Below, in pieces: positions 1 to 64,000 of a stretch of DNA of 64,000 bases (the stretch's first letter is position 1; every line of letters begins with the position of its first letter). Both the position numbers and the translations under genes were made by a program. Source of the stretch: Cupriavidus pauculus (GTDB lineage Bacteria; Pseudomonadota; Gammaproteobacteria; Burkholderiales; Burkholderiaceae). Location of the stretch: positions 1,860,001-1,924,000 of the forward strand of contig NZ_CP033969.1 in assembly GCF_003854935.1 (NCBI RefSeq), given 5' to 3'. A model generated the notes under the pieces. It was not told the DNA's origin. It saw only the letters and a program-made list of their open reading frames with translations, and searched no databases.

Positions 1-80
1 GTGCGGGCGTATCCGGCGGCGCAGCTGTCGCAGCGAATACGCTTTCCGAGCAGGCTTAACACCAAGGGCGCGAACTGCGA

Positions 81-305
81 CTAGACGTCGCGGTTCGCCT
101 CACATATAGCGGCCGTGGACTCAGAAGGGATTGCGACGACTTCGCCGCAGGCGTCGCACACCGCTACGAGGATGTTCTCGGCAACACGTTTTCTGCTGTC
201 ACCGACGGAGACATCCCTGCGAACGAAGGTCGTGCCGACGACCTTTCCGCAATCCGGGCAGATAGCTTTGCTCCTATCGCCCTCGTGAATTCGTGCAATG
301 CTCAT
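81..305 (-). CDS. small zinc-ribbon protein
   Basis: A 74-residue protein with two CxxC pairs (CPDC near residue 19 and CDAC near residue 53) that should bind one zinc ion. The layout recalls the zinc-ribbon part of MqsA/YgiT antitoxins and similar small regulators, but no HTH part is visible. The start is the ATG at 305; the longer frame upstream overlaps the end of the preceding gene. It lies 17 bases behind the 149-residue gene at 323-772 on the same strand, so the two probably form one unit of island cargo. Function is unknown; a role in a toxin-antitoxin or defence pair is speculation. Confidence 0.55.
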   Translation of the reverse strand: MSIARIHEGDRSKAICPDCGKVVGTTFVRRDVSVGDSRKRVAENILVAVCDACGEVVAIPSESTAAICEANRDV

Positions 306-322
306 TGCTCGGTCCAAACCTT

Positions 323-772
323 CTATCGGCGGCGGGCCAAGAAGGAGAGCCAATCCGATGCATATGCGCACTGCATCGGCTCGGAATCCTCCTCGATAAC
401 TGGACACGTCGAATACTCGATGTGCTTGCGGAAGTAGGTCACTGCCGGCTCGAGGATTTCCCCGAGACGAACGTAGCTGGTGTCTCCCGACAGATGAATG
501 GGAACACGCAGGGCCAGAGGTCGTGGTGGCAGCTCTTCTGTTCCGGTCAATCCTACTGCTAGCGCACGAGCTACCAAGTCGAAGACGGACGATGCATAGC
601 GAGGGTAGCCATGCAGCGCCCGCTTCTCGCCATCGCCAAACGGGGGCTCGTTAAGTTGCACGGCGTAGTCAGCCACAGCGCTACGCTCGAGCCTGCCAAT
701 GTACGCCGTCGCTATCTGCCTTCCCGGGCCATTGCGTCCTGGCCCGACGACTTCCACGGTGACTTTTAGCAT
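323..772 (-). CDS. hypothetical protein (149 aa), island cargo
   Basis: I chose the ATG at 772; the frame is open further upstream but then runs through the intergenic space before the divergent gene. The protein begins with a short beta-type stretch and has a middle part with the pattern of small immunity-like proteins annotated DUF6968 (IGR, then a Y-x-S-x-x-D-L helix). That family link is from memory and tentative. No membrane segment or signal peptide is seen. It is followed after 17 bases by the zinc-ribbon gene, so the two are likely translated from one message. Confidence 0.5.
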   Translation of the reverse strand: MLKVTVEVVGPGRNGPGRQIATAYIGRLERSAVADYAVQLNEPPFGDGEKRALHGYPRYASSVFDLVARALAVGLTGTEELPPRPLALRVPIHLSGDTSYVRLGEILEPAVTYFRKHIEYSTCPVIEEDSEPMQCAYASDWLSFLARRR

Positions 773-1023
773 GATTGATTTCGCGAGAGCGGGACGCAAT
801 GTGTATGGCGATTTTAGCGCCACACGGGAGTGTGGCTCGGCTGCCAGTGTGCAAAAAATGTAGTGTATCAACGCAATCGGCGGAATCTTGCCGGTCGTTG
901 TCGAGTCGCTCCGAAATCGTGGTTCGAGATTTGCAGATGCTGGTCGCGGTGAAGATAATTGCGCAATCAGCACTACGAGGAAACATCGATGGGCCGGGCG
1001 AATTGCAAGCAACGCGTCAGCGG

Positions 1024-1575
1024 ATGAATGAGATGAGCATAGAGGATTCATCGGTGGCGGCGGACCCACCCGGAGCACCGCTGCACGTGCTCTATGTCGA
1101 CTACGATGGCGTCTTGCATCCTGACTCGGTTTACCGCACGCGCAACGGAATCGAACTCCTGCACCGGCCAGGGCATACGTTGTTCGAAAACGTGCCGCTC
1201 ATGGAGGCCGCACTAGAGCCGTATCCCAATGTCAGTATTGTCCTATCGACATCTTGGCTGCTTATTAAGGGTAACTACGAACACGCCAAATCGAGGCTGT
1301 CTGGGTGCCTGCAGAAGCGATGCATTGGCGGAACGTTTCACCGACGCGAAATGCGAAAGACCTGGTTTGAGAGCATCCCACGGCCTGACCAAGTCATACG
1401 AGATGTACAAAGACGACAGCCCGCGCGGTGGGTGGCGGTAGACGACTGCCCGGAAGAGTGGCCCACTTGGGTGCGAGACAAGGTCGTGCGCGCCGACCCT
1501 GAACGTGGCATCGCCGCCAGCGAGATGCTAGAAGACTTGGAGGCGAAGCTGCTGCGCGAGTTTGGAGGGTTGTAG
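1024..1575 (+). CDS. HAD-like domain protein
   Basis: The protein has the first HAD motif as YVDYDGVLHPD near residue 25, a second conserved block STSW near residue 75 (motif II Ser/Thr), and VAVDDCP near residue 140 (motif IV acidic pair). This pattern matches the small HAD domain found in prokaryotic RNA-repair and defence proteins (HAD_SAK type). The start at 1024 or 1033 is not fixed by a strong ribosome binding site. It runs towards the island thyA. Likely a phosphatase or phosphotransferase; substrate unknown. Confidence 0.6.
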   Translation: MNEMSIEDSSVAADPPGAPLHVLYVDYDGVLHPDSVYRTRNGIELLHRPGHTLFENVPLMEAALEPYPNVSIVLSTSWLLIKGNYEHAKSRLSGCLQKRCIGGTFHRREMRKTWFESIPRPDQVIRDVQRRQPARWVAVDDCPEEWPTWVRDKVVRADPERGIAASEMLEDLEAKLLREFGGL

Positions 1576-1697
1576 GGAGCTATTTCGGTTGGCGACGGTG
1601 CTCTGCTGTTGAGATACAAAATTGACCAAGCCAACTTGAGCTTCTCCAGCTGAGTTCGAACGTTGATGGAGGCGTCTGCTCCATCAACGTCTCCTGC

Positions 1698-2678
1698 TCA
1701 CACAGCCATCGGAGCGGTTAAAGAAGCATGGTGCCTATAGCCCTCTAGCATGAAATCTGTTGGCTCGACACGCTCCAACCATTCCGGCTCATACTTGCCA
1801 GTGGCAGCAAAGTCAGGGATTCGGTCAGAGAGGACCAATTGGGGCGCAGGGAATGGCTTACGGCTCAACTGCTCTCTAAGCATTTCCACATGATTTTCGT
1901 AGATATGCGCATCACCGATGAAGTACGTGAACCAGCGTGGCGTATAGCCAGTTAGCCGACCCACAAGATGCAGGAGCGCAGCACCTTCAGTGAGATTGAA
2001 GGGCGTACCAAGTCCAACGTCGTTTGACCTGATGTAAAGGCACAGGTTGATTTCTCTCTTCGAAGGGTTCACGAGGAACTGATAGAGCAGATGGCAAGGT
2101 GGAAGAGCCATCTCTTCCAGCTGGGCCCAGTTCCAACCATGGAAAAGAATGCGTCGGCTACCAGGGTCCTTGATGATAGTGTCAAGACATTGTCTCAACT
2201 GGTCGACAGCCTTATAAAGTAGGGTCGCCGGCTCTCCATCATTATCGAAAGTGCCGATTGTTCTGTAGCCTCGTGAGGTGGCGTCTGCGATTTGAGCGTG
2301 GCTCTTCGGATGCGCTAAGTCAATAAGCTTGTAGGCCGGCCATTGGCGCCATTGAACGCCATAGACTGGGCCCAAATCGCTTTCCCGAAGCCTGTAGGGG
2401 TTCGCAAGCCATTGCGCGTTCTCGTTCGCATTCTGGTCCCAAACCTTACACCCAAGACCTCGGAAATCCTCGGCATTGCGGTAGCCTCGCAGGAAGCCAA
2501 CGAGTTCTCCGATGGCTGATTTGAAGGCTAACTTCTTCGTCGTGATGGCAGGGAATCCTTCCTGGAGGTCGAACTTCATCATCGCCCCTGGAATGCTTAG
2601 AGTGCGTATGCCTGTCCGGTTGTCCTGCCAGGAGCCGTTGTCAAAGATATCCTGTACGAGGTTGAGATACTGATTCAT
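1698..2678 (-). CDS. thyA: thymidylate synthase, island copy
   Basis: Full-length thymidylate synthase-like protein (326 aa, longer than the usual ~264). It keeps the family marks: NRTG near residue 20, [12 protein letters not shown], the catalytic LPPCH, and [12 protein letters not shown]. The enzyme makes dTMP from dUMP with methylene-tetrahydrofolate. The extra length comes from insertions around residues 85-95 and 135-160. It lies 46 bases behind ginD on the same strand and is probably co-transcribed with the recombinases. As the island has cut the host thyA, this copy most likely replaces it. It is divergent from the host fragment, so it is not a duplicate of it. Confidence 0.9.
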
Positions 2679-2724
2679 TCCTTATCCTTGCAGCACCGAA
2701 TCGATGCTTGGTATAGCGTCGGCG

Positions 2725-3237
2725 TTACTGCTCACTTTCATTCTTACTCGTCGGCGCTAACGGCAGCACCGTAACGTTGGTCTTGCTTGCCGAAACTACT
2801 GTTCTAGCGGAGCGTAGTTGGGCCTCTGCTTCCAGCGCCCTGCGTTTCCAATCTGCGGCTTGAGCCTCTAGGGTCTGAAGTCGCGCGCGCAGGTCGTCAT
2901 GCTTGTACTTCCATGCGAGTAACTCGTCCCGACTCAGAGCGAGTTGTTCTCGGTATTTGTCTACCCGAGCGGTCTCTGTCACCCTTGGGGCCGGTGATTG
3001 AACCTGCTCTCGCGCTTGACGAGCTTCCTCTTTCAGTTGCTTTAAGCAACTTATGGGCCACTTTCTATTGTGTAGTGTACCGCGAGCGCAGTCGGCAAGT
3101 TTAGCAAGGTTTGTCTCGGTTCTCTTGACCCTTCTGTCAGTCCTCATCGTGTCCAACGCCGCCTGTATGCGCTTGGTCATGGCAAGGAAGTCCTGCTCGT
3201 TGCGCTCATCGTAAGGAAGCTGTAGACCTTCGTTCAT
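2725..3237 (-). CDS. ginD: GinD-like small HTH/coiled-coil recombination protein
   Basis: 170 residues. The first ~65 contain a helix-turn-helix-like segment (LAKLADCARGTLHNRKWP). Residues ~85-145 are a charged coiled coil. The start codon overlaps the stop of the upstream recombinase gene by four bases. Size, position and build fit GinD of GInt islands and the accessory TnpC of Tn554, both needed with the recombinases for integration or excision. It probably binds the element ends. The family assignment is from gene order plus architecture. Confidence 0.7.
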   Translation of the reverse strand: MNEGLQLPYDERNEQDFLAMTKRIQAALDTMRTDRRVKRTETNLAKLADCARGTLHNRKWPISCLKQLKEEARQAREQVQSPAPRVTETARVDKYREQLALSRDELLAWKYKHDDLRARLQTLEAQAADWKRRALEAEAQLRSARTVVSASKTNVTVLPLAPTSKNESEQ

Positions 3238-5108
3238 TCCGACACTCCAAGGCCAGCAAGTATTTCTCGTGCGCGATTGGCGGTGCTAACTAGCTCAGTT
3301 TTTGCATGCTGCATCGTCGGGCAAGCCGCGAGCTCCTCGTTTTGAGTCACGACTTTCTTCCACATATGAACGTGATGCGTTGTGATAACGGCGTTGCTGC
3401 AGGTGTCGGGAGCGCACATCAGTGACCCGATACAGGGCGGCTTTTGTATGCTGCCGTCCTTGTTCTTGATTTCGCGTTTTCCTAGGCAGAAACCCATGCC
3501 GACGCTGGAAAGTGGTATCGGCTGGCCAGCGAGGCGCTCGAGAATTTCTTCTTTTGTCATTCCGCTAGCCAACAGGCCCTCGAAGTATTGCTTCCTCCGC
3601 TGGGAGAATTCGCTGGCACCACCCCCTGCGAGTGGACTATCAGGGTCGTAAAGGCTCTCTGCGAGTTCATAGTGCAGGCCGGGCGAGAACAATGCTTGTT
3701 CAAATTTCAGTTCGGATATGCGGCCGTAATTCAATGTGACCTGCGGGGGGGCTGCCCTGAGCGCGCTGTGCAGGTGCTTAAGCTGATGCGAGATGAACAC
3801 CAAGCCGAGGTCCGCCCTAGCAAGTTGATATGCCAGCGTGTGGCGACATCGCTGGCTCGAAACCGAGGTATGCTCCCATGCTCCATTTGCATCAATCCGT
3901 TTCACGTAGTTTTGGAGCGCGCCTGCCAGGCCGTTAGGCGAGTATGGGCCAGGCTCATCTCTTAGCTGTAGACCGGCAACAAGGTATTGATTGAACGTGA
4001 GTTCTGAGAAATGCTCTAGGCATTTTAGTGCATCCCGCAAAATAGGGATGGCCGGCCAGAAATCCATGTCGGCGGGCTTGTTTATGTCCTGGTGTTTTAT
4101 ATGCGTGCCTGAAATAAACCACATCCCACCAATCTTTTTTAGACATCCTTTCTTAAAGCCTCTAAGGTCGGTATATCGTCCACCGGTGTAAAGGCAAATA
4201 AGGGAGCATGCGGCATGATGAACTCTAATGTGATAGTCCCGTAGAACCCCTAATGAAACGCCGAATTTTTTGATTTCTTCGAGAGCCTGTTTCGTTTTTG
4301 ACTGTATATGCTGTATGTAGGCCTCGTGAGCTTCCCGGCCATAACTGCGGCGACTAATATCTGATAGTTCTATAGGGATTTCGCCTGGGACGTCTGAGGC
4401 AGGATGCTCGCGCATGAAACGCAAAAATCCTACCACGTCATTCGTGGCGCACTTTGATATATGCTGGAAAAGTGCATTTGGAATGACTGGCTCATAATTT
4501 TCCCGGTGACCGTTAGGACGGAAGCTGAGAAGTCGGATGTCACCACCGGACCAGTGGGGGGAAAATCCCTTGCATGTATTTTTAATAATTGGGCTGCATA
4601 TCATTTTTAACAGCCTTCGCAAGTCTGAGCCACGCCCGACATTCCAATCCGAAAGAGATTCTCGTAAATGCTTCAGTGTGACATCGCTCAGTGTGGAAAT
4701 CGGCGCTAATGTCCCCTCTTCTAGCAGGGATTTTTCGTTGAGATGCCCAAAGAAGGCGATTAAAGGCCTCATGTATCCGCAGACTGTGGTCGGATGGTTG
4801 TTGGATTTTGCCTTGCTACGGCCATTAACGGTATGGGGCGCGCGCAACAAAAGAAGTGCCAGCAATTTAAGTACGAGAATAATGGCGTCAGGTAAGGGTG
4901 TGTATGGAAACGCTTGGGATGTTTTCGTGTGCCAGGCGATGATCAAGTTAGAGTGCGTGTAATGGAGTAGGCGTGGATTCCCATTATCAGTGAAATCCCA
5001 TTCATCGTGACCAAATTTGGATTTTTTTGAAACTGATGTTTCTCTAGTAATTCCCTCTGGGAAAAGCTCGCTAAGCTCTGCGCAGGATTGAAATGGTTCG
5101 GATTTCAT
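3234..5108 (-). CDS. ginC: GinC-like tyrosine recombinase
   Basis: Large tyrosine recombinase (624 aa). The catalytic region lies near residues 330-480: GGRYTDLRGF carries the first Arg, SSQRCRHTLAYQLA the H/R box, and ISHQLKHLH with the following YGRI supplies the late His and Tyr. A Cys cluster (CIGSLMCAPDTC) in the C-terminal quarter could bind metal. Start and stop overlap the neighbouring genes by four bases, so it is translationally coupled. Third recombinase of the ginABCD set; Tn554 TnpB is the nearest textbook relative. Confidence 0.75.
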   Translation of the reverse strand: MKSEPFQSCAELSELFPEGITRETSVSKKSKFGHDEWDFTDNGNPRLLHYTHSNLIIAWHTKTSQAFPYTPLPDAIILVLKLLALLLLRAPHTVNGRSKAKSNNHPTTVCGYMRPLIAFFGHLNEKSLLEEGTLAPISTLSDVTLKHLRESLSDWNVGRGSDLRRLLKMICSPIIKNTCKGFSPHWSGGDIRLLSFRPNGHRENYEPVIPNALFQHISKCATNDVVGFLRFMREHPASDVPGEIPIELSDISRRSYGREAHEAYIQHIQSKTKQALEEIKKFGVSLGVLRDYHIRVHHAACSLICLYTGGRYTDLRGFKKGCLKKIGGMWFISGTHIKHQDINKPADMDFWPAIPILRDALKCLEHFSELTFNQYLVAGLQLRDEPGPYSPNGLAGALQNYVKRIDANGAWEHTSVSSQRCRHTLAYQLARADLGLVFISHQLKHLHSALRAAPPQVTLNYGRISELKFEQALFSPGLHYELAESLYDPDSPLAGGGASEFSQRRKQYFEGLLASGMTKEEILERLAGQPIPLSSVGMGFCLGKREIKNKDGSIQKPPCIGSLMCAPDTCSNAVITTHHVHMWKKVVTQNEELAACPTMQHAKTELVSTANRAREILAGLGVSE

Positions 5109-6967
5109 GCCGTCTCCCCGCCAGGATAAGTCAATGGGTCGATTACAAAATCCAAGTTCTCAGATGCTGCTATGGCCCATTCAATTTCTTCTACGTCAAA
5201 TTCACTCGTGTCAGGGTCGAAAATTTGGTCTAGAACCGCCAGCGATTTTTCGTAGAGGGAGACGATTGGTACATCCAAGGCGGAGTTGTCGAGGCAGCGT
5301 CGAAGTTGAGTACGATAGTGTGCGAGTATAGGGAGGTGAGGAGTTAAAACGACTATGTTTTTGCAAAGCAGGCACATGTTGAATCGCGTGCATGCCTGTC
5401 CGGGTACATAGTCCGCAGCAAGTTGTACAGCTCGAGGTGGGTCAAATACATTTTTACACCTCGACATAAGTCCGTGAAAGATAATGCCCGCGTATTCTGG
5501 AGTTTTCTTCGTTTGTTTTGCGTATTCTTCTCTATTGTTCCAAATAGTTTCTAACGCATTTGTTACCTCTCGCTCAGCAATGACATCCATTGTTCGTTTT
5601 TGAATATAGGCGAGAGTTTGTCGAATTGATTTGTGTCCGGCGGCGTGTTGAATCTCGAAAAAGTCCTTACCCTGAGCAGCCATCTCGGTCAAGCGCGTCG
5701 GGCGGAATCGAACCAAGGTGAAAACCAACCGCTCGCCGTCTTGATTCTTCAAGGCGTGCCTTTCGCCCATGTTTCGGCACCACTGATTGGCTTTCCAGGG
5801 GGGGACGCTCTGATATTCTCCGCGGCAGTTATTACCGGAGGATTGGTACACAAACAGCATCGAACTAAGTTCGGAGGGAAAATCGAGCTGTTGTCTAATT
5901 GGGGCCGTAAGCTGCAGGATTTTTTTGACGGTGCGCTCTACCAGAATAGCATGCTCACGCTTTAAAGGCATTTCCACGCTTTCAACGTCAGATGGTAACT
6001 TTGCCTGTGGATTGTTAAGTAAGTCGAGCAACAGCTCCTTCTCGCCATCAGACCTAAGTTTGAGATAGCGAAGAACGGGCGTTCCCGTAAGTGGATGCTC
6101 GCTAAGGCAATCAACCCGCAGTCCGCAAAGCGAGTAAGGGTTTAGGCCCGTAAGGTAACTGAGCTGAATGAAGAGTGGGCACAAGATGTCGCGGTCATTC
6201 AAGGGGGTTACCCCCCAACGTTTATAAATCTCGAAAATTCCGCCGAAGTATCGAATGCACCCCCTAAAGAATCCCCGATGAGCTGTCGCGGAAATATCTG
6301 CAGAAGAAATGGCACGACAAGCCATTCTATTCTCGAAGTACCAGCGGAGATTGTTCTCGCAGTTCCAACCGTAGCCGTGTCTTGCGTAGTCTCTGGGGTT
6401 TATCGTGCCTGAAGGCGGGCGCTGTTCGGGGTCTCGTCCTAGTCCCGTTTTGACGTAACCTTTCAAGACAGCATTCGTATAATGGAAGTCCGTCTTGACG
6501 GCTTCTAAAATGGATGCGAGTTCGTCTGCCGAGAATGGGGCATTTTTGTCCGTGGCGCTTTGAGCACTCCCCATCGGGGCATTTATTATGTCTCGTTCCG
6601 CTGTAAGGTCCAACGTTACAGCGTCCGCCATGACTTGCCGAACGGCACTCATGATTCCAACAGCAGTGTGATTAGAAAGTTGCGGTGAGTCCGCATTCTC
6701 TTGCGAGAGAAGCCAAGTCTTGAACACCACCATCGCGAGTAGACCCCAGCGCTCTTTCAAAATAAAAGGCGATTCGCCATATTTTTCTCGGGCAAATCTA
6801 AGGTAGAACTTGAGCGCGTATCTGTAGTTGCCTTGACCACTTTCGCTCGGAACTCGAGACTGTCGCAGCGCGAAAATCCATTCGAGCTGAACAAACGGGT
6901 TTTCTGCTGTAGGCTTGGGGACGTGATTGTGCGTGTTCGGATGGAGTGGGACGGTTTTATTCACCAT
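5105..6967 (-). CDS. ginB: GinB-like tyrosine recombinase
   Basis: I start it at the ATG at 6967, which overlaps the ginA stop by 11 bases, giving 620 aa. The longer open frame upstream only shadows ginA. The catalytic part has TGLNPYSLCGLRVDCL, then FTLVRFRPTRLTEMA and IQHAAGHKSIRQTLAYIQ with His and the Tyr nucleophile. A C-terminal Cys group (CTRFNMCLLCKN) resembles a zinc site, as in ginC. It acts with GinA, GinC and GinD in island integration. Confidence 0.75.
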   Translation of the reverse strand: MVNKTVPLHPNTHNHVPKPTAENPFVQLEWIFALRQSRVPSESGQGNYRYALKFYLRFAREKYGESPFILKERWGLLAMVVFKTWLLSQENADSPQLSNHTAVGIMSAVRQVMADAVTLDLTAERDIINAPMGSAQSATDKNAPFSADELASILEAVKTDFHYTNAVLKGYVKTGLGRDPEQRPPSGTINPRDYARHGYGWNCENNLRWYFENRMACRAISSADISATAHRGFFRGCIRYFGGIFEIYKRWGVTPLNDRDILCPLFIQLSYLTGLNPYSLCGLRVDCLSEHPLTGTPVLRYLKLRSDGEKELLLDLLNNPQAKLPSDVESVEMPLKREHAILVERTVKKILQLTAPIRQQLDFPSELSSMLFVYQSSGNNCRGEYQSVPPWKANQWCRNMGERHALKNQDGERLVFTLVRFRPTRLTEMAAQGKDFFEIQHAAGHKSIRQTLAYIQKRTMDVIAEREVTNALETIWNNREEYAKQTKKTPEYAGIIFHGLMSRCKNVFDPPRAVQLAADYVPGQACTRFNMCLLCKNIVVLTPHLPILAHYRTQLRRCLDNSALDVPIVSLYEKSLAVLDQIFDPDTSEFDVEEIEWAIAASENLDFVIDPLTYPGGETA

Positions 6968-8099
6968 TAACGACCCCAATTCGCTTCTTAGGTGGTTCCT
7001 TCTTCTCTGGCAGATATGTCTTGTCAAAAATTTGCTGCGCTTCCTCGAATCGGGGCTTTGCTTCGGAGATGCCGTATGCATTACGAATCTTGGCAAGGAC
7101 CGGCGCTGGGATAGCGGTGTAAATCTCGGTTGTCCCAATATCGGCGTGCCCGAGCATCTTTTGGGTAATGACCAGATTGTCCAGCATGGTTTTGCCATGG
7201 TCGCTGCGCAACACGGAGTAGGCTGTTCCATGACGCAATCGATGGCAACTCGCGTCGTCTAGTTTAGCGCGCACTTTCGCGCGAACCAAAAGCGATTCTA
7301 TGGCGTCCTCTGTCCAAACATCTCCAAAGACATTCAGTAATGCCGGCTTACGGTGGTTGTCGAAGTCGTAGTTGAATAGATAGCTCTTGGTATTGTGATG
7401 CTTGGCAATGCGCGAAAGTAAGGGACGAGAGATTATCGTGTAACGTTCTTTCAACTGTCGGGCTCGACCCTTCGAGCCTCTAACTAATAGAGGGAAGTAC
7501 ATCATGCCGTCGGGATAGTGTCTCCAGTCCGGCAAGTCCGACTTAAGAACTCTAGGCACTTCGGAAATGCGCAGCCCCGTGTCATAGACGAAGTGAACTA
7601 CTAGACGCTGAGCTTCGTAATGGAGTCCTGACAGTAGTTGTATGACCTGTTGCTCTGTCAAGTACCGTGGGATTCTCTTTATGGGAGGGGGCGTGATTAA
7701 GGGAGCGTGCTCTGGATAAAGTGGCCGCGTGTGGGCATAGTTAGCTTCGTCGCTGTTTAACCAGTTCGTGAATTCCTTGATGGCAACTTCCGCAAGCCGA
7801 ACTGCGGCGGGTCCTTGGCCGAGCGATTCAAGTGAGCGATAGAACTCGTTGAGCATCACTCTGTTCATGCGCCGGAGGGCGTCGTCTACACGCCACTGCC
7901 CATAGATTGGGTGTCGACCAAGGAACCTGCATAGGTCGCGAACCTTTTCTGCATAGCGATGTTGGGTCCCATCGGCCAGTTTCTTTGCAGATTTGGCCTG
8001 GGACCGCATCCACTCAGTCGGAAACTCGATAATCCGTTCCTGCTCGTCAACAAAGAGGAACGCTAGGTGACTGTCGTAGGTGGTCCAAGAGATGTCCAT
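6957..8099 (-). CDS. ginA: GinA-like tyrosine recombinase (first of the trio)
   Basis: Typical 380-residue phage-type integrase. The N-terminal SAM-like DNA-binding half covers about residues 25-125, the catalytic half 150-350. Catalytic residues are visible: Arg in TGLRISEV, H-x-x-R in CHRLRHGTAY, LGHADIGTT, and Tyr in EIYTAI. It is the gene nearest to the thyA junction, 100 bases from the island edge, as expected of the leading recombinase. A GAGGG ribosome binding site lies just before the ATG. The operon ginA-ginB-ginC-ginD-thyA runs away from the junction. Confidence 0.85.
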   Translation of the reverse strand: MDISWTTYDSHLAFLFVDEQERIIEFPTEWMRSQAKSAKKLADGTQHRYAEKVRDLCRFLGRHPIYGQWRVDDALRRMNRVMLNEFYRSLESLGQGPAAVRLAEVAIKEFTNWLNSDEANYAHTRPLYPEHAPLITPPPIKRIPRYLTEQQVIQLLSGLHYEAQRLVVHFVYDTGLRISEVPRVLKSDLPDWRHYPDGMMYFPLLVRGSKGRARQLKERYTIISRPLLSRIAKHHNTKSYLFNYDFDNHRKPALLNVFGDVWTEDAIESLLVRAKVRAKLDDASCHRLRHGTAYSVLRSDHGKTMLDNLVITQKMLGHADIGTTEIYTAIPAPVLAKIRNAYGISEAKPRFEEAQQIFDKTYLPEKKEPPKKRIGVVNGE

Positions 8100-8104
8100 G
8101 AAAC

Positions 8105-8200
8105 CCTCGTACTGACGTACTGAACATCAGTCTATGGAGGGAAATAAAACACTTCAAGGACAAAAAAAGCAGCCGAAGCTGCTTGTACTGAACAAAGGGT
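8105..8200. repeat. island right end with repeated GTACTGA(A)C motifs
   Basis: Between ginA and the thyA break point the motif occurs three times in the same direction: GTACTGAC at 8109-8116, GTACTGAAC at 8117-8125 and GTACTGAAC again at 8185-8193. The last copy is within 10 bases of the junction. These are good candidates for recombinase arm or core sites. The matching copy at the left end lies outside the window. Confidence 0.5.
8161..8186 (-). terminator. hairpin with T-run downstream of truncated thyA
   Basis: AGCAGC-CGAA-GCTGCT stem-loop at 8168-8183, followed on the minus strand by seven T. It would end transcription coming from the host thyA promoter just inside the island and shield ginA from it. 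Confidence 0.65.
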
Positions 8201-8485
8201 TTAGCGGACGGGAAAAAGTTCGCCGTTGGCGTCGGCCCACTCGTCCCAGATCGTGACGCCGTGTTCCTTCAGGTACTGGATGTTGGTCGAACCCTGCAGG
8301 AACCAGAGCAGTTCGTGGATGATCGACTTCAGGTGCAGTTTCTTGGTGGTGACGACCGGGAAGCCCTCGTTCAGGTCGAAGCGCATCTGGTAGCCAAACA
8401 CCGAGCGCGTGCCGGTGCCGGTGCGGTCGGACTTTTCGGTGCCGTGTTCGAAAACATGGCGCATGAAGTCGAGGTACTGTTTCAT
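8201..8485 (-). pseudogene. thyA: host thymidylate synthase, N-terminal fragment cut by the island
   Basis: The sequence starts like a normal bacterial ThyA ([16 protein letters not shown], then [45 protein letters not shown]). It then leaves the family just before the expected GPVYG and stops after four foreign codons. Only about 90 of ~264 residues remain, without the catalytic Cys, so this fragment cannot be active. The start is the ATG at 8485; the longer frame upstream is not conserved. The rest of the gene should lie beyond the far end of the island. Confidence 0.9.
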
Positions 8486-8551
8486 CGGCGCGGGGAAGGG
8501 AATGTGACGTGCGCCACCGGGGCGCAAAGCGGGAATTCTAGCCTGAAAGCA

Positions 8552-8575
8552 GAAAGCCGCCCGAAGGCGGCTTTC
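8552..8575 (-). terminator. terC terminator
   Basis: Perfect 10-bp stem GAAAGCCGCC / GGCGGCTTTC with a CGAA loop, 20 bases behind the terC stop and before the thyA start. Confidence 0.7.
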
Positions 8576-8595
8576 CGGTCAGGCGAACAGGCCGG

Positions 8596-9312
8596 TCAGT
8601 GGCTTTCCACCGGCTTCTGCGCGGCCTCGCGCTCGCCGCGACGCTTCTGCGTCAGGTAGCCGGCACCCAGCACGCCGCCGATGATCACCACGTACAGGCC
8701 CCAGTAGACCACGGGCTGGCTTTCGAACCAGGCCTTGGTCAGCGGCTCGTGCAGCACCATCTTGACTGCGGTGAAGGCCAGCACGCCAGCGCCGATGAAG
8801 ATCACGGCCGGGAAGCGGGCCATCAGCTTGAGCACCAGGCTGGAACCCCAGACCACGATGGGGATGCTGATCAGCAGGCCCAGCACCACGAGCAGGAAGC
8901 TGCCGTGCGCGGCGCCGGCCACGGCCAGCACGTTGTCCACGCCCATCACGGCGTCGGCGATGATGATCGTCTTCATGGCACCGACCAGCGTATTGGCACC
9001 GGAGCCGTGCTCGTCGCCGTCTTCCTCGGCGGCCAGCAGCTTGTAGGCGATCCAGACCAGCGCCAGGCCGCCCACGAGCAGCAGGCCGGGGATCTTCAGC
9101 AGCCAGACCACGCCGATGGTCATCGCCGAACGCACCACCACGGCACCGACGGTGCCCCAGACGATGGCTTTCTTCTGCAGGTGGGGCGGCAGGTTACGCG
9201 CCGCCAGCGCGATCACGATGGCGTTGTCGCCCGCCAGGACCAGGTCGATGACGACGATCGACAGCAACGCTGTCAGGAACTGCATCGTGAACAGATCGGT
9301 AAACCACTCCAT
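8596..9312 (-). CDS. TerC family membrane protein, probable manganese exporter
   Basis: 238 residues from the ATG at 9312, chosen because TTAGGAG stands 7 bases upstream; the longer frame lacks such a site. Seven or so hydrophobic segments are visible. Two acidic motifs are typical of TerC: DLVLAGDNAIVIALA near residue 23 and DAVMGVDNVLAVAG near residue 120. Known members (Alx, MntP-linked TerC) export Mn2+ or metallate secreted enzymes. A yybP-ykoY type leader stands upstream, which agrees with manganese control. Not part of a tellurite cluster here. Confidence 0.88.
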   Translation of the reverse strand: MEWFTDLFTMQFLTALLSIVVIDLVLAGDNAIVIALAARNLPPHLQKKAIVWGTVGAVVVRSAMTIGVVWLLKIPGLLLVGGLALVWIAYKLLAAEEDGDEHGSGANTLVGAMKTIIIADAVMGVDNVLAVAGAAHGSFLLVVLGLLISIPIVVWGSSLVLKLMARFPAVIFIGAGVLAFTAVKMVLHEPLTKAWFESQPVVYWGLYVVIIGGVLGAGYLTQKRRGEREAAQKPVESH

Positions 9313-9344
9313 GTACGCTCCTAAGGTGCCAAAAATGCTGGCCA

Positions 9345-9566
9345 ATGGCCGGCAAGGTTTCTTGTTGCACCTGGGATCTGCGGAAGCGCGCCGAAGCGGG
9401 ATGGGGCCGCCTTTGCAAACCGTAGAAACCAGGTGTGCAAAGGTCTTGCTCGACTGGCTGGCGCGGAATGCGCGCCAGGGTCAGCACAACCGGAGACGTG
9501 CGGACGTCTCGGAATGACGATTGTGCTAAGGGCATTCGATGCCCCCAAGCTACTCCCCTTTAACTT
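9345..9566 (-). promoter_or_regulatory. yybP-ykoY manganese riboswitch before terC
   Basis: Read on the minus strand, the leader opens with AAAGGGGAGTAGC (about 9563-9550). It goes on through a GTCATTCCGAGAC block and closes with AACCTTGCCGGCC (about 9360-9345). These are the conserved pieces of the yybP-ykoY family, which senses Mn2+. It ends about 35 bases before the terC start. The assignment rests on these motifs and on the downstream TerC gene; a covariance search would settle it. Confidence 0.8.
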
Positions 9567-9894
9567 CCCTTTCTGGAAGGGATGCGTGATGACCGGATGC
9601 TTCCGGCCAGCACGTTGGACGCGATTATAAGGGAACTCCGATGAAAAATGTTGCGCTGCCGGGGTGGGGTTTGTATGTATTCAGGATCAGACATGAGCGC
9701 CGTGCGGCAGTTTGTAAAGTGATGCAACGTGTCACGCAGGTATAAGCATATGCACCTATGCTATGAAGATTGGCCCGGAAGATGTGCGCCAGACCGGACA
9801 GGCGCGCATCCCGGCCCAGCCGCACCGACCTGACGCGTCCGTGCGGGTTTGCAGAGAGGGATTCACCGTAGTGCCCAGACAACAAGGAAACGTC

Positions 9895-10998
9895 ATGCCG
9901 GCCTCCACTACGCTCCAGACGCCCGACACCCAGACCTCCCGCCCCACCTCCCGCAACAACGCCCCCCACCGCCAGAACGGCCACGCCACGCCCGAGATCG
10001 CGCCCGAGCCGCGCATCGTCGTTGGCAACGGCCATGCCCGTGCCGGCCTGCAGCCCGAATTCGTGCAGCAGTACCGCGAGGACAGCGGCGCGCTGCGCAC
10101 CGAGATTGCCGAGGACCTGAGCGGCAGCCCCGCCCGCATCAGCCCCAAGTTCTTCTACGACGTGCTGGGCTCCCGGCTGTTCGAAGCCATCACGGACCTG
10201 CCCGAGTACTATCCCACGCGCACCGAGGCGTCGATCTTCGCCACGGCCGCCCCGGCCATCGCGGCCCGCGCCGGCAGCGGCTGCGTGCTGATCGATCTGG
10301 GCGCCGGCAACTGCCAGAAGGCCGCGCGGCTGTTCCCGAGCCTGCAGCCGGCCCAGTACGTGGCCGTCGACATTTCCGTCGATTTCCTGCGCGGCACGCT
10401 GAACGGGCTGCAGCAGCAGCACCCGCATATCCCGATGCTGGGCCTGGGCGCCGACCTGTGCGCGCCGCTGGACCTGCCGCCGAGCGTCCGGCGCGGCCGG
10501 CGCCTGTTCTTCTATCCCGGTTCCAGCATCGGCAATTTCACGCCGATCGAGGCGCTGGCGCTGCTGCAGCGGCTGCGCGCCGCCACCAGCGCCGGCGACG
10601 GCGTGCTGATCGGCGTGGACCTGTTCAAGCCGGCCGACACGCTGGTGGCCGCCTATGACGATGCGCTGGGCGTGACCGCCGCGTTCAACCGCAACGTGCT
10701 GCGCAACGTGAACCGCATCGTCGGCAGCGACTTTGCGATCGACGACTGGCGGCACGCGGCCACGTTCGACACGCAGGCGTCGCGCATCCAGATGCACCTG
10801 GAGGCCCTGCGCGACGTGACCGTGCGCTGGCCCGGCGGCGAGCGGCGCTTTGCAGCCGGCGAGCGCATCCACACCGAGGATTCGCACAAGTACCGGCCCG
10901 AGGATTTTGCGATCCTGCTGGAGGCCGCCGGCTTTACCGACCCCGTGAGCTGGACCGATCCGCGCGGCTGGTTCGCCGTGTTCCACGCACGCGGCTGA
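9895..10998 (+). CDS. egtD: L-histidine N-alpha-methyltransferase (EgtD)
   Basis: Makes hercynine from histidine and three SAM, first step of ergothioneine synthesis. The start at 9895 is supported by AAGGAA 6 bases upstream; 44 further upstream codons look non-coding. After a variable, Ala/Thr-rich head of ~50 residues the EgtD signature appears: SPKFFYDVLGSRLFEAIT, LPEYYPTRTE, the SAM loop LIDLGAGNCQKA, and FFYPGSSIGNF. The C-terminal part keeps the usual substrate-pocket block EDSHKY. It is followed by the egtB-like gene in the same direction, as in the two-gene ergothioneine operons of proteobacteria. Confidence 0.93.
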   Translation: MPASTTLQTPDTQTSRPTSRNNAPHRQNGHATPEIAPEPRIVVGNGHARAGLQPEFVQQYREDSGALRTEIAEDLSGSPARISPKFFYDVLGSRLFEAITDLPEYYPTRTEASIFATAAPAIAARAGSGCVLIDLGAGNCQKAARLFPSLQPAQYVAVDISVDFLRGTLNGLQQQHPHIPMLGLGADLCAPLDLPPSVRRGRRLFFYPGSSIGNFTPIEALALLQRLRAATSAGDGVLIGVDLFKPADTLVAAYDDALGVTAAFNRNVLRNVNRIVGSDFAIDDWRHAATFDTQASRIQMHLEALRDVTVRWPGGERRFAAGERIHTEDSHKYRPEDFAILLEAAGFTDPVSWTDPRGWFAVFHARG

Positions 10999-11139
10999 CG
11001 GTGGCGCGGCCGGCGGGGTAGCCGCGCCGCCGGCAGGGTGAAACGGCGCGCGCCGGAACGGTCCGGCGCGCGGTGTCATAATGCGCGCAGCCGGCCTGGC
11101 GCCGGCGATTTCGTTCACCCCTCTGACACGGACGTCCCG

Positions 11140-12396
11140 ATGAGCGGCTTCTCCATGCTTCCCGATCTCCATTTCAACGGCGGCACTGCGGCGTGGCCCG
11201 ACGCGCGCCGGCTGCCGCGCGAGGGATTGGCGCAGGCGCTGGTGGAATCGCGCAACCGCACGCTGGCGTGGCTGGGTGCCTTCGGCCAGACCCGCAAGGG
11301 CTGGGCCGTGCCGCGCCAGTACGATGGCAACCCGCCGTTGTGGACGCTCGGCAATATCGCCTGGCACGCCGAATGGTGGTGTCTGCGCGGCGTGCGGCAC
11401 CTGGAGCAGGGCGGCATCCGCCTGCCGGTGGCCAGCGAGCCATCGCTGCTGGATGGCGCCGACGAATGGTTCGACCCCGAGCGCATTGGCCCGGACGAGC
11501 GCTGGGAAATCGCGCTGCCCGACGTGGCCGTGGTCAAGCAGTACGCCACGCGCGTGCTGGACGGCCTGCTGCGCCGCATCGCGCTGCTGCCCGACGACAA
11601 CGACGACACGCTGTACGCGTTCCGCCGCGCGCTGCATTACGAGGACGTGCAGGGCGAAACCGTCGCCACGCTGCTGCAGGCGCTGGAAATGGCGCCCGTG
11701 GAACCGGCGGCAATCGTGCCGGGGGTGTCGGTGTCGTCGGCCGGCACGCTGCATTTCCCGGGCGGCAACTTCACGCAGGGCTGGCCCGATGCCGACGGCT
11801 TTGCCTGGCCCGACGAGCGTCCCGCGCAGAAGGTCTACGTGCCGGCGTTCGAGATCGACGCGGCGCTGGTGACCAACGCCCAGTTCCTGGAATTCGTGGA
11901 AGACCGCGGCTACGAGCATCCGTCGTACTGGTCGGCCGCCGGCCGCCAGTGGCTGATGACACAGGAGCGCTCGGCGCCGCGCTACTGGCTGCGCCACGCG
12001 GTCAGCCGTAGCTGGGTCAACACGCGCTTTGGTACCGAACGCACGCTCAATCCCGATGAACCGGTGCGCCACGTGACGCTGTTCGAGGCGCAGGCGTGGT
12101 GCGTCTGGGCCGGCCGCCGCCTGCCGCAGGAGGTGGAGTGGGAACTGGCCGCCACGCAGAACCGCGGCCTGCAATGGGGCGCGCTGCGCGAATGGACCGC
12201 CACCCCGTACGAGCCCTACCTGGGCTTTGCCGCCGAACCCACCGACGGCGAGATCATCGGCCGCTTCGGCACCCACCAGGCCGTGCGCGGCGTCTCGTTC
12301 GCCAGCCCCGCCCGCCTGCGCCACGTCCGCGCCCGTACGGCACTGCTGCCCGAGGACGACGTGTCGTTCGTTGGATTCAGGACTTGCGCGGTGTGA
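11140..12396 (+). CDS. egtB: EgtB/SenA-like sulfoxide or selenoxide synthase with unusual metal site
   Basis: 418 residues: an N-terminal DinB-like domain (about 20-160) and a C-terminal SUMF1/FGE-type domain (about 200-415; REWTATPYEPY, AVRGVSF, FVGFRTC). The family joins hercynine to cysteine (EgtB) or to a selenosugar (SenA). The neighbouring egtD supports a role on hercynine; no senB or senC is seen here. Oddly, the three His that normally hold the iron are not where expected. The LGH motif reads LGNIAWHAEW, and the H-x-x-x-H helix reads LHYEDVQGE. Nearby His could take over. The start is the ATG at 11140, with only a weak ribosome binding site. Confidence 0.8.
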   Translation: MSGFSMLPDLHFNGGTAAWPDARRLPREGLAQALVESRNRTLAWLGAFGQTRKGWAVPRQYDGNPPLWTLGNIAWHAEWWCLRGVRHLEQGGIRLPVASEPSLLDGADEWFDPERIGPDERWEIALPDVAVVKQYATRVLDGLLRRIALLPDDNDDTLYAFRRALHYEDVQGETVATLLQALEMAPVEPAAIVPGVSVSSAGTLHFPGGNFTQGWPDADGFAWPDERPAQKVYVPAFEIDAALVTNAQFLEFVEDRGYEHPSYWSAAGRQWLMTQERSAPRYWLRHAVSRSWVNTRFGTERTLNPDEPVRHVTLFEAQAWCVWAGRRLPQEVEWELAATQNRGLQWGALREWTATPYEPYLGFAAEPTDGEIIGRFGTHQAVRGVSFASPARLRHVRARTALLPEDDVSFVGFRTCAV

Positions 12397-12413
12397 GGAT
12401 GCAAGCGCAGCCA

Positions 12414-12442
12414 CAAAAAAAGGCACCCGAAGGTGCCTTTTT
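12414..12442. terminator. bidirectional terminator between egtB and rhlE
   Basis: GGCACC-CGAA-GGTGCC stem flanked by an A-run on one side and a T-run on the other, between two convergent genes. It can serve both. Confidence 0.85.
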
Positions 12443-12460
12443 CATTTCCAGCCTGATCGA

Positions 12461-14359
12461 TCAGCGCTCGTAGCGCGAGCGGCTGTTGCCGTTGCGCTGG
12501 CCGCCAAAGCCGCCGCGGTCGCCGAACTTGCGGTCGCCAAAGCTGCGCTCGCCGCCGAAGCTGCCGCGATTGCCGTCGCGCTGGCCGCCTTCGCGGTTGC
12601 CGAAGCCACCACGGTTGCCGTCGCGCTGGCCAAAGCTGCGTTCGCCACCAAAGCTGCGCTCGCCGCCAAAGCTGCGTTGCTGCTGGCCTTGACCCTGACC
12701 TTGGCCCTGGCCGCGATAGCCGCCGGTGCCACGGTCGCCGAAGCCGCGTTGCTCGCCGCGATCGCCGAAGCCACGGTTCTCGCCGCCAAAGCCGCGTTGC
12801 TCGCCACGATCGCCGAAGCCGCGGTTTTCGCCGCCGAACTTGCGCTCGCCGCCGCCGAAGCTGCGGTCGCCAAAGCTGCGCTCGCCGCCTTCACGGTTGC
12901 CACGATAGCCGCCACCGCTGTTGCCGCCACGGTAGCCACCGCCGCCGTTGCCACGGAAGCCGTCACGGCCGCCGCCCGGCTTGCCGCCGAAGTTCGAACG
13001 CGGCTTGGGCGTGCGGCGCGGTTCCAGACCTTCGATCACCGACGCGTCGATGCGATGGTTGGTGAAGCGCTCGATGCGGCGCCACTGGAACATGTCGCCG
13101 TGGTTCACCAGGTTGATGGCGATGCCCGAGCGGCCGGCACGGCCGGTACGACCGATGCGGTGCACGTAGTCCTCGGCCTGCTTGGGCAGGTCGAAGTTCA
13201 CCACGTGGGTGATGTCGGGCACGTCGATGCCGCGCGCGGCCACGTCGGTGGCCACGAGCACGCGCAGGTTGCCGCGGCGCAGGGCCGTCAGCGTGCGGTT
13301 GCGCGCGCCCTGGGTCATGTCGCCGTGCAGGGCGCCGGCGGCAAAGCCGGTGTCGGACAGGCGCTCGGCCAGCGAGTCGGCATCGCGCTTGGTGGCCGTG
13401 AAGACGATGGCCTGCTTGAGCGACGAGTCGCGCAGCAGGTGGTCGAGCAGGCGTTCCTTGTGCGACATGTCGTCGGTGAAGTGCAGGCGCTGTTCGATGT
13501 TGCTGTGGTCGGCGCGCGCGGCGGCGATCTCGATGCGCTGCGGGTCCTTCAGCTGGCGCGACGCAAGCTGGGCGATGCGGGCGTCCAGCGTGGCCGAGAA
13601 CATCAGCGTCTGGCGCGACGCCGGCGTGGCGGCCACGATGGCGTCGATGTCATCGGCAAAGCCCATGTCCAGCATGCGGTCGGCTTCGTCGAACACCAGC
13701 ATGTCCAGTGCGGACAGGTCGATGCGGCCGGCTTCGATATGGTCGAGCAGGCGGCCCGGCGTGGCCACGAGGATGTCCGGCATGCGCGACAGCATGGCGA
13801 GCTGCTTCGGGTAGGGCATGCCGCCCAGGATGCTGGCGCAGACAATACGGCGCAGGTGGCGGCCGTACTTGGCGGCGGCCTCGGTCACCTGCAGGGCCAG
13901 TTCGCGCGTCGGCGTCAGCACCAGCAGCGACGGCTGGGCCGCGGCCGGGCGGGGGCGCTTGCCCTTCATGCGCTTGGCGGGCTCGCTGGGACGATTCGGC
14001 GCCGGCTTTTCGCTGATGCGCTGGATCGCCGGCAGCATGAACGCGGCGGTCTTGCCCGAACCGGTCTGGCTGGACACCAGCAGGTCGCGGCCGGCCAGGA
14101 AGGCGGGAATCGCCTGGGCCTGTACCGGGGTGGGGTTGTTGTAGTTGGCTTCGGCCAGGGCGCGCAGGATGGCGGCGTCAAGGCCGAGATTTGCGAAACC
14201 GCTTTCCGGAGCCGGCGACGCCGGCGCGGCCGGTGCTGCATCGGCGTTGAGCAGGGCGTCGAGCTTGTCGAGCGGGCTCACGGCAGCGGCGGGCGTGGCA
14301 GTGGCGTCGGCGGCGGAAGCAAAAGGCTGCTCCGCACGGAAATCTTCGTGCTGGGTCAT
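12461..14359 (-). CDS. rhlE: DEAD-box RNA helicase with long RGG/GFG-repeat tail
   Basis: ATP-dependent RNA helicase of the RhlE group, 632 aa from the ATG at 14359. The core has a Q motif (TPVQAQAIPAFLAG), Walker A SQTGSGKTAAF, DEAD as VFDEADRML, SAT as MFSATLD, and the motif VI block HRIGRTGRAG. From about residue 460 a tail follows rich in Gly, Arg, Asn and Phe, with tandem units such as GFGDRGEQRGFGGENR. Such tails bind RNA and favour condensates. A long leader lies before it. The very GC-rich repeats give long false frames on the other strand. Confidence 0.93.
   Translation of the reverse strand: MTQHEDFRAEQPFASAADATATPAAAVSPLDKLDALLNADAAPAAPASPAPESGFANLGLDAAILRALAEANYNNPTPVQAQAIPAFLAGRDLLVSSQTGSGKTAAFMLPAIQRISEKPAPNRPSEPAKRMKGKRPRPAAAQPSLLVLTPTRELALQVTEAAAKYGRHLRRIVCASILGGMPYPKQLAMLSRMPDILVATPGRLLDHIEAGRIDLSALDMLVFDEADRMLDMGFADDIDAIVAATPASRQTLMFSATLDARIAQLASRQLKDPQRIEIAAARADHSNIEQRLHFTDDMSHKERLLDHLLRDSSLKQAIVFTATKRDADSLAERLSDTGFAAGALHGDMTQGARNRTLTALRRGNLRVLVATDVAARGIDVPDITHVVNFDLPKQAEDYVHRIGRTGRAGRSGIAINLVNHGDMFQWRRIERFTNHRIDASVIEGLEPRRTPKPRSNFGGKPGGGRDGFRGNGGGGYRGGNSGGGYRGNREGGERSFGDRSFGGGERKFGGENRGFGDRGEQRGFGGENRGFGDRGEQRGFGDRGTGGYRGQGQGQGQGQQQRSFGGERSFGGERSFGQRDGNRGGFGNREGGQRDGNRGSFGGERSFGDRKFGDRGGFGGQRNGNSRSRYER
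12738..12836. repeat. tandem repeat inside rhlE coding for GFGDRGEQ/GFGGENR units
   Basis: Two near-identical DNA units of about 50 bases follow each other and code for GFGGENR-GFGDRGEQR blocks. Such in-frame repeats are prone to length change between strains. Confidence 0.6.
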
Positions 14360-14845
14360 GTCGTACGTAATAAAAATGCATGGCACCCCCGGGCAGTGTG
14401 CGCAAAGGGGTGGGCGCAAGTGCAAAGTCTTAAAAAGGCTTCGGCGCCAATCGGTAGGCCGTTCGACAGACTCAGCTGGCAATACGGCGGCAGGCAGGGG
14501 GCGGCTGGAAAATGCTAACCGGCCGAAAATCCCTGGCAGGCAAACAGCTCAACAATGACAGGCTGTTATCAGGATCGGAGACGAGGCGACGTCAGGTGAG
14601 CGGTGCGTTCTGGCCAGGCACCTGTCGGAACATCGTGTGATGACAGAGGCAGGGAGCAGATCTTGGGAGGTAGCGGATACGCCACGGCAGGGTGCCGGGG
14701 GCGCGGTGCGGAACTCACAGTGCGAAACTCACGGCGCGGAGTATAGCAGAACCCCGAGTTTTTTGTTGCGGTGCGCAAGCGCGCGGCCGTTGAAAACGTA
14801 ATCAAACGTAAATGGCGGCCCGCCGCCCGGGCCGGCCGAAGCCGC

Positions 14846-14873
14846 TTGCATGTGGGGGACCGCTGCCTATACT
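14846..14873 (+). promoter_or_regulatory. sigma-70 promoter TTGCAT-16-TATACT
   Basis: The -35 TTGCAT lies at 14846-14851 and the -10 TATACT at 14868-14873, with 16 bases between. No annotated gene follows; a strong terminator stands 260 bases downstream. Confidence 0.6.
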
Positions 14874-14879
14874 CCAGAG

Positions 14880-15165
14880 CGCGGGCTTGCCTGCCCGCAC
14901 GGGGCGGACGTTCCACAGTCCCGCTGATCCTGCCTTTGGCAAGGTTCGCTTGCCACTCGGCGCCGGCATTGCGGTCATGCATGCCATGGCCAGGTTTCCT
15001 TCGACTGTCCGGGTGGTCCGGATGGGCGTCCGCGTCATGGGCGGAACCATGGGGCAACCTGCGTGGCACCGGAATGACCGGAAGCCGCCGGCGACGCAGA
15101 CCCAGGAGGTCCGGGCCCGTCCGCAGCCAAAGCCCGCCAATTGCTTGGCGGGCTTCTTCTTTTTA
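14880..15165 (+). ncRNA. candidate structured small RNA (~285 nt)
   Basis: The stretch lies between the promoter at 14846-14873 and a strong intrinsic terminator at 15130-15165. It contains stable stem-loops (GCGGGC-TTGCCT-GCCCGC just after the start; GGCAAG-GTTCG-CTTGCC near 14940-14955). The only + frame with a start (from 14979) runs through the terminator hairpin, so it is unlikely to be the product. I do not recognise 6S RNA, tmRNA or RNase P RNA in it. The rest of the gene-free space from 14360 to 14845 shows nothing I can name. Confidence 0.45.
15130..15165 (+). terminator. intrinsic terminator of the small-RNA unit
   Basis: Perfect 9-bp stem AAGCCCGCC / GGCGGGCTT with an 8-base loop, then CTTCTTTTT. 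Confidence 0.85.
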
Positions 15166-15209
15166 GCGACCTGGCGTCGCGCGCAGCCGATGGGGCCCGG
15201 ATTGCGGCC

Positions 15210-15425
15210 CTACTTGCGCGTGCGCCCGGTCTCCCGTTCCTGCCCTGCAACCTGCGATATGCCGGGAAAACCTTCCGGATACTGGATCAACCGCGCCAGC
15301 GGCTGGCGCCGGTGTGCCTGCCAGCGATAGCTGCCGGCCAGCCGCGCGCCGCCGATGATGGCGGTCATGGCCTCGCGGTCGAGGTCCATGTTCTCCGACA
15401 AATCCTTGATGACGATGACTGCCAT
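15210..15425 (-). CDS. double-glycine leader peptide 1 (divergent, 71 aa)
   Basis: The leader reads MAVIVIKDLSENMDLDREAM followed by TAIIGG, i.e. the same D-L-S / L-D / GG pattern as the four genes upstream and at 34298. The part after GG (about 45 residues) is basic and Arg/Gln-rich, without Cys, and unlike the other members. It is the last of four peptide genes in one direction (16534 to 15210). Candidate substrate of the C39 peptidase transporter at 28932; role unknown. Confidence 0.65.
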   Translation of the reverse strand: MAVIVIKDLSENMDLDREAMTAIIGGARLAGSYRWQAHRRQPLARLIQYPEGFPGISQVAGQERETGRTRK

Positions 15426-15573
15426 GGCGTTCTCCAGCGAGCGGGCCTTGCCACGGCCGGCCGCAACGGCGCCGGTCGGGCGGCGCCGGGGCAGGCGCGG
15501 GCCCGATTCAGTATAGGCGAGGGGTGCTGCCGCATGCGCCGGGCACGTGGCAGGCCCCTGCCTGGCGCGGCGT

Positions 15574-15840
15574 TCAGGCCACGGCCAGGTTGCCGCCCCA
15601 TTGCGTCGGCTTGACGTTGAGCGCAAGGTTGCCCAGGTCGACGCCGACGATCTTGTTGTTGTTGAAGGCGGCAACGTTCACCTGCTGCAACTGCTGCACG
15701 CTCTGGTTGATGTTGATGTTCACCAGCGGGCCGGCTGCGGCAATCTTGCCGAACCAGTCGGCGCCGCCACGGATGGCGCACAGCGACTGCTGGTCGAGGT
15801 CCTTGCTGACGGCAAGGTCGCGGACGATGATCGATGACAT
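15574..15840 (-). CDS. double-glycine leader peptide 2 (88 aa)
   Basis: Start at the ATG at 15840 (CAGGAG upstream). Leader MSSIIVRDLAVSKDLDQQSL then CAIRGG; cleavage after GG would free a ~62-residue product. That product begins ADWFGK, then has a Q/N-rich stretch (SVQQLQQVNVAAFNNN) and ends GGNLAVA. No Cys in the mature part. Hydrophobicity is moderate and no membrane helix is clear. It shares the leader but not the YFGNGSAFQ core of its two upstream neighbours. Probably exported by the C39 ABC transporter of this locus. Confidence 0.75.
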   Translation of the reverse strand: MSSIIVRDLAVSKDLDQQSLCAIRGGADWFGKIAAAGPLVNININQSVQQLQQVNVAAFNNNKIVGVDLGNLALNVKPTQWGGNLAVA

Positions 15841-15922
15841 GGTGGACTCCTGATGCAAGTGCGGTGGGTGCGGGCCGCCGGGCGGGCGCCTGCGGGCGGC
15901 GCCCGTCCGGCCGGCGGCTGAC

Positions 15923-16189
15923 TCAGGCGTTGTTCTGCGCGTACTGGTTCGTGCGCACGGTGTTCGACAGGTGGTCCTGGAACGCCGAGCCGTTGCCGAA
16001 GTAGTTGCCTACCTCCTGCATCTGCTGGTTCTGCTGGTCGATCTTCACGTGCGAGTCGAACGACAGCTTCACGGGGGCGTAGACGCTGGTCCACGGGGCG
16101 ATCAGGCCCAGGCCGCCGCGCACGGACTTCATGCGGGTGGCTTCGAGGGTGGCGGTGCTGGACAGGTCGAGGATGGTCAGGGTGCTCAT
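15923..16189 (-). CDS. double-glycine leader peptide 3, YFGNGSAF family (88 aa)
   Basis: Leader MSTLTILDLSSTATLEATRM then KSVRGG at residues 21-26. The mature part carries the family core: NQQMQEVGNYFGNGSAF followed by Q-D-H and a TNQYAQNNA end. That core is almost identical to the genes at 16259 and 21984. AGGAGA-type ribosome binding site before the ATG. The 60-odd residue product has no Cys and is rich in Asn and Gln. Likely co-transcribed from the sigma-54 promoter at 16613. Function not known; bacteriocin, signal or matrix protein are all open. Confidence 0.8.
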   Translation of the reverse strand: MSTLTILDLSSTATLEATRMKSVRGGLGLIAPWTSVYAPVKLSFDSHVKIDQQNQQMQEVGNYFGNGSAFQDHLSNTVRTNQYAQNNA

Positions 16190-16258
16190 GGCAGTCTCCT
16201 AGCGGGTGGTGTGGTGCGTGGGTCTGGGTAAAAGCTGTGCGGTGGCGTGGCCAGGGGC

Positions 16259-16534
16259 TCAGGCCGGGTGGTACACGTTGTTCTGCGCGTACTGGTTCGT
16301 CGTCACCGTGTTGTGCATGTTTTCCTGGAAGGCGGAGCCGTTGCCGAAGTAGTTGCCCACCTGCTGCATCTGCTGGTTCGACTGGTTGACCGTGAACACC
16401 TTGTCGATCGACAGCTTGAACGGGCTGTAGACCGTGGTGACGGGCAGGATGGCGATGCCGCCGCGCACGGCACGGCAGGCGCGGGCGTCGAGGGTTTCGG
16501 TGGAGGACAGGTCCTTGATGGTCAGCGTGGTCAT
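16259..16534 (-). CDS. double-glycine leader peptide 4, YFGNGSAF family (91 aa)
   Basis: First gene behind a sigma-54 promoter. Leader MTTLTIKDLSSTETLDARAC then RAVRGG (26 residues). The mature part holds SNQQMQQVGNYFGNGSAF and TVTTNQYAQNN near the end. GGAGA stands 5 bases before the ATG. The first half of the mature part (ILPVTTVYSPFKLSI) follows the same pattern as its paralogues but varies, while the Q/N-rich second half is strongly kept. Candidate cargo of the transporter at 28932. Confidence 0.8.
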   Translation of the reverse strand: MTTLTIKDLSSTETLDARACRAVRGGIAILPVTTVYSPFKLSIDKVFTVNQSNQQMQQVGNYFGNGSAFQENMHNTVTTNQYAQNNVYHPA

Positions 16535-16612
16535 GATGGTCTCCTTGAGAGGAAGGGGTGCTTCGGGTCAGGTGATGAGCATCGGGTTGGTGTCGCGCTC
16601 GGACCAGATATC

Positions 16613-16627
16613 GCAGCAAGCGTGCCA
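16613..16627 (-). promoter_or_regulatory. sigma-54 promoter for the four-peptide unit
   Basis: TGGCACGCTTGCTGC on the minus strand: GG and GC of the -24/-12 elements are 10 bases apart. The gap to the start codon and ~45 bases downstream match the promoter at 21892 almost base for base. The activator encoded at 32030 is the obvious regulator. The rest of 16535-16939 holds no gene. Confidence 0.8.
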
Positions 16628-16939
16628 GCGCGGGCCCGGCGCGGCGTGAAAAGCCGGCGAGCCTTGTGCCGCAACGGTTTGCGGGCTGCGGGGCGGGTCG
16701 TGCGATGGGGTGCGGGCTACGCGCGGGCCGGGCCGGTGGTGGGGCCGCGCCAACAGAATGGTGTCGGGTGTCGGCGCGGGGGCAACGCCGGGGCGTGCGC
16801 GGCCGGGCAGGGCGGCATTGCGGATGGCCGGAGTGCGCACTAGTATCCATCGAAGGCAACGTGCCGTGATGCAACGGTTGCGCCCATGAGGGCGCGGCCA
16901 GTTGGCCACCCTCGGCCACCACTCGTCGGGATGCACCGG

Positions 16940-19069
16940 ATGTCCAGCCTGACCGAACTCATACGGGATTTCCAGCGCGGCAGCATGAGCCGCGACGAAT
17001 TCCTTGCATCGGTGGATCTGGCCCTCAAGGACGATCAGACCGACTCGACCCAGTTCGCGCGCGTGCTCGCCGAGGAACACACGCGCTTTCCATTGCCCCC
17101 GGCCGTCTATGCCGAGGTGCTGCATCGCATCGACTCGCACCTGTCCACGCAGTTCGACCCGATGGGCGACGTGCGGCACGCGCCGCCCGGCCCCGGCGAG
17201 GAAACCCGCATCGAGCCCGACCTGGCCGGCTACGGCGCGGCGGCGCCGGGCGGCGTGGCCACGGGCAGCACGGGCACCGGCGGCACCACGGGCACCACCG
17301 GTGGCACGGGCGGCAGCCACGGCGCGCTGTTCACGGGCGGCCATGTGCCGTCCGGGCCCACCAAGGGCGTGGGCGACACGCTGAACGGCCGCTTCGTGCT
17401 GGAGGAATGCCTGGGCGTGGGCGGCATGGGCACGGTCTACAAGGCGCTGGACCTGCGCAAGCTGGAGGCGTCGGACCGCAAGCCGTACATCGCCATCAAG
17501 GTGCTGAACATGCAGTTCAGCGGCCATCCGAAATCGCTGATCGCGCTCCAGCGCGAGGCGCGCAAGGCCCAGCAGCTCGCCCACCGCAACATCGTCACCG
17601 TCTACGACTTCGACCGCGATGGCCCGACGGTCTTCCTGACCATGGAATACCTGCAGGGCAAGTCGCTGAACCGCGTGCTGCGCTCGCCGGAATTCCAGGG
17701 CCTGCCGTACATCAAGGCGATGCCGATCATCGTCGGCATGGGCAGCGCGCTGGCCTACGCGCACGAGCGCGGCTTCGTCCATTGCGATTTCAAGCCCGCC
17801 AACGTGTTCCTGACCGACCGCGGCGAGGTCAAGGTGATCGACTTCGGCATCGCGCGCGGCTTCCAGCAGCCAGCCGACGACGCCGACCAGACCGTGTTCG
17901 ATCCCGGCTCGCTCGGCGGCATGACGCCGGCCTACGCCAGCCCCGAGATGTTCGAGCACCGCGAGCCCGATCCGCGTGACGACATCTACGCGCTGGCCTG
18001 CGTCAGCTACGAACTGCTGACCGGCAGGCATCCGTACAACCGCGTGTCGGCCACCGAGGCCCGCGCGAAAAACCTGAAGCCCGTGCAGCCGCGCACGCTG
18101 TCGCGCGGGCAGTGGAAGGTGTTGCGCCAGGCGCTTTCGCTCGATCGCGCCACGCGCACGCCGACGGTCAAGCAGTTCCTGGCCGGGCTGGGCGCCGAGC
18201 CGCAGAGCGTGGGCACGGGGCTGCCCGTGATCGCCGGCAGCGTCATTGCCGGCGTGGCGCTGGCCACGGGCGTGCTGGTCTACTTCTGGCGCAGCCACCA
18301 GCCGTCGCCCGATGCCGCGCGCCCGCCGCCCCAGGCTGCGGCGCCCGCTGTGCGCGAACCGGCCGTGCCCGAGGCCGTGCCGCTCAAGCCCGAGGCCGTG
18401 GCTCAGGTCATCGCCGCCACGCCGTGCGCGCTGCTGCACGCGAACATCGAAGGCAACACGCTGGCGGTGGACGGCTACGTGGCCGATTCGGCGCTGGCGG
18501 GCCTGCGCGACAAGCTCGGCAAGCTGCCCGGCGTGAAGACGCTGAAGCTGGACGCCGCGCCGCTGACCGCCGACAAGTGCGATGTGGTGCGGCTGGTCGC
18601 GCCGTACTGGTCGGGCGGCCAGCGGGCGGGAGTGGGGGACAAGGCCGCCGACAAGTCCGGCGCGCTGCTGCGCACGCGTGGCGGCACGCAGCTGACCGAG
18701 GGCACGCCGCTGGTGCTCGATGTCAACACGCCGCCGCACGAATCGTATGTCTACGTCGACTATTTCGCGGCCGACGGCAAGGTGGCGCACCTGGTGCCCA
18801 GCGGACGCGTCCAGGGCAACCAGGCGCCGGCCAGCTACAGCGCCACGGTGGGCGACAGCGGCGACTGGGTCATCTCGAAGCCATTCGGCACGGAACTGGT
18901 GGTGCTGCTGACCACGCCGGCGCCGCTGTTCCCGGCGCGCCGGCCCGAGGTGGAGACGCGGCAAGACTACCTGCGCGCGCTGGAAAAGCCGCTGGCGCAG
19001 ATGGCCAGCAAGCACGGGCGCGAGAAGATCAGCGCCGACATCGTGCAGATCTCGACGCGCGCCAAATAG
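16940..19069 (+). CDS. membrane Ser/Thr protein kinase (PpkA-like) with periplasmic DUF4384-type domain
   Basis: About 709 aa. Residues ~1-60 are helical; ~90-145 is a Gly/Thr-rich linker. The kinase domain runs from ~147 to ~400: GVGGMGTVYK loop, AIKVL lysine, catalytic loop HCDFKPAN (Cys in place of the usual Arg, a non-RD type), IDFGIAR, and an activation segment ending PAYASPEM. One membrane helix follows at ~428-450, then a C-terminal domain outside with a DUF4384-like block (VYVDYFAADGKVAHLVPSG). Known relatives such as PpkA control type VI secretion. Here its neighbours are an FGE protein, an FHA protein and a PP2C, all within one export locus. Confidence 0.88.
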   Translation: MSSLTELIRDFQRGSMSRDEFLASVDLALKDDQTDSTQFARVLAEEHTRFPLPPAVYAEVLHRIDSHLSTQFDPMGDVRHAPPGPGEETRIEPDLAGYGAAAPGGVATGSTGTGGTTGTTGGTGGSHGALFTGGHVPSGPTKGVGDTLNGRFVLEECLGVGGMGTVYKALDLRKLEASDRKPYIAIKVLNMQFSGHPKSLIALQREARKAQQLAHRNIVTVYDFDRDGPTVFLTMEYLQGKSLNRVLRSPEFQGLPYIKAMPIIVGMGSALAYAHERGFVHCDFKPANVFLTDRGEVKVIDFGIARGFQQPADDADQTVFDPGSLGGMTPAYASPEMFEHREPDPRDDIYALACVSYELLTGRHPYNRVSATEARAKNLKPVQPRTLSRGQWKVLRQALSLDRATRTPTVKQFLAGLGAEPQSVGTGLPVIAGSVIAGVALATGVLVYFWRSHQPSPDAARPPPQAAAPAVREPAVPEAVPLKPEAVAQVIAATPCALLHANIEGNTLAVDGYVADSALAGLRDKLGKLPGVKTLKLDAAPLTADKCDVVRLVAPYWSGGQRAGVGDKAADKSGALLRTRGGTQLTEGTPLVLDVNTPPHESYVYVDYFAADGKVAHLVPSGRVQGNQAPASYSATVGDSGDWVISKPFGTELVVLLTTPAPLFPARRPEVETRQDYLRALEKPLAQMASKHGREKISADIVQISTRAK

Positions 19070-19081
19070 GGGCCGGGCCGG

Positions 19082-20332
19082 CTACCGGGCGTCGCGCACC
19101 ACGCGGAATCCGTTCTGGGACTGCCGCACGCTGGTGCTGTACTTGAACCGCGTGGACGACACCATGTAGCTGGCGCCCTCGCGCCACGACCCGCCGCGGA
19201 TCACGCGCGCCGTGCAGGCCGGTTCGTCCCAGGCGCGGCCGTCGGTGGGCGCGTTCTTGTACGAGCTGTGCCAGCAGTCGGCCACCCATTCCCAGACGCT
19301 GCCGTTCATGTCGTGCAGGCCGTACGGGTTGGCCGCGAACGATCCCACGTTGGCCGGCGCGGCATCGCTCCACGGGTCGCCGCAGTCCTTGCAGTTGGCG
19401 TTGCCCTTGCTCATCTTGTCGCCCCACCAGAACGCGGTACTGGTACCGCCGCGCGCCGCGTATTCCCATTCGGCCTCGGTGGGCAACCGGTAGGGCTTGC
19501 CGGTGGTCTTCGACAGCCACGCGACGTACTGCTGCGCGTCGTCCCAGCTGATGTCACGCACCGGCGCGTTGCGCGCGTCGGCGGGGTTGGTGGCAATGCG
19601 CGGGCAGGCGTTGGCGTCGGCGCAGGCATTCCATTGCTCGACGGTGACCTCGTACTTGCCGATGGCGAACGGGCGGCCCACGTTCACCTGGTGCGGCGGG
19701 CGCTCGGCGGGGTCGCTGGTGCTGCTGCCCATCGTGAACGCGCCCGGGTTCAGGCTGACCATCACGGGACACTGCGGACAGTCGCGCGACTCGCCGCCCT
19801 TGGCCTCGGCCGGACGCGCCGCGCCGGCGGCGGGCGCTTCCTTGCCCTCGGCGGGATAGGTGATGGTGCCCTGCGAGATCGCGCCGCCCGCGCGTGTGCG
19901 CGGCTGGCCGCTGGCGGACGGAGGCGGGGTGGGGGCGGGTTTGGCGGCTGGCGGCGGCTTGGTGGCTTCCGCCCTGGTTTCCGCCCTGGCCTCGGGTTTC
20001 GGTTCCGCCTTGGCGGCCGGCGCTGGCGCAGGTGCCGGTGCGGGCTGTGCCGGCGTGGCCGCGCGGATCCGTTCGAGCCGCGTCTTGGCCAGCGCCGCGA
20101 AGCGGCCGTTCGGGTACTGCTTCAGGTACGCCTCGTAGTCGGCGGCGTAGGTGCTGTTCTTGATCGAATCCCAGAACGACAGCTCGTACTGCTCGTCGCT
20201 GTTCTTGGGCAGGATGCCCGCGCGGGCCGGGGGTACCAGCGCATCCGTGGCCACGGCGGCCCAGTGCCGGCCGTCGCCATCCACCCCCGCGCCCAACGCC
20301 AGCAGCGCCACGACAAATGCTTTCCGCCACAT
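19082..20332 (-). CDS. periplasmic SUMF1/FGE-domain protein (TagR-like)
   Basis: The start at 20332 is set by AAGGGGGTG before the ATG; 416 aa. A signal peptide ([15 protein letters not shown]) comes first, then a block [19 protein letters not shown], a Pro/Ala linker (~95-170) and a formylglycine-generating-enzyme fold (~190-416). The fold shows [41 protein letters not shown] and NGFRVVRD. In type VI secretion the FGE-like TagR feeds the kinase PpkA. Its gene lies tail-to-tail with the kinase gene here, so a similar sensor role is likely. Catalytic activity is not implied. Confidence 0.85.
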
Positions 20333-20555
20333 ATTCACCCCCTTCAGGATCGCCGCGGCGTGCGGTGTGGAGTTGCCGTGACGCGGTACCGGCCGTTTCA
20401 AGATAGCACAGCGCTTGTGGCGTGAAAGTTCGCTTTTTGGGGCCTTCCGACCTACGCTGTAGGACACATCGCCGAGCGCATCAAGAACATCCACCAAGAA
20501 TCCGCTCCCGCGCGGGGGACCGTGTGCAGCGGACAGATCTCCGGGAGGAGCCGCC

Positions 20556-20984
20556 ATGTCCAGACGATCCCTGCAGCGCGCGCTCGCCGCTGCGTTCCTG
20601 GCCAGCTGGACCACGCTCGCCATACCGCTGACGGCGGCCCCGAAAGGCGCCGAGACCTACATTATCTGGCCGGGCGACGGCGCGGTCATCGACGGCGGCC
20701 GGCTCTGGGTCCGCATGGGCCTCAAGGGCATGGGCATCTGCCCCAAGGGCATTGAGCGGCCCAACTGCGGCCACCACCACCTGCTCATCGACGCCGAACT
20801 GCCGCCGCTGGACAAGGAAATCCCGAACGACCGCAATCACCTGCACTTCGGCGCCGGCGAGACGGACGCGCGCATCGAACTGCCACCGGGCAAGCACACG
20901 CTGCAGCTTCTGCTTGGCGACAGCAAGCACGTTCCGTTCGATCCGCCGATTTACTCCAGGAAGATCACGATCACCGTGCGCTAG
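20556..20984 (+). CDS. secreted DUF4399 protein 1
   Basis: 142 aa with a signal peptide ([24 protein letters not shown]). The mature part is a single DUF4399 domain with a CGHHHLLID motif, the block [19 protein letters not shown], and [21 protein letters not shown] ribosome binding site before the ATG. The His-rich motif suggests metal binding, but no function is established for the family. The next gene is a paralogue, ~70 percent identical over the domain by eye. Whether these belong to the export system is open. Confidence 0.8.
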
Positions 20985-21011
20985 CGCACACAGGTGCGAA
21001 CGGGGAGAGCC

Positions 21012-21518
21012 ATGACCCATCTCAGACCGATGTTCATCGCGGGACTGGCGGCGCTGGCCGTCGCCGTGCCGTCATCGCGCGTGCAGGCCGCCGACGCCTC
21101 GGCGCCAGCGGCGCACGCCGACCACGCCTCGGCCCCCGCGGCCGCCAAGGGCACGGGACCCACGCCGGCGCCCCGGAACGCCTACCTCTACATCGGCTAC
21201 CCGAACAACAACCAGACCATGCCGGCCGGCAAGCCGATCAAGGTCTGGTTTGGCCTGCGCAACATGGGCGTGGCGCCCAAGGACGTCAAGTTCCCGAACA
21301 CGGGCCACCACCACCTGCTGATCGACGTGGACCTGCCGCCGCTGGACAAGGAGATTCCCAACGACCGCAATCACCTGCACTTCGGCGCCGGCGAGACAGA
21401 GACCACCATCGAGCTGCCGCCGGGCAAGCACACGCTGCAACTGCTGATGGGCGACGAGAAGCACATCCCGACCAACCCGCCGGTCTACTCGAAGAAGATC
21501 ACGATCTATGTGAGATGA
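21012..21518 (+). CDS. secreted DUF4399 protein 2
   Basis: 168 aa from the ATG at 21012 (GGGGAGAG just upstream). Signal peptide MFIAGLAALAVAVPSSRVQA, a linker of Ala/His/Ser/Pro, then a DUF4399 domain with [20 protein letters not shown] and HTLQLLMGDEKHIP. It sits 27 bases behind its paralogue and is followed by a terminator, so the two form an operon. Periplasmic or secreted; role unknown. Confidence 0.8.
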   Translation: MTHLRPMFIAGLAALAVAVPSSRVQAADASAPAAHADHASAPAAAKGTGPTPAPRNAYLYIGYPNNNQTMPAGKPIKVWFGLRNMGVAPKDVKFPNTGHHHLLIDVDLPPLDKEIPNDRNHLHFGAGETETTIELPPGKHTLQLLMGDEKHIPTNPPVYSKKITIYVR

Positions 21519-21569
21519 CCGGCCCAGAGCTAGGCGCGCCAGGACGGGGCGGTCCGGCCCGGCGCCACG

Positions 21570-21600
21570 CGGCGCACAGCGATGTGCGCCGTTTTTTTTT
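21570..21600 (+). terminator. terminator of the DUF4399 operon
   Basis: Stem GGCGCACA-GCGA-TGTGCGCC followed by G and nine T. Confidence 0.9.
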
Positions 21601-21623
21601 AACGAGCTTGCCGGTGGTTTGCT

Positions 21624-21748
21624 CCCCTCTCCCGCCTGCGGGAGAGGGGTTGGGGGAGAGGGTCAGCGGCTCAAGTTACGACGTTGATCGGCAAGCAGAC
21701 ACGCCACGCCCTCTCCCCCGGCCCCTCTCCCGCGTTGCGGGAGAGGGG
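21624..21748. repeat. pair of REP-like palindromes (CCCCTCTCCCGC..GCGGGAGAGGGG)
   Basis: Two copies at 21624-21649 and 21722-21748 of a 26-27 base palindrome, in a gene-free stretch. A third, shorter copy is at 33384-33405. They look like dispersed intergenic repeats of the host. Confidence 0.7.
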
Positions 21749-21891
21749 AGCGAACCGACAGTGCGGGAGAGACTAGTTGGACCGGATCCAACACTCGACG
21801 GCCCACGAACAGCGCCCGCAAACCGCCCCGCCACCCCCAATCCCTTGCCCCACAAGCCTTCCCAGCCTTTCATCCCTCCACGCCCACCCCT

Positions 21892-21906
21892 TGGCACGCT
21901 TGCTGC
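21892..21906 (+). promoter_or_regulatory. sigma-54 promoter for peptide 5
   Basis: TGGCACGCTTGCTGC with GG and GC 10 bases apart, 78 bases before the ATG of the peptide gene. The downstream ~50 bases (GATATCC..GTCCGAGCGCGACACC) repeat the leader at 16613 nearly exactly, so promoter and gene were duplicated together. Confidence 0.8.
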
Positions 21907-21983
21907 GATATCCAGTCCGAGCGCGACACCAACCCGATGCTCACCACCTGAAACGCAGTGACCTTCCTTTCCAGGAGACCATC

Positions 21984-22247
21984 ATGACCAAGCTGATCAT
22001 CCGTGACCTGTCCTCGACCGCAACCCTCGACGCCAAGGCGCTGCACGCCGTGCGTGGCGGCACCGTGTTTGCGCCGCGTACGTCGATCTTCACGCCCGTG
22101 AGCCTGTCGTTCGAATCGCACAAGACGGTCACGCAGCAGAACCAGCAGATGCAGGAGGTAGGCAACTACTTCGGCAACGGCTCGGCCTTCCAGGACCATA
22201 TGCGCAACAGCGTGACGACGAACCAGTACGCCCAGAACAACGCCTGA
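21984..22247 (+). CDS. double-glycine leader peptide 5, YFGNGSAF family (87 aa)
   Basis: Paralogue of the genes at 15923 and 16259 on the other strand. Leader MTKLIIRDLSSTATLDAKAL then HAVRGG; mature part TVFAPRTSIFTPVSLSFESH, then the shared NQQMQEVGNYFGNGSAF core and TTNQYAQNNA end. CAGGAGA ribosome binding site. A terminator follows at 22323, so it can be made alone, just before the outer-membrane export gene. Candidate transporter cargo. Confidence 0.82.
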   Translation: MTKLIIRDLSSTATLDAKALHAVRGGTVFAPRTSIFTPVSLSFESHKTVTQQNQQMQEVGNYFGNGSAFQDHMRNSVTTNQYAQNNA

Positions 22248-22322
22248 TATTCGTACCGGTTCAGGCGGCAGCGGCGTCGCAGGCCAGTTCATCGGCTTCG
22301 ACGCCGGCCGCCCGGGGAGCTT

Positions 22323-22356
22323 GCGCTGGGGACACCTCCGCCCCGGCGCTTTTTTT
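22323..22356 (+). terminator. terminator behind peptide 5
   Basis: Nine-bp stem GCGCTGGGG / CCCCGGCGC (one G-T pair) followed by seven T. Confidence 0.8.
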
Positions 22357-22482
22357 GCCCGCGTGTTCCGCGCGCCGGGCACGCAAGCCGAGGTTGGCGT
22401 CTGCCGCATGCCGACCCACAATACAGATCGAACGCCAGGACGTCCTGCCACGGTCCGCTGGCGCTCCCAGCAGGAAGCCATC

Positions 22483-23988
22483 GTGAATGCCCTAGCCTTT
22501 GCGCCGCGCAGCCTTCTCCGGGTCTCCGGCATCGCCATCGTGATCGCCACGCTGGCCGGCTGCGCCGATTTCCGGCCCCTCACGTACCAGCGGCCCGAGA
22601 CGCCGGCCAAGGCCGCGTGGACAGGCGACCGCGCCGGCAATGCAGCGGTCACCGTGTCGCCGACGGAAACCATCGTGCCGAACTGGTGGCAGGCGTTTGG
22701 CGACCCCTACCTGGACCAGCTTGTGGCCCGCGCGCTGTCCGGCAACTACGACATCAAGGTGCTGGCGGCGCGCATCCGCGTGGCAGGCGCCCAGATCGCC
22801 GAGGCGCGGGCCGGCGCGCTGCCGGTGTTTGACATCGGCGCCGGCGTCGATGTGACGAAGACGACCGGGCAGGCCGTGTCGAAGACCTACAACCTGGGCG
22901 GCACCGTGAACTGGGACATCGACGTCTGGGGCAAGGTCGAGAAAGGCGTGCAGGCACAGACCGCCGAATTCCGCGCCACCGAGGCCGACTGGCGGGCCGG
23001 CTACCTGTCGCTGGTCTCTGACGTGTCGATCACGTACTTCACGATCCTCCTGCTCGACGAACAGCTTGCGCAGCAGCGCCAGACGCTCGCGCGCAACAAC
23101 GACATCCTGGCGACCTACAAGGCAATGCTGGCCAACGGCCTGCTGCCGCAGATCCGCGTGATGCAGCAGCAGGCGGAGATCAACCGGCTGACCAAGGACT
23201 TGCTGGAGTTGCGCCGCTCGCGTGACGTGGCCGAGAACGCGCTGGCCACGCTGGTCGGCGTGCCGGCCGGTGAGCTGCGAGTGCCGCCGGGCAAGCTGCA
23301 GGAGCGCGTGAACCTGCCCGCGGTGCCGGCCGGGCTGCCGTCGCAGTTGCTGGCGCGCCGGCCCGACATCGTCGCCGCCGAATACCGCGTGCTGGCCGCC
23401 TACAACCTCGTGGGCCAGGCGCGGCTGGCGCAGCTACCCAGCATCAGCCTGACCGCGCGCGGCGGCACGGCCAGCTTTGCGCTGTCAGACCTGATGAAGT
23501 CGTTCACGTTCGGCTTCATGCCTAGCATCAACCTTCCGATGCTGGACCCCAACGTGCGCGCCCGCGTGAAGACGACCGAGGCCAACGTCGGCGTGGTCGA
23601 GAACGAGTACGGCCGCACCGTGATGACCGCGTTCGAGGAAGTGGAGAGCGCGCTGGTCAACGTCGACGCCCACAAGCAGCAGCGCATCGAGCTGCAGCAG
23701 CAGGTGAACCAGCTGCGCGTGGTGGGCAGGCAGATCGAGGCCCAGGCGCGCGAGGGCATCGCGTCCCAGCTCGACGTGTTCGAGTCCGAGCGCTCGCTGC
23801 TGGCCGCCGAGCAGTCGTTGTTGGCCGCCCACCAACAAATCCTGGCCGACACCGTCACGCTGTACAAGGCACTCGGCGGCGGCTGGCCCGACGTAGCGGT
23901 GCGCAACGCGGCGGCCGATGCCGGGGCCGATGGCGCCCCCAGCGCGCCCGCGCCGGCGGGCGTGGCGGCACCCAAGGCGGCGCGTTAG
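22483..23988 (+). CDS. NodT-family outer-membrane export lipoprotein (TolC-like)
   Basis: 501 aa from the GTG at 22483, chosen for AGGAAG 5 bases upstream and the signal sequence that follows directly. Lipobox LAGC at about residue 26. Then two OEP repeats of long helices: PNWWQAFGDPYLDQLVARAL opens the first, LPSQLLARRPDIVAAEYRVLAAY the second. This is the classic NodT/OprM layout, and it would form the outer-membrane channel for the HlyD/ABC exporter encoded further on. RND pump genes, the other usual partners, are absent. Confidence 0.9.
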   Translation: MNALAFAPRSLLRVSGIAIVIATLAGCADFRPLTYQRPETPAKAAWTGDRAGNAAVTVSPTETIVPNWWQAFGDPYLDQLVARALSGNYDIKVLAARIRVAGAQIAEARAGALPVFDIGAGVDVTKTTGQAVSKTYNLGGTVNWDIDVWGKVEKGVQAQTAEFRATEADWRAGYLSLVSDVSITYFTILLLDEQLAQQRQTLARNNDILATYKAMLANGLLPQIRVMQQQAEINRLTKDLLELRRSRDVAENALATLVGVPAGELRVPPGKLQERVNLPAVPAGLPSQLLARRPDIVAAEYRVLAAYNLVGQARLAQLPSISLTARGGTASFALSDLMKSFTFGFMPSINLPMLDPNVRARVKTTEANVGVVENEYGRTVMTAFEEVESALVNVDAHKQQRIELQQQVNQLRVVGRQIEAQAREGIASQLDVFESERSLLAAEQSLLAAHQQILADTVTLYKALGGGWPDVAVRNAAADAGADGAPSAPAPAGVAAPKAAR

Positions 23989-24065
23989 CCGCAGCGGCGT
24001 CCAAAGCGTTTCAACCCTGAAACCCGCACCGCGCGTGCGTGCGCGCAACGCTGCGGCGCAGCGCA

Positions 24066-24093
24066 TTGACTCCCCCCGAGCGTGGCCTACTAT
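24066..24093 (+). promoter_or_regulatory. sigma-70 promoter TTGACT-16-TACTAT for the export operon
   Basis: -35 TTGACT at 24066 and -10 TACTAT at 24088, about 100 bases before the FHA gene. The export machine thus seems to have housekeeping expression while its peptides use sigma-54. Confidence 0.55.
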
Positions 24094-24198
24094 GTTCTTA
24101 CCCGTGACCTGTCGCCCCTTTGCCGACGCATGCGGCGCCCGTCGCTGCGCCGGCTCGCGGTTGCGCGCCACAGGCCCCACTGTTGGCTCAGTTGAAAC

Positions 24199-26796
24199 AT
24201 GACGCGCGACGAAGCTCCCTTCATGGATGTGCCGGTCATGGCGCCACAGGCGGGCCAGGTGTTCGACGTCCTGCTGATGCCGGTGTCCCGCCCCGAGCTG
24301 GGCGAGATCCGTATCGACGAGGACCTGTTCGCCATCGGCCGCGGCGAGGCGCCGTTCGCCGCGTATCCGACGGAAGCCGTCTCGGTGCTGTCGCGGCGCC
24401 ACGCGCGCATCTTCTCGGAGGACGGCGCGGTCTACGTGGCCGACCTGGGGAGCAAGAACGGCACGCGCGTCAACGGCGACGCCGTGGCCCAGCAGCCGGC
24501 CCGGCTGCGCGATGGCGACGAACTCAGCTTCGGCGCGGGCCTGGCGTACCGCGTGCGGCTCTATGCGCGCCAGGCCGATGCCGAGCCGCCGCGCGTGGCC
24601 GTCACGCTCACGCCGATGCGCGACGAACTGGGCCTGCAGCCCGTGGTCATCGCCGGCTTTCCGTTCCTGGTCAGCAAGGCCGACGAGACGTTTGCCCGCT
24701 ACCGCGACGCCTATCCGCACCAGGTCAACTACCTGTCGCGCCGCCACGCGCACGTGTACCTGAAGCATGGCGTGCCGTGGATCGAGGACCTGGGCAGCAC
24801 CAACGGCACGTTCGTCAACGGGGTGCGGCTGCGCGACCAGTCGATCCGGCTGGAGCCGGACGACGTGCTGGCGTTCGGCGGCAGCCATTTCGTCTATCGC
24901 GTGGGCATCGAGCGCGAGGCCGACGCCGATGCCACGGCCACGCGGACGTCGATCGTGCCGCCGCCGTCCACGGCCCCCGCCGACGCGGCGCTGCCCATCG
25001 ATGCCGATCCCGACAAGACCACGTTCGTCGGCGCGGCCGATTCCTTCCTCGACATCTTCTGCATGGACTATCCGGCCGCGCAGGAGGACGAGGTCAACCC
25101 GGAGGCGCTGCCCGACAGCGGCGACGTGCCCCATGCCCCGCCCAGGCGCGGCCGCGTGACGATGATGCTGGTTGAGGCGATGCGCAGCTTTGGCATCCGC
25201 GACCGCGCCCAGCTGGAGCGTGCGGCGCGCGTGGCCATCCTGCTGATTGCGGCGCTGGCCATCGGCGGGGGCTACCTCTGGTGGCGCGGCGCGCCGGACC
25301 GCTCGCTGCAGGCGCTGGTCGACGCGGGCAAGTACGTGCGCGCGGCCGAGGTGGCCGACCAGGTGCTGTCCCGCCATGGCGACGACACCCACTACCAGAC
25401 GTTGGGCGCCCAGGCGCTGATGCGCGCCTACGTGCCGCAGTGGGTGGCCCGGCTCCAGGCCGCCGACTTCGACGGTGCGGCGGCCGTGCTGGACGAGATG
25501 CGCGCGCGCAGCCGCCACAACGCCGACGGCCGCGCGCTGGTGGGCGAACTGGCGTGGGTGGGCGACGTGGAGCAGTACGTGGCGCGGCGCGGCGGCATCG
25601 AGGGGCCGATCCGCATGTTCGGCGACGAGGGCCGTATCCGCGACCTGCTGCGGCGCTGGGAGGCCGACACCGCGTCGCACCAGCGGCTGCTGAACCGCAT
25701 CGCCAATGACGTGCCGCCGTTCCGCGACACCTATGCGCGGGCGATGAGCGACCTGCGGCGGCTGCAGAACGACGAATCGGTGTTCCTGGCCGCCATCGAC
25801 CGGCTCAACGCGGCCATCGCCCGCGAGCTGTCGCGCGAGCGGCCCGAGGCGCTGCAGCCGATGCTGGCCGAGTACAAGGAGAAGTATCCGCGGCTGGCCG
25901 GGCTGGATCGCGTGGAGCGCGACCTGGGCCAGTACACCGCGATGATCGTGGCGCTGCGCGACCGCGCGCCCGGCCCGCTGGTGGCGCAGATGCAGCAGGC
26001 GCGCTTCCAGACGCCGCCGTTCGAGGCCGCCTACCAGAAGCTCAAGGCGACGCAGTTGCCCGGCGACGACGTGCAGAAGCAGTACGTCACGGCCAGCAAG
26101 GCGTGGGAGCAGGGCAACGGCGAGGCCGCCATCGCGGCGCTCAAGGCGGTGTCCGCCGGCCCCTGGGCGGCCGACGTGGCGCGCGATGCCGCGCACAAGG
26201 AACAGGTGCTGGCCCAGTACGCCGCCGTGCGGGCCGCGCGCGGGACGCCGGGCTACGACAGCCAGCTCCTGGCGTTCTATGCGTCGCTGGACCCCCGGAG
26301 CGATGCATTCTTCGCCAAGGCCATCGACGCCGACGTCAACGGCATCCGCGACGCCGCGCTGCGGCGCGCCAACCAGTTGCTGAACCGCGCGGCCACCGGC
26401 TGGCGCCAGTACCGCAACAACGGCCTGATCGCTGGCGAGCAGCGGCTGGAAGCGGGGGTATCGGCCAGGTTCCGCGCGCAGGCGAAGCTGCTGGCCGACG
26501 CGCAGGAAGACGCGCGGCAGGGGCTGCGGATCTACGCGCAGCTGCGGATCGACGACACCGCGCAGTGGAGCAAGGTGCGCGACGACATCCAGGCCGAGAT
26601 CGACGCCCAGCGCCGCGCGCTCAACGACCTGCGCATGGTGCTGGACCCGGCCGTGCTGAAGACCAAGCTCGCGCTGGTGGGCGAGGGCAGCCCGCCCGAG
26701 GCGCGCCCGGACACCCGTCCCGACGACCGGCCCGGCGACGGCACCACCACCGCGGCCAAGCCGGGCGCCCAGGCCGCGCCGGGGAGCACGCCATGA
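24199..26796 (+). CDS. double-FHA membrane protein with long helical domain
   Basis: 865 aa. FHA domain 1 (about 30-115) has FAIGRGE, LSRRHARIF and LGSKNGTRVNG. FHA domain 2 (about 150-235) has LSRRHAHVY and LGSTNGTFVNG. Both keep the phosphothreonine-binding Arg, Ser/Arg-His and Asn residues. One membrane helix at about 346-366 (ARVAILLIAALAIGGGYLWW). The last ~480 residues are helical and TPR-like. A DPDKTTF stretch near 273 could be a phospho-site. It should bind phosphorylated partners in the cytosol and reach outside with the rest. First gene of the export operon; overlaps hlyD by 4 bases. Confidence 0.85.
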   Translation: MTRDEAPFMDVPVMAPQAGQVFDVLLMPVSRPELGEIRIDEDLFAIGRGEAPFAAYPTEAVSVLSRRHARIFSEDGAVYVADLGSKNGTRVNGDAVAQQPARLRDGDELSFGAGLAYRVRLYARQADAEPPRVAVTLTPMRDELGLQPVVIAGFPFLVSKADETFARYRDAYPHQVNYLSRRHAHVYLKHGVPWIEDLGSTNGTFVNGVRLRDQSIRLEPDDVLAFGGSHFVYRVGIEREADADATATRTSIVPPPSTAPADAALPIDADPDKTTFVGAADSFLDIFCMDYPAAQEDEVNPEALPDSGDVPHAPPRRGRVTMMLVEAMRSFGIRDRAQLERAARVAILLIAALAIGGGYLWWRGAPDRSLQALVDAGKYVRAAEVADQVLSRHGDDTHYQTLGAQALMRAYVPQWVARLQAADFDGAAAVLDEMRARSRHNADGRALVGELAWVGDVEQYVARRGGIEGPIRMFGDEGRIRDLLRRWEADTASHQRLLNRIANDVPPFRDTYARAMSDLRRLQNDESVFLAAIDRLNAAIARELSRERPEALQPMLAEYKEKYPRLAGLDRVERDLGQYTAMIVALRDRAPGPLVAQMQQARFQTPPFEAAYQKLKATQLPGDDVQKQYVTASKAWEQGNGEAAIAALKAVSAGPWAADVARDAAHKEQVLAQYAAVRAARGTPGYDSQLLAFYASLDPRSDAFFAKAIDADVNGIRDAALRRANQLLNRAATGWRQYRNNGLIAGEQRLEAGVSARFRAQAKLLADAQEDARQGLRIYAQLRIDDTAQWSKVRDDIQAEIDAQRRALNDLRMVLDPAVLKTKLALVGEGSPPEARPDTRPDDRPGDGTTTAAKPGAQAAPGSTP

Positions 26797-28175
26797 AGGA
26801 CGACAACCGCGACAACCGGCTGCGGCCGCTGAACGAGGCGCTGGAAGACCACAGCGCCGAGGGCATCGCGCTGCTCAGCGCCGAGCCCCGCCGGCTGACG
26901 CTGCTGACCGTGGTCGTCACCGGCGTGCTGGTGCTGTGCGCGCTGCTGTGGTCGTTCTTCGGGCATGCGGACGTGATCGTCACCGCGCAGGGCACGCTGG
27001 CGCCCGAGTCAGAGGTGCGGCGCTTCTACGCGCCGGTCGATGGCGAGCTGGTGGACCTGTACGTGGCCGAGGGCCAGCCCGTGTCGAAGGACGACGTGGT
27101 GGCGCGGCTCAACGCGCGCGGCGCGATCGAGGCCGCCGCCAACGCGCTGCAGGCCCAGCTCAAGCTGGAGGACGCCGAGCGCGAATGGAAGCAGTTTCCG
27201 GAGCGCAAGGCGTTGCTGGAACGGCGGGCGCTGGCGCTGAAGCAGCAGATCGAGCTGGGCACGCGCCAGCACGAGAACCGGCTGGCCGAAGGCACGACGC
27301 GGCTGGCCGAGCAGCAGCGCGCGCAACTGGCCGAGGCGCGCAGCAACCTGGAGAACGCCCGCCGCGCGCGTGATTTCGCGCGGCAGGAGCAGGACCGCTA
27401 TGCCCGGCTGTTCGCGCTGCCGGCTGGCGGCGGCGTGTCGCAATCGCAGGTCGAGGCCAAGCGCGCCGCCACGCTGGACGCCGAGAACACGCTGCGCGTG
27501 GCGCAGTCGCGGCTGACGGAGCTCGACGCCCGGCTGGCGCAGCAATACACGCAGGCCAGCGCGCTGCTGGAAGGCAGCGGGCAGGAGCTGGCGAGCCTGC
27601 GCGTGCAGTACGACGCGGCGGTGCGCGAGATCGCCAGTACCGAGGACAAGCTGCGGCTGCAGGTGCAGACGGCCCGGCTGGTGGCCGATGCCGCCGCGCG
27701 CATCCGCTTCGAGAACATCGACAAGGACAACTTCCTGCTGATCCTGGCGCCGGTGGCCGGGGTGGTGACCGACGTCACGTCGACGCAGCGCGGCGACAAG
27801 GTGCAGGCCAACACGCCGCTGGGCGGCATCGCGCCCAAGGACGCGCGGCCGATGCTGCGCATCGAGATTGCCGAGCGCGACCGCGCGTTCCTGCGCGAGG
27901 GGCTGCCTGTGAAGCTCAAGTTCAGCGCGTTTCCGTACCAGCGCTACGGGCTGATCGCGGGCACGCTCGAATACATCTCGCCAGCCACCAAGCCGTCCGG
28001 GCCGGACAAGCAGCCCGTGTACGAGGGCCGCGTGCGGCTGGCGCAGGACTACTACAGCGTGGCGAGCAACAAGTACCCGCTGCGCTACGGCATGACCGCC
28101 ACGGCCGAGATCGTGGTGCGGGAGCGGCGCCTGATCGACCTGGGGCTCGACCCCTTCCGGCAGGTGGCGGGCTGA
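26793..28175 (+). CDS. HlyD-family periplasmic adaptor
   Basis: 460 aa; the ATG overlaps the FHA stop (ATGA). A cytosolic head of ~35 residues, one membrane helix (LLTVVVTGVLVLCALLWSFF), then a lipoyl half-motif (YAPVDGELVDLYVAEGQPV). Long coiled coils follow (about 110-280, Gln/Glu/Arg-rich), then the second half-motif (ILAPVAGVVTDVTSTQRGDKV) and a beta-barrel with FSAFPYQRYGLIAGTL. It bridges the ABC transporter and the outer-membrane channel in type I secretion. The next two genes supply the transporter side. Confidence 0.92.
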   Translation: MKDDNRDNRLRPLNEALEDHSAEGIALLSAEPRRLTLLTVVVTGVLVLCALLWSFFGHADVIVTAQGTLAPESEVRRFYAPVDGELVDLYVAEGQPVSKDDVVARLNARGAIEAAANALQAQLKLEDAEREWKQFPERKALLERRALALKQQIELGTRQHENRLAEGTTRLAEQQRAQLAEARSNLENARRARDFARQEQDRYARLFALPAGGGVSQSQVEAKRAATLDAENTLRVAQSRLTELDARLAQQYTQASALLEGSGQELASLRVQYDAAVREIASTEDKLRLQVQTARLVADAAARIRFENIDKDNFLLILAPVAGVVTDVTSTQRGDKVQANTPLGGIAPKDARPMLRIEIAERDRAFLREGLPVKLKFSAFPYQRYGLIAGTLEYISPATKPSGPDKQPVYEGRVRLAQDYYSVASNKYPLRYGMTATAEIVVRERRLIDLGLDPFRQVAG

Positions 28176-28198
28176 ACGGACAACCAAGGGAGAGGGCG

Positions 28199-28951
28199 AT
28201 GACAGCCATCGTGCGCATCGACGACGAAGTGATCGGCGTCGACGAATTCGTGAGGGTGCTGAAGCTGACCGGCCAGTTCGAGGGGCTGGTCGAGCAGCTT
28301 GTGCGGGACAAGCTGACCGCCCACGCCGCGCGGCGCCATGGCGTGACGCTGAGCCAGGACGAGGTGCAGGCGCGCGCCGACCAGTTCCGGCGCGTGCATG
28401 GCCTGCATCGCGCGGCGGACATGAACCACTACCTGGACGCGCTGCACATCACGCTGGACGAGTTCGAGACCTTCATCACCGACAGCCTGTACCAGGAGAA
28501 GATGCTGGCGCAGGTGGGCACCGACGAGGCCGTGGAGGCGTACTTCCAGCTCAATTCGCCGAAGTTCGACAGCATCGAGGTCAGCCACATCGTGGTGGAT
28601 ACCGAGGGCAAGGCGCGCGAGCTGGTGTCGTACCTGCAGGACGACCCGGACAGTTTTGCCGAGATGGCGCGCGAGCATTCGATCGCGGACACGCGCGAGC
28701 AGGGCGGGGACATCGGCAAGGTGCTGCGCGGATCGCTGAAGGGCGACATCGAGGCCAAGGTGTTCAACGCGCAGCCCGGCGACCTGCTGGGGCCGTTTCC
28801 GGCGCCGGACAAGTCGTTCTTCGAGGTCTTCCTGGTGCGGGCCAAGCATCCGGCCCGGCTGGACCCGGACGTTACTGTCGAGATCCGCCGGCGGCTGCGC
28901 GAGGACTGGCTGATGGCAAGGGCGCAGGAACATGTCATCGAAGCCCGCTAG
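28199..28951 (+). CDS. PpiC-type peptidyl-prolyl isomerase without signal peptide
   Basis: 250 aa, AAGGGAGAG before the ATG. N-terminal helical SurA/PrsA-like part (1-115), then a parvulin domain (about 120-225): VSHIVVDTEGKA, FAEMAREHS, GGDIGKVLRG, PGDLLGPF. No signal peptide or membrane helix, so it should work in the cytosol. Similar genes stand next to HlyD and C39 transporters in cyanobacterial peptide clusters. It may hold or unfold the peptides before export. Its end overlaps the transporter start by 20 bases. Confidence 0.87.
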   Translation: MTAIVRIDDEVIGVDEFVRVLKLTGQFEGLVEQLVRDKLTAHAARRHGVTLSQDEVQARADQFRRVHGLHRAADMNHYLDALHITLDEFETFITDSLYQEKMLAQVGTDEAVEAYFQLNSPKFDSIEVSHIVVDTEGKARELVSYLQDDPDSFAEMAREHSIADTREQGGDIGKVLRGSLKGDIEAKVFNAQPGDLLGPFPAPDKSFFEVFLVRAKHPARLDPDVTVEIRRRLREDWLMARAQEHVIEAR

Positions 28952-31900
28952 CGAGCCCGCCGCCGGCGCCGCGGCCCAGCCGCCGGGCGCCGGCCAGTCG
29001 CTGGCCGACTTTCTGGCGACCGTGGAGATCCTGTCGCCGCTGACGCGCGACGAGATCGAGCGGCTGGCCGCCAGCGCGCGGCCGCTGGCGTTTGGCTTTG
29101 GCGACACGGTCTGCAACGCCGGCGAGCCCGCCGAGGGCATCTTCATCGTGCGCAACGGGTCGGTGCGCGTGTTCAACGAGGAACACGGCAAGGAAATCAG
29201 CATGGGCGTGCGCAAGGCCGGCGAGGTGTTTGCCGACATCGCGCTGCTGCGCGAATACCGGCACGAGTCGTCGGTGCGGGCGTCGGGCAAGACCGAGCTG
29301 CTGATGATTCCGCGCGCGGTGTCCGAGCCGGTGGTGGGCGGCAACCCGGCCGCGCTGGCATTCATCACGAGCCACGTGGCGATCAGTTCGGCCGGCGGCT
29401 TCGTGGCGCGGCTGTTCGACCTGCGCGGCAAGCTGGACAAGCTGGAGCTGGAAGACGCCGTGCGCAGCGTGGGCGTGAAGCGCGTGGCGGCCGGCAAGAC
29501 CATCCTGCAGCAGGACGGGCGTGACGACCGCCGGCTGTACGTGGTGCGGCAGGGGACGGTGCGCATCGTGCGCGAGGAAGACGGCGATACGTTCCCGCTG
29601 GCCACGCTGGGCCAGGGCGAGATCTTTGGCGAGCGCGCCTGCGTGATGCGGCAGGAGCAGGTGGCGTCGGCCATCGCCGAGACCGACGTGCGGCTGCTGG
29701 TGATTCCCGAGAAGACCGTGCAGTTGATCCTGGAACGCAATGCGCGGCTGCGCGAGGTGCTGGAGGAGCGGATCCGTGCGGTGGACCGCGAGCTGCACCG
29801 GCAGCAGAAGCTGGCCGAGCGCCGCAAGCGGCCCGTGCTGCTGGACCTGCATTCGAAGCCCGAGATGGGCGAACGGCTGATCCGCCGTTTCGCGCTGGTG
29901 GAGCAGGCCGAGGAGATGGACTGCGGCGCGGCCTGCCTGGCGATGGTGTGCCGGCACCACGGCATTCCGATGACGCTGGGCAAGCTGCGCGAGCTGGCCA
30001 ACGTGACCACGTCGGGCGCCACGCTGGACAGCCTGGCGCGGGCGGGGGAGTCGCTGGGCTTCACCACGCGCGGGGTGCAGTGCACGCGCGACGCGCTGAT
30101 GGGCTTCGAGCTGCCGTTCATCATCCACTGGGAGGGCTACCACTACGTGGTGGTCTATGGCGTGTCGGCGCGCCACGTCTGGGTGGCCGACCCGGCCATT
30201 GGTTTCCGCAAGATGGGCACCGAGGAGTTCGAGCGCGGCTGGAGCGGCACCTGCCTGCTGTTCTCGCCCGGCACGCAGATGAACGAGCTGGCCGTGTCAC
30301 GCTCGCCGTGGCTGCGCTTCATTGGCTACCTGTCGCCGTACCGCAGGATCCTGGCGCACCTGTTCCTGGCGACGTTCGTGATCCAGTTGCTGGGCGTGGT
30401 GCCGCCGCTGATCATCCAGAACATCCTGGACGGGGTGGTGGTGCACCAGAACATCGGGCTGCTGCACCTGCTGATCCTGGGGCTGGTGATCTCGAACGTG
30501 TTCACGCAGCTGATGGTGACCATCCGCGCGTACCTGGCGAACTTCATGGTGCGCAACATGGACTTCGCGATGATGTCGCACTTCTTCAAGCACACCCTGT
30601 CGCTGCCGCTGTCGTTCTTCGCCAAGCGCAAGACCGGCGACATCTTCGCGCGGTTCCAGGAGAACCAGACGATCCGGGCGTTCCTGACCGAGTCCACGGT
30701 GACCACGGCGCTGAACCTGCTGATGGTGTTCATCTACTTCAGCATCATGTTCCTCTACAACGTCAAGCTGACGCTGCTGCTGATTGCGTTCGTGATACCG
30801 ATTGCCGCGCTGACCGTGGTGGTGACGCCGAAGGTGAAGACCTACGCGCGCGAGGTGTTCGCGGCATCGACCGACGCCAAGGCGTACCTGATGGAGACGC
30901 TGGGCGGCGCCGAGACGGTCAAGGGCATGGGCATCGAGCGGCCCGTTCGGCTGCGCTGGGAGCGCAAGTACGCCAAGGCGCTGGACAAGCAGTACCAGGC
31001 GCAGTCGTTCCACATCCTCGTGGGGCTGGTGAGCCAGGTGCTGAACGCGGCCACGACCATCACGATCCTCTGGGTGGGCGCCACGCTGGTGCTGGAGCGG
31101 GAGCTGACGATTGGCCAGTTGATCGCGTTCAACGCGTTCATGGGCAGCGTGCTGGCGCCGCTGATGGGGCTGGTGGCGCTTTGGGGCCAGCTCAACGACG
31201 CCGGCGTGGCGATGGAGCGGCTGGGCGACGTGCTGGACCTGGAGCCCGAGCAGAAGCCGCAGGACGTGATGTCGCGCGTGTCGCTACCGGACCTGCAGGG
31301 CGAGATCCAGTTCGACGGGGTGTACTTCCGCTATGGCGGCGACGACACGCCGTACGTGCTGGAGAACATCAGCTTCCACATGCGGCCGGGCGAGATGGTG
31401 GCGATTGTCGGGCGCAGCGGATCGGGCAAGACCACTCTGGCCAAGCTGCTGGTGGGCTTCTACAAGCCCACCGACGGCACGATGAAGGTGGACGGCTACG
31501 ACATGAACGTGATCGACACCGAGTTCTTCCGGGCCCAGGTGGGGTATGTGATGCAGACCAACCTGCTGTTTTCGGGCACGGTGGCGGAGAACATCGCCTG
31601 CGGCGACGACAGCCCGGACCGCCGCCGCATCGAGGAAGTGGCCAAGATGGCCGATGCCCACGCGTTCATCTCGAAGCTGCCGCTCGGCTACGAGCAGGTG
31701 GTGGGCGAGCGCGGCATCGGGCTGTCGGGCGGGCAGATCCAGCGGCTGTGCATCGCCCGGGCGCTGTACCACGACCCGCGGCTGCTAGTGTTCGACGAGG
31801 CGACGTCGGCGCTGGATACCCAGTCCGAGAGCAACATCCTGGCGAACATGCAGGAGATCCTGCGGGGACGCACGGCCGTGATCATCGCGCACCGGCTCAG

Positions 31901-32033
31901 CACGATCATGCAGGCCGACAAGATCCTGGTGCTGTACGAGGGCGGCATCGTCGAGCAGGGGCGGCACGAGGAACTGCTGGAGCGCCGCGGCATGTACTAC
32001 CAGCTGGTCCAGAAGCAGTTGAGCGCGGCATGA
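28932..32033 (+). CDS. C39-peptidase ABC exporter with two cyclic-nucleotide-binding domains
   Basis: 1033 aa. Two cNMP-binding-type domains come first (about 30-150 and 170-290; the second has FGERACVMRQEQ). The C39 peptidase follows (about 320-450): catalytic Cys331 in EMDCGAACLAM, His in HWEGYHYVVVYG and Asp in VADPAIG. Then six membrane helices (480-770) and an ATPase with GRSGSGKTT, LSGGQIQRLCIARAL and LLVFDEATSALD. C39 domains cut double-glycine leaders during export, and six such leaders are encoded here. HetC and NHLM-type exporters share the cNMP-domain plus ABC plan. The two extra domains suggest gating by a nucleotide or a partner. Confidence 0.93.
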   Translation: MSSKPASEPAAGAAAQPPGAGQSLADFLATVEILSPLTRDEIERLAASARPLAFGFGDTVCNAGEPAEGIFIVRNGSVRVFNEEHGKEISMGVRKAGEVFADIALLREYRHESSVRASGKTELLMIPRAVSEPVVGGNPAALAFITSHVAISSAGGFVARLFDLRGKLDKLELEDAVRSVGVKRVAAGKTILQQDGRDDRRLYVVRQGTVRIVREEDGDTFPLATLGQGEIFGERACVMRQEQVASAIAETDVRLLVIPEKTVQLILERNARLREVLEERIRAVDRELHRQQKLAERRKRPVLLDLHSKPEMGERLIRRFALVEQAEEMDCGAACLAMVCRHHGIPMTLGKLRELANVTTSGATLDSLARAGESLGFTTRGVQCTRDALMGFELPFIIHWEGYHYVVVYGVSARHVWVADPAIGFRKMGTEEFERGWSGTCLLFSPGTQMNELAVSRSPWLRFIGYLSPYRRILAHLFLATFVIQLLGVVPPLIIQNILDGVVVHQNIGLLHLLILGLVISNVFTQLMVTIRAYLANFMVRNMDFAMMSHFFKHTLSLPLSFFAKRKTGDIFARFQENQTIRAFLTESTVTTALNLLMVFIYFSIMFLYNVKLTLLLIAFVIPIAALTVVVTPKVKTYAREVFAASTDAKAYLMETLGGAETVKGMGIERPVRLRWERKYAKALDKQYQAQSFHILVGLVSQVLNAATTITILWVGATLVLERELTIGQLIAFNAFMGSVLAPLMGLVALWGQLNDAGVAMERLGDVLDLEPEQKPQDVMSRVSLPDLQGEIQFDGVYFRYGGDDTPYVLENISFHMRPGEMVAIVGRSGSGKTTLAKLLVGFYKPTDGTMKVDGYDMNVIDTEFFRAQVGYVMQTNLLFSGTVAENIACGDDSPDRRRIEEVAKMADAHAFISKLPLGYEQVVGERGIGLSGGQIQRLCIARALYHDPRLLVFDEATSALDTQSESNILANMQEILRGRTAVIIAHRLSTIMQADKILVLYEGGIVEQGRHEELLERRGMYYQLVQKQLSAA

Positions 32034-33352
32034 AGTTATACAACCCCACCCCTGCCACGTCCGCGGTGTCGTTTGCGGGCCTGATCGAACGGATCGAGAT
32101 CCTGCGCTCGACGCTGCGCTGGTCGTCGCGGCTGGAGCGGCCCGACATCGAGAAGCTGCTCAAGCAGGCCACCACGCTGCGCGACGAGGTGATGGGCCTG
32201 TCGCACAAGGAGCGCTTTGTGGCGGCCGCCACGGCCGCCGGCGAGCCGCAGGCGGCCGAGGTGGAGCCCGTGGAGATGTCGGCGCGGGAGCGGCGCCAGG
32301 CGCTGATGGAGCGCAGCTTCATCTTCGAGGGCACGTTCGGCGACAACCCCAAGCTGCTGGAGGCGCTGGAGATTGCCGAGAAGGCGGCGCCCACGGACCT
32401 GCCGGTGCTGATCGACGGCGAGAGCGGCACCGGCAAGGAGCTGATGGCCAAGGTGATCCACGCCAACGGGGTGCGCAACGACAAGCCGTTCATCTCGGTC
32501 AACTGCGGCGCCATTCCGGACAGCCTGCTGGAATCGGAACTGTTCGGCCACAAGAAGGGCGCCTTCACCGGCGCGGCCAACGATCGCCGGGGCAAGTTCG
32601 AGAGCGCCCACACCGGCACGATCTTCCTGGACGAGATTGGCGAGCTGCCGCTGACCGGACAGGTCAAGCTGCTGCGGGTGCTGGAGGCGCACGAGATCCA
32701 GCGCGTGGGGTCGGACGAGGTGATTGCCGTCGACACGCGCATCGTGGCGGCCACGAACAAGGACCTGCGCCGGATGAGCCAGGAAGGCACGTTCCGCGAG
32801 GACCTGTTCTACCGGCTCAGCGTGATCCACGTGACGCTGCCCGCGCTGCGCGAGCGGCGCGACGAGATTCCGCTGCTGGTGGCGTACTTCGGCGACGAGG
32901 CGGCCGGGCAGCTCAAGCGGCGGCCCATCAAGCTGACGCCGCGGCTGCGCGACTTCCTGCTGCACTACGGCTATCCGGGCAACATCCGCGAACTGCGCAA
33001 CCTGATGTACCGGCTGTCGTGCCTGGCCGGCGATACGGCGGACTTTGCCCACCTGCCGCAGGACATCCGCCCGAGACCGGCCGGCCTGCAGGCCGTGGCG
33101 GCGGCCCCGGGCGGCAAGGCGACGATCACCGATCTGAGCACGGCCACATCGCTCAGCGAAGCCAAGCGCGCGGCCAGCGACGAGGCCGAGCGGGCATTCC
33201 TGGAACGCGGGCTGCAGGAAGTGGGCGGCACCGTGGCCGAACTGGCGCGTCGCTTCGACATGAACCGGTCGCACATTCAGATGCTGCTGAAGAAGCACGG
33301 CATCCACTCGAAGGACTTCCGGAACAGCAACCGGCAAGCGGAGGGGAAATAA
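32030..33352 (+). CDS. sigma-54 activator without receiver domain
   Basis: 440 aa; ATG overlaps the transporter stop. The first ~95 residues are helical and of no family I know. The AAA+ domain (about 103-345) has Walker A GESGTGKE, the sigma-54 contact loop GAFTGA near residue 177, and FLDEIGELP. A Fis-type HTH ends the protein (VAELARRFDMNRSHIQMLLKK). With no receiver, GAF or PAS part, control must come by another route; the kinase/FHA/PP2C set is the natural suspect. Four sigma-54 promoters nearby are its likely targets. Confidence 0.92.
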   Translation: MKLYNPTPATSAVSFAGLIERIEILRSTLRWSSRLERPDIEKLLKQATTLRDEVMGLSHKERFVAAATAAGEPQAAEVEPVEMSARERRQALMERSFIFEGTFGDNPKLLEALEIAEKAAPTDLPVLIDGESGTGKELMAKVIHANGVRNDKPFISVNCGAIPDSLLESELFGHKKGAFTGAANDRRGKFESAHTGTIFLDEIGELPLTGQVKLLRVLEAHEIQRVGSDEVIAVDTRIVAATNKDLRRMSQEGTFREDLFYRLSVIHVTLPALRERRDEIPLLVAYFGDEAAGQLKRRPIKLTPRLRDFLLHYGYPGNIRELRNLMYRLSCLAGDTADFAHLPQDIRPRPAGLQAVAAAPGGKATITDLSTATSLSEAKRAASDEAERAFLERGLQEVGGTVAELARRFDMNRSHIQMLLKKHGIHSKDFRNSNRQAEGK

Positions 33353-33383
33353 GGGGGCTGTTTCTCGACACCGTGTGTGTGCT

Positions 33384-33405
33384 CCTCTCCCGCCCGCGGG
33401 AGAGG
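33384..33405. repeat. REP-like palindrome, third copy
   Basis: CCTCTCCCGCCCGCGGGAGAGG between two convergent genes; may also help end transcription. Confidence 0.55.
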
Positions 33406-33416
33406 GCCGACCCCGC

Positions 33417-34193
33417 TCAAACCTCCGGATTCAGCAGCGTCATGTCAGACCCGCCGCCGATGTCCTCGGCGCGGATCACCACCACCGACACGTTGTCGCG
33501 GCCGCCGTTGTCCAGCGCCTGCTTCAGCAGCGCGTCGGCGGCGCGGGCGGGGTGGGGGTCGGCGGCCAGCACGGCGGCGATCTGGTCGTCCTCCACCTCG
33601 TTGCTGAGGCCGTCGCTGCAGAGCAGGAACAGGTCGCCATCGCCGATTTCCAGCGTCAGCCGCTCCAGGTCCAGCGTGGTGGACGCGCCCACCGCCCGCG
33701 TGATCGTGTTGTGGGCGGGATGGTGGCGCGCTTCCTCGGCCGTGATCAGCCCCCGCGCCTTCAGGCGCTCTACCTGGCTGTGGTCGCGCGACAGCTGCTT
33801 CAGGTGGCCGTCGCGGAACAGGTAGAGCCGGCTGTCGCCGGCCCAGAGGCAACTGCACTGGCGCTCGCACGCCAGCAGGATGACCACCGTGCTGCCAATC
33901 ACGCGCACCTTGAGCCGCGCGGCTTCGTCGATCAGCAGCTGGTTGACGGTCTGCATGGCGATGCGCGCGTGGTCGACGGCGGCGTCCAGGCTATCGGCCC
34001 GGGGCAGCGCGGCCAGGGCCTGGACGATGGCGCGGCTGGCGAAATCGCCCACCGCGTGGCCGCCCATGCCGTCGGCCACGACCCAGATGCCGTGCTCGGG
34101 CATCGCCAGGCAGGCATCCTCGTTGCGCTCACGCACCCGGCCCACGTCTGTGCACGCGGCCGAGCTCCAGCGGAATTGCGATACGCAGGTCAC
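33417..34193 (-). CDS. PP2C-type protein phosphatase (PppA-like)
   Basis: 258 aa from a GTG with CGGAG upstream. The metal-site motifs of soluble bacterial PP2C are all present: RERNEDACL, WVVADGMGGH, GSTVVIL, LWAGDSRLY, LLCSDGLSNEV, GGRDNVSVVV. It should reverse the action of the kinase at 16940, as PppA does for PpkA. It lies behind peptide 6 on the same strand with a hairpin between, so part of its expression may come from the sigma-54 promoter at 34631. Confidence 0.92.
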   Translation of the reverse strand: MTCVSQFRWSSAACTDVGRVRERNEDACLAMPEHGIWVVADGMGGHAVGDFASRAIVQALAALPRADSLDAAVDHARIAMQTVNQLLIDEAARLKVRVIGSTVVILLACERQCSCLWAGDSRLYLFRDGHLKQLSRDHSQVERLKARGLITAEEARHHPAHNTITRAVGASTTLDLERLTLEIGDGDLFLLCSDGLSNEVEDDQIAAVLAADPHPARAADALLKQALDNGGRDNVSVVVIRAEDIGGGSDMTLLNPEV

Positions 34194-34232
34194 GGCATGC
34201 TCCGGCGCGGGGCGACACCGTCCCGCGCGTAA

Positions 34233-34249
34233 GGCGCCCCCGGGGCGCC
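34233..34249 (-). terminator. hairpin between peptide 6 and PP2C gene
   Basis: Perfect GGCGCCCC-C-GGGGCGCC palindrome without a T-run. It could lower, rather than stop, read-through into the phosphatase gene. Confidence 0.4.
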
Positions 34250-34297
34250 GGATGTCTGGAAGTCACCGCGAAAGTCCTGCCGACAGGCGGGCAGGGC

Positions 34298-34588
34298 TCA
34301 GACCAGTCGTCCCTTGTTGCGGGCGTCCATGCCGGTGTCGACCGTGATGGTGGAATTCGGCGCCGTGTTCTGGACGTTCACGTTCTGGAACTGATTGTTC
34401 ATCTGATCAGCATAGAAGCTGTAGTTGATCTCGTAAAAGTTCACGACAGGCAACGCGCCGGGCCGGGCAGCCACGTAGGGCTGGATCCAGCCGAACACCC
34501 ACGGCGCGCCACCGCCCCGGACGGCCGACATGGCGCGGAAATCGAGCTCGCGATGGGTGTTCAGGTCGCGGATGGTCAGGGTCGCCAT
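34298..34588 (-). CDS. double-glycine leader peptide 6 (96 aa, divergent mature part)
   Basis: Leader MATLTIRDLNTHRELDFRAM then SAVRGG. The mature part (~70 residues) has APWVFGWIQPYVAA, a tyrosine-rich stretch (NFYEINYSFYADQ) and a Q/N-rich stretch (NNQFQNVNVQNTAPN). It shares the leader and Q/N bias but not the YFGNGSAF core. GGAGA before the ATG. It stands behind its own sigma-54 promoter and before the PP2C gene. Candidate cargo of the C39 transporter. Confidence 0.75.
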   Translation of the reverse strand: MATLTIRDLNTHRELDFRAMSAVRGGGAPWVFGWIQPYVAARPGALPVVNFYEINYSFYADQMNNQFQNVNVQNTAPNSTITVDTGMDARNKGRLV

Positions 34589-34630
34589 GATGGTCTCCTT
34601 GGGCAGGCTTGCGGGGGATGCCTCTGTTCA

Positions 34631-34645
34631 GCAAGCGGTGTGCCA
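34631..34645 (-). promoter_or_regulatory. sigma-54 promoter for peptide 6
   Basis: TGGCACACCGCTTGC on the minus strand, near-perfect match to the consensus (TGGCAC-N5-TTGC), 43 bases before the start codon. Confidence 0.85.
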
Positions 34646-34926
34646 CGGTGGGGGCGTGACGTCGGCGGGGTTCTTAGGATCAAATGTGATGCCGGATGCT
34701 CGTTCGGCGTTGGTTGGGCGCCAACACCCGTGCTGGAGTGGTGGGGCAGGGCCGTCAGGGGCGGGCCGACAGGAGCCATATCGGCGAAGAGCGAGCGGCC
34801 GACAGCGGTTGCCGGTGGCGGACCAACACAATCGGTTCGTAGCTGTTGGTCGATGCCCGACGAAACCGGGTCCCCGGAAACCTCCGATTCCCCGCCAGCC
34901 CTTGTCGGACCGTGGTTCGGCCCCAC

Positions 34927-34941
34927 TGGCACGCTTGATGC
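34927..34941 (+). promoter_or_regulatory. sigma-54 promoter for the LRAT-domain gene
   Basis: TGGCACGCTTGATGC, GG and GC 10 bases apart, 62 bases before the start codon. It shares the -24 block and the spacer with the promoters at 16613 and 21892. The gene-free stretch 34646-34926 shows nothing else. Confidence 0.78.
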
Positions 34942-35002
34942 GGTTGGGTAGGCACCAACGCCGCACTGCCTGCCCGCCACCGACACCAGAATCGAGACCG
35001 CC

Positions 35003-35470
35003 ATGAACACCCAAGACCAACAACAAGCCAGCCGCCCGGACGATGCCTACCAGCCCGGCGCCCATCTGGTGACGGAACGCAATGGCTACGCCCATCACGG
35101 CATCTACGTCGGCCAGGGCCGCGTGATCCACTACGCCGGCTTCTGCCAGGCGCTGCATGCGGGCCCAGTCGAGGAAACCTCGCTCGAACTATTCGCCCAG
35201 GGCCATGGCGTGACCGTGCGCAACCAGCCCTGCGCGCGCTACCTCGGGCAGGAAGCCGTCGCCCGTGCCCGCAGCCGCCTGGGCGAGAACCGCTATCACC
35301 TGCTGACCAACAACTGCGAACACTTCTGCACGTGGTGCCTGCTCGGCCAGGCCCGCAGCGAACAGGTGGAAACCTGCCTGCGCAACCCGGCAGCGGCAGT
35401 GGTTACCGTGCTGCACCTGGCACTGGCCATGCTGTCGGGCATCCACCCCGCCAGCCTGACGGCCGCCTGA
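35003..35470 (+). CDS. LRAT-domain (NlpC/P60-like) protein under sigma-54 control
   Basis: 155 aa. LRAT-type papain-like fold: His32 in HHGIYVG, His43 in RVIHYAG, and the catalytic Cys105 in NNCEHFC. A hydrophobic C-terminal helix (AAAVVTVLHLALAMLSG) may anchor it to the membrane. Relatives act as acyltransferases, phospholipases or peptidases. No signal peptide. The shared sigma-54 promoter type ties it to the peptide genes; it could modify peptides or lipids, or protect the producer. The substrate is unknown. Confidence 0.82.
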   Translation: MNTQDQQQASRPDDAYQPGAHLVTERNGYAHHGIYVGQGRVIHYAGFCQALHAGPVEETSLELFAQGHGVTVRNQPCARYLGQEAVARARSRLGENRYHLLTNNCEHFCTWCLLGQARSEQVETCLRNPAAAVVTVLHLALAMLSGIHPASLTAA

Positions 35471-35502
35471 TCCCCCAACCATTGCCACCAAAGGAGCCCG
35501 CC

Positions 35503-35751
35503 ATGTCCGGATTGATCGACTGGGAAAGCTGCGACACCCGCACCGGCCGCGCCTGCCACCGCCGCTGCACCCCGGACCGCGCCAGCGCCCGGCCCGCCCC
35601 CCGCCCACGCCGCGCCGACCGCCATGGCAGGGCGCCGGCGGAGTTTGCTATACTCCGCCCTGTCTTCCGACCCGCCCGCGCCACCGCGGCGCCAGGCCGG
35701 TGCAGACGGTCCGCTCGCCGTAGTTCAATGGATAGAACGAGCGCCTCCTAA
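35503..35751 (+). CDS. small Arg-rich ORF that runs into the tRNA gene
   Basis: AAAGGAG stands 6 bases before the ATG, 32 bases behind the LRAT gene, so it may be translated with it. The first ~20 residues (MSGLIDWESCDTRTGRACH) look protein-like; the rest is Arg/Pro/Ala-rich and reads through the tRNA promoter and into the tRNA. It may be the worn end of a gene or a chance frame. Confidence 0.3.
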   Translation: MSGLIDWESCDTRTGRACHRRCTPDRASARPAPRPRRADRHGRAPAEFAILRPVFRPARATAAPGRCRRSARRSSMDRTSAS

Positions 35752-35788
35752 GCGCTAGATACAGGTTCGATTCCTGTCGGCGGGACCA
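35714..35788 (+). tRNA. tRNA-Arg (anticodon CCT)
   Basis: Cloverleaf seen by eye: acceptor CTCGCCG pairs with CGGCGGG (one T-G), D-stem GTTC/GAAC, anticodon loop CTCCTAA between AGCGC and GCGCT, T-arm ACAGG-TTCGATT-CCTGT, then A and an encoded CCA. A TATACT -10 box lies at about 35649-35654. The integrase gene 170 bases downstream marks its 3' end as the prophage attachment site. Confidence 0.93.
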
Positions 35789-35805
35789 TAATCAAGTCCG
35801 CAGCA

Positions 35806-35934
35806 GTTCACCAAAGTTCTCCCTCCCGCCGTAAATCAAGGCTTCCTAGCCTTTCGACGTTCACCAAAGTTCGCGGTGAACCGTTGGCATCCGTCACTTT
35901 TTGGGGCATCCTTTGGGGCATTCTCTGATGCCCC
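35806..35934. repeat. integrase arm-type repeats next to attL
   Basis: Direct repeats GTTCACCAAAGTTC at 35806-35819 and 35859-35872, with an inverted GGTGAAC at 35874. A second set TTTGGGGCAT stands at 35900-35909 and 35912-35921, with inverted ATGCCCC at 35928. Placed between tRNA and integrase gene, they fit arm sites of the integrase or its excisionase. Confidence 0.6.
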
Positions 35935-35955
35935 GATTATCGGTGCCCCTACGCG

Positions 35956-37167
35956 ATGCCCCGCACGGTCGAACCTCTCACCGACACCAAAATCCGCAAC
36001 GCCAAGCCGCGCGAGCGCGCCTATAAGCTGTTCGACGGTGGTGGCCTCTATTTGGAGGTCATGACCGATGGGCGAAAGCTCTGGCGGTTCAAATACGTCC
36101 GGCCGTCCGGTGCCGAGAATCGGCTCGGCTTTGGCACCTACCCTGCCGTGACGTTGGCCCAGGCGCGGGCCCAGCGCGAGACAGCCAGGTCGCACGTCAC
36201 CGACGGCAAGGATCCGGGCGCGGTTAAACAGGACCAGCGCCGCGCCGCCAAGATCGCCGCCGGAAATTCTTTCGAGGCGGTCGCCCGTGACTGGCACGCC
36301 ACCAAAAAGGAAAGCTGGAACGAGGTCTATGCCGGCAAGGTTCTGGCCTCGCTCGTGAACGACGTCTTCCCCGTCCTGGGCAGCACCCCCATTGCCGACA
36401 TCCGCGCGCCGGCGATCCTGGCGCTGCTCAAGACGATCGAGTCCCGCGGCGTCCGCGACACCACGAAGCGCATTCTCCAGCGTATGCGTGCGGTGTTCCA
36501 GTACGGGATCGTCTATGGCCTGTGCGATCGGAACCCGGCCACTGACATCGACAGCGAGGTCGTGCTGAAGCAGACGCCCGTGCAGCACCAGGCCAGGGTG
36601 CCGCTGGCCGAACTGCCGCAGCTGCTGCGCGACATCGATGGCTACGAGGGTGACAAGGTGACGCGCCTGGCGTTGCAGTTCATGACGCTGACGTTTGTGC
36701 GCACCACGGAGATGATCCAGGCGCAGTGGGACGAGATTGACGAGAAGAAGGCTGAGTGGCTGGTGCCGGCAGAGCGGATGAAGATGCGCGACCCGCATGT
36801 GGTGCCGCTATCCACGCAGGCGCTTGCCGTGCTGAAGGAACTGCGCGAGATCACTGGCCACCGCCGGTATCTGTTCTACAGCCCGCGCGGCAAGACTGGT
36901 CACATCAGCAACAACACGATGCTTTATGCGTTGTACCGCCTGGGGTATCACTCGCGCATGACCGGCCACGGGTTCCGGGGCCTGGCGTCCACCGCGCTGA
37001 ACGAACTGGGATTTCGGCCCGACGTCATCGAGCGCCAGCTCGCGCACGTCGAGCGCAACAAGGTGCGCGCCGCGTACAACCACGCGCAGTACCTGCCCGA
37101 GCGCCGGCAGATGATGCAGTCCTGGGGGGATATGGTCTCAGGCCTTCGAGAAGCTGGCAACCAATAA
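35956..37167 (+). CDS. int: P4-type tyrosine integrase
   Basis: 403 aa with the N-terminal DUF4102 arm-binding domain (LTDTKIRNAKPRERAYKLFDG), a core-binding part (about 100-190), and a catalytic domain. In the last, Arg stands in FVRTTEMIQAQW, H-x-x-R in GHGFRGLASTAL, and Tyr in AAYNHAQYLPER. The usual HxLR is HGFR here, as in many P4-type enzymes. Such integrases target tRNA 3' ends, in agreement with the tRNA-Arg next to it. Confidence 0.93.
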   Translation: MPRTVEPLTDTKIRNAKPRERAYKLFDGGGLYLEVMTDGRKLWRFKYVRPSGAENRLGFGTYPAVTLAQARAQRETARSHVTDGKDPGAVKQDQRRAAKIAAGNSFEAVARDWHATKKESWNEVYAGKVLASLVNDVFPVLGSTPIADIRAPAILALLKTIESRGVRDTTKRILQRMRAVFQYGIVYGLCDRNPATDIDSEVVLKQTPVQHQARVPLAELPQLLRDIDGYEGDKVTRLALQFMTLTFVRTTEMIQAQWDEIDEKKAEWLVPAERMKMRDPHVVPLSTQALAVLKELREITGHRRYLFYSPRGKTGHISNNTMLYALYRLGYHSRMTGHGFRGLASTALNELGFRPDVIERQLAHVERNKVRAAYNHAQYLPERRQMMQSWGDMVSGLREAGNQ

Positions 37168-37184
37168 GCTACGGAGAAGTCGCT

Positions 37185-38222
37185 ATGTTCACGCTTTCAA
37201 AGGACGAGTTCTTAGCTCGTAACCGAATTTCCGAGGAGAAGTGGATTAAGAGCGGTTGCACTTGGAACGAACTAAAAGCAATTGCGGATCATTACTTGGC
37301 CGGTCAAAAAGATCTGACCACGTCGGCGGAGATGTTTGCGAGCATGATGCAAAGGATAAAACCCGTCCATTCTGTTCGTTTTCGGGTTAAGAATGTTGAA
37401 CATTTGCTAGAAAAAATTGTCCGAAAGCGGGCGGATAAAAGGCCACAGAAAAAGTACCAGACTATATCCGTTGATGATTATCAGGAGGTGGTGACCGACT
37501 TGGTCGGGATTCGTGCGTTGCATCTTTTCAAAGCGGATTGCTTTTCAATAGATAAGGAAATTCGCGCAGGGTGGCGACTGAAAGAAAAACCTGTGGCCTA
37601 TGTCCGCCAAGGAGATCCAGTCGAATTCAGGGAACAACTTCGAAATCACGGATTCAAAATTAAGGAACACGATGCGGGTTATCGATCGGTGCACTACGTT
37701 GCGTCAACTCGACCAGGAATAAGGGATATACCTGTAGAAATTCAAGTTAGAACGATCTTTGAAGAAGGGTGGAGTGAGATTGATCATGAGGTGCGATATC
37801 CTAATTTCCTGAACGATCCCATGATCGAGTACTTTCTCGGTATATTTAATAGAATTTCCGGGGCGGCGGATGAAATGGGGAGCTTCGTGCGAAAATTGAC
37901 TGCCTCTATGGAAACCGGCGAAGAACGTTTGAAGCTGGCACGCCTTGAAAGGGACGCCGCCATGGAAGACGTTCGCCAGGCATTAAGTGAAGCTCAACAA
38001 GAGCGAGAGCTAAGCGGTACGCTGCGCAACTCCCTCGCTAAGGCCGAGAAAGAACTGAAACGGCTGCGAGAGAACTCCGAAGTTGTCGACAACCTTTCGG
38101 AAGACACGCCGACCCGTAGGCTGTGGCGCGAAAGATCGGCTTATCTCAGTCAGTTGAAGGCTAGCTTGTCGCCGCCGCCCCTGTTTTCCTCCCAACTTGA
38201 CGGGAAGCAAGAAAGCGAATGA
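37185..38222 (+). CDS. RelA/SpoT-domain nucleotide pyrophosphokinase-like protein, low GC
   Basis: 345 aa, GGAGAAG before the ATG. The synthetase fold (about 55-235) shows VTDLVGIRALHLF, AGYRSVHYVA and PVEIQVRTIFEEGWSEIDHEVRY, the RelA/SpoT signature. No hydrolase or TGS domain. A long coiled coil (about 255-310) follows. Base use is clearly poorer in GC than the phage genes around, so it came separately. Prophage-borne single-domain members of this superfamily are known as toxins or phage-defence effectors (toxSAS, CapRel). That role is plausible here; no antitoxin gene is obvious next to it. Confidence 0.8.
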   Translation: MFTLSKDEFLARNRISEEKWIKSGCTWNELKAIADHYLAGQKDLTTSAEMFASMMQRIKPVHSVRFRVKNVEHLLEKIVRKRADKRPQKKYQTISVDDYQEVVTDLVGIRALHLFKADCFSIDKEIRAGWRLKEKPVAYVRQGDPVEFREQLRNHGFKIKEHDAGYRSVHYVASTRPGIRDIPVEIQVRTIFEEGWSEIDHEVRYPNFLNDPMIEYFLGIFNRISGAADEMGSFVRKLTASMETGEERLKLARLERDAAMEDVRQALSEAQQERELSGTLRNSLAKAEKELKRLRENSEVVDNLSEDTPTRRLWRERSAYLSQLKASLSPPPLFSSQLDGKQESE

Positions 38223-38259
38223 CGCTGGCAGGCTGTGCCAGGGGCCTGTACAAAGGAAA

Positions 38260-38691
38260 TTATTGGTTCTGAATAATTTGAGATAAAACGTCGGCCGGCA
38301 CCGCGAAGAAGCCCAGGCGGCCGGCCAGCGGCGTGAAGGGAAGCGGCTGGGCGCCGCGTAGGGCGAAGCCTTGGCAGCCAGCCATATGCCAGTACGAGGT
38401 CCGGCGCTCGGGTGGCACGCAGGCAGTGACCTCTGCCATGCCGACGATGCCGCCGCGCTGCAGTTCCTCGGCTAGTGGAAAGCGGTGCTGGATGCCGGCC
38501 TGCTGGAAGACCAATGCCGCCGCGCTGTACTCCAGCCGCGTCATGCCCTTGGCGGCGTGGATCAGCACCGGCCCACGGAACCGCGTGGCCCACGTCCGAT
38601 TCTCGATGTCCTTGTGGCCGTTGACGATCAGCCATGCCCATGGCTGGCGGATGGACAGGGCCTTGGTCGGTAACGAGCGGGTGAGTGTCAC
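38260..38691 (-). CDS. ASCH-domain protein
   Basis: 143 aa from a GTG with GAGGTGA upstream. ASCH fold (PUA-like): KALSIRQPWAWLIVNGHKDIEN at the start, GPVLIHAAKG, then GFFAVPADVL near the end. Phage members are thought to bind RNA or modified nucleic acid; some cleave RNA or amidohydrolyse nucleosides. Common near phage early genes. Exact role not known. Confidence 0.82.
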   Translation of the reverse strand: MTLTRSLPTKALSIRQPWAWLIVNGHKDIENRTWATRFRGPVLIHAAKGMTRLEYSAAALVFQQAGIQHRFPLAEELQRGGIVGMAEVTACVPPERRTSYWHMAGCQGFALRGAQPLPFTPLAGRLGFFAVPADVLSQIIQNQ

Positions 38692-38708
38692 GATTTCACC
38701 TCAAGGTT

Positions 38709-38990
38709 ATGGGGCGCGATGCCGATAGGGCGGCTATGACCAAATTTTTCGACAAAGACCTCGAAGAGCAACTTGGTACCGGTGCAGCGCTTCAAATTGC
38801 TGCGCTGGCTTCCGAGCTGCGCGGGCAAATGGATTCGTACGACGCGATCCGAAAAGCTCAGGGCAAGCCCACTCTCGAAGAAGAGATGGACGAAGCCATT
38901 GAGTATGTTCGCCAGATGGTTGCGAGGGGTGAGGCCCGCCGCGAGGACTATCCGGAGATCTTCGAGGACGAGCCGGGCTCTGAGGGGTAA
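38709..38990 (+). CDS. hypothetical phage protein
   Basis: About 93 aa, acidic, helical, with a C-terminal stretch EEEMDEAIEYVRQMVARGEA. No family recognised. The start may also be the ATG at 38736. It lies divergently from the ASCH gene with hardly any room for a promoter, which lowers confidence. Confidence 0.4.
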   Translation: MGRDADRAAMTKFFDKDLEEQLGTGAALQIAALASELRGQMDSYDAIRKAQGKPTLEEEMDEAIEYVRQMVARGEARREDYPEIFEDEPGSEG

Positions 38991-38995
38991 TTCCG

Positions 38996-39856
38996 TCACG
39001 CGATCAACTCCATCTGGGCACGCTGTCGCTCGAGCGCGGAAGAGCATGACGGGTTGAGCCAAACCACCTCTGTGCGCGCGCGGCCGCCGTCAGCCATATG
39101 CCGGCGTTCGTGGCGTTCCCAATCGGCGAATAGCTCGTCGTCGTACAGTGCGCTGGGGTAGCCGGACAGCACCACCATCGCGGTGCTCGCGTGGAGTACT
39201 GCGGCCAGCGCCCGGTGGTCGTCGTCGGTCATCTCGTGCCGATAGCCGTGGGTCTTCGCGGACCGGCCCATGATCGCGGACCTGGTGCTGTGGGCGTAGG
39301 GTGGATCCGCGTAGATCAACGCGTTCGGGTTGTCCATCCTCGCGATCACCTCGAGTGCGTCGCGATTCTCCAGCAGTACTCCCTGCAGCCGGCGGGTGAA
39401 CGAAGGGATTGCATCGGCCCAGCGCGACCATTCTGCCGACGGCAACCCACGGCCATCCGTCAGCTTCGAGCGGAAGCCGGTGCGGCAGCCGCGCGTGGCG
39501 CTGTCGCTGCCGTGGCCGAAGAACGAGCGCACGATCATCTTGTGCGCGCTGTCGATGTCGTCGACGGCCGCCTCGTACGACCAGTCAAATTCGTCACGCG
39601 AGAACGGGGTGAGGGCCACGCGTCGTTGTAGCTCGAGTGCTTTGTCCTGATCGCGCAATACTCGGAAAACGTTCACCACCTGGCCGTCGAGGTCGTTGTA
39701 GCACTCGGCTGGCACGCGGTCCTTCTGCAGCAGGATCCCGGCGCCGCCGCCGAAAGGTTCTACGTAGCACGAGTGGGCGGGAAAGAATCCCATCACCCAT
39801 GGCGCCAGGCGGAACTTGCTGCCGTGGTAGCGGAGCACTGGTCGGGTGACGGTCAC
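38996..39856 (-). CDS. Dam-type DNA adenine methylase
   Basis: 286 aa from a GTG that overlaps the upstream frame (GTGA). N-terminal SAM motif LRYHGSKFRLAPWVMGFF with EPFGGGAGI, and the catalytic ADPPY in ALIYADPPYAHS: the D12 class (Dam family) N6-adenine methylases. Phage copies often protect phage DNA from host restriction. It is the last gene of the leftward early operon. Confidence 0.9.
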   Translation of the reverse strand: MTVTRPVLRYHGSKFRLAPWVMGFFPAHSCYVEPFGGGAGILLQKDRVPAECYNDLDGQVVNVFRVLRDQDKALELQRRVALTPFSRDEFDWSYEAAVDDIDSAHKMIVRSFFGHGSDSATRGCRTGFRSKLTDGRGLPSAEWSRWADAIPSFTRRLQGVLLENRDALEVIARMDNPNALIYADPPYAHSTRSAIMGRSAKTHGYRHEMTDDDHRALAAVLHASTAMVVLSGYPSALYDDELFADWERHERRHMADGGRARTEVVWLNPSCSSALERQRAQMELIA

Positions 39857-40680
39857 GCTGCCTCCCCTTGCTGGGCGACCGTCAGCGCGACGGCCACCGG
39901 CCGCACCCACACCGGCGTGGCCGACAGCATGAACGTCTCTCCGGTCTCGGCCAGCATCAGCGTGGTGCCCATCACCTCGGCAATGGCCACGGCCGCATCC
40001 GGCGGCACGGCATTGCCAATGCGCTCGCGCCAAGCCTGATCGCTCAGGCCGTCCAGTTCCAGGTATTCTTCCGGTTCGATCAGCGACTGCAGCGCGGCCA
40101 GCTCCAGCGTTGTGAACGGACGGTGCCACGTTCCGTCCAGCGCGCGGATGATCGCCACCACCTTCTCGCTGGCGGCCGGCAGGCGCGGGTCGGCCACCGA
40201 CCACCGGCCGTTGTCGTGGCCGGCAGCTGCGGACACGGCGCCGCTGGGCTGATCCCAGCCGACCACGCCGTAGTGGCCGCCCGTCAGGTAGTTGTCGCCG
40301 CGCTCGCGCCGCATGCCCGGGCGCGGATCAGCCACAGCGAAGGCCCCCTGACCCGTGGTGCTGCCGGCGATCACCGTGCCGGTCGCCTCGTTCCAGGGCG
40401 TCACCGCGTACTTGCCGAACGTTGGGCCGTCGCGGCGCGGGTCGGCAACGCATTGGCCGGTGCCGTGGGCGCTGGTGACGGCGCCGGCCGCGTCGGACCA
40501 TGGCACGATCCGGTATTCGTTGTTGTGCTTGGCCGGGCCGGCGTGCCGCGGGTCCGCCACGCTGAAGGTGCCTTGGCCGGGCGACTTCACACCGATGATG
40601 GCACCGGACGGCTCGCCCCAGCGAAGCACGCCGTACTGCTGGTACTGGGCGGCTTCGGTCGGGCCGCGTGCGGCCCGCGC
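39853..40680 (-). pseudogene. C-terminal remnant of a DNA cytosine methyltransferase
   Basis: The end of the frame has the last C5-methylase motif (WRERIGNAVPPDAAVAIAEV). Before it come three units of the type YGVLRWGEPSGA..GQGTFSVADPR, seen in phage dcm-type proteins. The catalytic PCQ motif and the N-terminal SAM motifs are missing. Upstream, the frame merges into the middle of the ATPase gene. A deletion has joined the two, with the break at about 40655-40690. Such a fragment cannot methylate DNA. Confidence 0.75.
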
Positions 40681-41407
40681 GCTGGCGCGCGGCGGCGTCC
40701 ATCTCGCCGAGCTGGCGCTGCATGTCGCCGGCCTCGGCCGACGCGTCGGCGATGTCGGCCTGCAGCTCGGAAATCGTCGCATTGACGTCCTCGGCGGCAG
40801 GCGCGCCGGCGGGCACCGGGGCTTTCCAGTCGCCGGCCTTCACCGAGCCGTAGGTCTCGCCGGTGATCGCGCGCCATGCGCCCTTGGCGGCCGTGGCCTT
40901 GATCTGGGCTTCCTTCGCCGCAGCGTCGAAGCCGGCGCGCACCAGCGGCAGCACCGCTTCGATCCTCTTGGGATGGCAGCCGCGTGCCACTAGGCGCTCG
41001 CGCACCAGGTCGGTACCGAGCTTCAGGCCCATCAGGTCGAACAGGAACGAGCGACGTTCCTTGGCGTCGAGGCTGGCGAAGCGCTGGGCGTCGAGCACGT
41101 ACGGCAGGCGCGGGTCAGTCTGCAGGCCGGCGGTCAGCTTGCCCGAGGGCAGGGCGACGCTATTGGCCTGCGGCCCAGCGGATACGACGACCGTACCCAT
41201 TTCTGCGCCGTCGTGCAGCAGCTGGCCGTATTCCTTCTTCAGGCTGACGCGCACGCTCTCGCCGGTCAGCGCCAGGCGGATGGCCTCCTGCAGGCTGGAC
41301 TTGCCGGCGCCGTTCGGGCCGCAGATCAGCGACACCGGTGTGGCGGGGATGATGTCGGCCGCCCGAAGGCCGAGGAAGTTGCGGGCGTGGATGGCGGTGA
41401 TCTTCAT
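40328..41407 (-). CDS. truncated SbcC/RecF-like ATPase with out-of-frame tail
   Basis: The first ~240 residues are a normal N-terminal half of an AAA ATPase for recombination or repair: MKITAIHARNFLGLRAADI, Walker A CGPNGAGKSSLQEAI, and a coiled-coil start around 210-240. Past about base 40690 the frame runs over the dcm remnant in another reading phase, which gives ~115 nonsense residues. Walker B and signature motifs are lost, so the gene is probably dead. Its ATG overlaps the stop of the next gene upstream (ATGA). Confidence 0.65.
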   Translation of the reverse strand: MKITAIHARNFLGLRAADIIPATPVSLICGPNGAGKSSLQEAIRLALTGESVRVSLKKEYGQLLHDGAEMGTVVVSAGPQANSVALPSGKLTAGLQTDPRLPYVLDAQRFASLDAKERRSFLFDLMGLKLGTDLVRERLVARGCHPKRIEAVLPLVRAGFDAAAKEAQIKATAAKGAWRAITGETYGSVKAGDWKAPVPAGAPAAEDVNATISELQADIADASAEAGDMQRQLGEMDAAARQRAGRTRPDRSRPVPAVRRASLGRAVRCHHRCEVARPRHLQRGGPAARRPGQAQQRIPDRAMVRRGRRRHQRPRHRPMRCRPAPRRPNVRQVRGDALERGDRHGDRRQHHGSGGLRCG

Positions 41408-42084
41408 GCTGCGGCTCCTTCGGATACGTTGACTTGCCTATTGCCTTCGGCGTCGGCCGGCGTCACGACAAAGTGTTCTTCAAGCGCTTCCAGCAGGCGC
41501 GCGGCGTGGTTGTAGCCGATGCGCAGATGGCGCTGGATGAACGAAATGGATGCGCGGCGGTGGGTGATGACGAGCTCGCGGGCTTGGTCGAAGAGTGGAT
41601 CCTCGTCGCCGGGCTCGTGGTGGTACTGGCTGGTGTCGACGTGGTTGCTGCCGAAATCCAGTTCGCTGTCGCCAGACATCAGGCACAGGTCGATCTCGTC
41701 CTGCAGGAACTCGGCCACGCGCGCCACTTCATCGCCGCTGGGCTTGAACGACACCGAAAAGGTGAGCCAGACCTTGAAGCCGTCCTTGGGCTCAAGGGAG
41801 AACTTTTTCACGCGCACACCGGTGAAGGTGCTGCCCACCATGTCGAGCCGATAGCTTTCGAGCTCGTGCCCGTAAGTGATCGGCCCCATGATCTTGTTGC
41901 GCACGGCGCCGTTCGAGAAGAAAACGAAGTCGGCTAACTGCTCGTCGAAGAAGCGCATGACGTGCCGGTCGGCGACAGCCTTGAATTTCAGGTCGAGCGC
42001 GAGCTCCTGGTTGTCCTCGGGCCCCTCTTTGCGCGTGTTCAGATGCAGGATGGTGGCCTTGCCCATGAAGTGGAATTTGTCCAT
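41404..42084 (-). CDS. phage protein with C-terminal FtsK-gamma-like winged helix
   Basis: 226 aa; AAAGGACACCGAG before the ATG at 42084. The first ~150 residues are a beta-rich domain of no known family. The last ~65 (DPLFDQARELVITHRRASIS, then RHLRIGYNHAARLLEALEE) match the winged helix of FtsK gamma domains, which binds DNA. Next to recombination genes; perhaps a DNA-binding accessory factor. Confidence 0.7.
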   Translation of the reverse strand: MDKFHFMGKATILHLNTRKEGPEDNQELALDLKFKAVADRHVMRFFDEQLADFVFFSNGAVRNKIMGPITYGHELESYRLDMVGSTFTGVRVKKFSLEPKDGFKVWLTFSVSFKPSGDEVARVAEFLQDEIDLCLMSGDSELDFGSNHVDTSQYHHEPGDEDPLFDQARELVITHRRASISFIQRHLRIGYNHAARLLEALEEHFVVTPADAEGNRQVNVSEGAAA

Positions 42085-42191
42085 CTCGGTGTCCTTTGCT
42101 TGCGGGCCGCCCCTCAGCATTCGGCGGTGCGGCGCTGTTCTTCCTCCCGCGCTACAGCCGTCTGCGCGGGCAGTCCTCTCTCACAGGTATT

Positions 42192-43364
42192 TCAGTCGGC
42201 GTTGATGGGGGCCCGCTGGCGGCGGGCGGCCGGCTGGGCCGGCGCTGCGTCTTCGGCGGGTGCGGACAGTTCACGCATGCGGCGCGACGCGACCTGGTTG
42301 AGCGTGGCCTTTTCCTTCTCGTCGGTCACTTGCTTGATCAGGCTGCGGGCGAAGTCCAGGTCTTCGGCGGTCTGGGCCTGCAGCAGTTCGCGGTTCACGT
42401 CATTGAACGTCAGCACAGAGTTGTCGCCTTGCTGCTGGCTGCCCTCGTCCTCCGGGATCAGATCGGCTTGGCCGCTGTCGTCCGCGACATCGGATGGTTG
42501 CGTGTCGACGGTTGCCTGTGGGCCCGTCGTTTCCTCGGGATGCTCGACGATCTCAGCGGGCTGGGTGGTCGTGGCGCGCGCCGCACCGCGCAGGTCGTTG
42601 ACCGAGGCGCTGGCCACCGAGTACGAGCCGTCCGGGTTCAGATCGATGATGTCCTGCGCTTCCTCGACGGTTTGCAGCCCCATCAGCAGCTCGGGGGCGT
42701 ACAGCTTCCCGAAGAAGCTGGCCGTGCGGTACCGCAGCATGACCTCGTCCATGGTCTGCCACTTGCTGCCGGTCTTCGTGTACCAGCCTTCCTTCACAGC
42801 CATTTCGATCGACACCTTGGGCGATTCCAGGCGCTCACCGGTTTCCTTCTCGATGGCCCACGCGATGCAGACCTTGTCGAGGATGTCGACCTTCTTCGTG
42901 ACGGTGCTGCGGTTTCCGTTCTCCCATACCGTCTCGGTGCGCTCGACGGTCTTCTTGCCCGTTTCCTTGATGTCGAAGCGCAGCGGCGAGAATCGGCCGC
43001 TTCCGTTGATCGCCGCGATGATCCACTGCGACGACCAGGACGGCCGGCCTTCGACGATGTAGAGGTTCTGCATCACCATCAGCGGGTCGGCGCCCATGCG
43101 CTGCGCCATGTTCAGCGCGACAACGGCATTGGCCAGCGCGTTGGGGTTCTCGCGCGATTCCTTCACGTTGCCGAACTTGTCCAGCTTCTCGATCACCTTG
43201 CGGTACGCCGCAGGCACGAGGGTGGACGAGGCCAGGAGGTTGGCGGCGCGCTGCATCAGTTCGAACGACTGCAGGCTGCCAAAGCCCATCGTGACGACGG
43301 GTGCGGGGGCGGCTTCACGCACGGCGGGCGCGCGCATTTGGTCGAGGGTGACGGTTGCGGACAT
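42192..43364 (-). CDS. RecT-like single-strand annealing protein
   Basis: 390 aa. The middle part (about 70-240) has ALNMAQRMGADPLMVMQNLY, GRPSWSSQWIIAAIN and MLRYRTASFFGKLYAPE, the layout of phage RecT-family proteins. The C-terminal ~150 residues are acidic and loose. It stands behind a PD-(D/E)XK nuclease gene on the same strand, the usual exonuclease-annealase pair of phage recombination. The family call is by pattern, not by search. Confidence 0.65.
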   Translation of the reverse strand: MSATVTLDQMRAPAVREAAPAPVVTMGFGSLQSFELMQRAANLLASSTLVPAAYRKVIEKLDKFGNVKESRENPNALANAVVALNMAQRMGADPLMVMQNLYIVEGRPSWSSQWIIAAINGSGRFSPLRFDIKETGKKTVERTETVWENGNRSTVTKKVDILDKVCIAWAIEKETGERLESPKVSIEMAVKEGWYTKTGSKWQTMDEVMLRYRTASFFGKLYAPELLMGLQTVEEAQDIIDLNPDGSYSVASASVNDLRGAARATTTQPAEIVEHPEETTGPQATVDTQPSDVADDSGQADLIPEDEGSQQQGDNSVLTFNDVNRELLQAQTAEDLDFARSLIKQVTDEKEKATLNQVASRRMRELSAPAEDAAPAQPAARRQRAPINAD

Positions 43365-43394
43365 AGCGGTGATCTCGGTCAGGTGGTGATTGGG

Positions 43395-44189
43395 TCAGGA
43401 CTTGTAGGGGCAGGTAGCGTGGCGCGGGCAGTACTTCGGCGAGCACAGGACCGACTTGCCGTTGCCGTAGAAGGCGCCGGAATGGATCAGGCGCGACGCG
43501 TGCTGCAGCAGTCCGGGCTGTTCTTCGGTGCCCAGCAGCGCCGTGCGCGGCGATGCGATCTCGCCTACGCCCACGCGCTGTGCGGCGGCGGTCTTGCCGG
43601 TATTCAGGCCGACAATCTGGGCCGGCGCGCTGATGGGGATGCCCATGGCGTGCTCGGCCAGCAGCTCGTACACGCCCAGCTGGGGACCGTGGCCGGCGGT
43701 GACAGCGACGCCATCGGTGCCGACGGCGCGGCCACCGGTCTTCAGGTCGCTGATGCCGGCGCCGTCGGTGGTCGTGCGCACGCGGTCGGTGGTGCCCGTC
43801 AGCGCGAGGCCCAGCTCGGGAATCTCCAGGCGGTCGCAGGCGATTTCAACGCCGATGTAGTGCTGATGCGGCGCGATCTCGGCGCAGTAGCGCGCATGCA
43901 ACGCCAGGCCGATGCGTTCGGCAGCGGCCGGGTCGCTGTCTTCCCAGTCGACCTCGACGTTTTTGTCGTAAATCGTGTCCACCAGCGCGCCGGCGGCGTG
44001 GTCGGCGGTGATCGGCGCGCCGTCCAGCGCGGCCTGGTCGAATGCGCCCGTGCTGGCGTGCACGGCGGTGCCCAGGTGGGCAGCGCCGCTCGACGGCAAG
44101 CGCATCCCCAGCAGGTTCTTGGCTTCCCAGCGCGCCGGGCAGTCGAAAAGTTCAGCCAGCGAGCTGGCGCGTACGGCGACCATGTTCAT
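43395..44189 (-). CDS. PD-(D/E)XK nuclease (Cas4/RecB-like) with Fe-S-type cysteines
   Basis: 264 aa. N-terminal Cys in ELFDCPARWEAKN, the active-site Asp-x-Lys as ISDLKTGG near residue 148 with an upstream Asp in LTGTTDRVR, and a C-terminal cluster (CSPKYCPRHATCPYKS). The pattern of one early Cys plus three late Cys is that of iron-sulfur nucleases of the Cas4/AddB type. Likely the exonuclease partner of the RecT-like protein. Confidence 0.8.
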   Translation of the reverse strand: MNMVAVRASSLAELFDCPARWEAKNLLGMRLPSSGAAHLGTAVHASTGAFDQAALDGAPITADHAAGALVDTIYDKNVEVDWEDSDPAAAERIGLALHARYCAEIAPHQHYIGVEIACDRLEIPELGLALTGTTDRVRTTTDGAGISDLKTGGRAVGTDGVAVTAGHGPQLGVYELLAEHAMGIPISAPAQIVGLNTGKTAAAQRVGVGEIASPRTALLGTEEQPGLLQHASRLIHSGAFYGNGKSVLCSPKYCPRHATCPYKS

Positions 44190-44320
44190 TTCAAGGACTC
44201 CAGGATGATGTCCAGCGCCACGCAGATGGCGTCGACGGGATTTGCGGCGATCACGGTCAGGGACAGGCCCGCGCCGTGGACGTGGTACGACTTGCCCGGC
44301 ACGATCGGTGCGGCGCTCAT
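44186..44320 (-). CDS. small phage protein (44 aa)
   Basis: Starts at the ATG at 44320 behind CGGAG, ends in a four-base overlap with the nuclease ATG. Sequence MSAAPIVPGKSYHVHGAGLS, then a hydrophobic helix. Coupling and ribosome binding site speak for a real gene; function unknown. Confidence 0.6.
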   Translation of the reverse strand: MSAAPIVPGKSYHVHGAGLSLTVIAANPVDAICVALDIILESLK

Positions 44321-44469
44321 GTGGAACTCCGGGATGCGGTGGGCGGCTGGCTCGGCTCGGCGCTGGCCAGGTGGTAGGCGAAGAACACGGCAGCCATGGC
44401 CAGGGTGGTGCCGACCCAAAGGGCCAGCAGCTCGGCGACAGCGCGGCGGGGGGACGGGCGGCGCTTCAT
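44317..44469 (-). CDS. small membrane protein (50 aa)
   Basis: MKRRPSPRRAVAELLALWVG and a single membrane helix (LALWVGTTLAMAAVFFAYHL), Ser/Pro tail. Overlaps its neighbours by four bases on both sides, which supports a real coupled gene. Confidence 0.5.
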   Translation of the reverse strand: MKRRPSPRRAVAELLALWVGTTLAMAAVFFAYHLASAEPSQPPTASRSST

Positions 44470-44561
44470 TGCCACACCCGGCTGATGAGGCTGGCGGCCA
44501 GCACCACCAGCGGCGGCGCGGTGCAGATGGCCAGGGCGATCAGGAAGAAGTCGCGGTTCAC
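44466..44561 (-). CDS. tiny membrane peptide (31 aa)
   Basis: GTG start at 44561; MNRDFFLIALAICTAPPLVV, one membrane helix. Four-base overlap with the next gene. First gene of the leftward operon as far as I can see; its promoter should lie in 44562-44745. Confidence 0.4.
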   Translation of the reverse strand: MNRDFFLIALAICTAPPLVVLAASLISRVWQ

Positions 44562-44745
44562 GATTGGACCCCTGTTGCGCGGGCGATGACGGCTGCCCGC
44601 TCGTGAAAGCGGGTGGTGCCCTCGCTGTCGTTGCCGCTGGCGGCATTCAAGAGCGCCCAGTCGGTCCTTTGCGCCGCTGTCATCAGCGCAAGAGCATTCC
44701 GGATGATTTCGTGTGCCAACTGCAACTCGCGCAGGACCGCGGCGC

Positions 44746-45093
44746 GTGAGCTTTCTGCATCGGCTTGCCGGATGGCGGCCTGTGTCGGTGGTGAACCCGG
44801 GCTTCCTCAGCATGTTCGTCGACGACGCCTTGGCCGAACGGCAGGGCGGGGCGCCCCCGGGGACCGACTGGGATTCCACGCCGGAAGGTGTCCAGGCCAA
44901 GGCCGAGCAGCTGGGCGTCGAGCGTGACCCCGACGAGCACGCGATCGTGTTCCGGCTGCGCGTCATCGCCGCGTCCGGCGACCAGCGGCTGATGGAACGC
45001 GAGGTCAGCAAGGCCGAGCGCATGAACCCGGGCGAGCACCAGCGGGTGTACCGGATCATGTACGGCGTATCGCCGGGCGAGGTGGTGGCGTGA
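44746..45093 (+). CDS. hypothetical phage protein (115 aa)
   Basis: Start GTG at 44746; the further upstream ATG is less likely. Acidic, no known family; ends in a four-base overlap with rusA. First gene of the rightward operon. Confidence 0.55.
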   Translation: MSFLHRLAGWRPVSVVNPGFLSMFVDDALAERQGGAPPGTDWDSTPEGVQAKAEQLGVERDPDEHAIVFRLRVIAASGDQRLMEREVSKAERMNPGEHQRVYRIMYGVSPGEVVA

Positions 45094-45560
45094 CGGTCCA
45101 ATCCCTCTTCGACGAATCGCGGCCGCTGCGCCGCGTGGCGTTCGCCATCCCAGGCCAGCCCGTGGGCAAGGGCCGCCCCAAGTTCGCGCGGCAGGGCGCA
45201 TTCGTGCGGACATACACGCCCGAGAAGACCGCCACCTACGAGAACCTGGTGAAGCTGGCCGCCACGCAGGCCATGGCCGGGCTGCCGCCCATCGAAGGCC
45301 CAGTCGAGCTGTGGCTGGACATCAACCTGCAGATCCCGACCAGCTGGTCCAAGAAACGCCAGCGCGACGCGGCGGCGGGCCTCGTGGCCGCCACCAAGAA
45401 GCCGGACGCCGACAACGTGCTGAAGGCCGTGAAGGACGGCATGAACGGCATCGTCTGGCTCGACGACGCACAGGCAGTGGAATACCGCATCAGCAAACGC
45501 TACAGCACGTCCCCATGCGTGCAGGTCAGCGTGGAACAGTTGCCGCTACAGGCGGCGTAA
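45090..45560 (+). CDS. rusA: RusA-like Holliday junction resolvase
   Basis: 156 aa. FAIPGQPVGKGRPKF at the start and KKPDADNVLKAVKDGMNGIVWLDDAQ near residue 105: the Asp cluster and Lys of RusA enzymes, which cut Holliday junctions during phage replication or packaging. GTG start within the upstream stop. Confidence 0.92.
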   Translation: MTVQSLFDESRPLRRVAFAIPGQPVGKGRPKFARQGAFVRTYTPEKTATYENLVKLAATQAMAGLPPIEGPVELWLDINLQIPTSWSKKRQRDAAAGLVAATKKPDADNVLKAVKDGMNGIVWLDDAQAVEYRISKRYSTSPCVQVSVEQLPLQAA

Positions 45561-45564
45561 GGAA

Positions 45565-46194
45565 ATGAATGTGACCGGGGAAACGATGATGGAAGAACGC
45601 CTTTTCGACAGCTCGCACGCGGCGCTGGTGTTCGCGTTCAACTACTCGGGCCAGCAGTACCAGGCATCGGCCATGAATAAGGCCATGACGCCTGCCATCG
45701 GCTCGGGGAAGGGGCTGGTCGGCGTAGACGGCGCCGCGCAGGCCGGCATGATCCGCAACGAACTGAGCATGCTGCCCGAGTTGCACCAGGCGGTGCTGAC
45801 CGCGCGCACCGCGCCGCGCGACATCCCGTGCGACTGCGGCCGGCCGTGCTGCGCCGCGCGCAAGCCCAACCCGGAATGGAACGCGGCCATCGTCTGGCTG
45901 ACCGAGCGCGCCATGCAGCAGCTGTCCGGCTCGTTCTCGCACTACCGCGTGCGGCGGTCCATCCTGGAGAAAATCTTCGGCGTGCGCGTGGACCTGCAGC
46001 AGGTCGCCGAGGACTGCGGCGCGCACCGAAACACGGTCAGCGCCCAGAACGCGAAGCTGAAGGTGTGGATCGAAGGGGAGCGGAAGAAGGGCCTGCTGGC
46101 GGCGCCCGGCGTTGAGTCCGTGGCTTGGCTGGCGATCGACGGCAGGCTCATGGCGGCCGGCATGGTCGCACTCGAAGAGCGGGCCGAGGCGTAG
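45565..46194 (+). CDS. putative late regulator (Q-like position, zinc and HTH motifs)
   Basis: 209 aa. A Cys-rich stretch CDCGRPCC near residue 90 can bind zinc. Residues ~140-175 (VDLQQVAEDCGAHRNTVSAQ) look like a helix-turn-helix. Its place directly behind rusA, and before a promoter-terminator pair and the late genes, is that of the antiterminator Q in lambda-type phages. No family match is claimed; the call rests on context. Confidence 0.55.
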   Translation: MNVTGETMMEERLFDSSHAALVFAFNYSGQQYQASAMNKAMTPAIGSGKGLVGVDGAAQAGMIRNELSMLPELHQAVLTARTAPRDIPCDCGRPCCAARKPNPEWNAAIVWLTERAMQQLSGSFSHYRVRRSILEKIFGVRVDLQQVAEDCGAHRNTVSAQNAKLKVWIEGERKKGLLAAPGVESVAWLAIDGRLMAAGMVALEERAEA

Positions 46195-46212
46195 CCCGTT
46201 TTCGAGTTTTTC

Positions 46213-46241
46213 TTGACATTGTGCATTTCGTGCACAAAAAT
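46213..46241 (+). promoter_or_regulatory. candidate late promoter with palindrome between -35 and -10
   Basis: TTGACA at 46213-46218, 17 bases, then AAAAAT at 46236-46241. The spacer contains a perfect inverted repeat TTGTGCA-TTTCG-TGCACAA (46219-46237). A terminator stands only ~35 bases behind the start point. Confidence 0.6.
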
Positions 46242-46276
46242 GCCCCTCATTCGATACACCTACGAATTACGTCCAG

Positions 46277-46297
46277 AGCCCGCGCAAGCGGGCTTTT
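46277..46297 (+). terminator. early terminator behind the late promoter (tR'-like)
   Basis: AGCCCGC-GCAA-GCGGGCT stem followed by TTT. Would stop transcripts from 46213 after ~50 bases unless an antiterminator acts. Confidence 0.75.
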
Positions 46298-46310
46298 GCG
46301 TTTCTGGGGC

Positions 46311-46727
46311 TCATGCCAGGCTCAGTTCCAGGCGTTTGCCCAAGGCGGCCAGCGCCTCTTCGACACGGTCGATTTTCGTTGTATGGCCCAGGTCCAGCAG
46401 GCGGTTCACTTCCTGCTTGGTCGTGTCCATGCGCGCCGCCAGATCGGTCGGTCGTACCTGCTGGGCCAGCATCTCGTTGAGCAACAGCACCTTCGCCGCC
46501 GCGCTGGCCGGCAAGGCGACAAGCTGCTCGCCCTTCTTCGCCTTTGACGGCGGGGGAACAGGGCGCTTGTCTTCGAAGTAGAAGTCCATCGACGTCAACA
46601 GCGCGTCGGCGGCCATCTCGAGTGCTTCGGCTTCGGTATTGCCTTGCGTGATCGCTTCGGGAATATCCCGGAACGTCACGACAAAGCCACCACCCTCGTC
46701 GGGGGTCAGGGTTGCTGGATATTGCAT
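46311..46727 (-). CDS. hicB: HicB antitoxin with C-terminal HTH
   Basis: 138 aa, AAAGGACG before the ATG. HicB fold at the start (YPATLTPDEGGGFVVTFRDIPEAITQGNTEAEAL). The C-terminal part is an HTH of Xre type (VRPTDLAARMDTTKQEVNRLL). Binds and blocks HicA and its own promoter. It follows hicA by 61 bases. Confidence 0.92.
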   Translation of the reverse strand: MQYPATLTPDEGGGFVVTFRDIPEAITQGNTEAEALEMAADALLTSMDFYFEDKRPVPPPSKAKKGEQLVALPASAAAKVLLLNEMLAQQVRPTDLAARMDTTKQEVNRLLDLGHTTKIDRVEEALAALGKRLELSLA

Positions 46728-46788
46728 GGTCGTCCTTTGTTTGCGGTGCGGTGGAGCGTCGCAAGGACAACCCCTTTCGGGGCCGCCC

Positions 46789-46959
46789 TCACTTGAGTCC
46801 TAGTTGTTTCTTGATTCCGTTGACCGTACCGATCTTGATCTCGGTATGCCGGGGGATCGTAGTCTGCTTGCCGTTCAGGTAGACCTTGGTGTGTTTGGAG
46901 CCTTCTTTGAAGGTCGCACCCCGTTCAGCCAGCCATTGGACAAACTCGATTCGCTTCAC
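46789..46959 (-). CDS. hicA: HicA toxin
   Basis: 56 aa from a GTG with GGAGGTG upstream. MKRIEFVQWLAERGATFKEG, then SKHTKVYLNGK, IPRHTEIKIGTVNGIKKQLGL: the complete HicA double-stranded-RNA-binding-like fold with the catalytic His in SKHTK. HicA cleaves mRNA. Paired with hicB behind it. Confidence 0.93.
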   Translation of the reverse strand: MKRIEFVQWLAERGATFKEGSKHTKVYLNGKQTTIPRHTEIKIGTVNGIKKQLGLK

Positions 46960-46998
46960 CGCACCTCCATTCGTTGTTGCGATGAATGAATAGTAAAC

Positions 46999-47038
46999 AA
47001 AAACGATTACCTTAGCAAGGACTTTAGTAATCGTTTTT
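46999..47038. promoter_or_regulatory. hicAB operator and promoter
   Basis: Perfect 12-base inverted repeat AAAAACGATTAC (46999-47010) and GTAATCGTTTTT (47027-47038). It overlaps a minus-strand promoter TTGCTA-17-TACTAT for hicA. HicB is the expected binder. Confidence 0.7.
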
Positions 47039-47101
47039 GATTACCGTTGCATTCCAGCTTCGGCGCACCGGTTGTCTCCTTCCACCCTCCCAGGTGGCTT
47101 T

Positions 47102-47128
47102 GCCCGGCTACCCGTTCCGGGCGCTTTT
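47102..47128 (+). terminator. hairpin before the late operon
   Basis: GCCCGG / CCGGGC stem and GCTTTT, 30 bases before the methyltransferase gene; a second stop for rightward transcripts coming from 46213. Confidence 0.5.
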
Positions 47129-47157
47129 CATTCCCACCCCGTGCATTTTTACCGCGT

Positions 47158-48540
47158 ATGAAAAAGCCCGATCAGCTCTCAATCCGCTACCGCGCGGCTG
47201 ACGAGCTGGTCCGCTACGAGCGCAATGCACGGTCGCACAGCGCCGGCCAGATCGAGCAGATCAAGGCGTCGCTGCGCCAGTTCGGCTGGACCAACCCAGC
47301 GCTGACGGCCGGCGATGACGTGCTGGCCGGCCACGGCCGGCTGGAAGCGGCCACGCAGATGTGGGCGGCCGGCGAGACCATCGCCAACTGCCCGGTGCCG
47401 GGCCAGGTGCCCACGGTCGACCTGTCGCACCTGTCGGCGGACGAGCGGCGCGCGTACATCCTCGCGGACAACAAGTTGGCCGAGAACGCCGGCTGGGACG
47501 TTGAGCTGCTGTCCGCCGAGCTGTTGGACCTGCGCGATGCCGACTTCGACCTGACTGTGATCGGCTTCACGCCGGACGAGCTGGGCGAGCTGCTAGATCC
47601 GCCCGGGGCTGCCCCGGGCACCGCAGCGCGCCGGTCGCTGGCCGAGCAGTTCATGGTGCCGCCGTTCAGCACGCTCAATGCGCGCGATGCGGCGTGGCAG
47701 GAACGCAAGGCCGCATGGCTGGCGCTGGGTATCCAGTCCGAACTGGGACGCGACGCGCCCGCCTATGCGTCGGCATCTGCCCACCAGAAGGCCGAGCAGG
47801 GCGCCGCGCCGCAGCACCGCACCAGCATCTTCGACCCGGTGTTGTGCGAGCTGGCCTACCGCTGGTTCTGCCCGCCCGGCGGCCTCGTGTTGGACCCGTT
47901 CGCCGGCGGAAGCGTGCGTGGTGTTGTCGCGGCGCGCCTTGGACGCCCGTATGTGGGCATGGAGCTGCGCGCCGAGCAGGTCGAGGCGAACCGTGACCAG
48001 CTGCACCTGGTGCAGACCGAAGACCCGGCGCCGGCCTGGCACGTCGGCGACAGCCGGCAGATCGCACGGCGCCTGCTCGACGTCGAGGCCGATTTCCTGT
48101 TCTCGTGCCCGCCCTATGCGGACCTGGAACGGTACTCGGACGATCCGGCGGACCTGTCCACGATGGACTATCCGGCCTTCATGGAGGCCTACCGCGAGGT
48201 GATCGTCGGCGCCGTCAGCTTGCTGCAGCGCGACCGGTTCGCCTGTTTCGTGGTCGGCGACGTGCGCGAGAAGCGCGGCACGGGCCCGTATCGCAATTTC
48301 GTGTCGGACACGATCGATGCCTTCATCGACGCAGGCATGCGGCTGTACAACGAAGCCATCCTGCTGACCGCGCTGGGCAGCGCCCCGATCCGTGCGGGCA
48401 AACAGTTCGCGGCCAGCCGGAAGCTGGGCAAGGTGCACCAGAACGTGCTGGTGTTCGTGAAGGGCGACTGGAAGCGCGCCGTGGCGGCGTGCGGCGATGT
48501 GGTGCTGGGTGACGATCTGTTCCCCGAACCTGACGAGTGA
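47158..48540 (+). CDS. ParB-domain/DNA methyltransferase fusion
   Basis: 460 aa. The ParB/Spo0J-type N-terminal domain (about 1-130) has RNARSHSAGQIEQIKASLRQFG and VLAGHGRLEAA, AYILADNKLAENAG. A methyltransferase follows with LDPFAGGSVRG, GMELRAEQVEAN and the catalytic FSCPPYADLERYSDD. Such fusions are common in tailed prophages before the terminase genes and modify adenine or N4-cytosine; which base is not clear. First late gene in this map. Confidence 0.87.
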   Translation: MKKPDQLSIRYRAADELVRYERNARSHSAGQIEQIKASLRQFGWTNPALTAGDDVLAGHGRLEAATQMWAAGETIANCPVPGQVPTVDLSHLSADERRAYILADNKLAENAGWDVELLSAELLDLRDADFDLTVIGFTPDELGELLDPPGAAPGTAARRSLAEQFMVPPFSTLNARDAAWQERKAAWLALGIQSELGRDAPAYASASAHQKAEQGAAPQHRTSIFDPVLCELAYRWFCPPGGLVLDPFAGGSVRGVVAARLGRPYVGMELRAEQVEANRDQLHLVQTEDPAPAWHVGDSRQIARRLLDVEADFLFSCPPYADLERYSDDPADLSTMDYPAFMEAYREVIVGAVSLLQRDRFACFVVGDVREKRGTGPYRNFVSDTIDAFIDAGMRLYNEAILLTALGSAPIRAGKQFAASRKLGKVHQNVLVFVKGDWKRAVAACGDVVLGDDLFPEPDE

Positions 48541-48545
48541 TACCC

Positions 48546-48956
48546 ATGGCGGGACGCAAAGCATATGAGCCGACGGACGACTATCGCAAGCTGGTGAAGG
48601 CGATGGCGAGCTATGGCGTGCCGCACGAGGCAATTGCCACGCACGTTGTCAATCCGCAAACCAACAAGCCGCTTTCTGAGAAGACCCTGCGTCTGCATTA
48701 CCGTGCCGAACTGGATGCCGGTAGCGCGGCCTCGAAGGCCTTGGTGGCGCAAACCGTTTTCCGACATGCCACTGGCAAGGGTCCTGGCGCAGCTGCTGCG
48801 GCGATCTTCCTCGCAAAGGTTCGGCTCGGATGGAAGGAGCCGCCCCAGGGCGTCGAATTGACTGGCAAAGACGGCGGGCCGGTCGAGCAACACACCACCG
48901 TCGTCGATGAAAAAAAGGTCGCTGCCGCCCTCAGAAAGCTCGAAGACGAGTATTGA
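48546..48956 (+). CDS. terS: putative terminase small subunit
   Basis: 136 aa, basic start with an HTH-like segment ([20 protein letters not shown], then [13 protein letters not shown]) and an acidic C-terminus. Position directly before terL, overlapping it by 50 bases, and the HTH support the packaging recognition subunit. Confidence 0.75.
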
Positions 48957-50457
48957 TCCGTCGCTCGAGCGCGCCGTCCTGAAGGCGAAGTGCGAGCGCG
49001 ATCACCTGTTTTTCAGCCGGTACTTCTTCAAGCATCGGCAGGGCATCAAGTTCCGCGTCAACTGGCACCACGTGCTGATCGCGGACACGGTGCAGCGTGT
49101 CATCGATGGCGAGCTGAAGAACGTCGTCATCAACGTCCCGCCCGGCTCGTCGAAAACCGAGCTCGTGGCGATCAACCTGATCGCCCGGGGCCTCGCGGTG
49201 AACCCGCGCGCGCGGTTCCTGCACATCTCGTATTCCGATGACCTGGCGCTGCTGAACAGCGAGACGGCGCGCGAGATCGTCCAGTCGGACGAGTTTCAGG
49301 CGCTGTGGCCGCTGTCCATCGCGCCGGATGCGAAGTCGAAGAAACGCTGGAACGTCATCGCCGACGGCAAGAAAGCCGGCGGTGTGTACGCGGTATCGCT
49401 GGGTGGCCAGATCACCGGCTTCCGCGCGGGCCACATGACCGATGGATGGCAGGGCGCCATCATCATCGACGACCCGCTGAAGGTCGAGGACGCGTACAGC
49501 AAGCCGAACCGCGACAAGGCGAACCGCAAGCTGCTGTCCACGGTGAAGAGCCGGAAGGCCAACCCGGACACGCCGATCATCGTGATCATGCAGCGGCTGG
49601 CCGAGGAAGACCCGACGGGCTTCATCAAGGCCGGCAAGGTGCCGGGCGACTGGGAATTCATCGAGATCCCGGCGCTGATCACCGACGCATACGTCGAGGC
49701 CCTGCCCGAGCGCGTCCGCGCGATGGTGGAGCTTGGCGAGAAGGACGAGGACGGCCGGTTCAGCTACTGGCCCTACAAGGAACCGCTCGACGATCTGCTG
49801 GCCAGCGAGAAGGCCGACCGGTACGTCTTCAGCGGGCAGTACATGCAGCGCCCCAGCCCTCTGGGCGGCGGCATCATCCGCAGTGCCAACTTCGGTCGAT
49901 ACACGGTGGCGCCCGAGCTGCACAAGCGGATCATCTATGCCGACACGGCGCAGAAGACCGCCGAGCGGAACGACTACAGCGTGCTGCAGTGCTGGGGGCA
50001 CGGGAAGAACGGCCGGATCTACCTGCTGGACCAGATCCGGGGGAAGTGGCCGGCGCCCGAGCTGCGCAAGAAGGCCATCGACTTCTGGAACAAGCACCTG
50101 CCGTACGAATTTCACTTCGGCGCGCCGCTCGTGAAGATGCGTGTCGAGGACAAGGCCAGCGGTACCGGCCTGATTCAGGACATCCAGGCGTCCGGAACCA
50201 TTCCGGTCGAGGGGATCGAGCGGCACCGCGACAAGCTGGTGCGCGTGATGGACGTGGTCAGCTACATCGACGCCGGGCTGGTGATGATCCCCGAGACAGC
50301 AGAGTGGGTGAGTGACTTCACGCAGGAATGCGACGCCTTCACCCCCGACGACACGCACGCACACGATGACCAGATCGACCCGATGGTGGACGCGATCAAC
50401 GACATGCTGGCCGGCGGCCGGTCGCTGGACATCTGGACCAAACTCGGACAGCAATGA
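48907..50457 (+). CDS. terL: terminase large subunit
   Basis: 516 aa. ATPase part with Walker-A-like [12 protein letters not shown], Walker [10 protein letters not shown], and the motor motif [10 protein letters not shown]; nuclease part with [16 protein letters not shown] and late Asp residues ([15 protein letters not shown]). Powers DNA packaging and cuts concatemers. GTG/ATG choice: first ATG at 48907 inside terS. Confidence 0.93.
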
Positions 50458-52022
50458 ACCGTAATCAACGCAAAGCGCAGCAACGGGCGCATAAGGCCAA
50501 CGTGGCCGCGTCCGCGAACGCCAAGCGCTGGATGAGCGGCGACAGCTTCCAGAACTTTGAGGCGCGCGTCGGCCTGGGCACAAACAACCAGGCCAGCCAG
50601 TACAGCTACGGGTTCGACTTCATCAGCCGCAACCGCGTGCAGCTGGAGGCGATGTACCGGTCCAGCTGGGTGGTTGGCCAGGCCGTCGACGTGGTGGCCG
50701 AGGACATGACCCGCGCCGGTATCGAGATCGGCTCGGACCTGCCGCCCGACGACAAGGACCAGCTGAACGCCTCGATCGAGGACATGGCGCTGTGGGACCG
50801 CATCTGCGACACGATCAAGTGGGGGCGGCTGTACGGCGGTGCGCTGGCGGTGATGCTGATCGACGGGCAGAACCCATCGACGCCGCTCAATCCGGAATCG
50901 ATCAGCAAGGATCAGTTCAAGGGCCTGTTGGTGCTGGACCGGTGGATGGTCCAGCCGACGCTGGAGAACCTGGTCACCGAGCTGGGACCGGACTTGGGCA
51001 TGCCGAAGTACTACGACGTCGTGGCCGACAGCATGGCGCTGAAGAACCAGCGCATCCACTACAGCCGCGTGCTGCGCATCGATGGCGTGGACCTGCCGTA
51101 CTGGCAGAAGATCGCCGAGAACCTGTGGGGGCAGTCGGTCATCGAGCGGTTGATTGACCGCCTGGTTGCGTTCGATAGCACGACCATCGGTGCTGCGCAG
51201 CTGGTGTACAAGGCGCATCTGCGCACGCTGAAGGTCGACAAGCTGCGCGAGATCATCGCCATGGGCGGCCCGGCACTCGAAGCGCTGATCAAGAACGTCG
51301 ACATGATCCGGCGGTTCCAGTCGAACGAGGGGATGACGCTCGTCGATGCGGCCGACGACATGCAGACCGACACGTACCAGTTCTCAGGACTCGACAGCGT
51401 GCTGATGCAGTTCGGCCAGCAGCTATCGGGCGCGCTGCAAATTCCACTGGTGCGCCTGTTCGGGCAGTCGCCGGCCGGGTTGAATTCGTCGGGCGAGTCG
51501 GATCTGCGCACGTACTACGACAACGTCAACCAGCAGCAGGAAAGGCGCCTGCGCCGGCCCATGACCCGCCTGATCGACGTGCTGGGCCGATCCGTGCTCG
51601 GCCGGGCGCTGCCCCAGGGCTTCGCCTACAGCTTCCGCTCGCTGTGGCAGCTCTCCGACACCGAGAAGGCGCAGAACGCCAAGACGGTGACCGAGGCGGT
51701 CACGCAGGCCTACGACACTGACCTCATCGACAAGCCCACGGCGATGAAGGAACTGCGCCAATCGAGCCACAGCACCGGGGTGTACACCAGCATCACGGAC
51801 GAGGCGATCGAGGAAGCGGAAAACGAGCCGCCCCCGGCGCCGGACATGGAACTGCCTGATGTTGATGACCCGAACAACGGACCGGAAGCGCCGCCGCAAT
51901 CCCGTAAGGACCAGCGGACCGGAAAGGGTGTATCGGACGCAGCTCCGACAGGTCGCGCAGCAGGTGGGCGTGTTGGTAAATGGCTTTCCGCCTGGCGATC
52001 CCGGCGTTCTGCCGACGATTGA
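50454..52022 (+). CDS. portal protein (DUF1073 type)
   Basis: 522 aa. DUF1073/anti-CBASS-like portal family: [62 protein letters not shown]. Forms the packaging ring at the capsid vertex. ATGA overlap with terL. The C-terminal ~80 residues are acidic/basic low-complexity and overlap the next gene. Confidence 0.9.
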
Positions 52023-52605
52023 GCAGCTGCTGCAGCGGTATGCCGAGGCGCTGACGCCGTGGGCCGAGCGCACGGCGGCCGAGATGCTGACCGAGGTGAA
52101 CCGGCGGGATGAGTCCGCCTGGATGCAGAACGCGGCAGACCTGTCCCGCGCGCTGCGCCAAGAGATTCGGACGGCGCCCACCGGCGCCACCATGCAGGCC
52201 CTGATGGCCGAGCAGGTGACGCTGATCAAATCGATCCCGCTCGACGCCGCACAGCGAGTGCACAAGCTGACCATCGAAGGGATCGAGGACAGCACCAGGG
52301 CGTCGGAGATCGCGAAGGCCATCCGGGCGTCGGGCGAGGTGGCGAAGAGCCGCGCAGACCTTATCGCCCGGACTGAGGTGGCGCGCACGGCATCGACGCT
52401 GACCGAGGCACGCGCGCTGCATGTCGGGTCGCCCGGCTACTTCTGGCGGACCTCTGGCGATGGCGACGTGCGAGAGTCGCACCGCGAAATGGAAGGCAAG
52501 TTCGTGGCGTGGAATGACCCGCCGACGCTCGACGGGATGAAGGGCCACGCCGGCCAGTTCCCGAACTGCCGCTGCTACCCCGAGCCGGTGATTCCGGAGG
52601 ACTGA
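51859..52605 (+). CDS. minor head / head morphogenesis protein
   Basis: 248 aa (start 51859 or 51865), overlapping the portal gene by ~160 bases. The SPP1 gp7/Mu F-type domain is at the end: RADLIARTEVARTASTLTEA, SGDGDVRESHREMEGK, and FPNCRCYPEPV. A normal neighbour of the portal in this phage type. Confidence 0.87.
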   Translation: MLMTRTTDRKRRRNPVRTSGPERVYRTQLRQVAQQVGVLVNGFPPGDPGVLPTIEQLLQRYAEALTPWAERTAAEMLTEVNRRDESAWMQNAADLSRALRQEIRTAPTGATMQALMAEQVTLIKSIPLDAAQRVHKLTIEGIEDSTRASEIAKAIRASGEVAKSRADLIARTEVARTASTLTEARALHVGSPGYFWRTSGDGDVRESHREMEGKFVAWNDPPTLDGMKGHAGQFPNCRCYPEPVIPED

Positions 52606-52606
52606 C

Positions 52607-52714
52607 ATGGCCGCAACCGTCTCCACGGCGCTGATCGTCTGCGCGCTGATCATTTTCCCGACCGTCGCGGCCGGCCTTGTGATGGCCGTCTGCGAGATCC
52701 TGCTGGACCGCTGA
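52607..52714 (+). CDS. small membrane protein (35 aa)
   Basis: GGAGG 6 bases before the ATG; MAATVSTALIVCALIIFPTV and one membrane helix. Two bases from the next start, so coupled. Too short for usual gene finders. Function unknown. Confidence 0.55.
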   Translation: MAATVSTALIVCALIIFPTVAAGLVMAVCEILLDR

Positions 52715-52715
52715 C

Positions 52716-54029
52716 ATGCGTTTCTTCACCGTCCAAAAGCTCGGCCCGAAGCGGTCGCTGACGCCCGAAGGCTTCCTGCTGTGCGAGGAAGTGCCCGTCG
52801 CGCGGACTGGCGAGATGCTGTACGGGCCCGGCGAGGTGCCTGTCGAGCCTGGCCCCGATGGCCTGATCCGCATCAGCCGGACGGCAGAAGAAGTGTTCCG
52901 CGATGCGACCCAGGCGAGCTGCATGGGCAAGGACGTTACGCTCGATCATCCCGACGACTTCGTGCAGCCGTCCAATTTCGCCATGCTTACCCAGGGCGTG
53001 ATGCTGAACCCGCGCCGCGGCACAGGTCTGGCCGATGACCTGTTGGTGGCAGACCTGCTGATCAAGCATCCCGCGTCGATCAAGGCGGTGCAGGAAGACG
53101 AGATCGAAGAAGTCAGCCTCGGCTATGAGGCGGACTACGAACAGGTATCACCCGGCCGCGGGGTACAGCGGAACATCGTTGTCAACCACGTAGCCCTCGT
53201 CGAGCGCGGCCGGTGTGGCCCGCGCTGCGCGATCGGCGATAAGGAACCCGAAGATATGAAAACTTTCGACAGCAAGCCCAAGGGCAAGCGCAGCTTCGCC
53301 GACCGTATCCGCGCGGCCTTCATGGCCAAGGATGCCGAGGCCGCTGAAGAGCTGGCCAACGAGGCCGAGGCCATGGACGAAGAATCCGAGGCCGAACGCG
53401 AAGCCCGCGAGGCGAAGGAAAAGGAAGCCAAGACGGGCGATGCCCTGGGCCAGATCCTGAAGACCGTCAAGGCTCTGGATTCCCGCCTGGCCAAGATCGA
53501 GGCCCGCGACGAGGAATCCGAGGAAGAGCGCAAGGCGCGTGAAGCCAAGGAAAAGGAAGGGAAGACCGGCGACGACGGCGACCTGACGAATGTCGAGACG
53601 GCCGGCAAGCTGAACCAGGCCGAAGTCGACCTGTACACCGGCGACGCGGCGGCCAGCATCCCCTCGCGCGCCGAGATCCTGTCCCCGGGCATCAAGCTTC
53701 CCACGCTGGACAGCAAGATGGCCACGGCCGACCGGGCCGCCGCGCTGTGCAAGTGCCAGCGCAAGGCGCTCGACCTGGCGTTCCAGACCGACGCAGGCAA
53801 GGCCGCCATCGCACCGTTCGTGGGCGGCATGACGGCGGATTTCGAAAGGCTGCCCGCTGCGCTTGTGCATGCCGCGTTCATGGGCGCCAGCGAGCTGGTG
53901 AAGGCCCAGAACAACAGTAAGTCGCACAGCCAGGCGGTCACCACCAAGGACTTTGGCAAGGCCCGCACCGTCGCCGACATCAACGCGGCCAACCGCAAAT
54001 TTTGGGACCGCCAAGGTTCCGCCAACTAA
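52716..54029 (+). CDS. DUF2213 prohead protease-scaffold protein
   Basis: 437 aa. Residues ~1-180 are DUF2213-like: KDVTLDHPDDFVQPSNF, IEEVSLGYEADYE and NHVALVERGRCG, with the His/Ser set of a prohead-type protease. Residues ~200-290 are a highly charged coiled coil (EEESEEERKAREAKEKE), typical of scaffold; the tail is helical. Probably cuts itself during head maturation. Confidence 0.83.
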   Translation: MRFFTVQKLGPKRSLTPEGFLLCEEVPVARTGEMLYGPGEVPVEPGPDGLIRISRTAEEVFRDATQASCMGKDVTLDHPDDFVQPSNFAMLTQGVMLNPRRGTGLADDLLVADLLIKHPASIKAVQEDEIEEVSLGYEADYEQVSPGRGVQRNIVVNHVALVERGRCGPRCAIGDKEPEDMKTFDSKPKGKRSFADRIRAAFMAKDAEAAEELANEAEAMDEESEAEREAREAKEKEAKTGDALGQILKTVKALDSRLAKIEARDEESEEERKAREAKEKEGKTGDDGDLTNVETAGKLNQAEVDLYTGDAAASIPSRAEILSPGIKLPTLDSKMATADRAAALCKCQRKALDLAFQTDAGKAAIAPFVGGMTADFERLPAALVHAAFMGASELVKAQNNSKSHSQAVTTKDFGKARTVADINAANRKFWDRQGSAN

Positions 54030-54042
54030 GGGAGTCCCGCAA

Positions 54043-54537
54043 ATGGGCAACGCAATCCTGTATCGCATGGCCTCGGGCATCCCGGGGGACATCTCGCGCC
54101 AGTCGCAGGCGACGGTCGAATCGATCGCGCTGAACTCGGCATCGCCGTTCGCCGGCTACGGTTTGTTCGGCAAGATCGTCAACGGCAAGTTTGTGCCGGT
54201 CGGCGCTGGCGACACGGCGACGGCAGCGTACGGCCTGCTGGTGCGTCCGTTCCCGACCACCGGTGGTGCCGCGTCGGACCCGCTGGGCACCGCTACGCCG
54301 CCTGCAAGCGGCATCGGCGACGTTATGCGCCGCGGCTACATGACGGTGAAGAACAATGCCGGCACGCCTGCGCTGAATGGCCAGGTCTATGTCCGCGTGG
54401 CCGCTGCTGCTGCCGGCAAGCCCATCGGCGGCATCGAGGCGGCAGCGGACAGCACCAACACGATCGCCATTACCGGCGCCATCTTCACCAACGCCGGCGA
54501 TGCCAATGGCAACGTCGAGATTGCGTACAACATCTAA
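54043..54537 (+). CDS. capsid cement/decoration protein
   Basis: 164 aa, GGGAG before the ATG at 54043. Beta-rich, Gly/Ala/Thr-rich with MRRGYMTVKNNAGTPALNGQ; matches the structural cement proteins (Gp24 type) that stand before major capsid genes in such phages. Confidence 0.75.
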   Translation: MGNAILYRMASGIPGDISRQSQATVESIALNSASPFAGYGLFGKIVNGKFVPVGAGDTATAAYGLLVRPFPTTGGAASDPLGTATPPASGIGDVMRRGYMTVKNNAGTPALNGQVYVRVAAAAAGKPIGGIEAAADSTNTIAITGAIFTNAGDANGNVEIAYNI

Positions 54538-54550
54538 GGGGTCACCCAGA

Positions 54551-55588
54551 ATGAGCAAAATCATCCTCCCGCGCATGGCCGCGGCGGCTGCGATCGCCAC
54601 GGTCAATGCCCCGGCCGTCATCCGCGCCCGCACGCGCGACAGCATGCTGACGTTCGACAACCGGACGATCGACAGCACCGGCGCGTTCCTGATCGGTGAG
54701 CTGGAACGCCTGGATCAAACGCTGCACGGCCCGCTGGCGTCGGTCACCTGGTCGCGCGACATCGATCTCCGCGAGGACGTGTCCATCGCCGATGAAACGT
54801 CGTCGTTCACGAACTCCAGCTTCGCTGCAGCCGGCGGCCCGTCGCCCACTGGAAAGTCGTGGATCGGCAAGGACGCATCCGCCATCGCCGGCATCGCGCT
54901 GGACATCGGCAAGACTGGCAATCCGCTGACCCTGTGGGGCATGCAGATCGGCTGGACCATTCCCGAGCTGGAATCGGCCCAGAAGCTCGGCCGCCCGGTG
55001 GACCAGCAGAAGTTCACCGGCATGCAACTCAAGCACAACATGGACGTCGACGAGCAGGTCTACATCGGCGACAGCGTGCTCGGTGTTACCGGCCTGGTGA
55101 ACAACGCCGCCGTGACCAACGTTTCGAACGCCGCCACCGGCAGCTGGGCCACGGCGACGCCGGACCAGATCCTGGCCGACGTCAACGAAGAGCTGACCAG
55201 CGCCTGGGCGGCGTCCGGCTATGCCGTGTGCCCGTCCGAGCTGCGCCTGCCGCCCGCAAAGTTCGGTCTGATCGTCAGCAAGAAGGTCAGCGACGCTGGC
55301 AACATCAGCGTGCTGGAGTACCTGAAGCAGAACACCATCTCGAACTCGATCAACGGCCGTCCGCTGAACATCCAGCCGTTGAAGTGGCTGTACCAGCGCG
55401 GCGCGGCCAATGCCGACCGCATGATGGTGTACACCAAAGAACAGGACAAGGTCCGGTTCCCCATGGTGCCGCTGCAGCGCACGCCGCTCGAGTACCGCGA
55501 CATCCGCCAGCTGACGACCTACTTCGGTCGCCTGGGCGTGGTCGAGGTGGTCTACCCCGAGCTGATCGCATACCGCGACGGCATCTAA
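54551..55588 (+). CDS. major capsid protein (DUF2184 type)
   Basis: 345 aa from the ATG at 54551. Sequence pattern of DUF2184 capsids: FDNRTIDSTGAFLIGELERL, VTWSRDIDLREDVSIADE, and RTPLEYRDIRQLTTYFGRLG near the end. HK97-like fold expected. Confidence 0.87.
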   Translation: MSKIILPRMAAAAAIATVNAPAVIRARTRDSMLTFDNRTIDSTGAFLIGELERLDQTLHGPLASVTWSRDIDLREDVSIADETSSFTNSSFAAAGGPSPTGKSWIGKDASAIAGIALDIGKTGNPLTLWGMQIGWTIPELESAQKLGRPVDQQKFTGMQLKHNMDVDEQVYIGDSVLGVTGLVNNAAVTNVSNAATGSWATATPDQILADVNEELTSAWAASGYAVCPSELRLPPAKFGLIVSKKVSDAGNISVLEYLKQNTISNSINGRPLNIQPLKWLYQRGAANADRMMVYTKEQDKVRFPMVPLQRTPLEYRDIRQLTTYFGRLGVVEVVYPELIAYRDGI

Positions 55589-55600
55589 TCGGAGAGCGAC

Positions 55601-56029
55601 ATGCCCACCACCAAATACGTCAAGAAGGCGTTCACCCTCCAGCACGACGGCGAGAAGCACGACTTTGCCGTCGGCGAGGTGCTGCCGGCCAAGTTCCACG
55701 ACCACTGGTACGCGCAGGCGCATACCAGCGACCAGCCGGTGGCGGCCGATGCTGGCGCGGCGGCCGACGAGCTGCTGGTCGAGCTGGAAGCGAAGGCCAA
55801 GGAGCTGGCCGAGCGCGAACAGGCGCTGAAGGATAGCCAGGGCATTCTGCAGACTATCCGGGAAGAGCAGGATGCCAAGGCTCGGGCGCTCGCCGAGCGC
55901 GAGAAGGCTACCGACCAGCGCGAAGCCGACCTGAACGCCCGTGCCGAGGCGCTGGACGGCCGCGAGGTGGCCATCGCCGAGCGCGAGAAGACCGCCGACG
56001 CGGCAGCCAAGCAGTCCGGCAAGAAGTAA
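55601..56029 (+). CDS. coiled-coil head protein, unknown
   Basis: 142 aa. The first ~40 residues are a small beta domain (KYVKKAFTLQHDGEKHDFAV); residues ~60-135 form a charged coiled coil (ELAEREQALKDSQG, DGREVAIAEREK). It stands between capsid and head-completion genes; role unknown. Confidence 0.7.
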   Translation: MPTTKYVKKAFTLQHDGEKHDFAVGEVLPAKFHDHWYAQAHTSDQPVAADAGAAADELLVELEAKAKELAEREQALKDSQGILQTIREEQDAKARALAEREKATDQREADLNARAEALDGREVAIAEREKTADAAAKQSGKK

Positions 56030-56069
56030 CGGGGTATGATGCCTCGCGAGGGGCATCAGCCGACCACCT

Positions 56070-56453
56070 ATGACGCCAGAACAGTTCAGAACCGATTTTC
56101 CGGAATTCGCCGACACGACGAAGTACTCGGACGCGTCGATCGCGTTTCAGCTGACCATCGCGACGTCACTGGTGAACCCCTGCCGATGGGGCGTGCTGAC
56201 CGATCAGGGCATTGAGCTTTGCGCGGCGCACTTCCTCGTTCTCGCGCGACGGGACGAGGCAACTGCCGAAGTCGGCGGCATCCCGGGCCAGGTCACTGGC
56301 CCACAATCTTCCAAAGCAGTCGATAAGGTCAGCGCCAGCTACGACACGGGCGCGGCGACCATTGACGACGCTGGTATGTGGAACCTGACGACATACGGTG
56401 TTCGGTTCCTCACTCTCGCCAGAATGATGGGCGCAGGCGGCATGCAGCTGTAG
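56070..56453 (+). CDS. head-tail connector, DUF4054
   Basis: 127 aa. TPEQFRTDFPEFADTTKYSD at the start and TTYGVRFLTLARMMGAGG at the end are typical of DUF4054, a head-completion/adaptor family. Confidence 0.85.
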   Translation: MTPEQFRTDFPEFADTTKYSDASIAFQLTIATSLVNPCRWGVLTDQGIELCAAHFLVLARRDEATAEVGGIPGQVTGPQSSKAVDKVSASYDTGAATIDDAGMWNLTTYGVRFLTLARMMGAGGMQL

Positions 56454-56481
56454 TCGCGCCGCCCCATCGGGAGCATCCCCT

Positions 56482-57018
56482 ATGGGCTTCATCAAGACGG
56501 ACCGTCTCAAGGACGTCCTGCAGTCGATCAGCGGACTGGTCGACAAACAGGTGCTGGTGGGGATTCCAGACAGCACCGCGGGCCGAAAAGACGAAGGCGC
56601 GCCGCTCAGCAACGCGGAAATCGGGTACATCCAGGAGAACGGGGCGCCGGAGATCAACCTGCCGGCGCGTCCCCACCTCGTGCCAGGCGTCGCCGCCGCT
56701 CAGCCGAAGACCTTGCCGCAGTTGCAGAAGGGTGTCGAGGCGGCACTGGACGGCGATCTTGACGGTGCCAAGCGGCGCATGAGCATGGCTGGCCTGGCTG
56801 CCCAGTCCTCGGTTCGCGCGCTGATCAACAGCGGCATCGGCCCGGCGCTGAGCGACGCCACGCTGCGCAACCGAGCCCGGCGCGGCAGGAAGGGCGCGAA
56901 GGAAGAGTTGGCGTCCCGCGAAGCCGGGCAGCAGCCCAGCACCGAGCTGGCCAAGCCGCTGGTAGACACTGCGCAATACCGCAACTCGATCACCTACGTG
57001 CTTCGCAAAAGGAAGTGA
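56482..57018 (+). CDS. HK97 gp10-like head-tail protein
   Basis: 178 aa. VLVGIPDSTAGRKDEG, NAEIGYIQENGAPEINLPAR and a C-terminal LVDTAQYRNSITYVLRKRK: the pattern of gp10-like tail-completion proteins. Confidence 0.75.
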   Translation: MGFIKTDRLKDVLQSISGLVDKQVLVGIPDSTAGRKDEGAPLSNAEIGYIQENGAPEINLPARPHLVPGVAAAQPKTLPQLQKGVEAALDGDLDGAKRRMSMAGLAAQSSVRALINSGIGPALSDATLRNRARRGRKGAKEELASREAGQQPSTELAKPLVDTAQYRNSITYVLRKRK

Positions 57019-57021
57019 CCC

Positions 57022-57393
57022 ATGGCACTACTCGACGTCGTCGACGTGCTGCTCGATCCGGATTTCATGGACACCGGCCTGGTGTGCAACCGGCTGGCGC
57101 AGACAGTCGACGGGCACGGCCGCGCGCAGAACACGCCGTCGGCTACGACCTTCGCCGCGGTGGTCACCAGCGACAAGGGCGACATCCTGCAGCGCGGTTC
57201 CGACGGTAGCCTGATCACCGGCTCGATCACGCTGCATACGCCGTTCCGGCTGATTGACGGCAGCCCCGGTCAGGACGCCGACGAGGTGATCTGGCAGGGC
57301 CGGACCTACACCGTGGTCAGCGTCAACGACTACAGCCATTTCGGACGGGGCTTCGTGGCCGCTGTCTGTGATCTGAAACCGCTTTCGGGGTAA
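57022..57393 (+). CDS. head-tail joining protein (unassigned)
   Basis: 123 aa, beta-rich. Its place between gp10-like and neck genes suggests a connector or tail-completion role. No family named with certainty. Confidence 0.65.
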   Translation: MALLDVVDVLLDPDFMDTGLVCNRLAQTVDGHGRAQNTPSATTFAAVVTSDKGDILQRGSDGSLITGSITLHTPFRLIDGSPGQDADEVIWQGRTYTVVSVNDYSHFGRGFVAAVCDLKPLSG

Positions 57394-57396
57394 TCC

Positions 57397-57987
57397 ATGG
57401 CAAACACCAGCGCCACCGGCGGCTACCTTGTGCCGACGGCGCCGGTGCCGCTCGAAGACGACGCGCTCGACGATCTGCTGCAGGAACTGGTTGCTGGCGT
57501 GACTGGCCTGCCCGGCGCCATGGTGCGCCCGCGCTGGCAGACGACGGTGCCGAAGCATCCAGAGCCGTCCGAGAACTGGTGTGCCATAGGCGTCAACAGG
57601 CAGGCGAACGATGCCAGCCCGGCCATCCAGCATGACGGGGACGGAGACGGCAGCGACGATTACATCCGGCACCAGGAGATTGACCTGCTGTGCTCGTTCT
57701 ACGGGCCAGCGGGAAAGGGATACGCCCAGCGCCTCGCTGACGGCATGTCCATACCCCAGAACAGCGAGCAGCTGGCGCTCAGCGGCATGAAGTTCGTGAG
57801 AGCGAGCGACATCCAGCCCGCGCCGGCGCTCATCAACCAGCAGTGGAATCGGCGATACGACCTGACGCTGACCCTGCGCCGCAAGATCACCCGGACCTAT
57901 CCGGTCCTCAACCTGTTGTCCGCCGAAGTGCAAAGCACCACCGACTCGGTGCCGCCGGTGGCCGCGACGACCAACATTCACCAGTAG
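57397..57987 (+). CDS. neck/tail terminator protein (LIC_12616 type)
   Basis: 196 aa. [33 protein letters not shown] and [20 protein letters not shown] resemble the LIC_12616 family at the neck of contractile-tail phages. Confidence 0.75.
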
Positions 57988-57997
57988 AGGGATGACC

Positions 57998-59473
57998 ATG
58001 CCCAACGGACTGCCGGTTTCGCGGCTGATCAACGTCACCATCAACATGTCGCCGCTGGCGGCACAGGGCGCCAACCTGAATACGGAGCTGATCCTGGGCG
58101 CATCGGCGGTAATCGACACCAACGAGCGCATGCGCGCTTACGGCACCATCGATGCCGTGGGCAGCGATTTCGGAAACACTGCGCCGGAATATCTGGCCGC
58201 GTTGCTGTACTTTCAGCAGACGCCCCAGCCGTCCCAACTCTATATCGGCCGATGGGCAAAGACGGCCACATCCGGCTCGCTCCGCGGCGCGGCGCTGTCC
58301 GCCGCCCAGAAGGACATCACGGTGTGGAAGGCGGTCACTGCCGGCTCGTTCAAGATCACGGTGGACGCAACGGTCAAAACCTTGTCCGCCTTGGATTTCT
58401 CGGGCGTGACCAACCTGAACGGCGTGGCCACGATTATCCAGACCGCGCTGGCGGGTGCCGGCTTCGTCTGGAACGGGTCGCAGTTCGTTGCGACCTCACC
58501 AACCACGGGCACCAGCTCGAAGATCAGCTACGCCACGCCGACCGGCTCGGGCACCGACATTTCGACCATGCTGGGGATGACCAGTGCGCTGGCTTCGGCG
58601 CCGGTGGATGGCATCGTCGCGGAGTCGCCCGACACGTGCGTGAACATCTTCCTGGACCGCTTCGCCAACAAGTTCCTGGGCATCCAGTTCGCCGACACGT
58701 CGCTGACCAATGATCAGCACGTGGCCGTGGCGGACCTGATCGAGGCCGATCAGCGCCACATCTACGGTGCGACGACGCGGGAACCGCAGGCTCTCGACGG
58801 AACGGCGACCACCGATCTGCTGTCGCGCTTCAAGGCAAAGAGCTACAAGTACTCGTTCGCCCAGTATTCGAGCAACAGCCCTTACGCTGCCGCGTCGCTG
58901 TTCGGCCGCCTGCTGACGACGAACTTCAACGCCAACAACACGACGATCACCCTGATGTACAAGCAGGAACCCGGCATCGTTCCGGAGACCCTGTCGAGCA
59001 CTCAAGCCAATGTGCTGCAGGACAAACGCGGCAACGTGTTCGTCGAGTACGACAACGACACGGCCATCGTGCAATACGGCGTGACGCCGAGCGGCATTTT
59101 TATCGACTCGGTCTACAACTCGATCTGGTTCCGCAACCGCATCCAGACCGATGTGTACAACCTGCTGTACCAGAGCACGACGAAGATCCCGCAAACCGAT
59201 GGCGGGAACGCGCTGATCGCCACGGCCATCGAGGGCGCGTGCGCGGCTGCCGTGAACAACGGCTACCTGGCCCCGGGCGTATGGAACTCCGCCGGCTTCG
59301 GTGCGCTGAAGCAGGGCGACACCCTGGCTAAGGGCTACTACGTCTACACGCCGCCGATTGCGCTGCAGTCGCAGGCCGACCGGGAAGCACGCAAGTCGGT
59401 GTCGTTCCAGGTAGCGGCGAAAGAAGCCGGCGCCATCCACAGCGTTGACATCCTGGTCAACGTGAACCGCTGA
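57998..59473 (+). CDS. tail sheath-like protein (DUF3383)
   Basis: 491 aa from the second ATG at 57998, as GAGGG is well placed only for that one. DUF3383 family: [35 protein letters not shown], a central TDVYNLLYQ and the C-terminal [20 protein letters not shown]. The family takes the sheath place in many myoviruses, so the tail should be contractile. Confidence 0.87.
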
Positions 59474-59488
59474 TAGGGGAAAGAAGCC

Positions 59489-59935
59489 ATGAAAGGCGGA
59501 ACTTATTCGTTCATCGATGTACAGGCCTCCATCGTCGGGCCCGGCGGCGCCTTCCAGCTGGGCTACGGCGAAGCCACGGCCGAAGAAGGCATCACCGTCG
59601 CCATGGCCAACGACAAGAACGCCATGACTATTGGCTCGGACGGCAGCGGCCAGCACAGCCTGCGCGCCGACAATTCGGGTCAGCTCACCCTCCGATATCT
59701 GAAGATTGCGCCGGTGAACGCCATTCTGATGGCGCTCTACAACGCGCAGAAGATCGACAGCCGCTTGTGGGGCAAGAACGTCATCACGGTGTCCCAATCG
59801 GTGGCCGGTGATCTGGTGGCAGCCACCCAGTGCGCGTTCAAGAAAGTGCCCGACCTGTCCTATGCCACCGAGGGCGGCACGGTCGAATGGGTGTTTGACT
59901 GTGTGCACATCGAAGAAATGCTGGGGACTTACTGA
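59489..59935 (+). CDS. tail tube protein (DUF3277)
   Basis: 148 aa. GGTYSFIDVQASIVGPGGAF and VAGDLVAATQCAFKKVPDLS mark DUF3277, the Mu-like tube family. It follows the sheath gene as usual. Confidence 0.85.
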   Translation: MKGGTYSFIDVQASIVGPGGAFQLGYGEATAEEGITVAMANDKNAMTIGSDGSGQHSLRADNSGQLTLRYLKIAPVNAILMALYNAQKIDSRLWGKNVITVSQSVAGDLVAATQCAFKKVPDLSYATEGGTVEWVFDCVHIEEMLGTY

Positions 59936-59937
59936 CC

Positions 59938-60411
59938 ATGGGCCGTGAAATTCAGCTCGGCGGCAACGCCTACTCGATCGGCCGACTGACGGCCAAACAG
60001 CAGTTCCACGTGTCGCGCCGCATCGCGCCGATCATTCCGCCGTTGATCCCGGTCTTCGTGAAGCTGGCGAAGACGAGCGGCGGCGCTGCCGGCGCAATCG
60101 GCGCGCTCACCGGCGACCTGGACGGCTTCGGCCAGGCACTGCAGCCGTTCGCTGATGCGCTTGCCGCCATGAACGATGCGGACGCCGACTACGTCATGGA
60201 CAACTGCCTGACCGCCGTGCAGCGCCGGCAGGAGACTGGCTGGGCTTCCGTGGTGTCACCTGGGCAGAAGACGCTCATGTTCCAGGACATGGACATGGCA
60301 GTAATCCTGCCCCTGGTGGTGCAGGTCATCGTGGCCAACCTCGGCCCTTTTATTCAAGGGCTGCTTACAAGCCAAGCGAGCAGCCCGGAACCGGCGGCAC
60401 AGGCTGGCTGA
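59938..60411 (+). CDS. tail assembly chaperone, short product (G-like)
   Basis: 157 aa, zero-frame product. Mu/P2-like chaperones of the tape measure come as a short and a frameshifted long form. The first ~135 residues (REIQLGGNAYSIGRLTAKQQ, then IAPIIPPLIPVFVKLAK) are shared by both. The slippery site CCCTTTT stands at 60345-60351, near the end of the gene. Confidence 0.8.
   Translation: MGREIQLGGNAYSIGRLTAKQQFHVSRRIAPIIPPLIPVFVKLAKTSGGAAGAIGALTGDLDGFGQALQPFADALAAMNDADADYVMDNCLTAVQRRQETGWASVVSPGQKTLMFQDMDMAVILPLVVQVIVANLGPFIQGLLTSQASSPEPAAQAG
60345..60351 (+). promoter_or_regulatory. -1 ribosomal frameshift site CCCTTTT
   Basis: Read in the frame of the short chaperone as C-CCT-TTT, a perfect X-XXY-YYZ heptamer. 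The -1 frame is open from here to 60614. Confidence 0.7.
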
Positions 60412-60614
60412 GGCGCCTTCCGAACGGCGAGGACTGGCTGATGGCCCCGGTGATGGAGGGCATGTGCAAGTACGAGTCGCTGACCGATGGCACGTTGGGC
60501 CTCGAAGACATCGCGCTGATGAACGACGCGCTGGCCGTCCGGGCCGACAACCAGGCGGCCGCGCGCCGCACCTTGGAACAGCAGAGCAATGGCCCAAAGC
60601 ACCGTCATCCGTGA
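60351..60614 (+). CDS. tail assembly chaperone extension (GT-like, DUF6889-type), -1 frame
   Basis: After the -1 shift the frame reads on for 87 residues: WLRRLPNGEDWLMAPVMEGM, then CKYESLTDGTLGLEDIALMN. This is the family seen as a separate small ORF behind the chaperone in related phages. It has no good start of its own before the conserved block. The full frameshift product would be about 225 aa and would contact the tape measure encoded next. Confidence 0.75.
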   Translation, partial: YSRAAYKPSEQPGTGGTGWLRRLPNGEDWLMAPVMEGMCKYESLTDGTLGLEDIALMNDALAVRADNQAAARRTLEQQSNGPKHRHP

Positions 60615-62298
60615 ATTCCTCGTCGCCCTTGGCTTCAAGGTCGACGAAAAGGGCCTGAAGAAGTTCTCCGACGGCGTCGAGCAGGCCACCAAGGGCGTCA
60701 AGCAACTGGTGACGACCATCTCGGCATCGGCTCTGGCCGTCAGCGTCGGCGTGTCCGCGCTGGCGTCGAAGCTGGAGAACCTGTATTTCGTCTCGAGGCG
60801 CACGGGTGCGGCAGCCAACAGCCTGAAGGCGTTCGACTTCGCCGCCCGCAATATGGGCATCTCGACCGAGACTGCCTTTGGGGCGGTCGAGAGCCTGGCC
60901 AAGTTCCTGCGCAACAACCCGGCCGGCGAGGGCTACCTGGCCACGTTGGGCGTGCAGACGCGCAATGCCAACGGCGAGCTGCGCGACACGGTGGACATCC
61001 TGTCCGACCTTGGCGCCGAGCTGGCCAAGCGCCCGACCTGGCTGTCCAGCCAATACGGCAACATTCTGGGCATTGACGAGAACCTGCTACTGGCCATGCG
61101 TGACGGCGATTTCGCCAGGTTCATGCAGCAGTATCGGGAGATGTCCCGGCGCAACGGGCTGGACAAGGCGGCCGAAGACGCCCACGCGTTCATGGTGGCC
61201 CTGCGCGGCCTGGGCACCACGTTCGAGAACTTTGCCATCAAGGTGGAGGGCGCGCTGCTGCGCAAGGTCGGGCCGCAGCTCGCACGGTTCCAGAAGTGGT
61301 TCGAGGACCATTCTGGCGAGATCGCGCAGCGCGTCGCGGACATTGCAAGCGCCATCCTGACGGCGGTGGCGGCTCTCGGGCCGCCGCTGTCGTGGCTCTC
61401 CGACCAGTTCATCGAGCTGGACAAGGCCACCGACGGCTGGTCCACGAAGATCATGCTGCTGGTCGGCGCATTCGGTGCGCTGGGCGGGTTCAAGATCGTC
61501 AGCGGCATCTGGAAGATGGTTGCGGCGGTGCGCGCGCTGGGCGCAGCCAATGCTGCTGCCGCGGCGGCTGGTGGCGCTGCTGGCGCTGGCGGGGCTGCCG
61601 GCGCCGGGGCTGCCGCAGGGTCGGGCGCTGGCTGGTTGGCTCGCTTCCTGCCGTGGGCCGCCCGCATCGGTGGCGCTGCGGCGCTCATGTTTCGAAGCGG
61701 AGACCTGAACACTGGCGAGGATGCAGAGCTGGCGCGCCGGCGTGCGGCGGCCGGCCAGCCCGCAGGTACGGGCGGGGCTGCGTTCGACGCTGTGTCGTTC
61801 TTCCAGAGCATGGGCTGGTCGCACGACCAAGCCGTGGGGATCGTGGCCAACCTGCAGCGCGAGAGCGGCAGCGGCCTGAATCACCAGGCCGTCGGCGATA
61901 GCGGCCGGGCCTATGGCGTTGCGCAATGGCACCCTGACCGGCAGACGAACTTCAAAGCGTGGTCTGGAAAGGACATCCGGGATTCGTCCCTGATGGAACA
62001 GCTGCAGTTTGTGAACTACGAGCTGACGCAGGGCGCCGAGCAGCGCGCCGGCCAGTTGCTGCGCGCTGCGCAGAACGCCCAGCAGGCTGGCGAAATCGTG
62101 TCGCGCTACTACGAGCGGCCGGCACAGGCCGATCTGGAAGCCGCCCGCCGAGGGTCCGCCGCGGTCGACCTGCAGCAGCAGACCACAATCAACCTGTACG
62201 GCGTGCCCGATCCGGCGGCGGCTGGGCGCGCGGTGAATGACAGCCAGCGGCAGGTGAATGACGAGCTGGTGCGCAACATGCAGGGGGCAATCTCGTGA
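60589..62298 (+). CDS. tape measure protein with tail lysozyme domain
   Basis: 569 aa, starting inside the chaperone extension. Helical body, Ala/Gly-rich hydrophobic stretch (about 310-365), then a phage-tail lysozyme domain (about 400-520): FFQSMGWSHDQAVGIVANLQ, RESGSGLNHQAVGDSG, YGVAQWHPDRQ with the Glu in RESG. It sets tail length and helps pierce the wall on entry. Quite short for a tape measure, so the tail is probably short (under 100 nm by the usual ratio). Confidence 0.88.
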   Translation: MAQSTVIREFLVALGFKVDEKGLKKFSDGVEQATKGVKQLVTTISASALAVSVGVSALASKLENLYFVSRRTGAAANSLKAFDFAARNMGISTETAFGAVESLAKFLRNNPAGEGYLATLGVQTRNANGELRDTVDILSDLGAELAKRPTWLSSQYGNILGIDENLLLAMRDGDFARFMQQYREMSRRNGLDKAAEDAHAFMVALRGLGTTFENFAIKVEGALLRKVGPQLARFQKWFEDHSGEIAQRVADIASAILTAVAALGPPLSWLSDQFIELDKATDGWSTKIMLLVGAFGALGGFKIVSGIWKMVAAVRALGAANAAAAAAGGAAGAGGAAGAGAAAGSGAGWLARFLPWAARIGGAAALMFRSGDLNTGEDAELARRRAAAGQPAGTGGAAFDAVSFFQSMGWSHDQAVGIVANLQRESGSGLNHQAVGDSGRAYGVAQWHPDRQTNFKAWSGKDIRDSSLMEQLQFVNYELTQGAEQRAGQLLRAAQNAQQAGEIVSRYYERPAQADLEAARRGSAAVDLQQQTTINLYGVPDPAAAGRAVNDSQRQVNDELVRNMQGAIS

Positions 62299-62873
62299 GT
62301 TTCCTCGACATCATCACCTTCGTGCCGAAGACCATCGGCCCGGTGACGGTCGGCTGCACGATCGAGGAAGCGCACCAGGACGAGCTGCAGATCACCGAGC
62401 ATCCGGTCGAGAAGGGTGCGCAGATCAACGATCATGCGTTCAAGCTGCAGCCGGAGGTAACGATCCAGTGCGGCTGGTCGAATTCGGACCTGGCCGCGCT
62501 CGTCGGCACGCTCGAATCGATCTTCGAAGGCGGCAGCTTGCCGTCGGCCGACTACATCAGCACGGTGTACTCGCAGCTGCTGTCGCTGCAGGAGACCCGG
62601 CAGCCGTTCGACGTCGTCACGTCGCTGCGCATGTACCGCGACATGCTGTTCAAGTCACTGCGCGTGGTGAAGGACCAGAAGACGGGAGCTGCGCTGAGCG
62701 TCACCGCCACCCTGAAGCAGATCCGCATCGTGCAGACCCAGGCGACGAAGTTGCCGCCGAAGGAAAATCAGGCAGACCCGCAGGCCACTGCCGAAACCCA
62801 GAACACTGGCACCAAGGCCGCGATGCCCGCCATGCCAGCGCCTGGCGGCTCGGTGCCACCGACGAGCATGTGA
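62295..62873 (+). CDS. baseplate/distal tail protein
   Basis: 192 aa from a GTG overlapping the tape-measure stop. SFLDIITFVPKTIGPVTVGC, HAFKLQPEVTIQCGWS and SLRMYRDMLFKSLRVVKDQ: pattern of the DUF6046-like (Dit-type) proteins of contractile phages. Pro/Ala/Thr-rich tail. Confidence 0.75.
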   Translation: MSFLDIITFVPKTIGPVTVGCTIEEAHQDELQITEHPVEKGAQINDHAFKLQPEVTIQCGWSNSDLAALVGTLESIFEGGSLPSADYISTVYSQLLSLQETRQPFDVVTSLRMYRDMLFKSLRVVKDQKTGAALSVTATLKQIRIVQTQATKLPPKENQADPQATAETQNTGTKAAMPAMPAPGGSVPPTSM

Positions 62874-63187
62874 TGCCGACCTTTTACGAGATACCCCTGA
62901 CACCGGATCCACAGCGGTTCACAGTGACGCTGAGCGGCGTGGACTACCGCATGACGGTGCAATACCGCGACGCCGGCGGCGCCGGCTGGGTGCTGGACGT
63001 GGCCGACGCGACCAACCTACCGATCGTGAGCGGCATCTCGCTGGTGACCGGTGTGGACCTCCTGGGCCAGTATCGACATCTGGGATTTGGCGGGCGGCTC
63101 TGGGTGCAGGGCGCGGCGGATCCCGATGACGTGCCGACGTTTGAAGACCTGGGCCTCGGGTCGCACGTTTTCTGGGTGACTGATTGA
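62873..63187 (+). CDS. baseplate plug-like protein
   Basis: 104 aa. Almost all of it is one small beta domain (EIPLTPDPQRFTVTLSGVDY, LVTGVDLLGQYRHLGFGG) seen as baseplate plug proteins (DUF6983 type). TGATG overlap with the gene before; overlaps the next by one base. Confidence 0.78.
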   Translation: MPTFYEIPLTPDPQRFTVTLSGVDYRMTVQYRDAGGAGWVLDVADATNLPIVSGISLVTGVDLLGQYRHLGFGGRLWVQGAADPDDVPTFEDLGLGSHVFWVTD

Positions 63188-64000
63188 TGGGCACGCCACA
63201 ATACGGCCGCAAGGTCTCGCTGATCATCGGCCGTGACGGGGGCGCCGCGCGGGAGCTGGCGGACCTGCGCGTCGTCTTCAAAGTTCAGCGGGGCGACCTG
63301 CAGACGCCGAACTCGGCCCGGATTCGCGTCTACAACGCATCCGAGACCACGAAGCAGCTGATTGAGAGCGAGTTCACCCGCGTGGTGCTGCAGGGCGGCT
63401 ACCAGGGAAACTTCGGAATCATCTTCGACGGCAACATCAAGCAGGTACGGCGCGGGCGCGAGAGCCAAACGGACACGTACCTCGACATCACTGCGGCGGA
63501 CGGCGACTCGGCCTATAACTTCGCTGTGGTGAATACCACGCTGGCCGCAGGGTCCACGCCGGCCGAGCACGTGGCCGCTGCCTGCACCGCCATGAACCCG
63601 TATGGGGTCACTCAGGGATACGTTCCCGACCTGCAGGCGAACCCGCTGCCGCGCGGGAAGGTCATGTTTGGCATGGCGCGCGACTTCATGCGGTCGGTCG
63701 CGAAGACAACCCAGACGGTCTGGAGCATTCAAGATGGCAAGGCCATCCTGGTTCCAGAGACGTCATACATGCCGGGCGACATCCCGGTAATCACGGCCGA
63801 CACAGGCATGGTAGGCCTGCCCGAGCAGACTCAGAACGGCATCACGGTCAAGATGTTGCTGAACCCCAGCGTCAAGATCGGCCGGCTGATCCAGATCGAC
63901 AACGCCAGCGTGCAGCGGTACGAGTACAGCCTGAATGTCGGTCAGCAGGCGCAGAATGAGCGCATCCAGCAGCAGGCGAAGCTCCAAGACGACGGCTTCT
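63187..64000 (+). CDS. baseplate hub-like protein, 3' end outside window
   Basis: 271 residues visible. GRKVSLIIGRDGGAARELAD, the fold start LRVVFKVQRGDLQTPNSARI and VRVYNAS-like RIRVYNASE match the first domain of hub/gp27-like proteins of Mu-type phages. The reading frame is still open at the window end. Confidence 0.75.
   Translation, partial: MGTPQYGRKVSLIIGRDGGAARELADLRVVFKVQRGDLQTPNSARIRVYNASETTKQLIESEFTRVVLQGGYQGNFGIIFDGNIKQVRRGRESQTDTYLDITAADGDSAYNFAVVNTTLAAGSTPAEHVAAACTAMNPYGVTQGYVPDLQANPLPRGKVMFGMARDFMRSVAKTTQTVWSIQDGKAILVPETSYMPGDIPVITADTGMVGLPEQTQNGITVKMLLNPSVKIGRLIQIDNASVQRYEYSLNVGQQAQNERIQQQAKLQDDGF

Follow-up and report, generated by a model that had tools for sequence, protein, structure and literature searches.

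Exporters of small leader peptides that combine a C39 peptidase with an N-terminal cNMP-like extension are known from cyanobacteria. According to the main text of Wang et al. 2011 (PMC3140520), the "long type" C39 ABC exporters, which carry a CAP_ED extension and occur with HlyD and a SurA-type rotamase, belong to groups I, II and VI. HetC of Nostoc PCC 7120, as portrayed in the accessible text of PMC10986499, has an N-terminal cNMP-type domain that is required in vivo and binds ppGpp in vitro. In the threonine phosphorylation pathway of type VI secretion (T6SS), binding of phospho-Thr by an FHA domain activates secretion, as stated in the accessible text of PMC3953482. The contact-dependent Cdz system of Caulobacter exports peptides by a type I route, after which they are retained and aggregated on the cell surface (PMC5380434, accessible text), and the region treated in the accessible part of a report on insect-associated Burkholderiaceae (PMC9088363) consists of other genes. 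Within the accessible open-access literature, no account of a phospho-switched type I peptide exporter of the present kind was found.

The window, the whole stretch of 64,000 nucleotides of Cupriavidus pauculus DNA that was analyzed, contains at 15.2-35.5 kb a locus for six double-glycine (GG) precursors, an ABC exporter with two cNMP-binding domains and a C39 domain, HlyD, a NodT-type channel, PpiC, a sigma-54 activator, an LRAT protein, a kinase, an FGE-domain protein, a double-FHA protein and a PP2C. Every gene named in an earlier, sequence-only reading was found near the position given there, which confirms this gene set, and two DUF4399 genes (20556-21518) were additional to its list. Its statement that the locus holds no T6SS structural gene agrees with the present result, as none was recognized there. 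The features are as follows.

15210..15425, minus strand: GG-leader peptide A, 71 aa; basic, N/Q-poor type
15574..15840, minus strand: GG-leader peptide B, 88 aa; N/Q-rich
15923..16189, minus strand: GG-leader peptide C, 88 aa; N/Q-rich, C-type
16259..16534, minus strand: GG-leader peptide D, 91 aa; C-type; the left peptide run starts here
16612..16627, minus strand: sigma-54 -24/-12-like site before peptide D
16737..16755, no strand: palindrome TGTTGG-N7-CCAACA, 1 mismatch, putative activator site
16940..19069, plus strand: membrane Ser/Thr kinase (Hanks type), one TM, C-terminal DUF4384; conserved Thr89 at 17204-17206, activation-loop Thr318 at 17891-17893
19082..20623, minus strand: FGE-domain protein without the Cys motif of formylglycine enzymes
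20556..20984, plus strand: DUF4399 protein
21012..21518, plus strand: DUF4399 protein
21775..21793, no strand: palindrome, 1 mismatch, putative activator site
21892..21907, plus strand: sigma-54 -24/-12-like site before peptide E; 16 bases identical to the peptide D site
21984..22247, plus strand: GG-leader peptide E, 87 aa; C-type
22483..23988 (start not fixed; ORF from 22321), plus strand: NodT-family outer-membrane channel; TIGR01845 307.1 bits, cut-off 210.05
24199..26796, plus strand: double-FHA membrane protein; 2 FHA, disordered linker, TM helix, helical domain
26793..28175, plus strand: HlyD-type membrane fusion protein; Pfam HlyD_3 over cut-off
28199..28951, plus strand: PpiC rotamase without long hydrophobic segment
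28932..32033, plus strand: ABC exporter; two cNMP-binding domains, C39 peptidase, TMD, NBD
32030..33352, plus strand: sigma-54 activator with GAFTGA; Pfam recognizes no sensor domain
33417..34193, minus strand: PP2C phosphatase behind peptide F; conserved C-terminal tail Thr252 at 33438-33440
34298..34588, minus strand: GG-leader peptide F, 96 aa; GGGAPWVFGW type
34630..34645, minus strand: sigma-54 -24/-12-like site before peptide F and PP2C
34708..34862, no strand: palindromes between peptide F and LRAT at 34708, 34810 and 34844 (1, 2 and 2 mismatches)
34927..34942, plus strand: sigma-54 -24/-12-like site before LRAT
35003..35470, plus strand: LRAT-domain protein; NCEHFC motif, C-terminal hydrophobic segment

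We read the locus as a type I secretion system that is devoted to small double-glycine peptides and contains its own switch by Thr phosphorylation; with the mechanism proposed below, this reading has a probability of about two in three. The sequence-only reading, a peptide exporter with a putative phospho-switch and its own sigma-54 regulon, is supported at the level of sequence.

The exporter has the Cys, His and Asp of the C39 domain, which we take to be the catalytic residues, followed by a TMD and an NBD with Walker and signature motifs. Adaptor and outer-membrane channel are recognized by Pfam HlyD_3 and TIGR01845 above cut-off, while the stricter curated models TIGR01843 (HlyD; 158.8 of 208.65) and TIGR01846 (HlyB) stay below it. 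Membership of the NHLP (NHLM) exporters was rejected (TIGR03796, 559.9 against a cut-off of 853.3 bits; TIGR03794, 76.8 against 156.2 bits). A CAP_ED/cNMP N-terminal extension, here with two cNMP domains, occurs with HlyD and rotamase genes as in the cyanobacterial long-type group, and the exporter core is of the known kind represented by that group and HetC. What is new in the system is the putative dedicated module for Thr phosphorylation.

These two FHA domains are the only ones in the genome, which encodes two kinases and two PP2Cs. Positions R48, S65, R66 and N87 are invariant and H68 is kept in more than 90% of 35 sequences; these are presumably the phospho-Thr-binding residues. The double-FHA protein has a TM helix within residues 336-363 and a helical domain at 365-827. 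Among the best 50 of 328 matches in a fold comparison of its model, 49 were FHA-bearing chains in our reading and one was a weak match to the helical repeat of the Ctr9 complex (E 0.02, TM-score 0.09), so that no convincing relative of the helical domain appeared there. The kinase match to DUF4384 lies 0.1 bit under cut-off. Acidic-x-Thr motifs are common to the kinase (T89 and T318, 100% of 40), the FHA protein (T274 in 100% and T246 in 99% of 85 sequences; 25018-25020 and 24934-24936, both in predicted disorder) and the phosphatase (T252, 99% of 94), where they lie within variable linkers or tails; the motif came from scanning for that motif itself, and the same scan also picked out conserved Thr residues close to acidic ones in HlyD, PpiC, the ABC protein and the activator. 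An active formylglycine enzyme was rejected for the FGE protein because the catalytic Cys pair after RGGSW, presumably the mark of such enzymes, is missing. Its earlier description as periplasmic holds in so far as some relatives have signal-like N-termini and the start is not fixed; the ORF in the window has no long hydrophobic segment. PADLOC matched the kinase domain in a generic way (PD-T4-6 and others) and PP2C weakly, which we do not take as a sign of a defense system.

A GAFTGA AAA+ activator, -24/-12 promoters and upstream palindromes together indicate a putative sigma-54 enhancer-dependent regulon. Sigma-54 sites (threshold ≥14) precede 54 of 87 lead peptide genes and none of 61 internal ones; for the palindrome the figures are 76/87 and 0/61, against 4.7% of random stretches. 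Both elements lie upstream of the peptide operons, one of which includes PP2C, and mostly of LRAT too, whereas the exporter genes are without them; this specificity supports the regulon claimed from sequence. The LRAT gene was found in 60 of the 80 named loci, and PP2C stands directly behind peptide F in 39/39. In the flanks examined, seven of the 80 loci (L130, L134, L137, L141, L142, L157, L165) showed no PP2C, three of them Cupriavidus with more than 8 kb covered downstream; this counts against the phospho-switch reading.

The same regulatory features could mean that kinase, FHA protein and PP2C govern gene expression through the activator, the exporter itself not being phospho-gated. The activator has neither a receiver nor another recognized sensor domain, and its gene follows the exporter gene in 80/80 named loci; the palindrome also precedes the divergent kinase gene in 24/26 cases and the FHA gene in 13/40; and PP2C, behind peptide F with a sigma-54-like promoter, would form a feedback loop. 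Against this, the FHA protein is a TM protein encoded in the run FHA-HlyD-PpiC-ABC, with its large domain across the membrane, and the activator's own acidic-x-Thr residue, T102 (93%), lies at the well conserved start of the AAA domain, not in a variable linker. Distant relatives keep FHA adjoining the ABC gene and HlyD: next to exporters of 32-35% identity it is found in three of four loci, that is in all three that are readable, the fourth contig ending inside the exporter. Expression control without gating is considered unlikely.

The leader profile, run over the 6.18-Mb genome, finds exactly six peptides, all in the locus (E≤9.4e-11), the next two matches having E 0.9 and 2.4, so the GG-leader substrates are encoded together with the exporter. 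Across 41 regions (the window and 40 relatives) the leader pattern gives 150 peptides, and 0 in the same sequences reversed; near the distant exporters (L200-L203) a loose pattern found no GG peptide. C39 ABC protein, HlyD, rotamase and GG peptides match the bacteriocin clusters of Wang 2011 (PMC3140520, main text), and the locus could thus encode a common bacteriocin exporter of NHLP or microcin type whose regulators are incidental. This is highly improbable, since the NHLP models fail as given above, none of the six peptides matches Pfam at E≤0.1 and their two NCBIfam matches are at chance level, mature B, C and F are near-neutral on average with 20-23% N+Q, and no immunity or modification gene was recognized, though such genes may still exist. 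Tentatively, the most likely place of action for the peptides is the cell surface or the matrix, a role as cationic antibiotics being less likely. Their composition allows no more than a guess at a curli-like or amyloid fold, as the peptide structure model has low confidence (mean pLDDT 53).

Orthologues of the exporter (≥74% identity), the FHA protein (E≤1e-30) and the kinase (E≤1e-60) have identical, all-or-none presence sets in 41 of 151 Burkholderiaceae genomes, the 41 carriers being related to one another; presence is mixed within six genera. A check of this co-occurrence had been proposed from sequence alone, and the sets coincide even in two carriers without a TssC match (G016 and G105). 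The set PpkA, TagR, Fha and PppA switches type VI secretion post-translationally, the FGE-type protein and the PP2C being putative counterparts of TagR and PppA. That the module chiefly serves a T6SS or another cell machine, and is merely housed here, draws on this resemblance, on TssC in 39/41 carriers, and on the genome's own T6SS, whose TssC lies about 1.2 Mb from the locus with no FHA, kinase or PP2C match nearby. TssC occurs, however, in 50 of 110 genomes without the module and is unmatched in the two carriers named, and the module tracks the exporter exactly; T6SS cross-control was rejected on these grounds, and service to a T6SS or another machine is very improbable. The earlier term "T6SS-style" stands as an analogy only, the FHA protein having its own TM-plus-helical architecture.

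The kinase lies 100 kb to 1.05 Mb from the exporter in five genomes and on a different contig in eight, three of which may be assembly breaks. In Caballeronia it can sit more than 100 kb away and is still retained; the moved kinase adjoins at least peptide A in at least 9 of 12 stretches (two short contigs are without), and the relocation looks like a single event. In Noviherbaspirillum FHA-HlyD-NodT is physically separate from the exporter, and in 4/4 Noviherbaspirillum/Herbaspirillum genomes where FHA does not adjoin the exporter it is located elsewhere in the genome. The identical carrier sets and the distant Caballeronia kinase link the parts beyond the gene order of a single genome. A genomic island of uncoupled neighbors co-traveling by linkage would suit the gene order conserved in most loci, but is scarcely credible and, as pure linkage, was rejected, because co-occurrence survives these separations and FHA adjacency recurs at 32-35% exporter identity.

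In the preferred reading of a phospho-switched exporter, the substrates would be small N/Q-rich double-glycine peptides plus one basic type, from which the ABC protein would remove the leader before export through HlyD and the NodT-type channel, with PpiC, by its family, a probable cytosolic holdase/isomerase. The activator would bind TGTTGG-N7-CCAACA, as the motifs suggest, and switch on the peptide operons, one with PP2C, and the LRAT gene. A periplasmic cue may reach the kinase through DUF4384 or the FGE protein; the kinase would phosphorylate the acidic-x-Thr residues in itself, the FHA linker and the PP2C tail. The FHA domains would read phospho-Thr, so that the exporter might be assembled or opened through the TM and helical, presumably periplasmic, domain beside HlyD, and PP2C would reset the switch. 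As in HetC, the cNMP domains may provide a second gate, one of nucleotide type.

An exporter with FHA also occurs in Aromatoleum, and one distant locus has in addition a kinase carrying its own cNMP domain. A wider class, in which type I peptide exporters would sense nucleotides and have a kinase, an FHA protein and a PP2C as their own switch, the Burkholderiaceae system and L200, L202 and L203 would be separate branches and FHA proteins would be envelope scaffolds coupling phosphorylation to exporter assembly, is put at even odds. If the main reading is true, exported peptides of Cupriavidus, Caballeronia, Paraburkholderia and Noviherbaspirillum gain a defined exporter, regulator and switch that are open to study in tractable strains, and the only FHA domains of the genome, together with one kinase-phosphatase pair out of two, acquire a role. 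Control of secretion by Thr phosphorylation is known from T6SS; a type I peptide exporter sharing this logic would make post-translational gating a wider principle.

With the cyanobacterial long-type exporters the locus shares the cNMP-like N-terminal extension on a C39 ABC protein, HlyD, the rotamase gene and GG precursors; "kinase" and "forkhead" are absent from the main text of PMC3140520, and the present locus adds FHA, kinase, PP2C and the sigma-54 activator. HetC is likewise a peptidase-containing ABC exporter with an N-terminal cNMP-type domain, but the accessible text of PMC10986499 names one such domain, gives its physiological substrate as not identified, lacks "FHA" and has "kinase" once. 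Cdz resembles the system in small leader peptides and type I export, and differs in its glycine-zipper peptides and immunity protein, a phospho-switch going unmentioned in the accessible text of PMC5380434. With the T6SS pathway (PMC3953482, accessible text) the locus shares a Ser/Thr kinase and an FHA reader dedicated to a secretion machine. That machine is a contractile injection apparatus, whereas the locus described here is without T6SS genes, its FHA protein has a TM helix and a helical domain, and its kinase carries DUF4384.

Genes of the locus were mapped with a codon-usage gene call and Pfam and NCBIfam scans, and the gene list of the sequence-only reading was borne out. From the left end, the order is:

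four double-glycine (GG) leader peptides, minus strand
membrane Ser/Thr kinase, divergent from these
FGE-domain protein, minus strand
two DUF4399 genes
fifth GG peptide
NodT-type channel
double-FHA protein
HlyD
PpiC
cNMP2-C39-ABC exporter
sigma-54 activator
peptide F, then PP2C, minus strand
LRAT protein

The kinase matches Pkinase with 133 bits (Pfam) and has a hydrophobic segment at 430-448; its DUF4384 score is 26.9 bits, against a Pfam cut-off of 27. All motif checks were positive for the kinase, phosphatase, peptidase, ATPase and activator, with the motifs that we take to be typical of each. The FGE-domain protein lacks RGGSW-x-C-x4-C, which we take to be the formylglycine enzyme motif. 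On the right the locus is bordered by a tRNA-Arg and a phage-type integrase. The block at 35714-64000, directly beside LRAT, is a prophage or element and contains tRNA-Arg(CCT), then the integrase at 35956-37167 and genes of a phage, with terminase at 48907 and portal at 50454. A lower-GC block at 1698-8485 lies between what we take to be an intact thymidylate synthase ORF and an N-terminal fragment resembling thyA. It holds phage-integrase-type genes (one over and one under the Pfam cut-off), a 624-aa ORF with no Pfam match and a 170-aa ORF, and is perhaps a recombinase-trio element in thyA. The adjoining genes at 9763-12396 encode a histidine-specific methyltransferase and a second FGE-domain protein, presumably the ergothioneine genes EgtD/EgtB.

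The sequence-only reading had proposed a peptide exporter under a T6SS-style phospho-switch, and a search for co-occurrence of its kinase, FHA and C39 genes. In 151 Burkholderiaceae genomes (own genome plus 150), an exporter orthologue was found in 41 (74-100% identity; next matches ≤38%), an FHA orthologue (E≤1e-30) in 41 and a kinase orthologue (E≤1e-60) in 41. The three genome sets are identical, so that the same 41/151 genomes carry all three. Carriers comprise, by presumed genus, 10/15 Cupriavidus, 13/14 Caballeronia and 9/13 Paraburkholderia, and 2/14, 3/3, 1/3 and 3/11 genomes in the genera coded g11, g13, g16 and g25. Chance odds computed for this overlap take no account of how the genomes are related, and we do not read them as a probability. 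Around the 40 exporters other than that of the window, FHA, HlyD, PpiC and NodT are present in 40/40, and the sigma-54 activator, PP2C and peptide F in 39/40, the exception (genome G119) ending at a contig edge. FGE and DUF4399 were found in 37/40, LRAT in 34/40, and the kinase, within the fetched region, in 26/40. Among named loci, the best 80 of 268 were read (table). Large replicons that PLSDB lists as plasmids also carry exporter orthologues (75-79% identity); three of these replicons are from Caballeronia and one from Burkholderia stagnalis (NZ_CP071130.1, NZ_CP049317.1, NZ_CP049157.1, NZ_CP156686.1).

Table. Genes found in the best 80 of 268 named loci
Activator: 80
PpiC: 79
FHA and HlyD: 73
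PP2C and peptide F: 73 (PP2C not found in the flank of L130, L134, L137, L141, L142, L157 and L165)
NodT: 71
DUF4399: 65
FGE: 61
LRAT: 60
Kinase: 19 (most flanks stop short of the kinase position)

The association persists where the parts are separated. Kinase and exporter are ≤25 kb apart in 28/41 genomes, 100 kb to 1.05 Mb apart on the same contig in 5/41, and on different contigs in 8/41; in G072, G092 and G119 the separation may only reflect a break in the assembly. At least 9 of 12 fetched Caballeronia kinase stretches have peptide A beside the kinase, and three (L222, L223, L227) have a B- and a C-type peptide in addition; no peptide was found in L228 and L233, contigs of <6 kb holding kinase, FGE and DUF4399. 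Because the moved kinases have neighbours in common, the relocation in Caballeronia looks like one event. The FGE protein of L228 (L228:1480-3354) carries, as a fusion, a caspase-like C14 domain that is missing from the window copy. FHA is absent from the flank of seven of the best 80 named loci. L116 and L124 are cut by a contig end, L141 is from a MAG, and in L156, L157, L165 and L192 (Noviherbaspirillum/Herbaspirillum) FHA lies elsewhere in the genome; FHA was present in 8/8 genomes queried genome-wide. All four FHA stretches fetched from Noviherbaspirillum/Herbaspirillum (L218-L221) encode DUF4399, NodT, HlyD and an extra protein of 607 to 637 aa that bears FHA, with a partial kinase in three and FGE in two. 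By Pfam, the FHA-bearing protein of L218 (L218:3605-5500) is FHA-GAF-HD-GYP, with counterparts in L219-L221, hinting that c-di-GMP may act in the same circuit.

Distant exporters were searched with a profile of the cNMP-C39 part (cut-off 1e-60 for the order, 1e-45 for the phylum). Matches were found in 3/300 genomes of the order (own genome included) and 7/398 of the phylum, four of the latter being distant, with 32-35% identity to the window's exporter (1033-1056 aligned columns for three of them, 678 for the other). L203 contains a sigma-54 activator fragment, PpiC, HlyD, exporter, FHA and two channel proteins; L200 contains HlyD, exporter, FHA and two channel proteins; L202 contains a kinase with its own cNMP domain (L202:7913-9403), the only kinase seen among these loci, with HlyD, exporter and FHA. 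In L201, whose contig stops within the exporter, PpiC and HlyD are present. FHA therefore adjoins the exporter in 3/3 readable distant loci. The linker contains EKTMFFGG in L200 at the place of DKTTFVGA in the window, the latter having no such clear match in L202 and L203.

A leader profile built from 25 rows gave six matches in the whole 6.18-Mb genome (E 2.5e-14 to 9.4e-11), all at the locus, the next two having E 0.9 and 2.4; the six GG leader peptides of the sequence-only reading thus hold. The leader pattern gave 150 peptides in the window and 40 relatives and none in reversed sequences. A simple script-made grouping sorted them into types A (26; short and basic, mean charge +5), B (25), C (70) and F (29). 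The mature parts of B, C and F are near neutral on average and contain a mean of 20-23% Asn+Gln, versus a median of 7% in the window gene calls. Cys is present in 2/150. C-type peptides have in common Q-x3-Q-x-Q ... G ... A-F ... Q ... N, and the AlphaFold model of one was not confident (mean pLDDT 53).

Sigma-54 sites were predicted with a -24/-12 matrix made by hand from what we take to be the consensus (cut-offs 13 and 14). Five sites ≥14 lie in 14501-36000, versus 1.4 expected from shuffles: before peptides D, E and F, before LRAT, and inside LRAT (35418) with no gene behind. The proposed sigma-54 regulon of the locus is supported across relatives, as predicted sites ≥14 precede 54/87 lead peptide genes versus 0/61 internal ones (one at 13). 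No upstream region reached 13 for 26 kinase, 40 FHA, 40 HlyD, 40 PpiC, 39 ABC, 39 activator, 39 PP2C and 21 DUF4399a genes. NodT reached it in 2/33 and LRAT in 27/34 (six at 14); random 250-bp stretches did so in 0.9% (0.6% at 14). With 420-bp upstreams, PP2C reached 13 in 13/39, which we read as the peptide F promoter located before PP2C; in 39/39, PP2C lies behind peptide F in the same orientation, at a gap of 9-169 bp. A palindrome search of peptide-gene upstreams yielded GTTG-N9-CAAC. TGTTGG-N7-CCAACA (≤2 mismatches) is present at 76/87 lead and 0/61 internal peptide genes and in 4.7% of random 420-bp stretches. As these same upstreams had served to find the palindrome, the stronger controls are the internal genes and the spacing: sites with ≤3 mismatches are most frequent 108-110 and 141-142 nt upstream of the -24 box. 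The palindrome is also present upstream of LRAT (32/34), the divergent kinase gene (24/26) and FHA (13/40), though no -24/-12 site precedes kinase or FHA.

Candidate phosphorylation sites were sought as Thr residues that ≥80% of orthologues keep and that have a conserved acid within positions -3 to -1. These are kinase T89 (100% of 40; always with an acid at -2 and followed by Arg) and T318 (100% of 40; D-x-T-V-F, activation loop), FHA protein T246 (99% of 85) and T274/T275 (100/98% of 85), and PP2C T252 (99% of 94; 6-8 residues short of the C-terminus in each of the 93 proteins with this Thr). T89, T246, T274 and T252 lie in or beside poorly conserved segments, and T246 and T274 in a stretch with pLDDT <50 in the structure model. 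The scan also gave kinase T147, T361 and T597 and sites in HlyD (2), PpiC (2), ABC (8) and the activator (3), which in our reading belong for the most part to folded or well conserved regions. FHA1 keeps the residues that we take to be pThr ligands. What the sequences show directly is the gene composition, the exact co-occurrence, its survival when parts are separated and the distribution of motifs. The acidic-x-Thr motifs may be phosphorylated and bound by FHA. Thr phosphorylation by the kinase, read by FHA, would then gate peptide export; we infer this step, as well as the function of the peptides.

The only FHA domains of the own genome are the two in the FHA protein of the locus. The genome encodes two Hanks kinases (E≤1e-8) and as many PP2Cs; the kinase and PP2C outside the locus form a pair of their own at 3.610 Mb of contig C2 (G000:C2:3609752-3611194). 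No called gene in the 58 kb around TssC (C2:3.119 Mb) matched the proteins of the window. TssC was found in 39/41 carriers and 50/110 non-carriers; module and T6SS therefore vary independently. A literature search, mostly of journals open without subscription, found no paper combining these parts. In T6SS, FHA binding to phospho-TssL is reported to activate secretion (PMC3953482). By analogy, the kinase-FHA-PP2C module may work like this Thr-phosphorylation pathway; it is not linked to T6SS genes, and by linkage it falls outside that pathway. The core of the exporter belongs to a type already described. Its counterparts are the cyanobacterial long-type C39 exporters, described by Wang et al. 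2011 (PMC3140520) with CAP_ED, HlyD and SurA rotamase, and HetC, whose cNMP-type domain is reported to bind ppGpp (PMC10986499).
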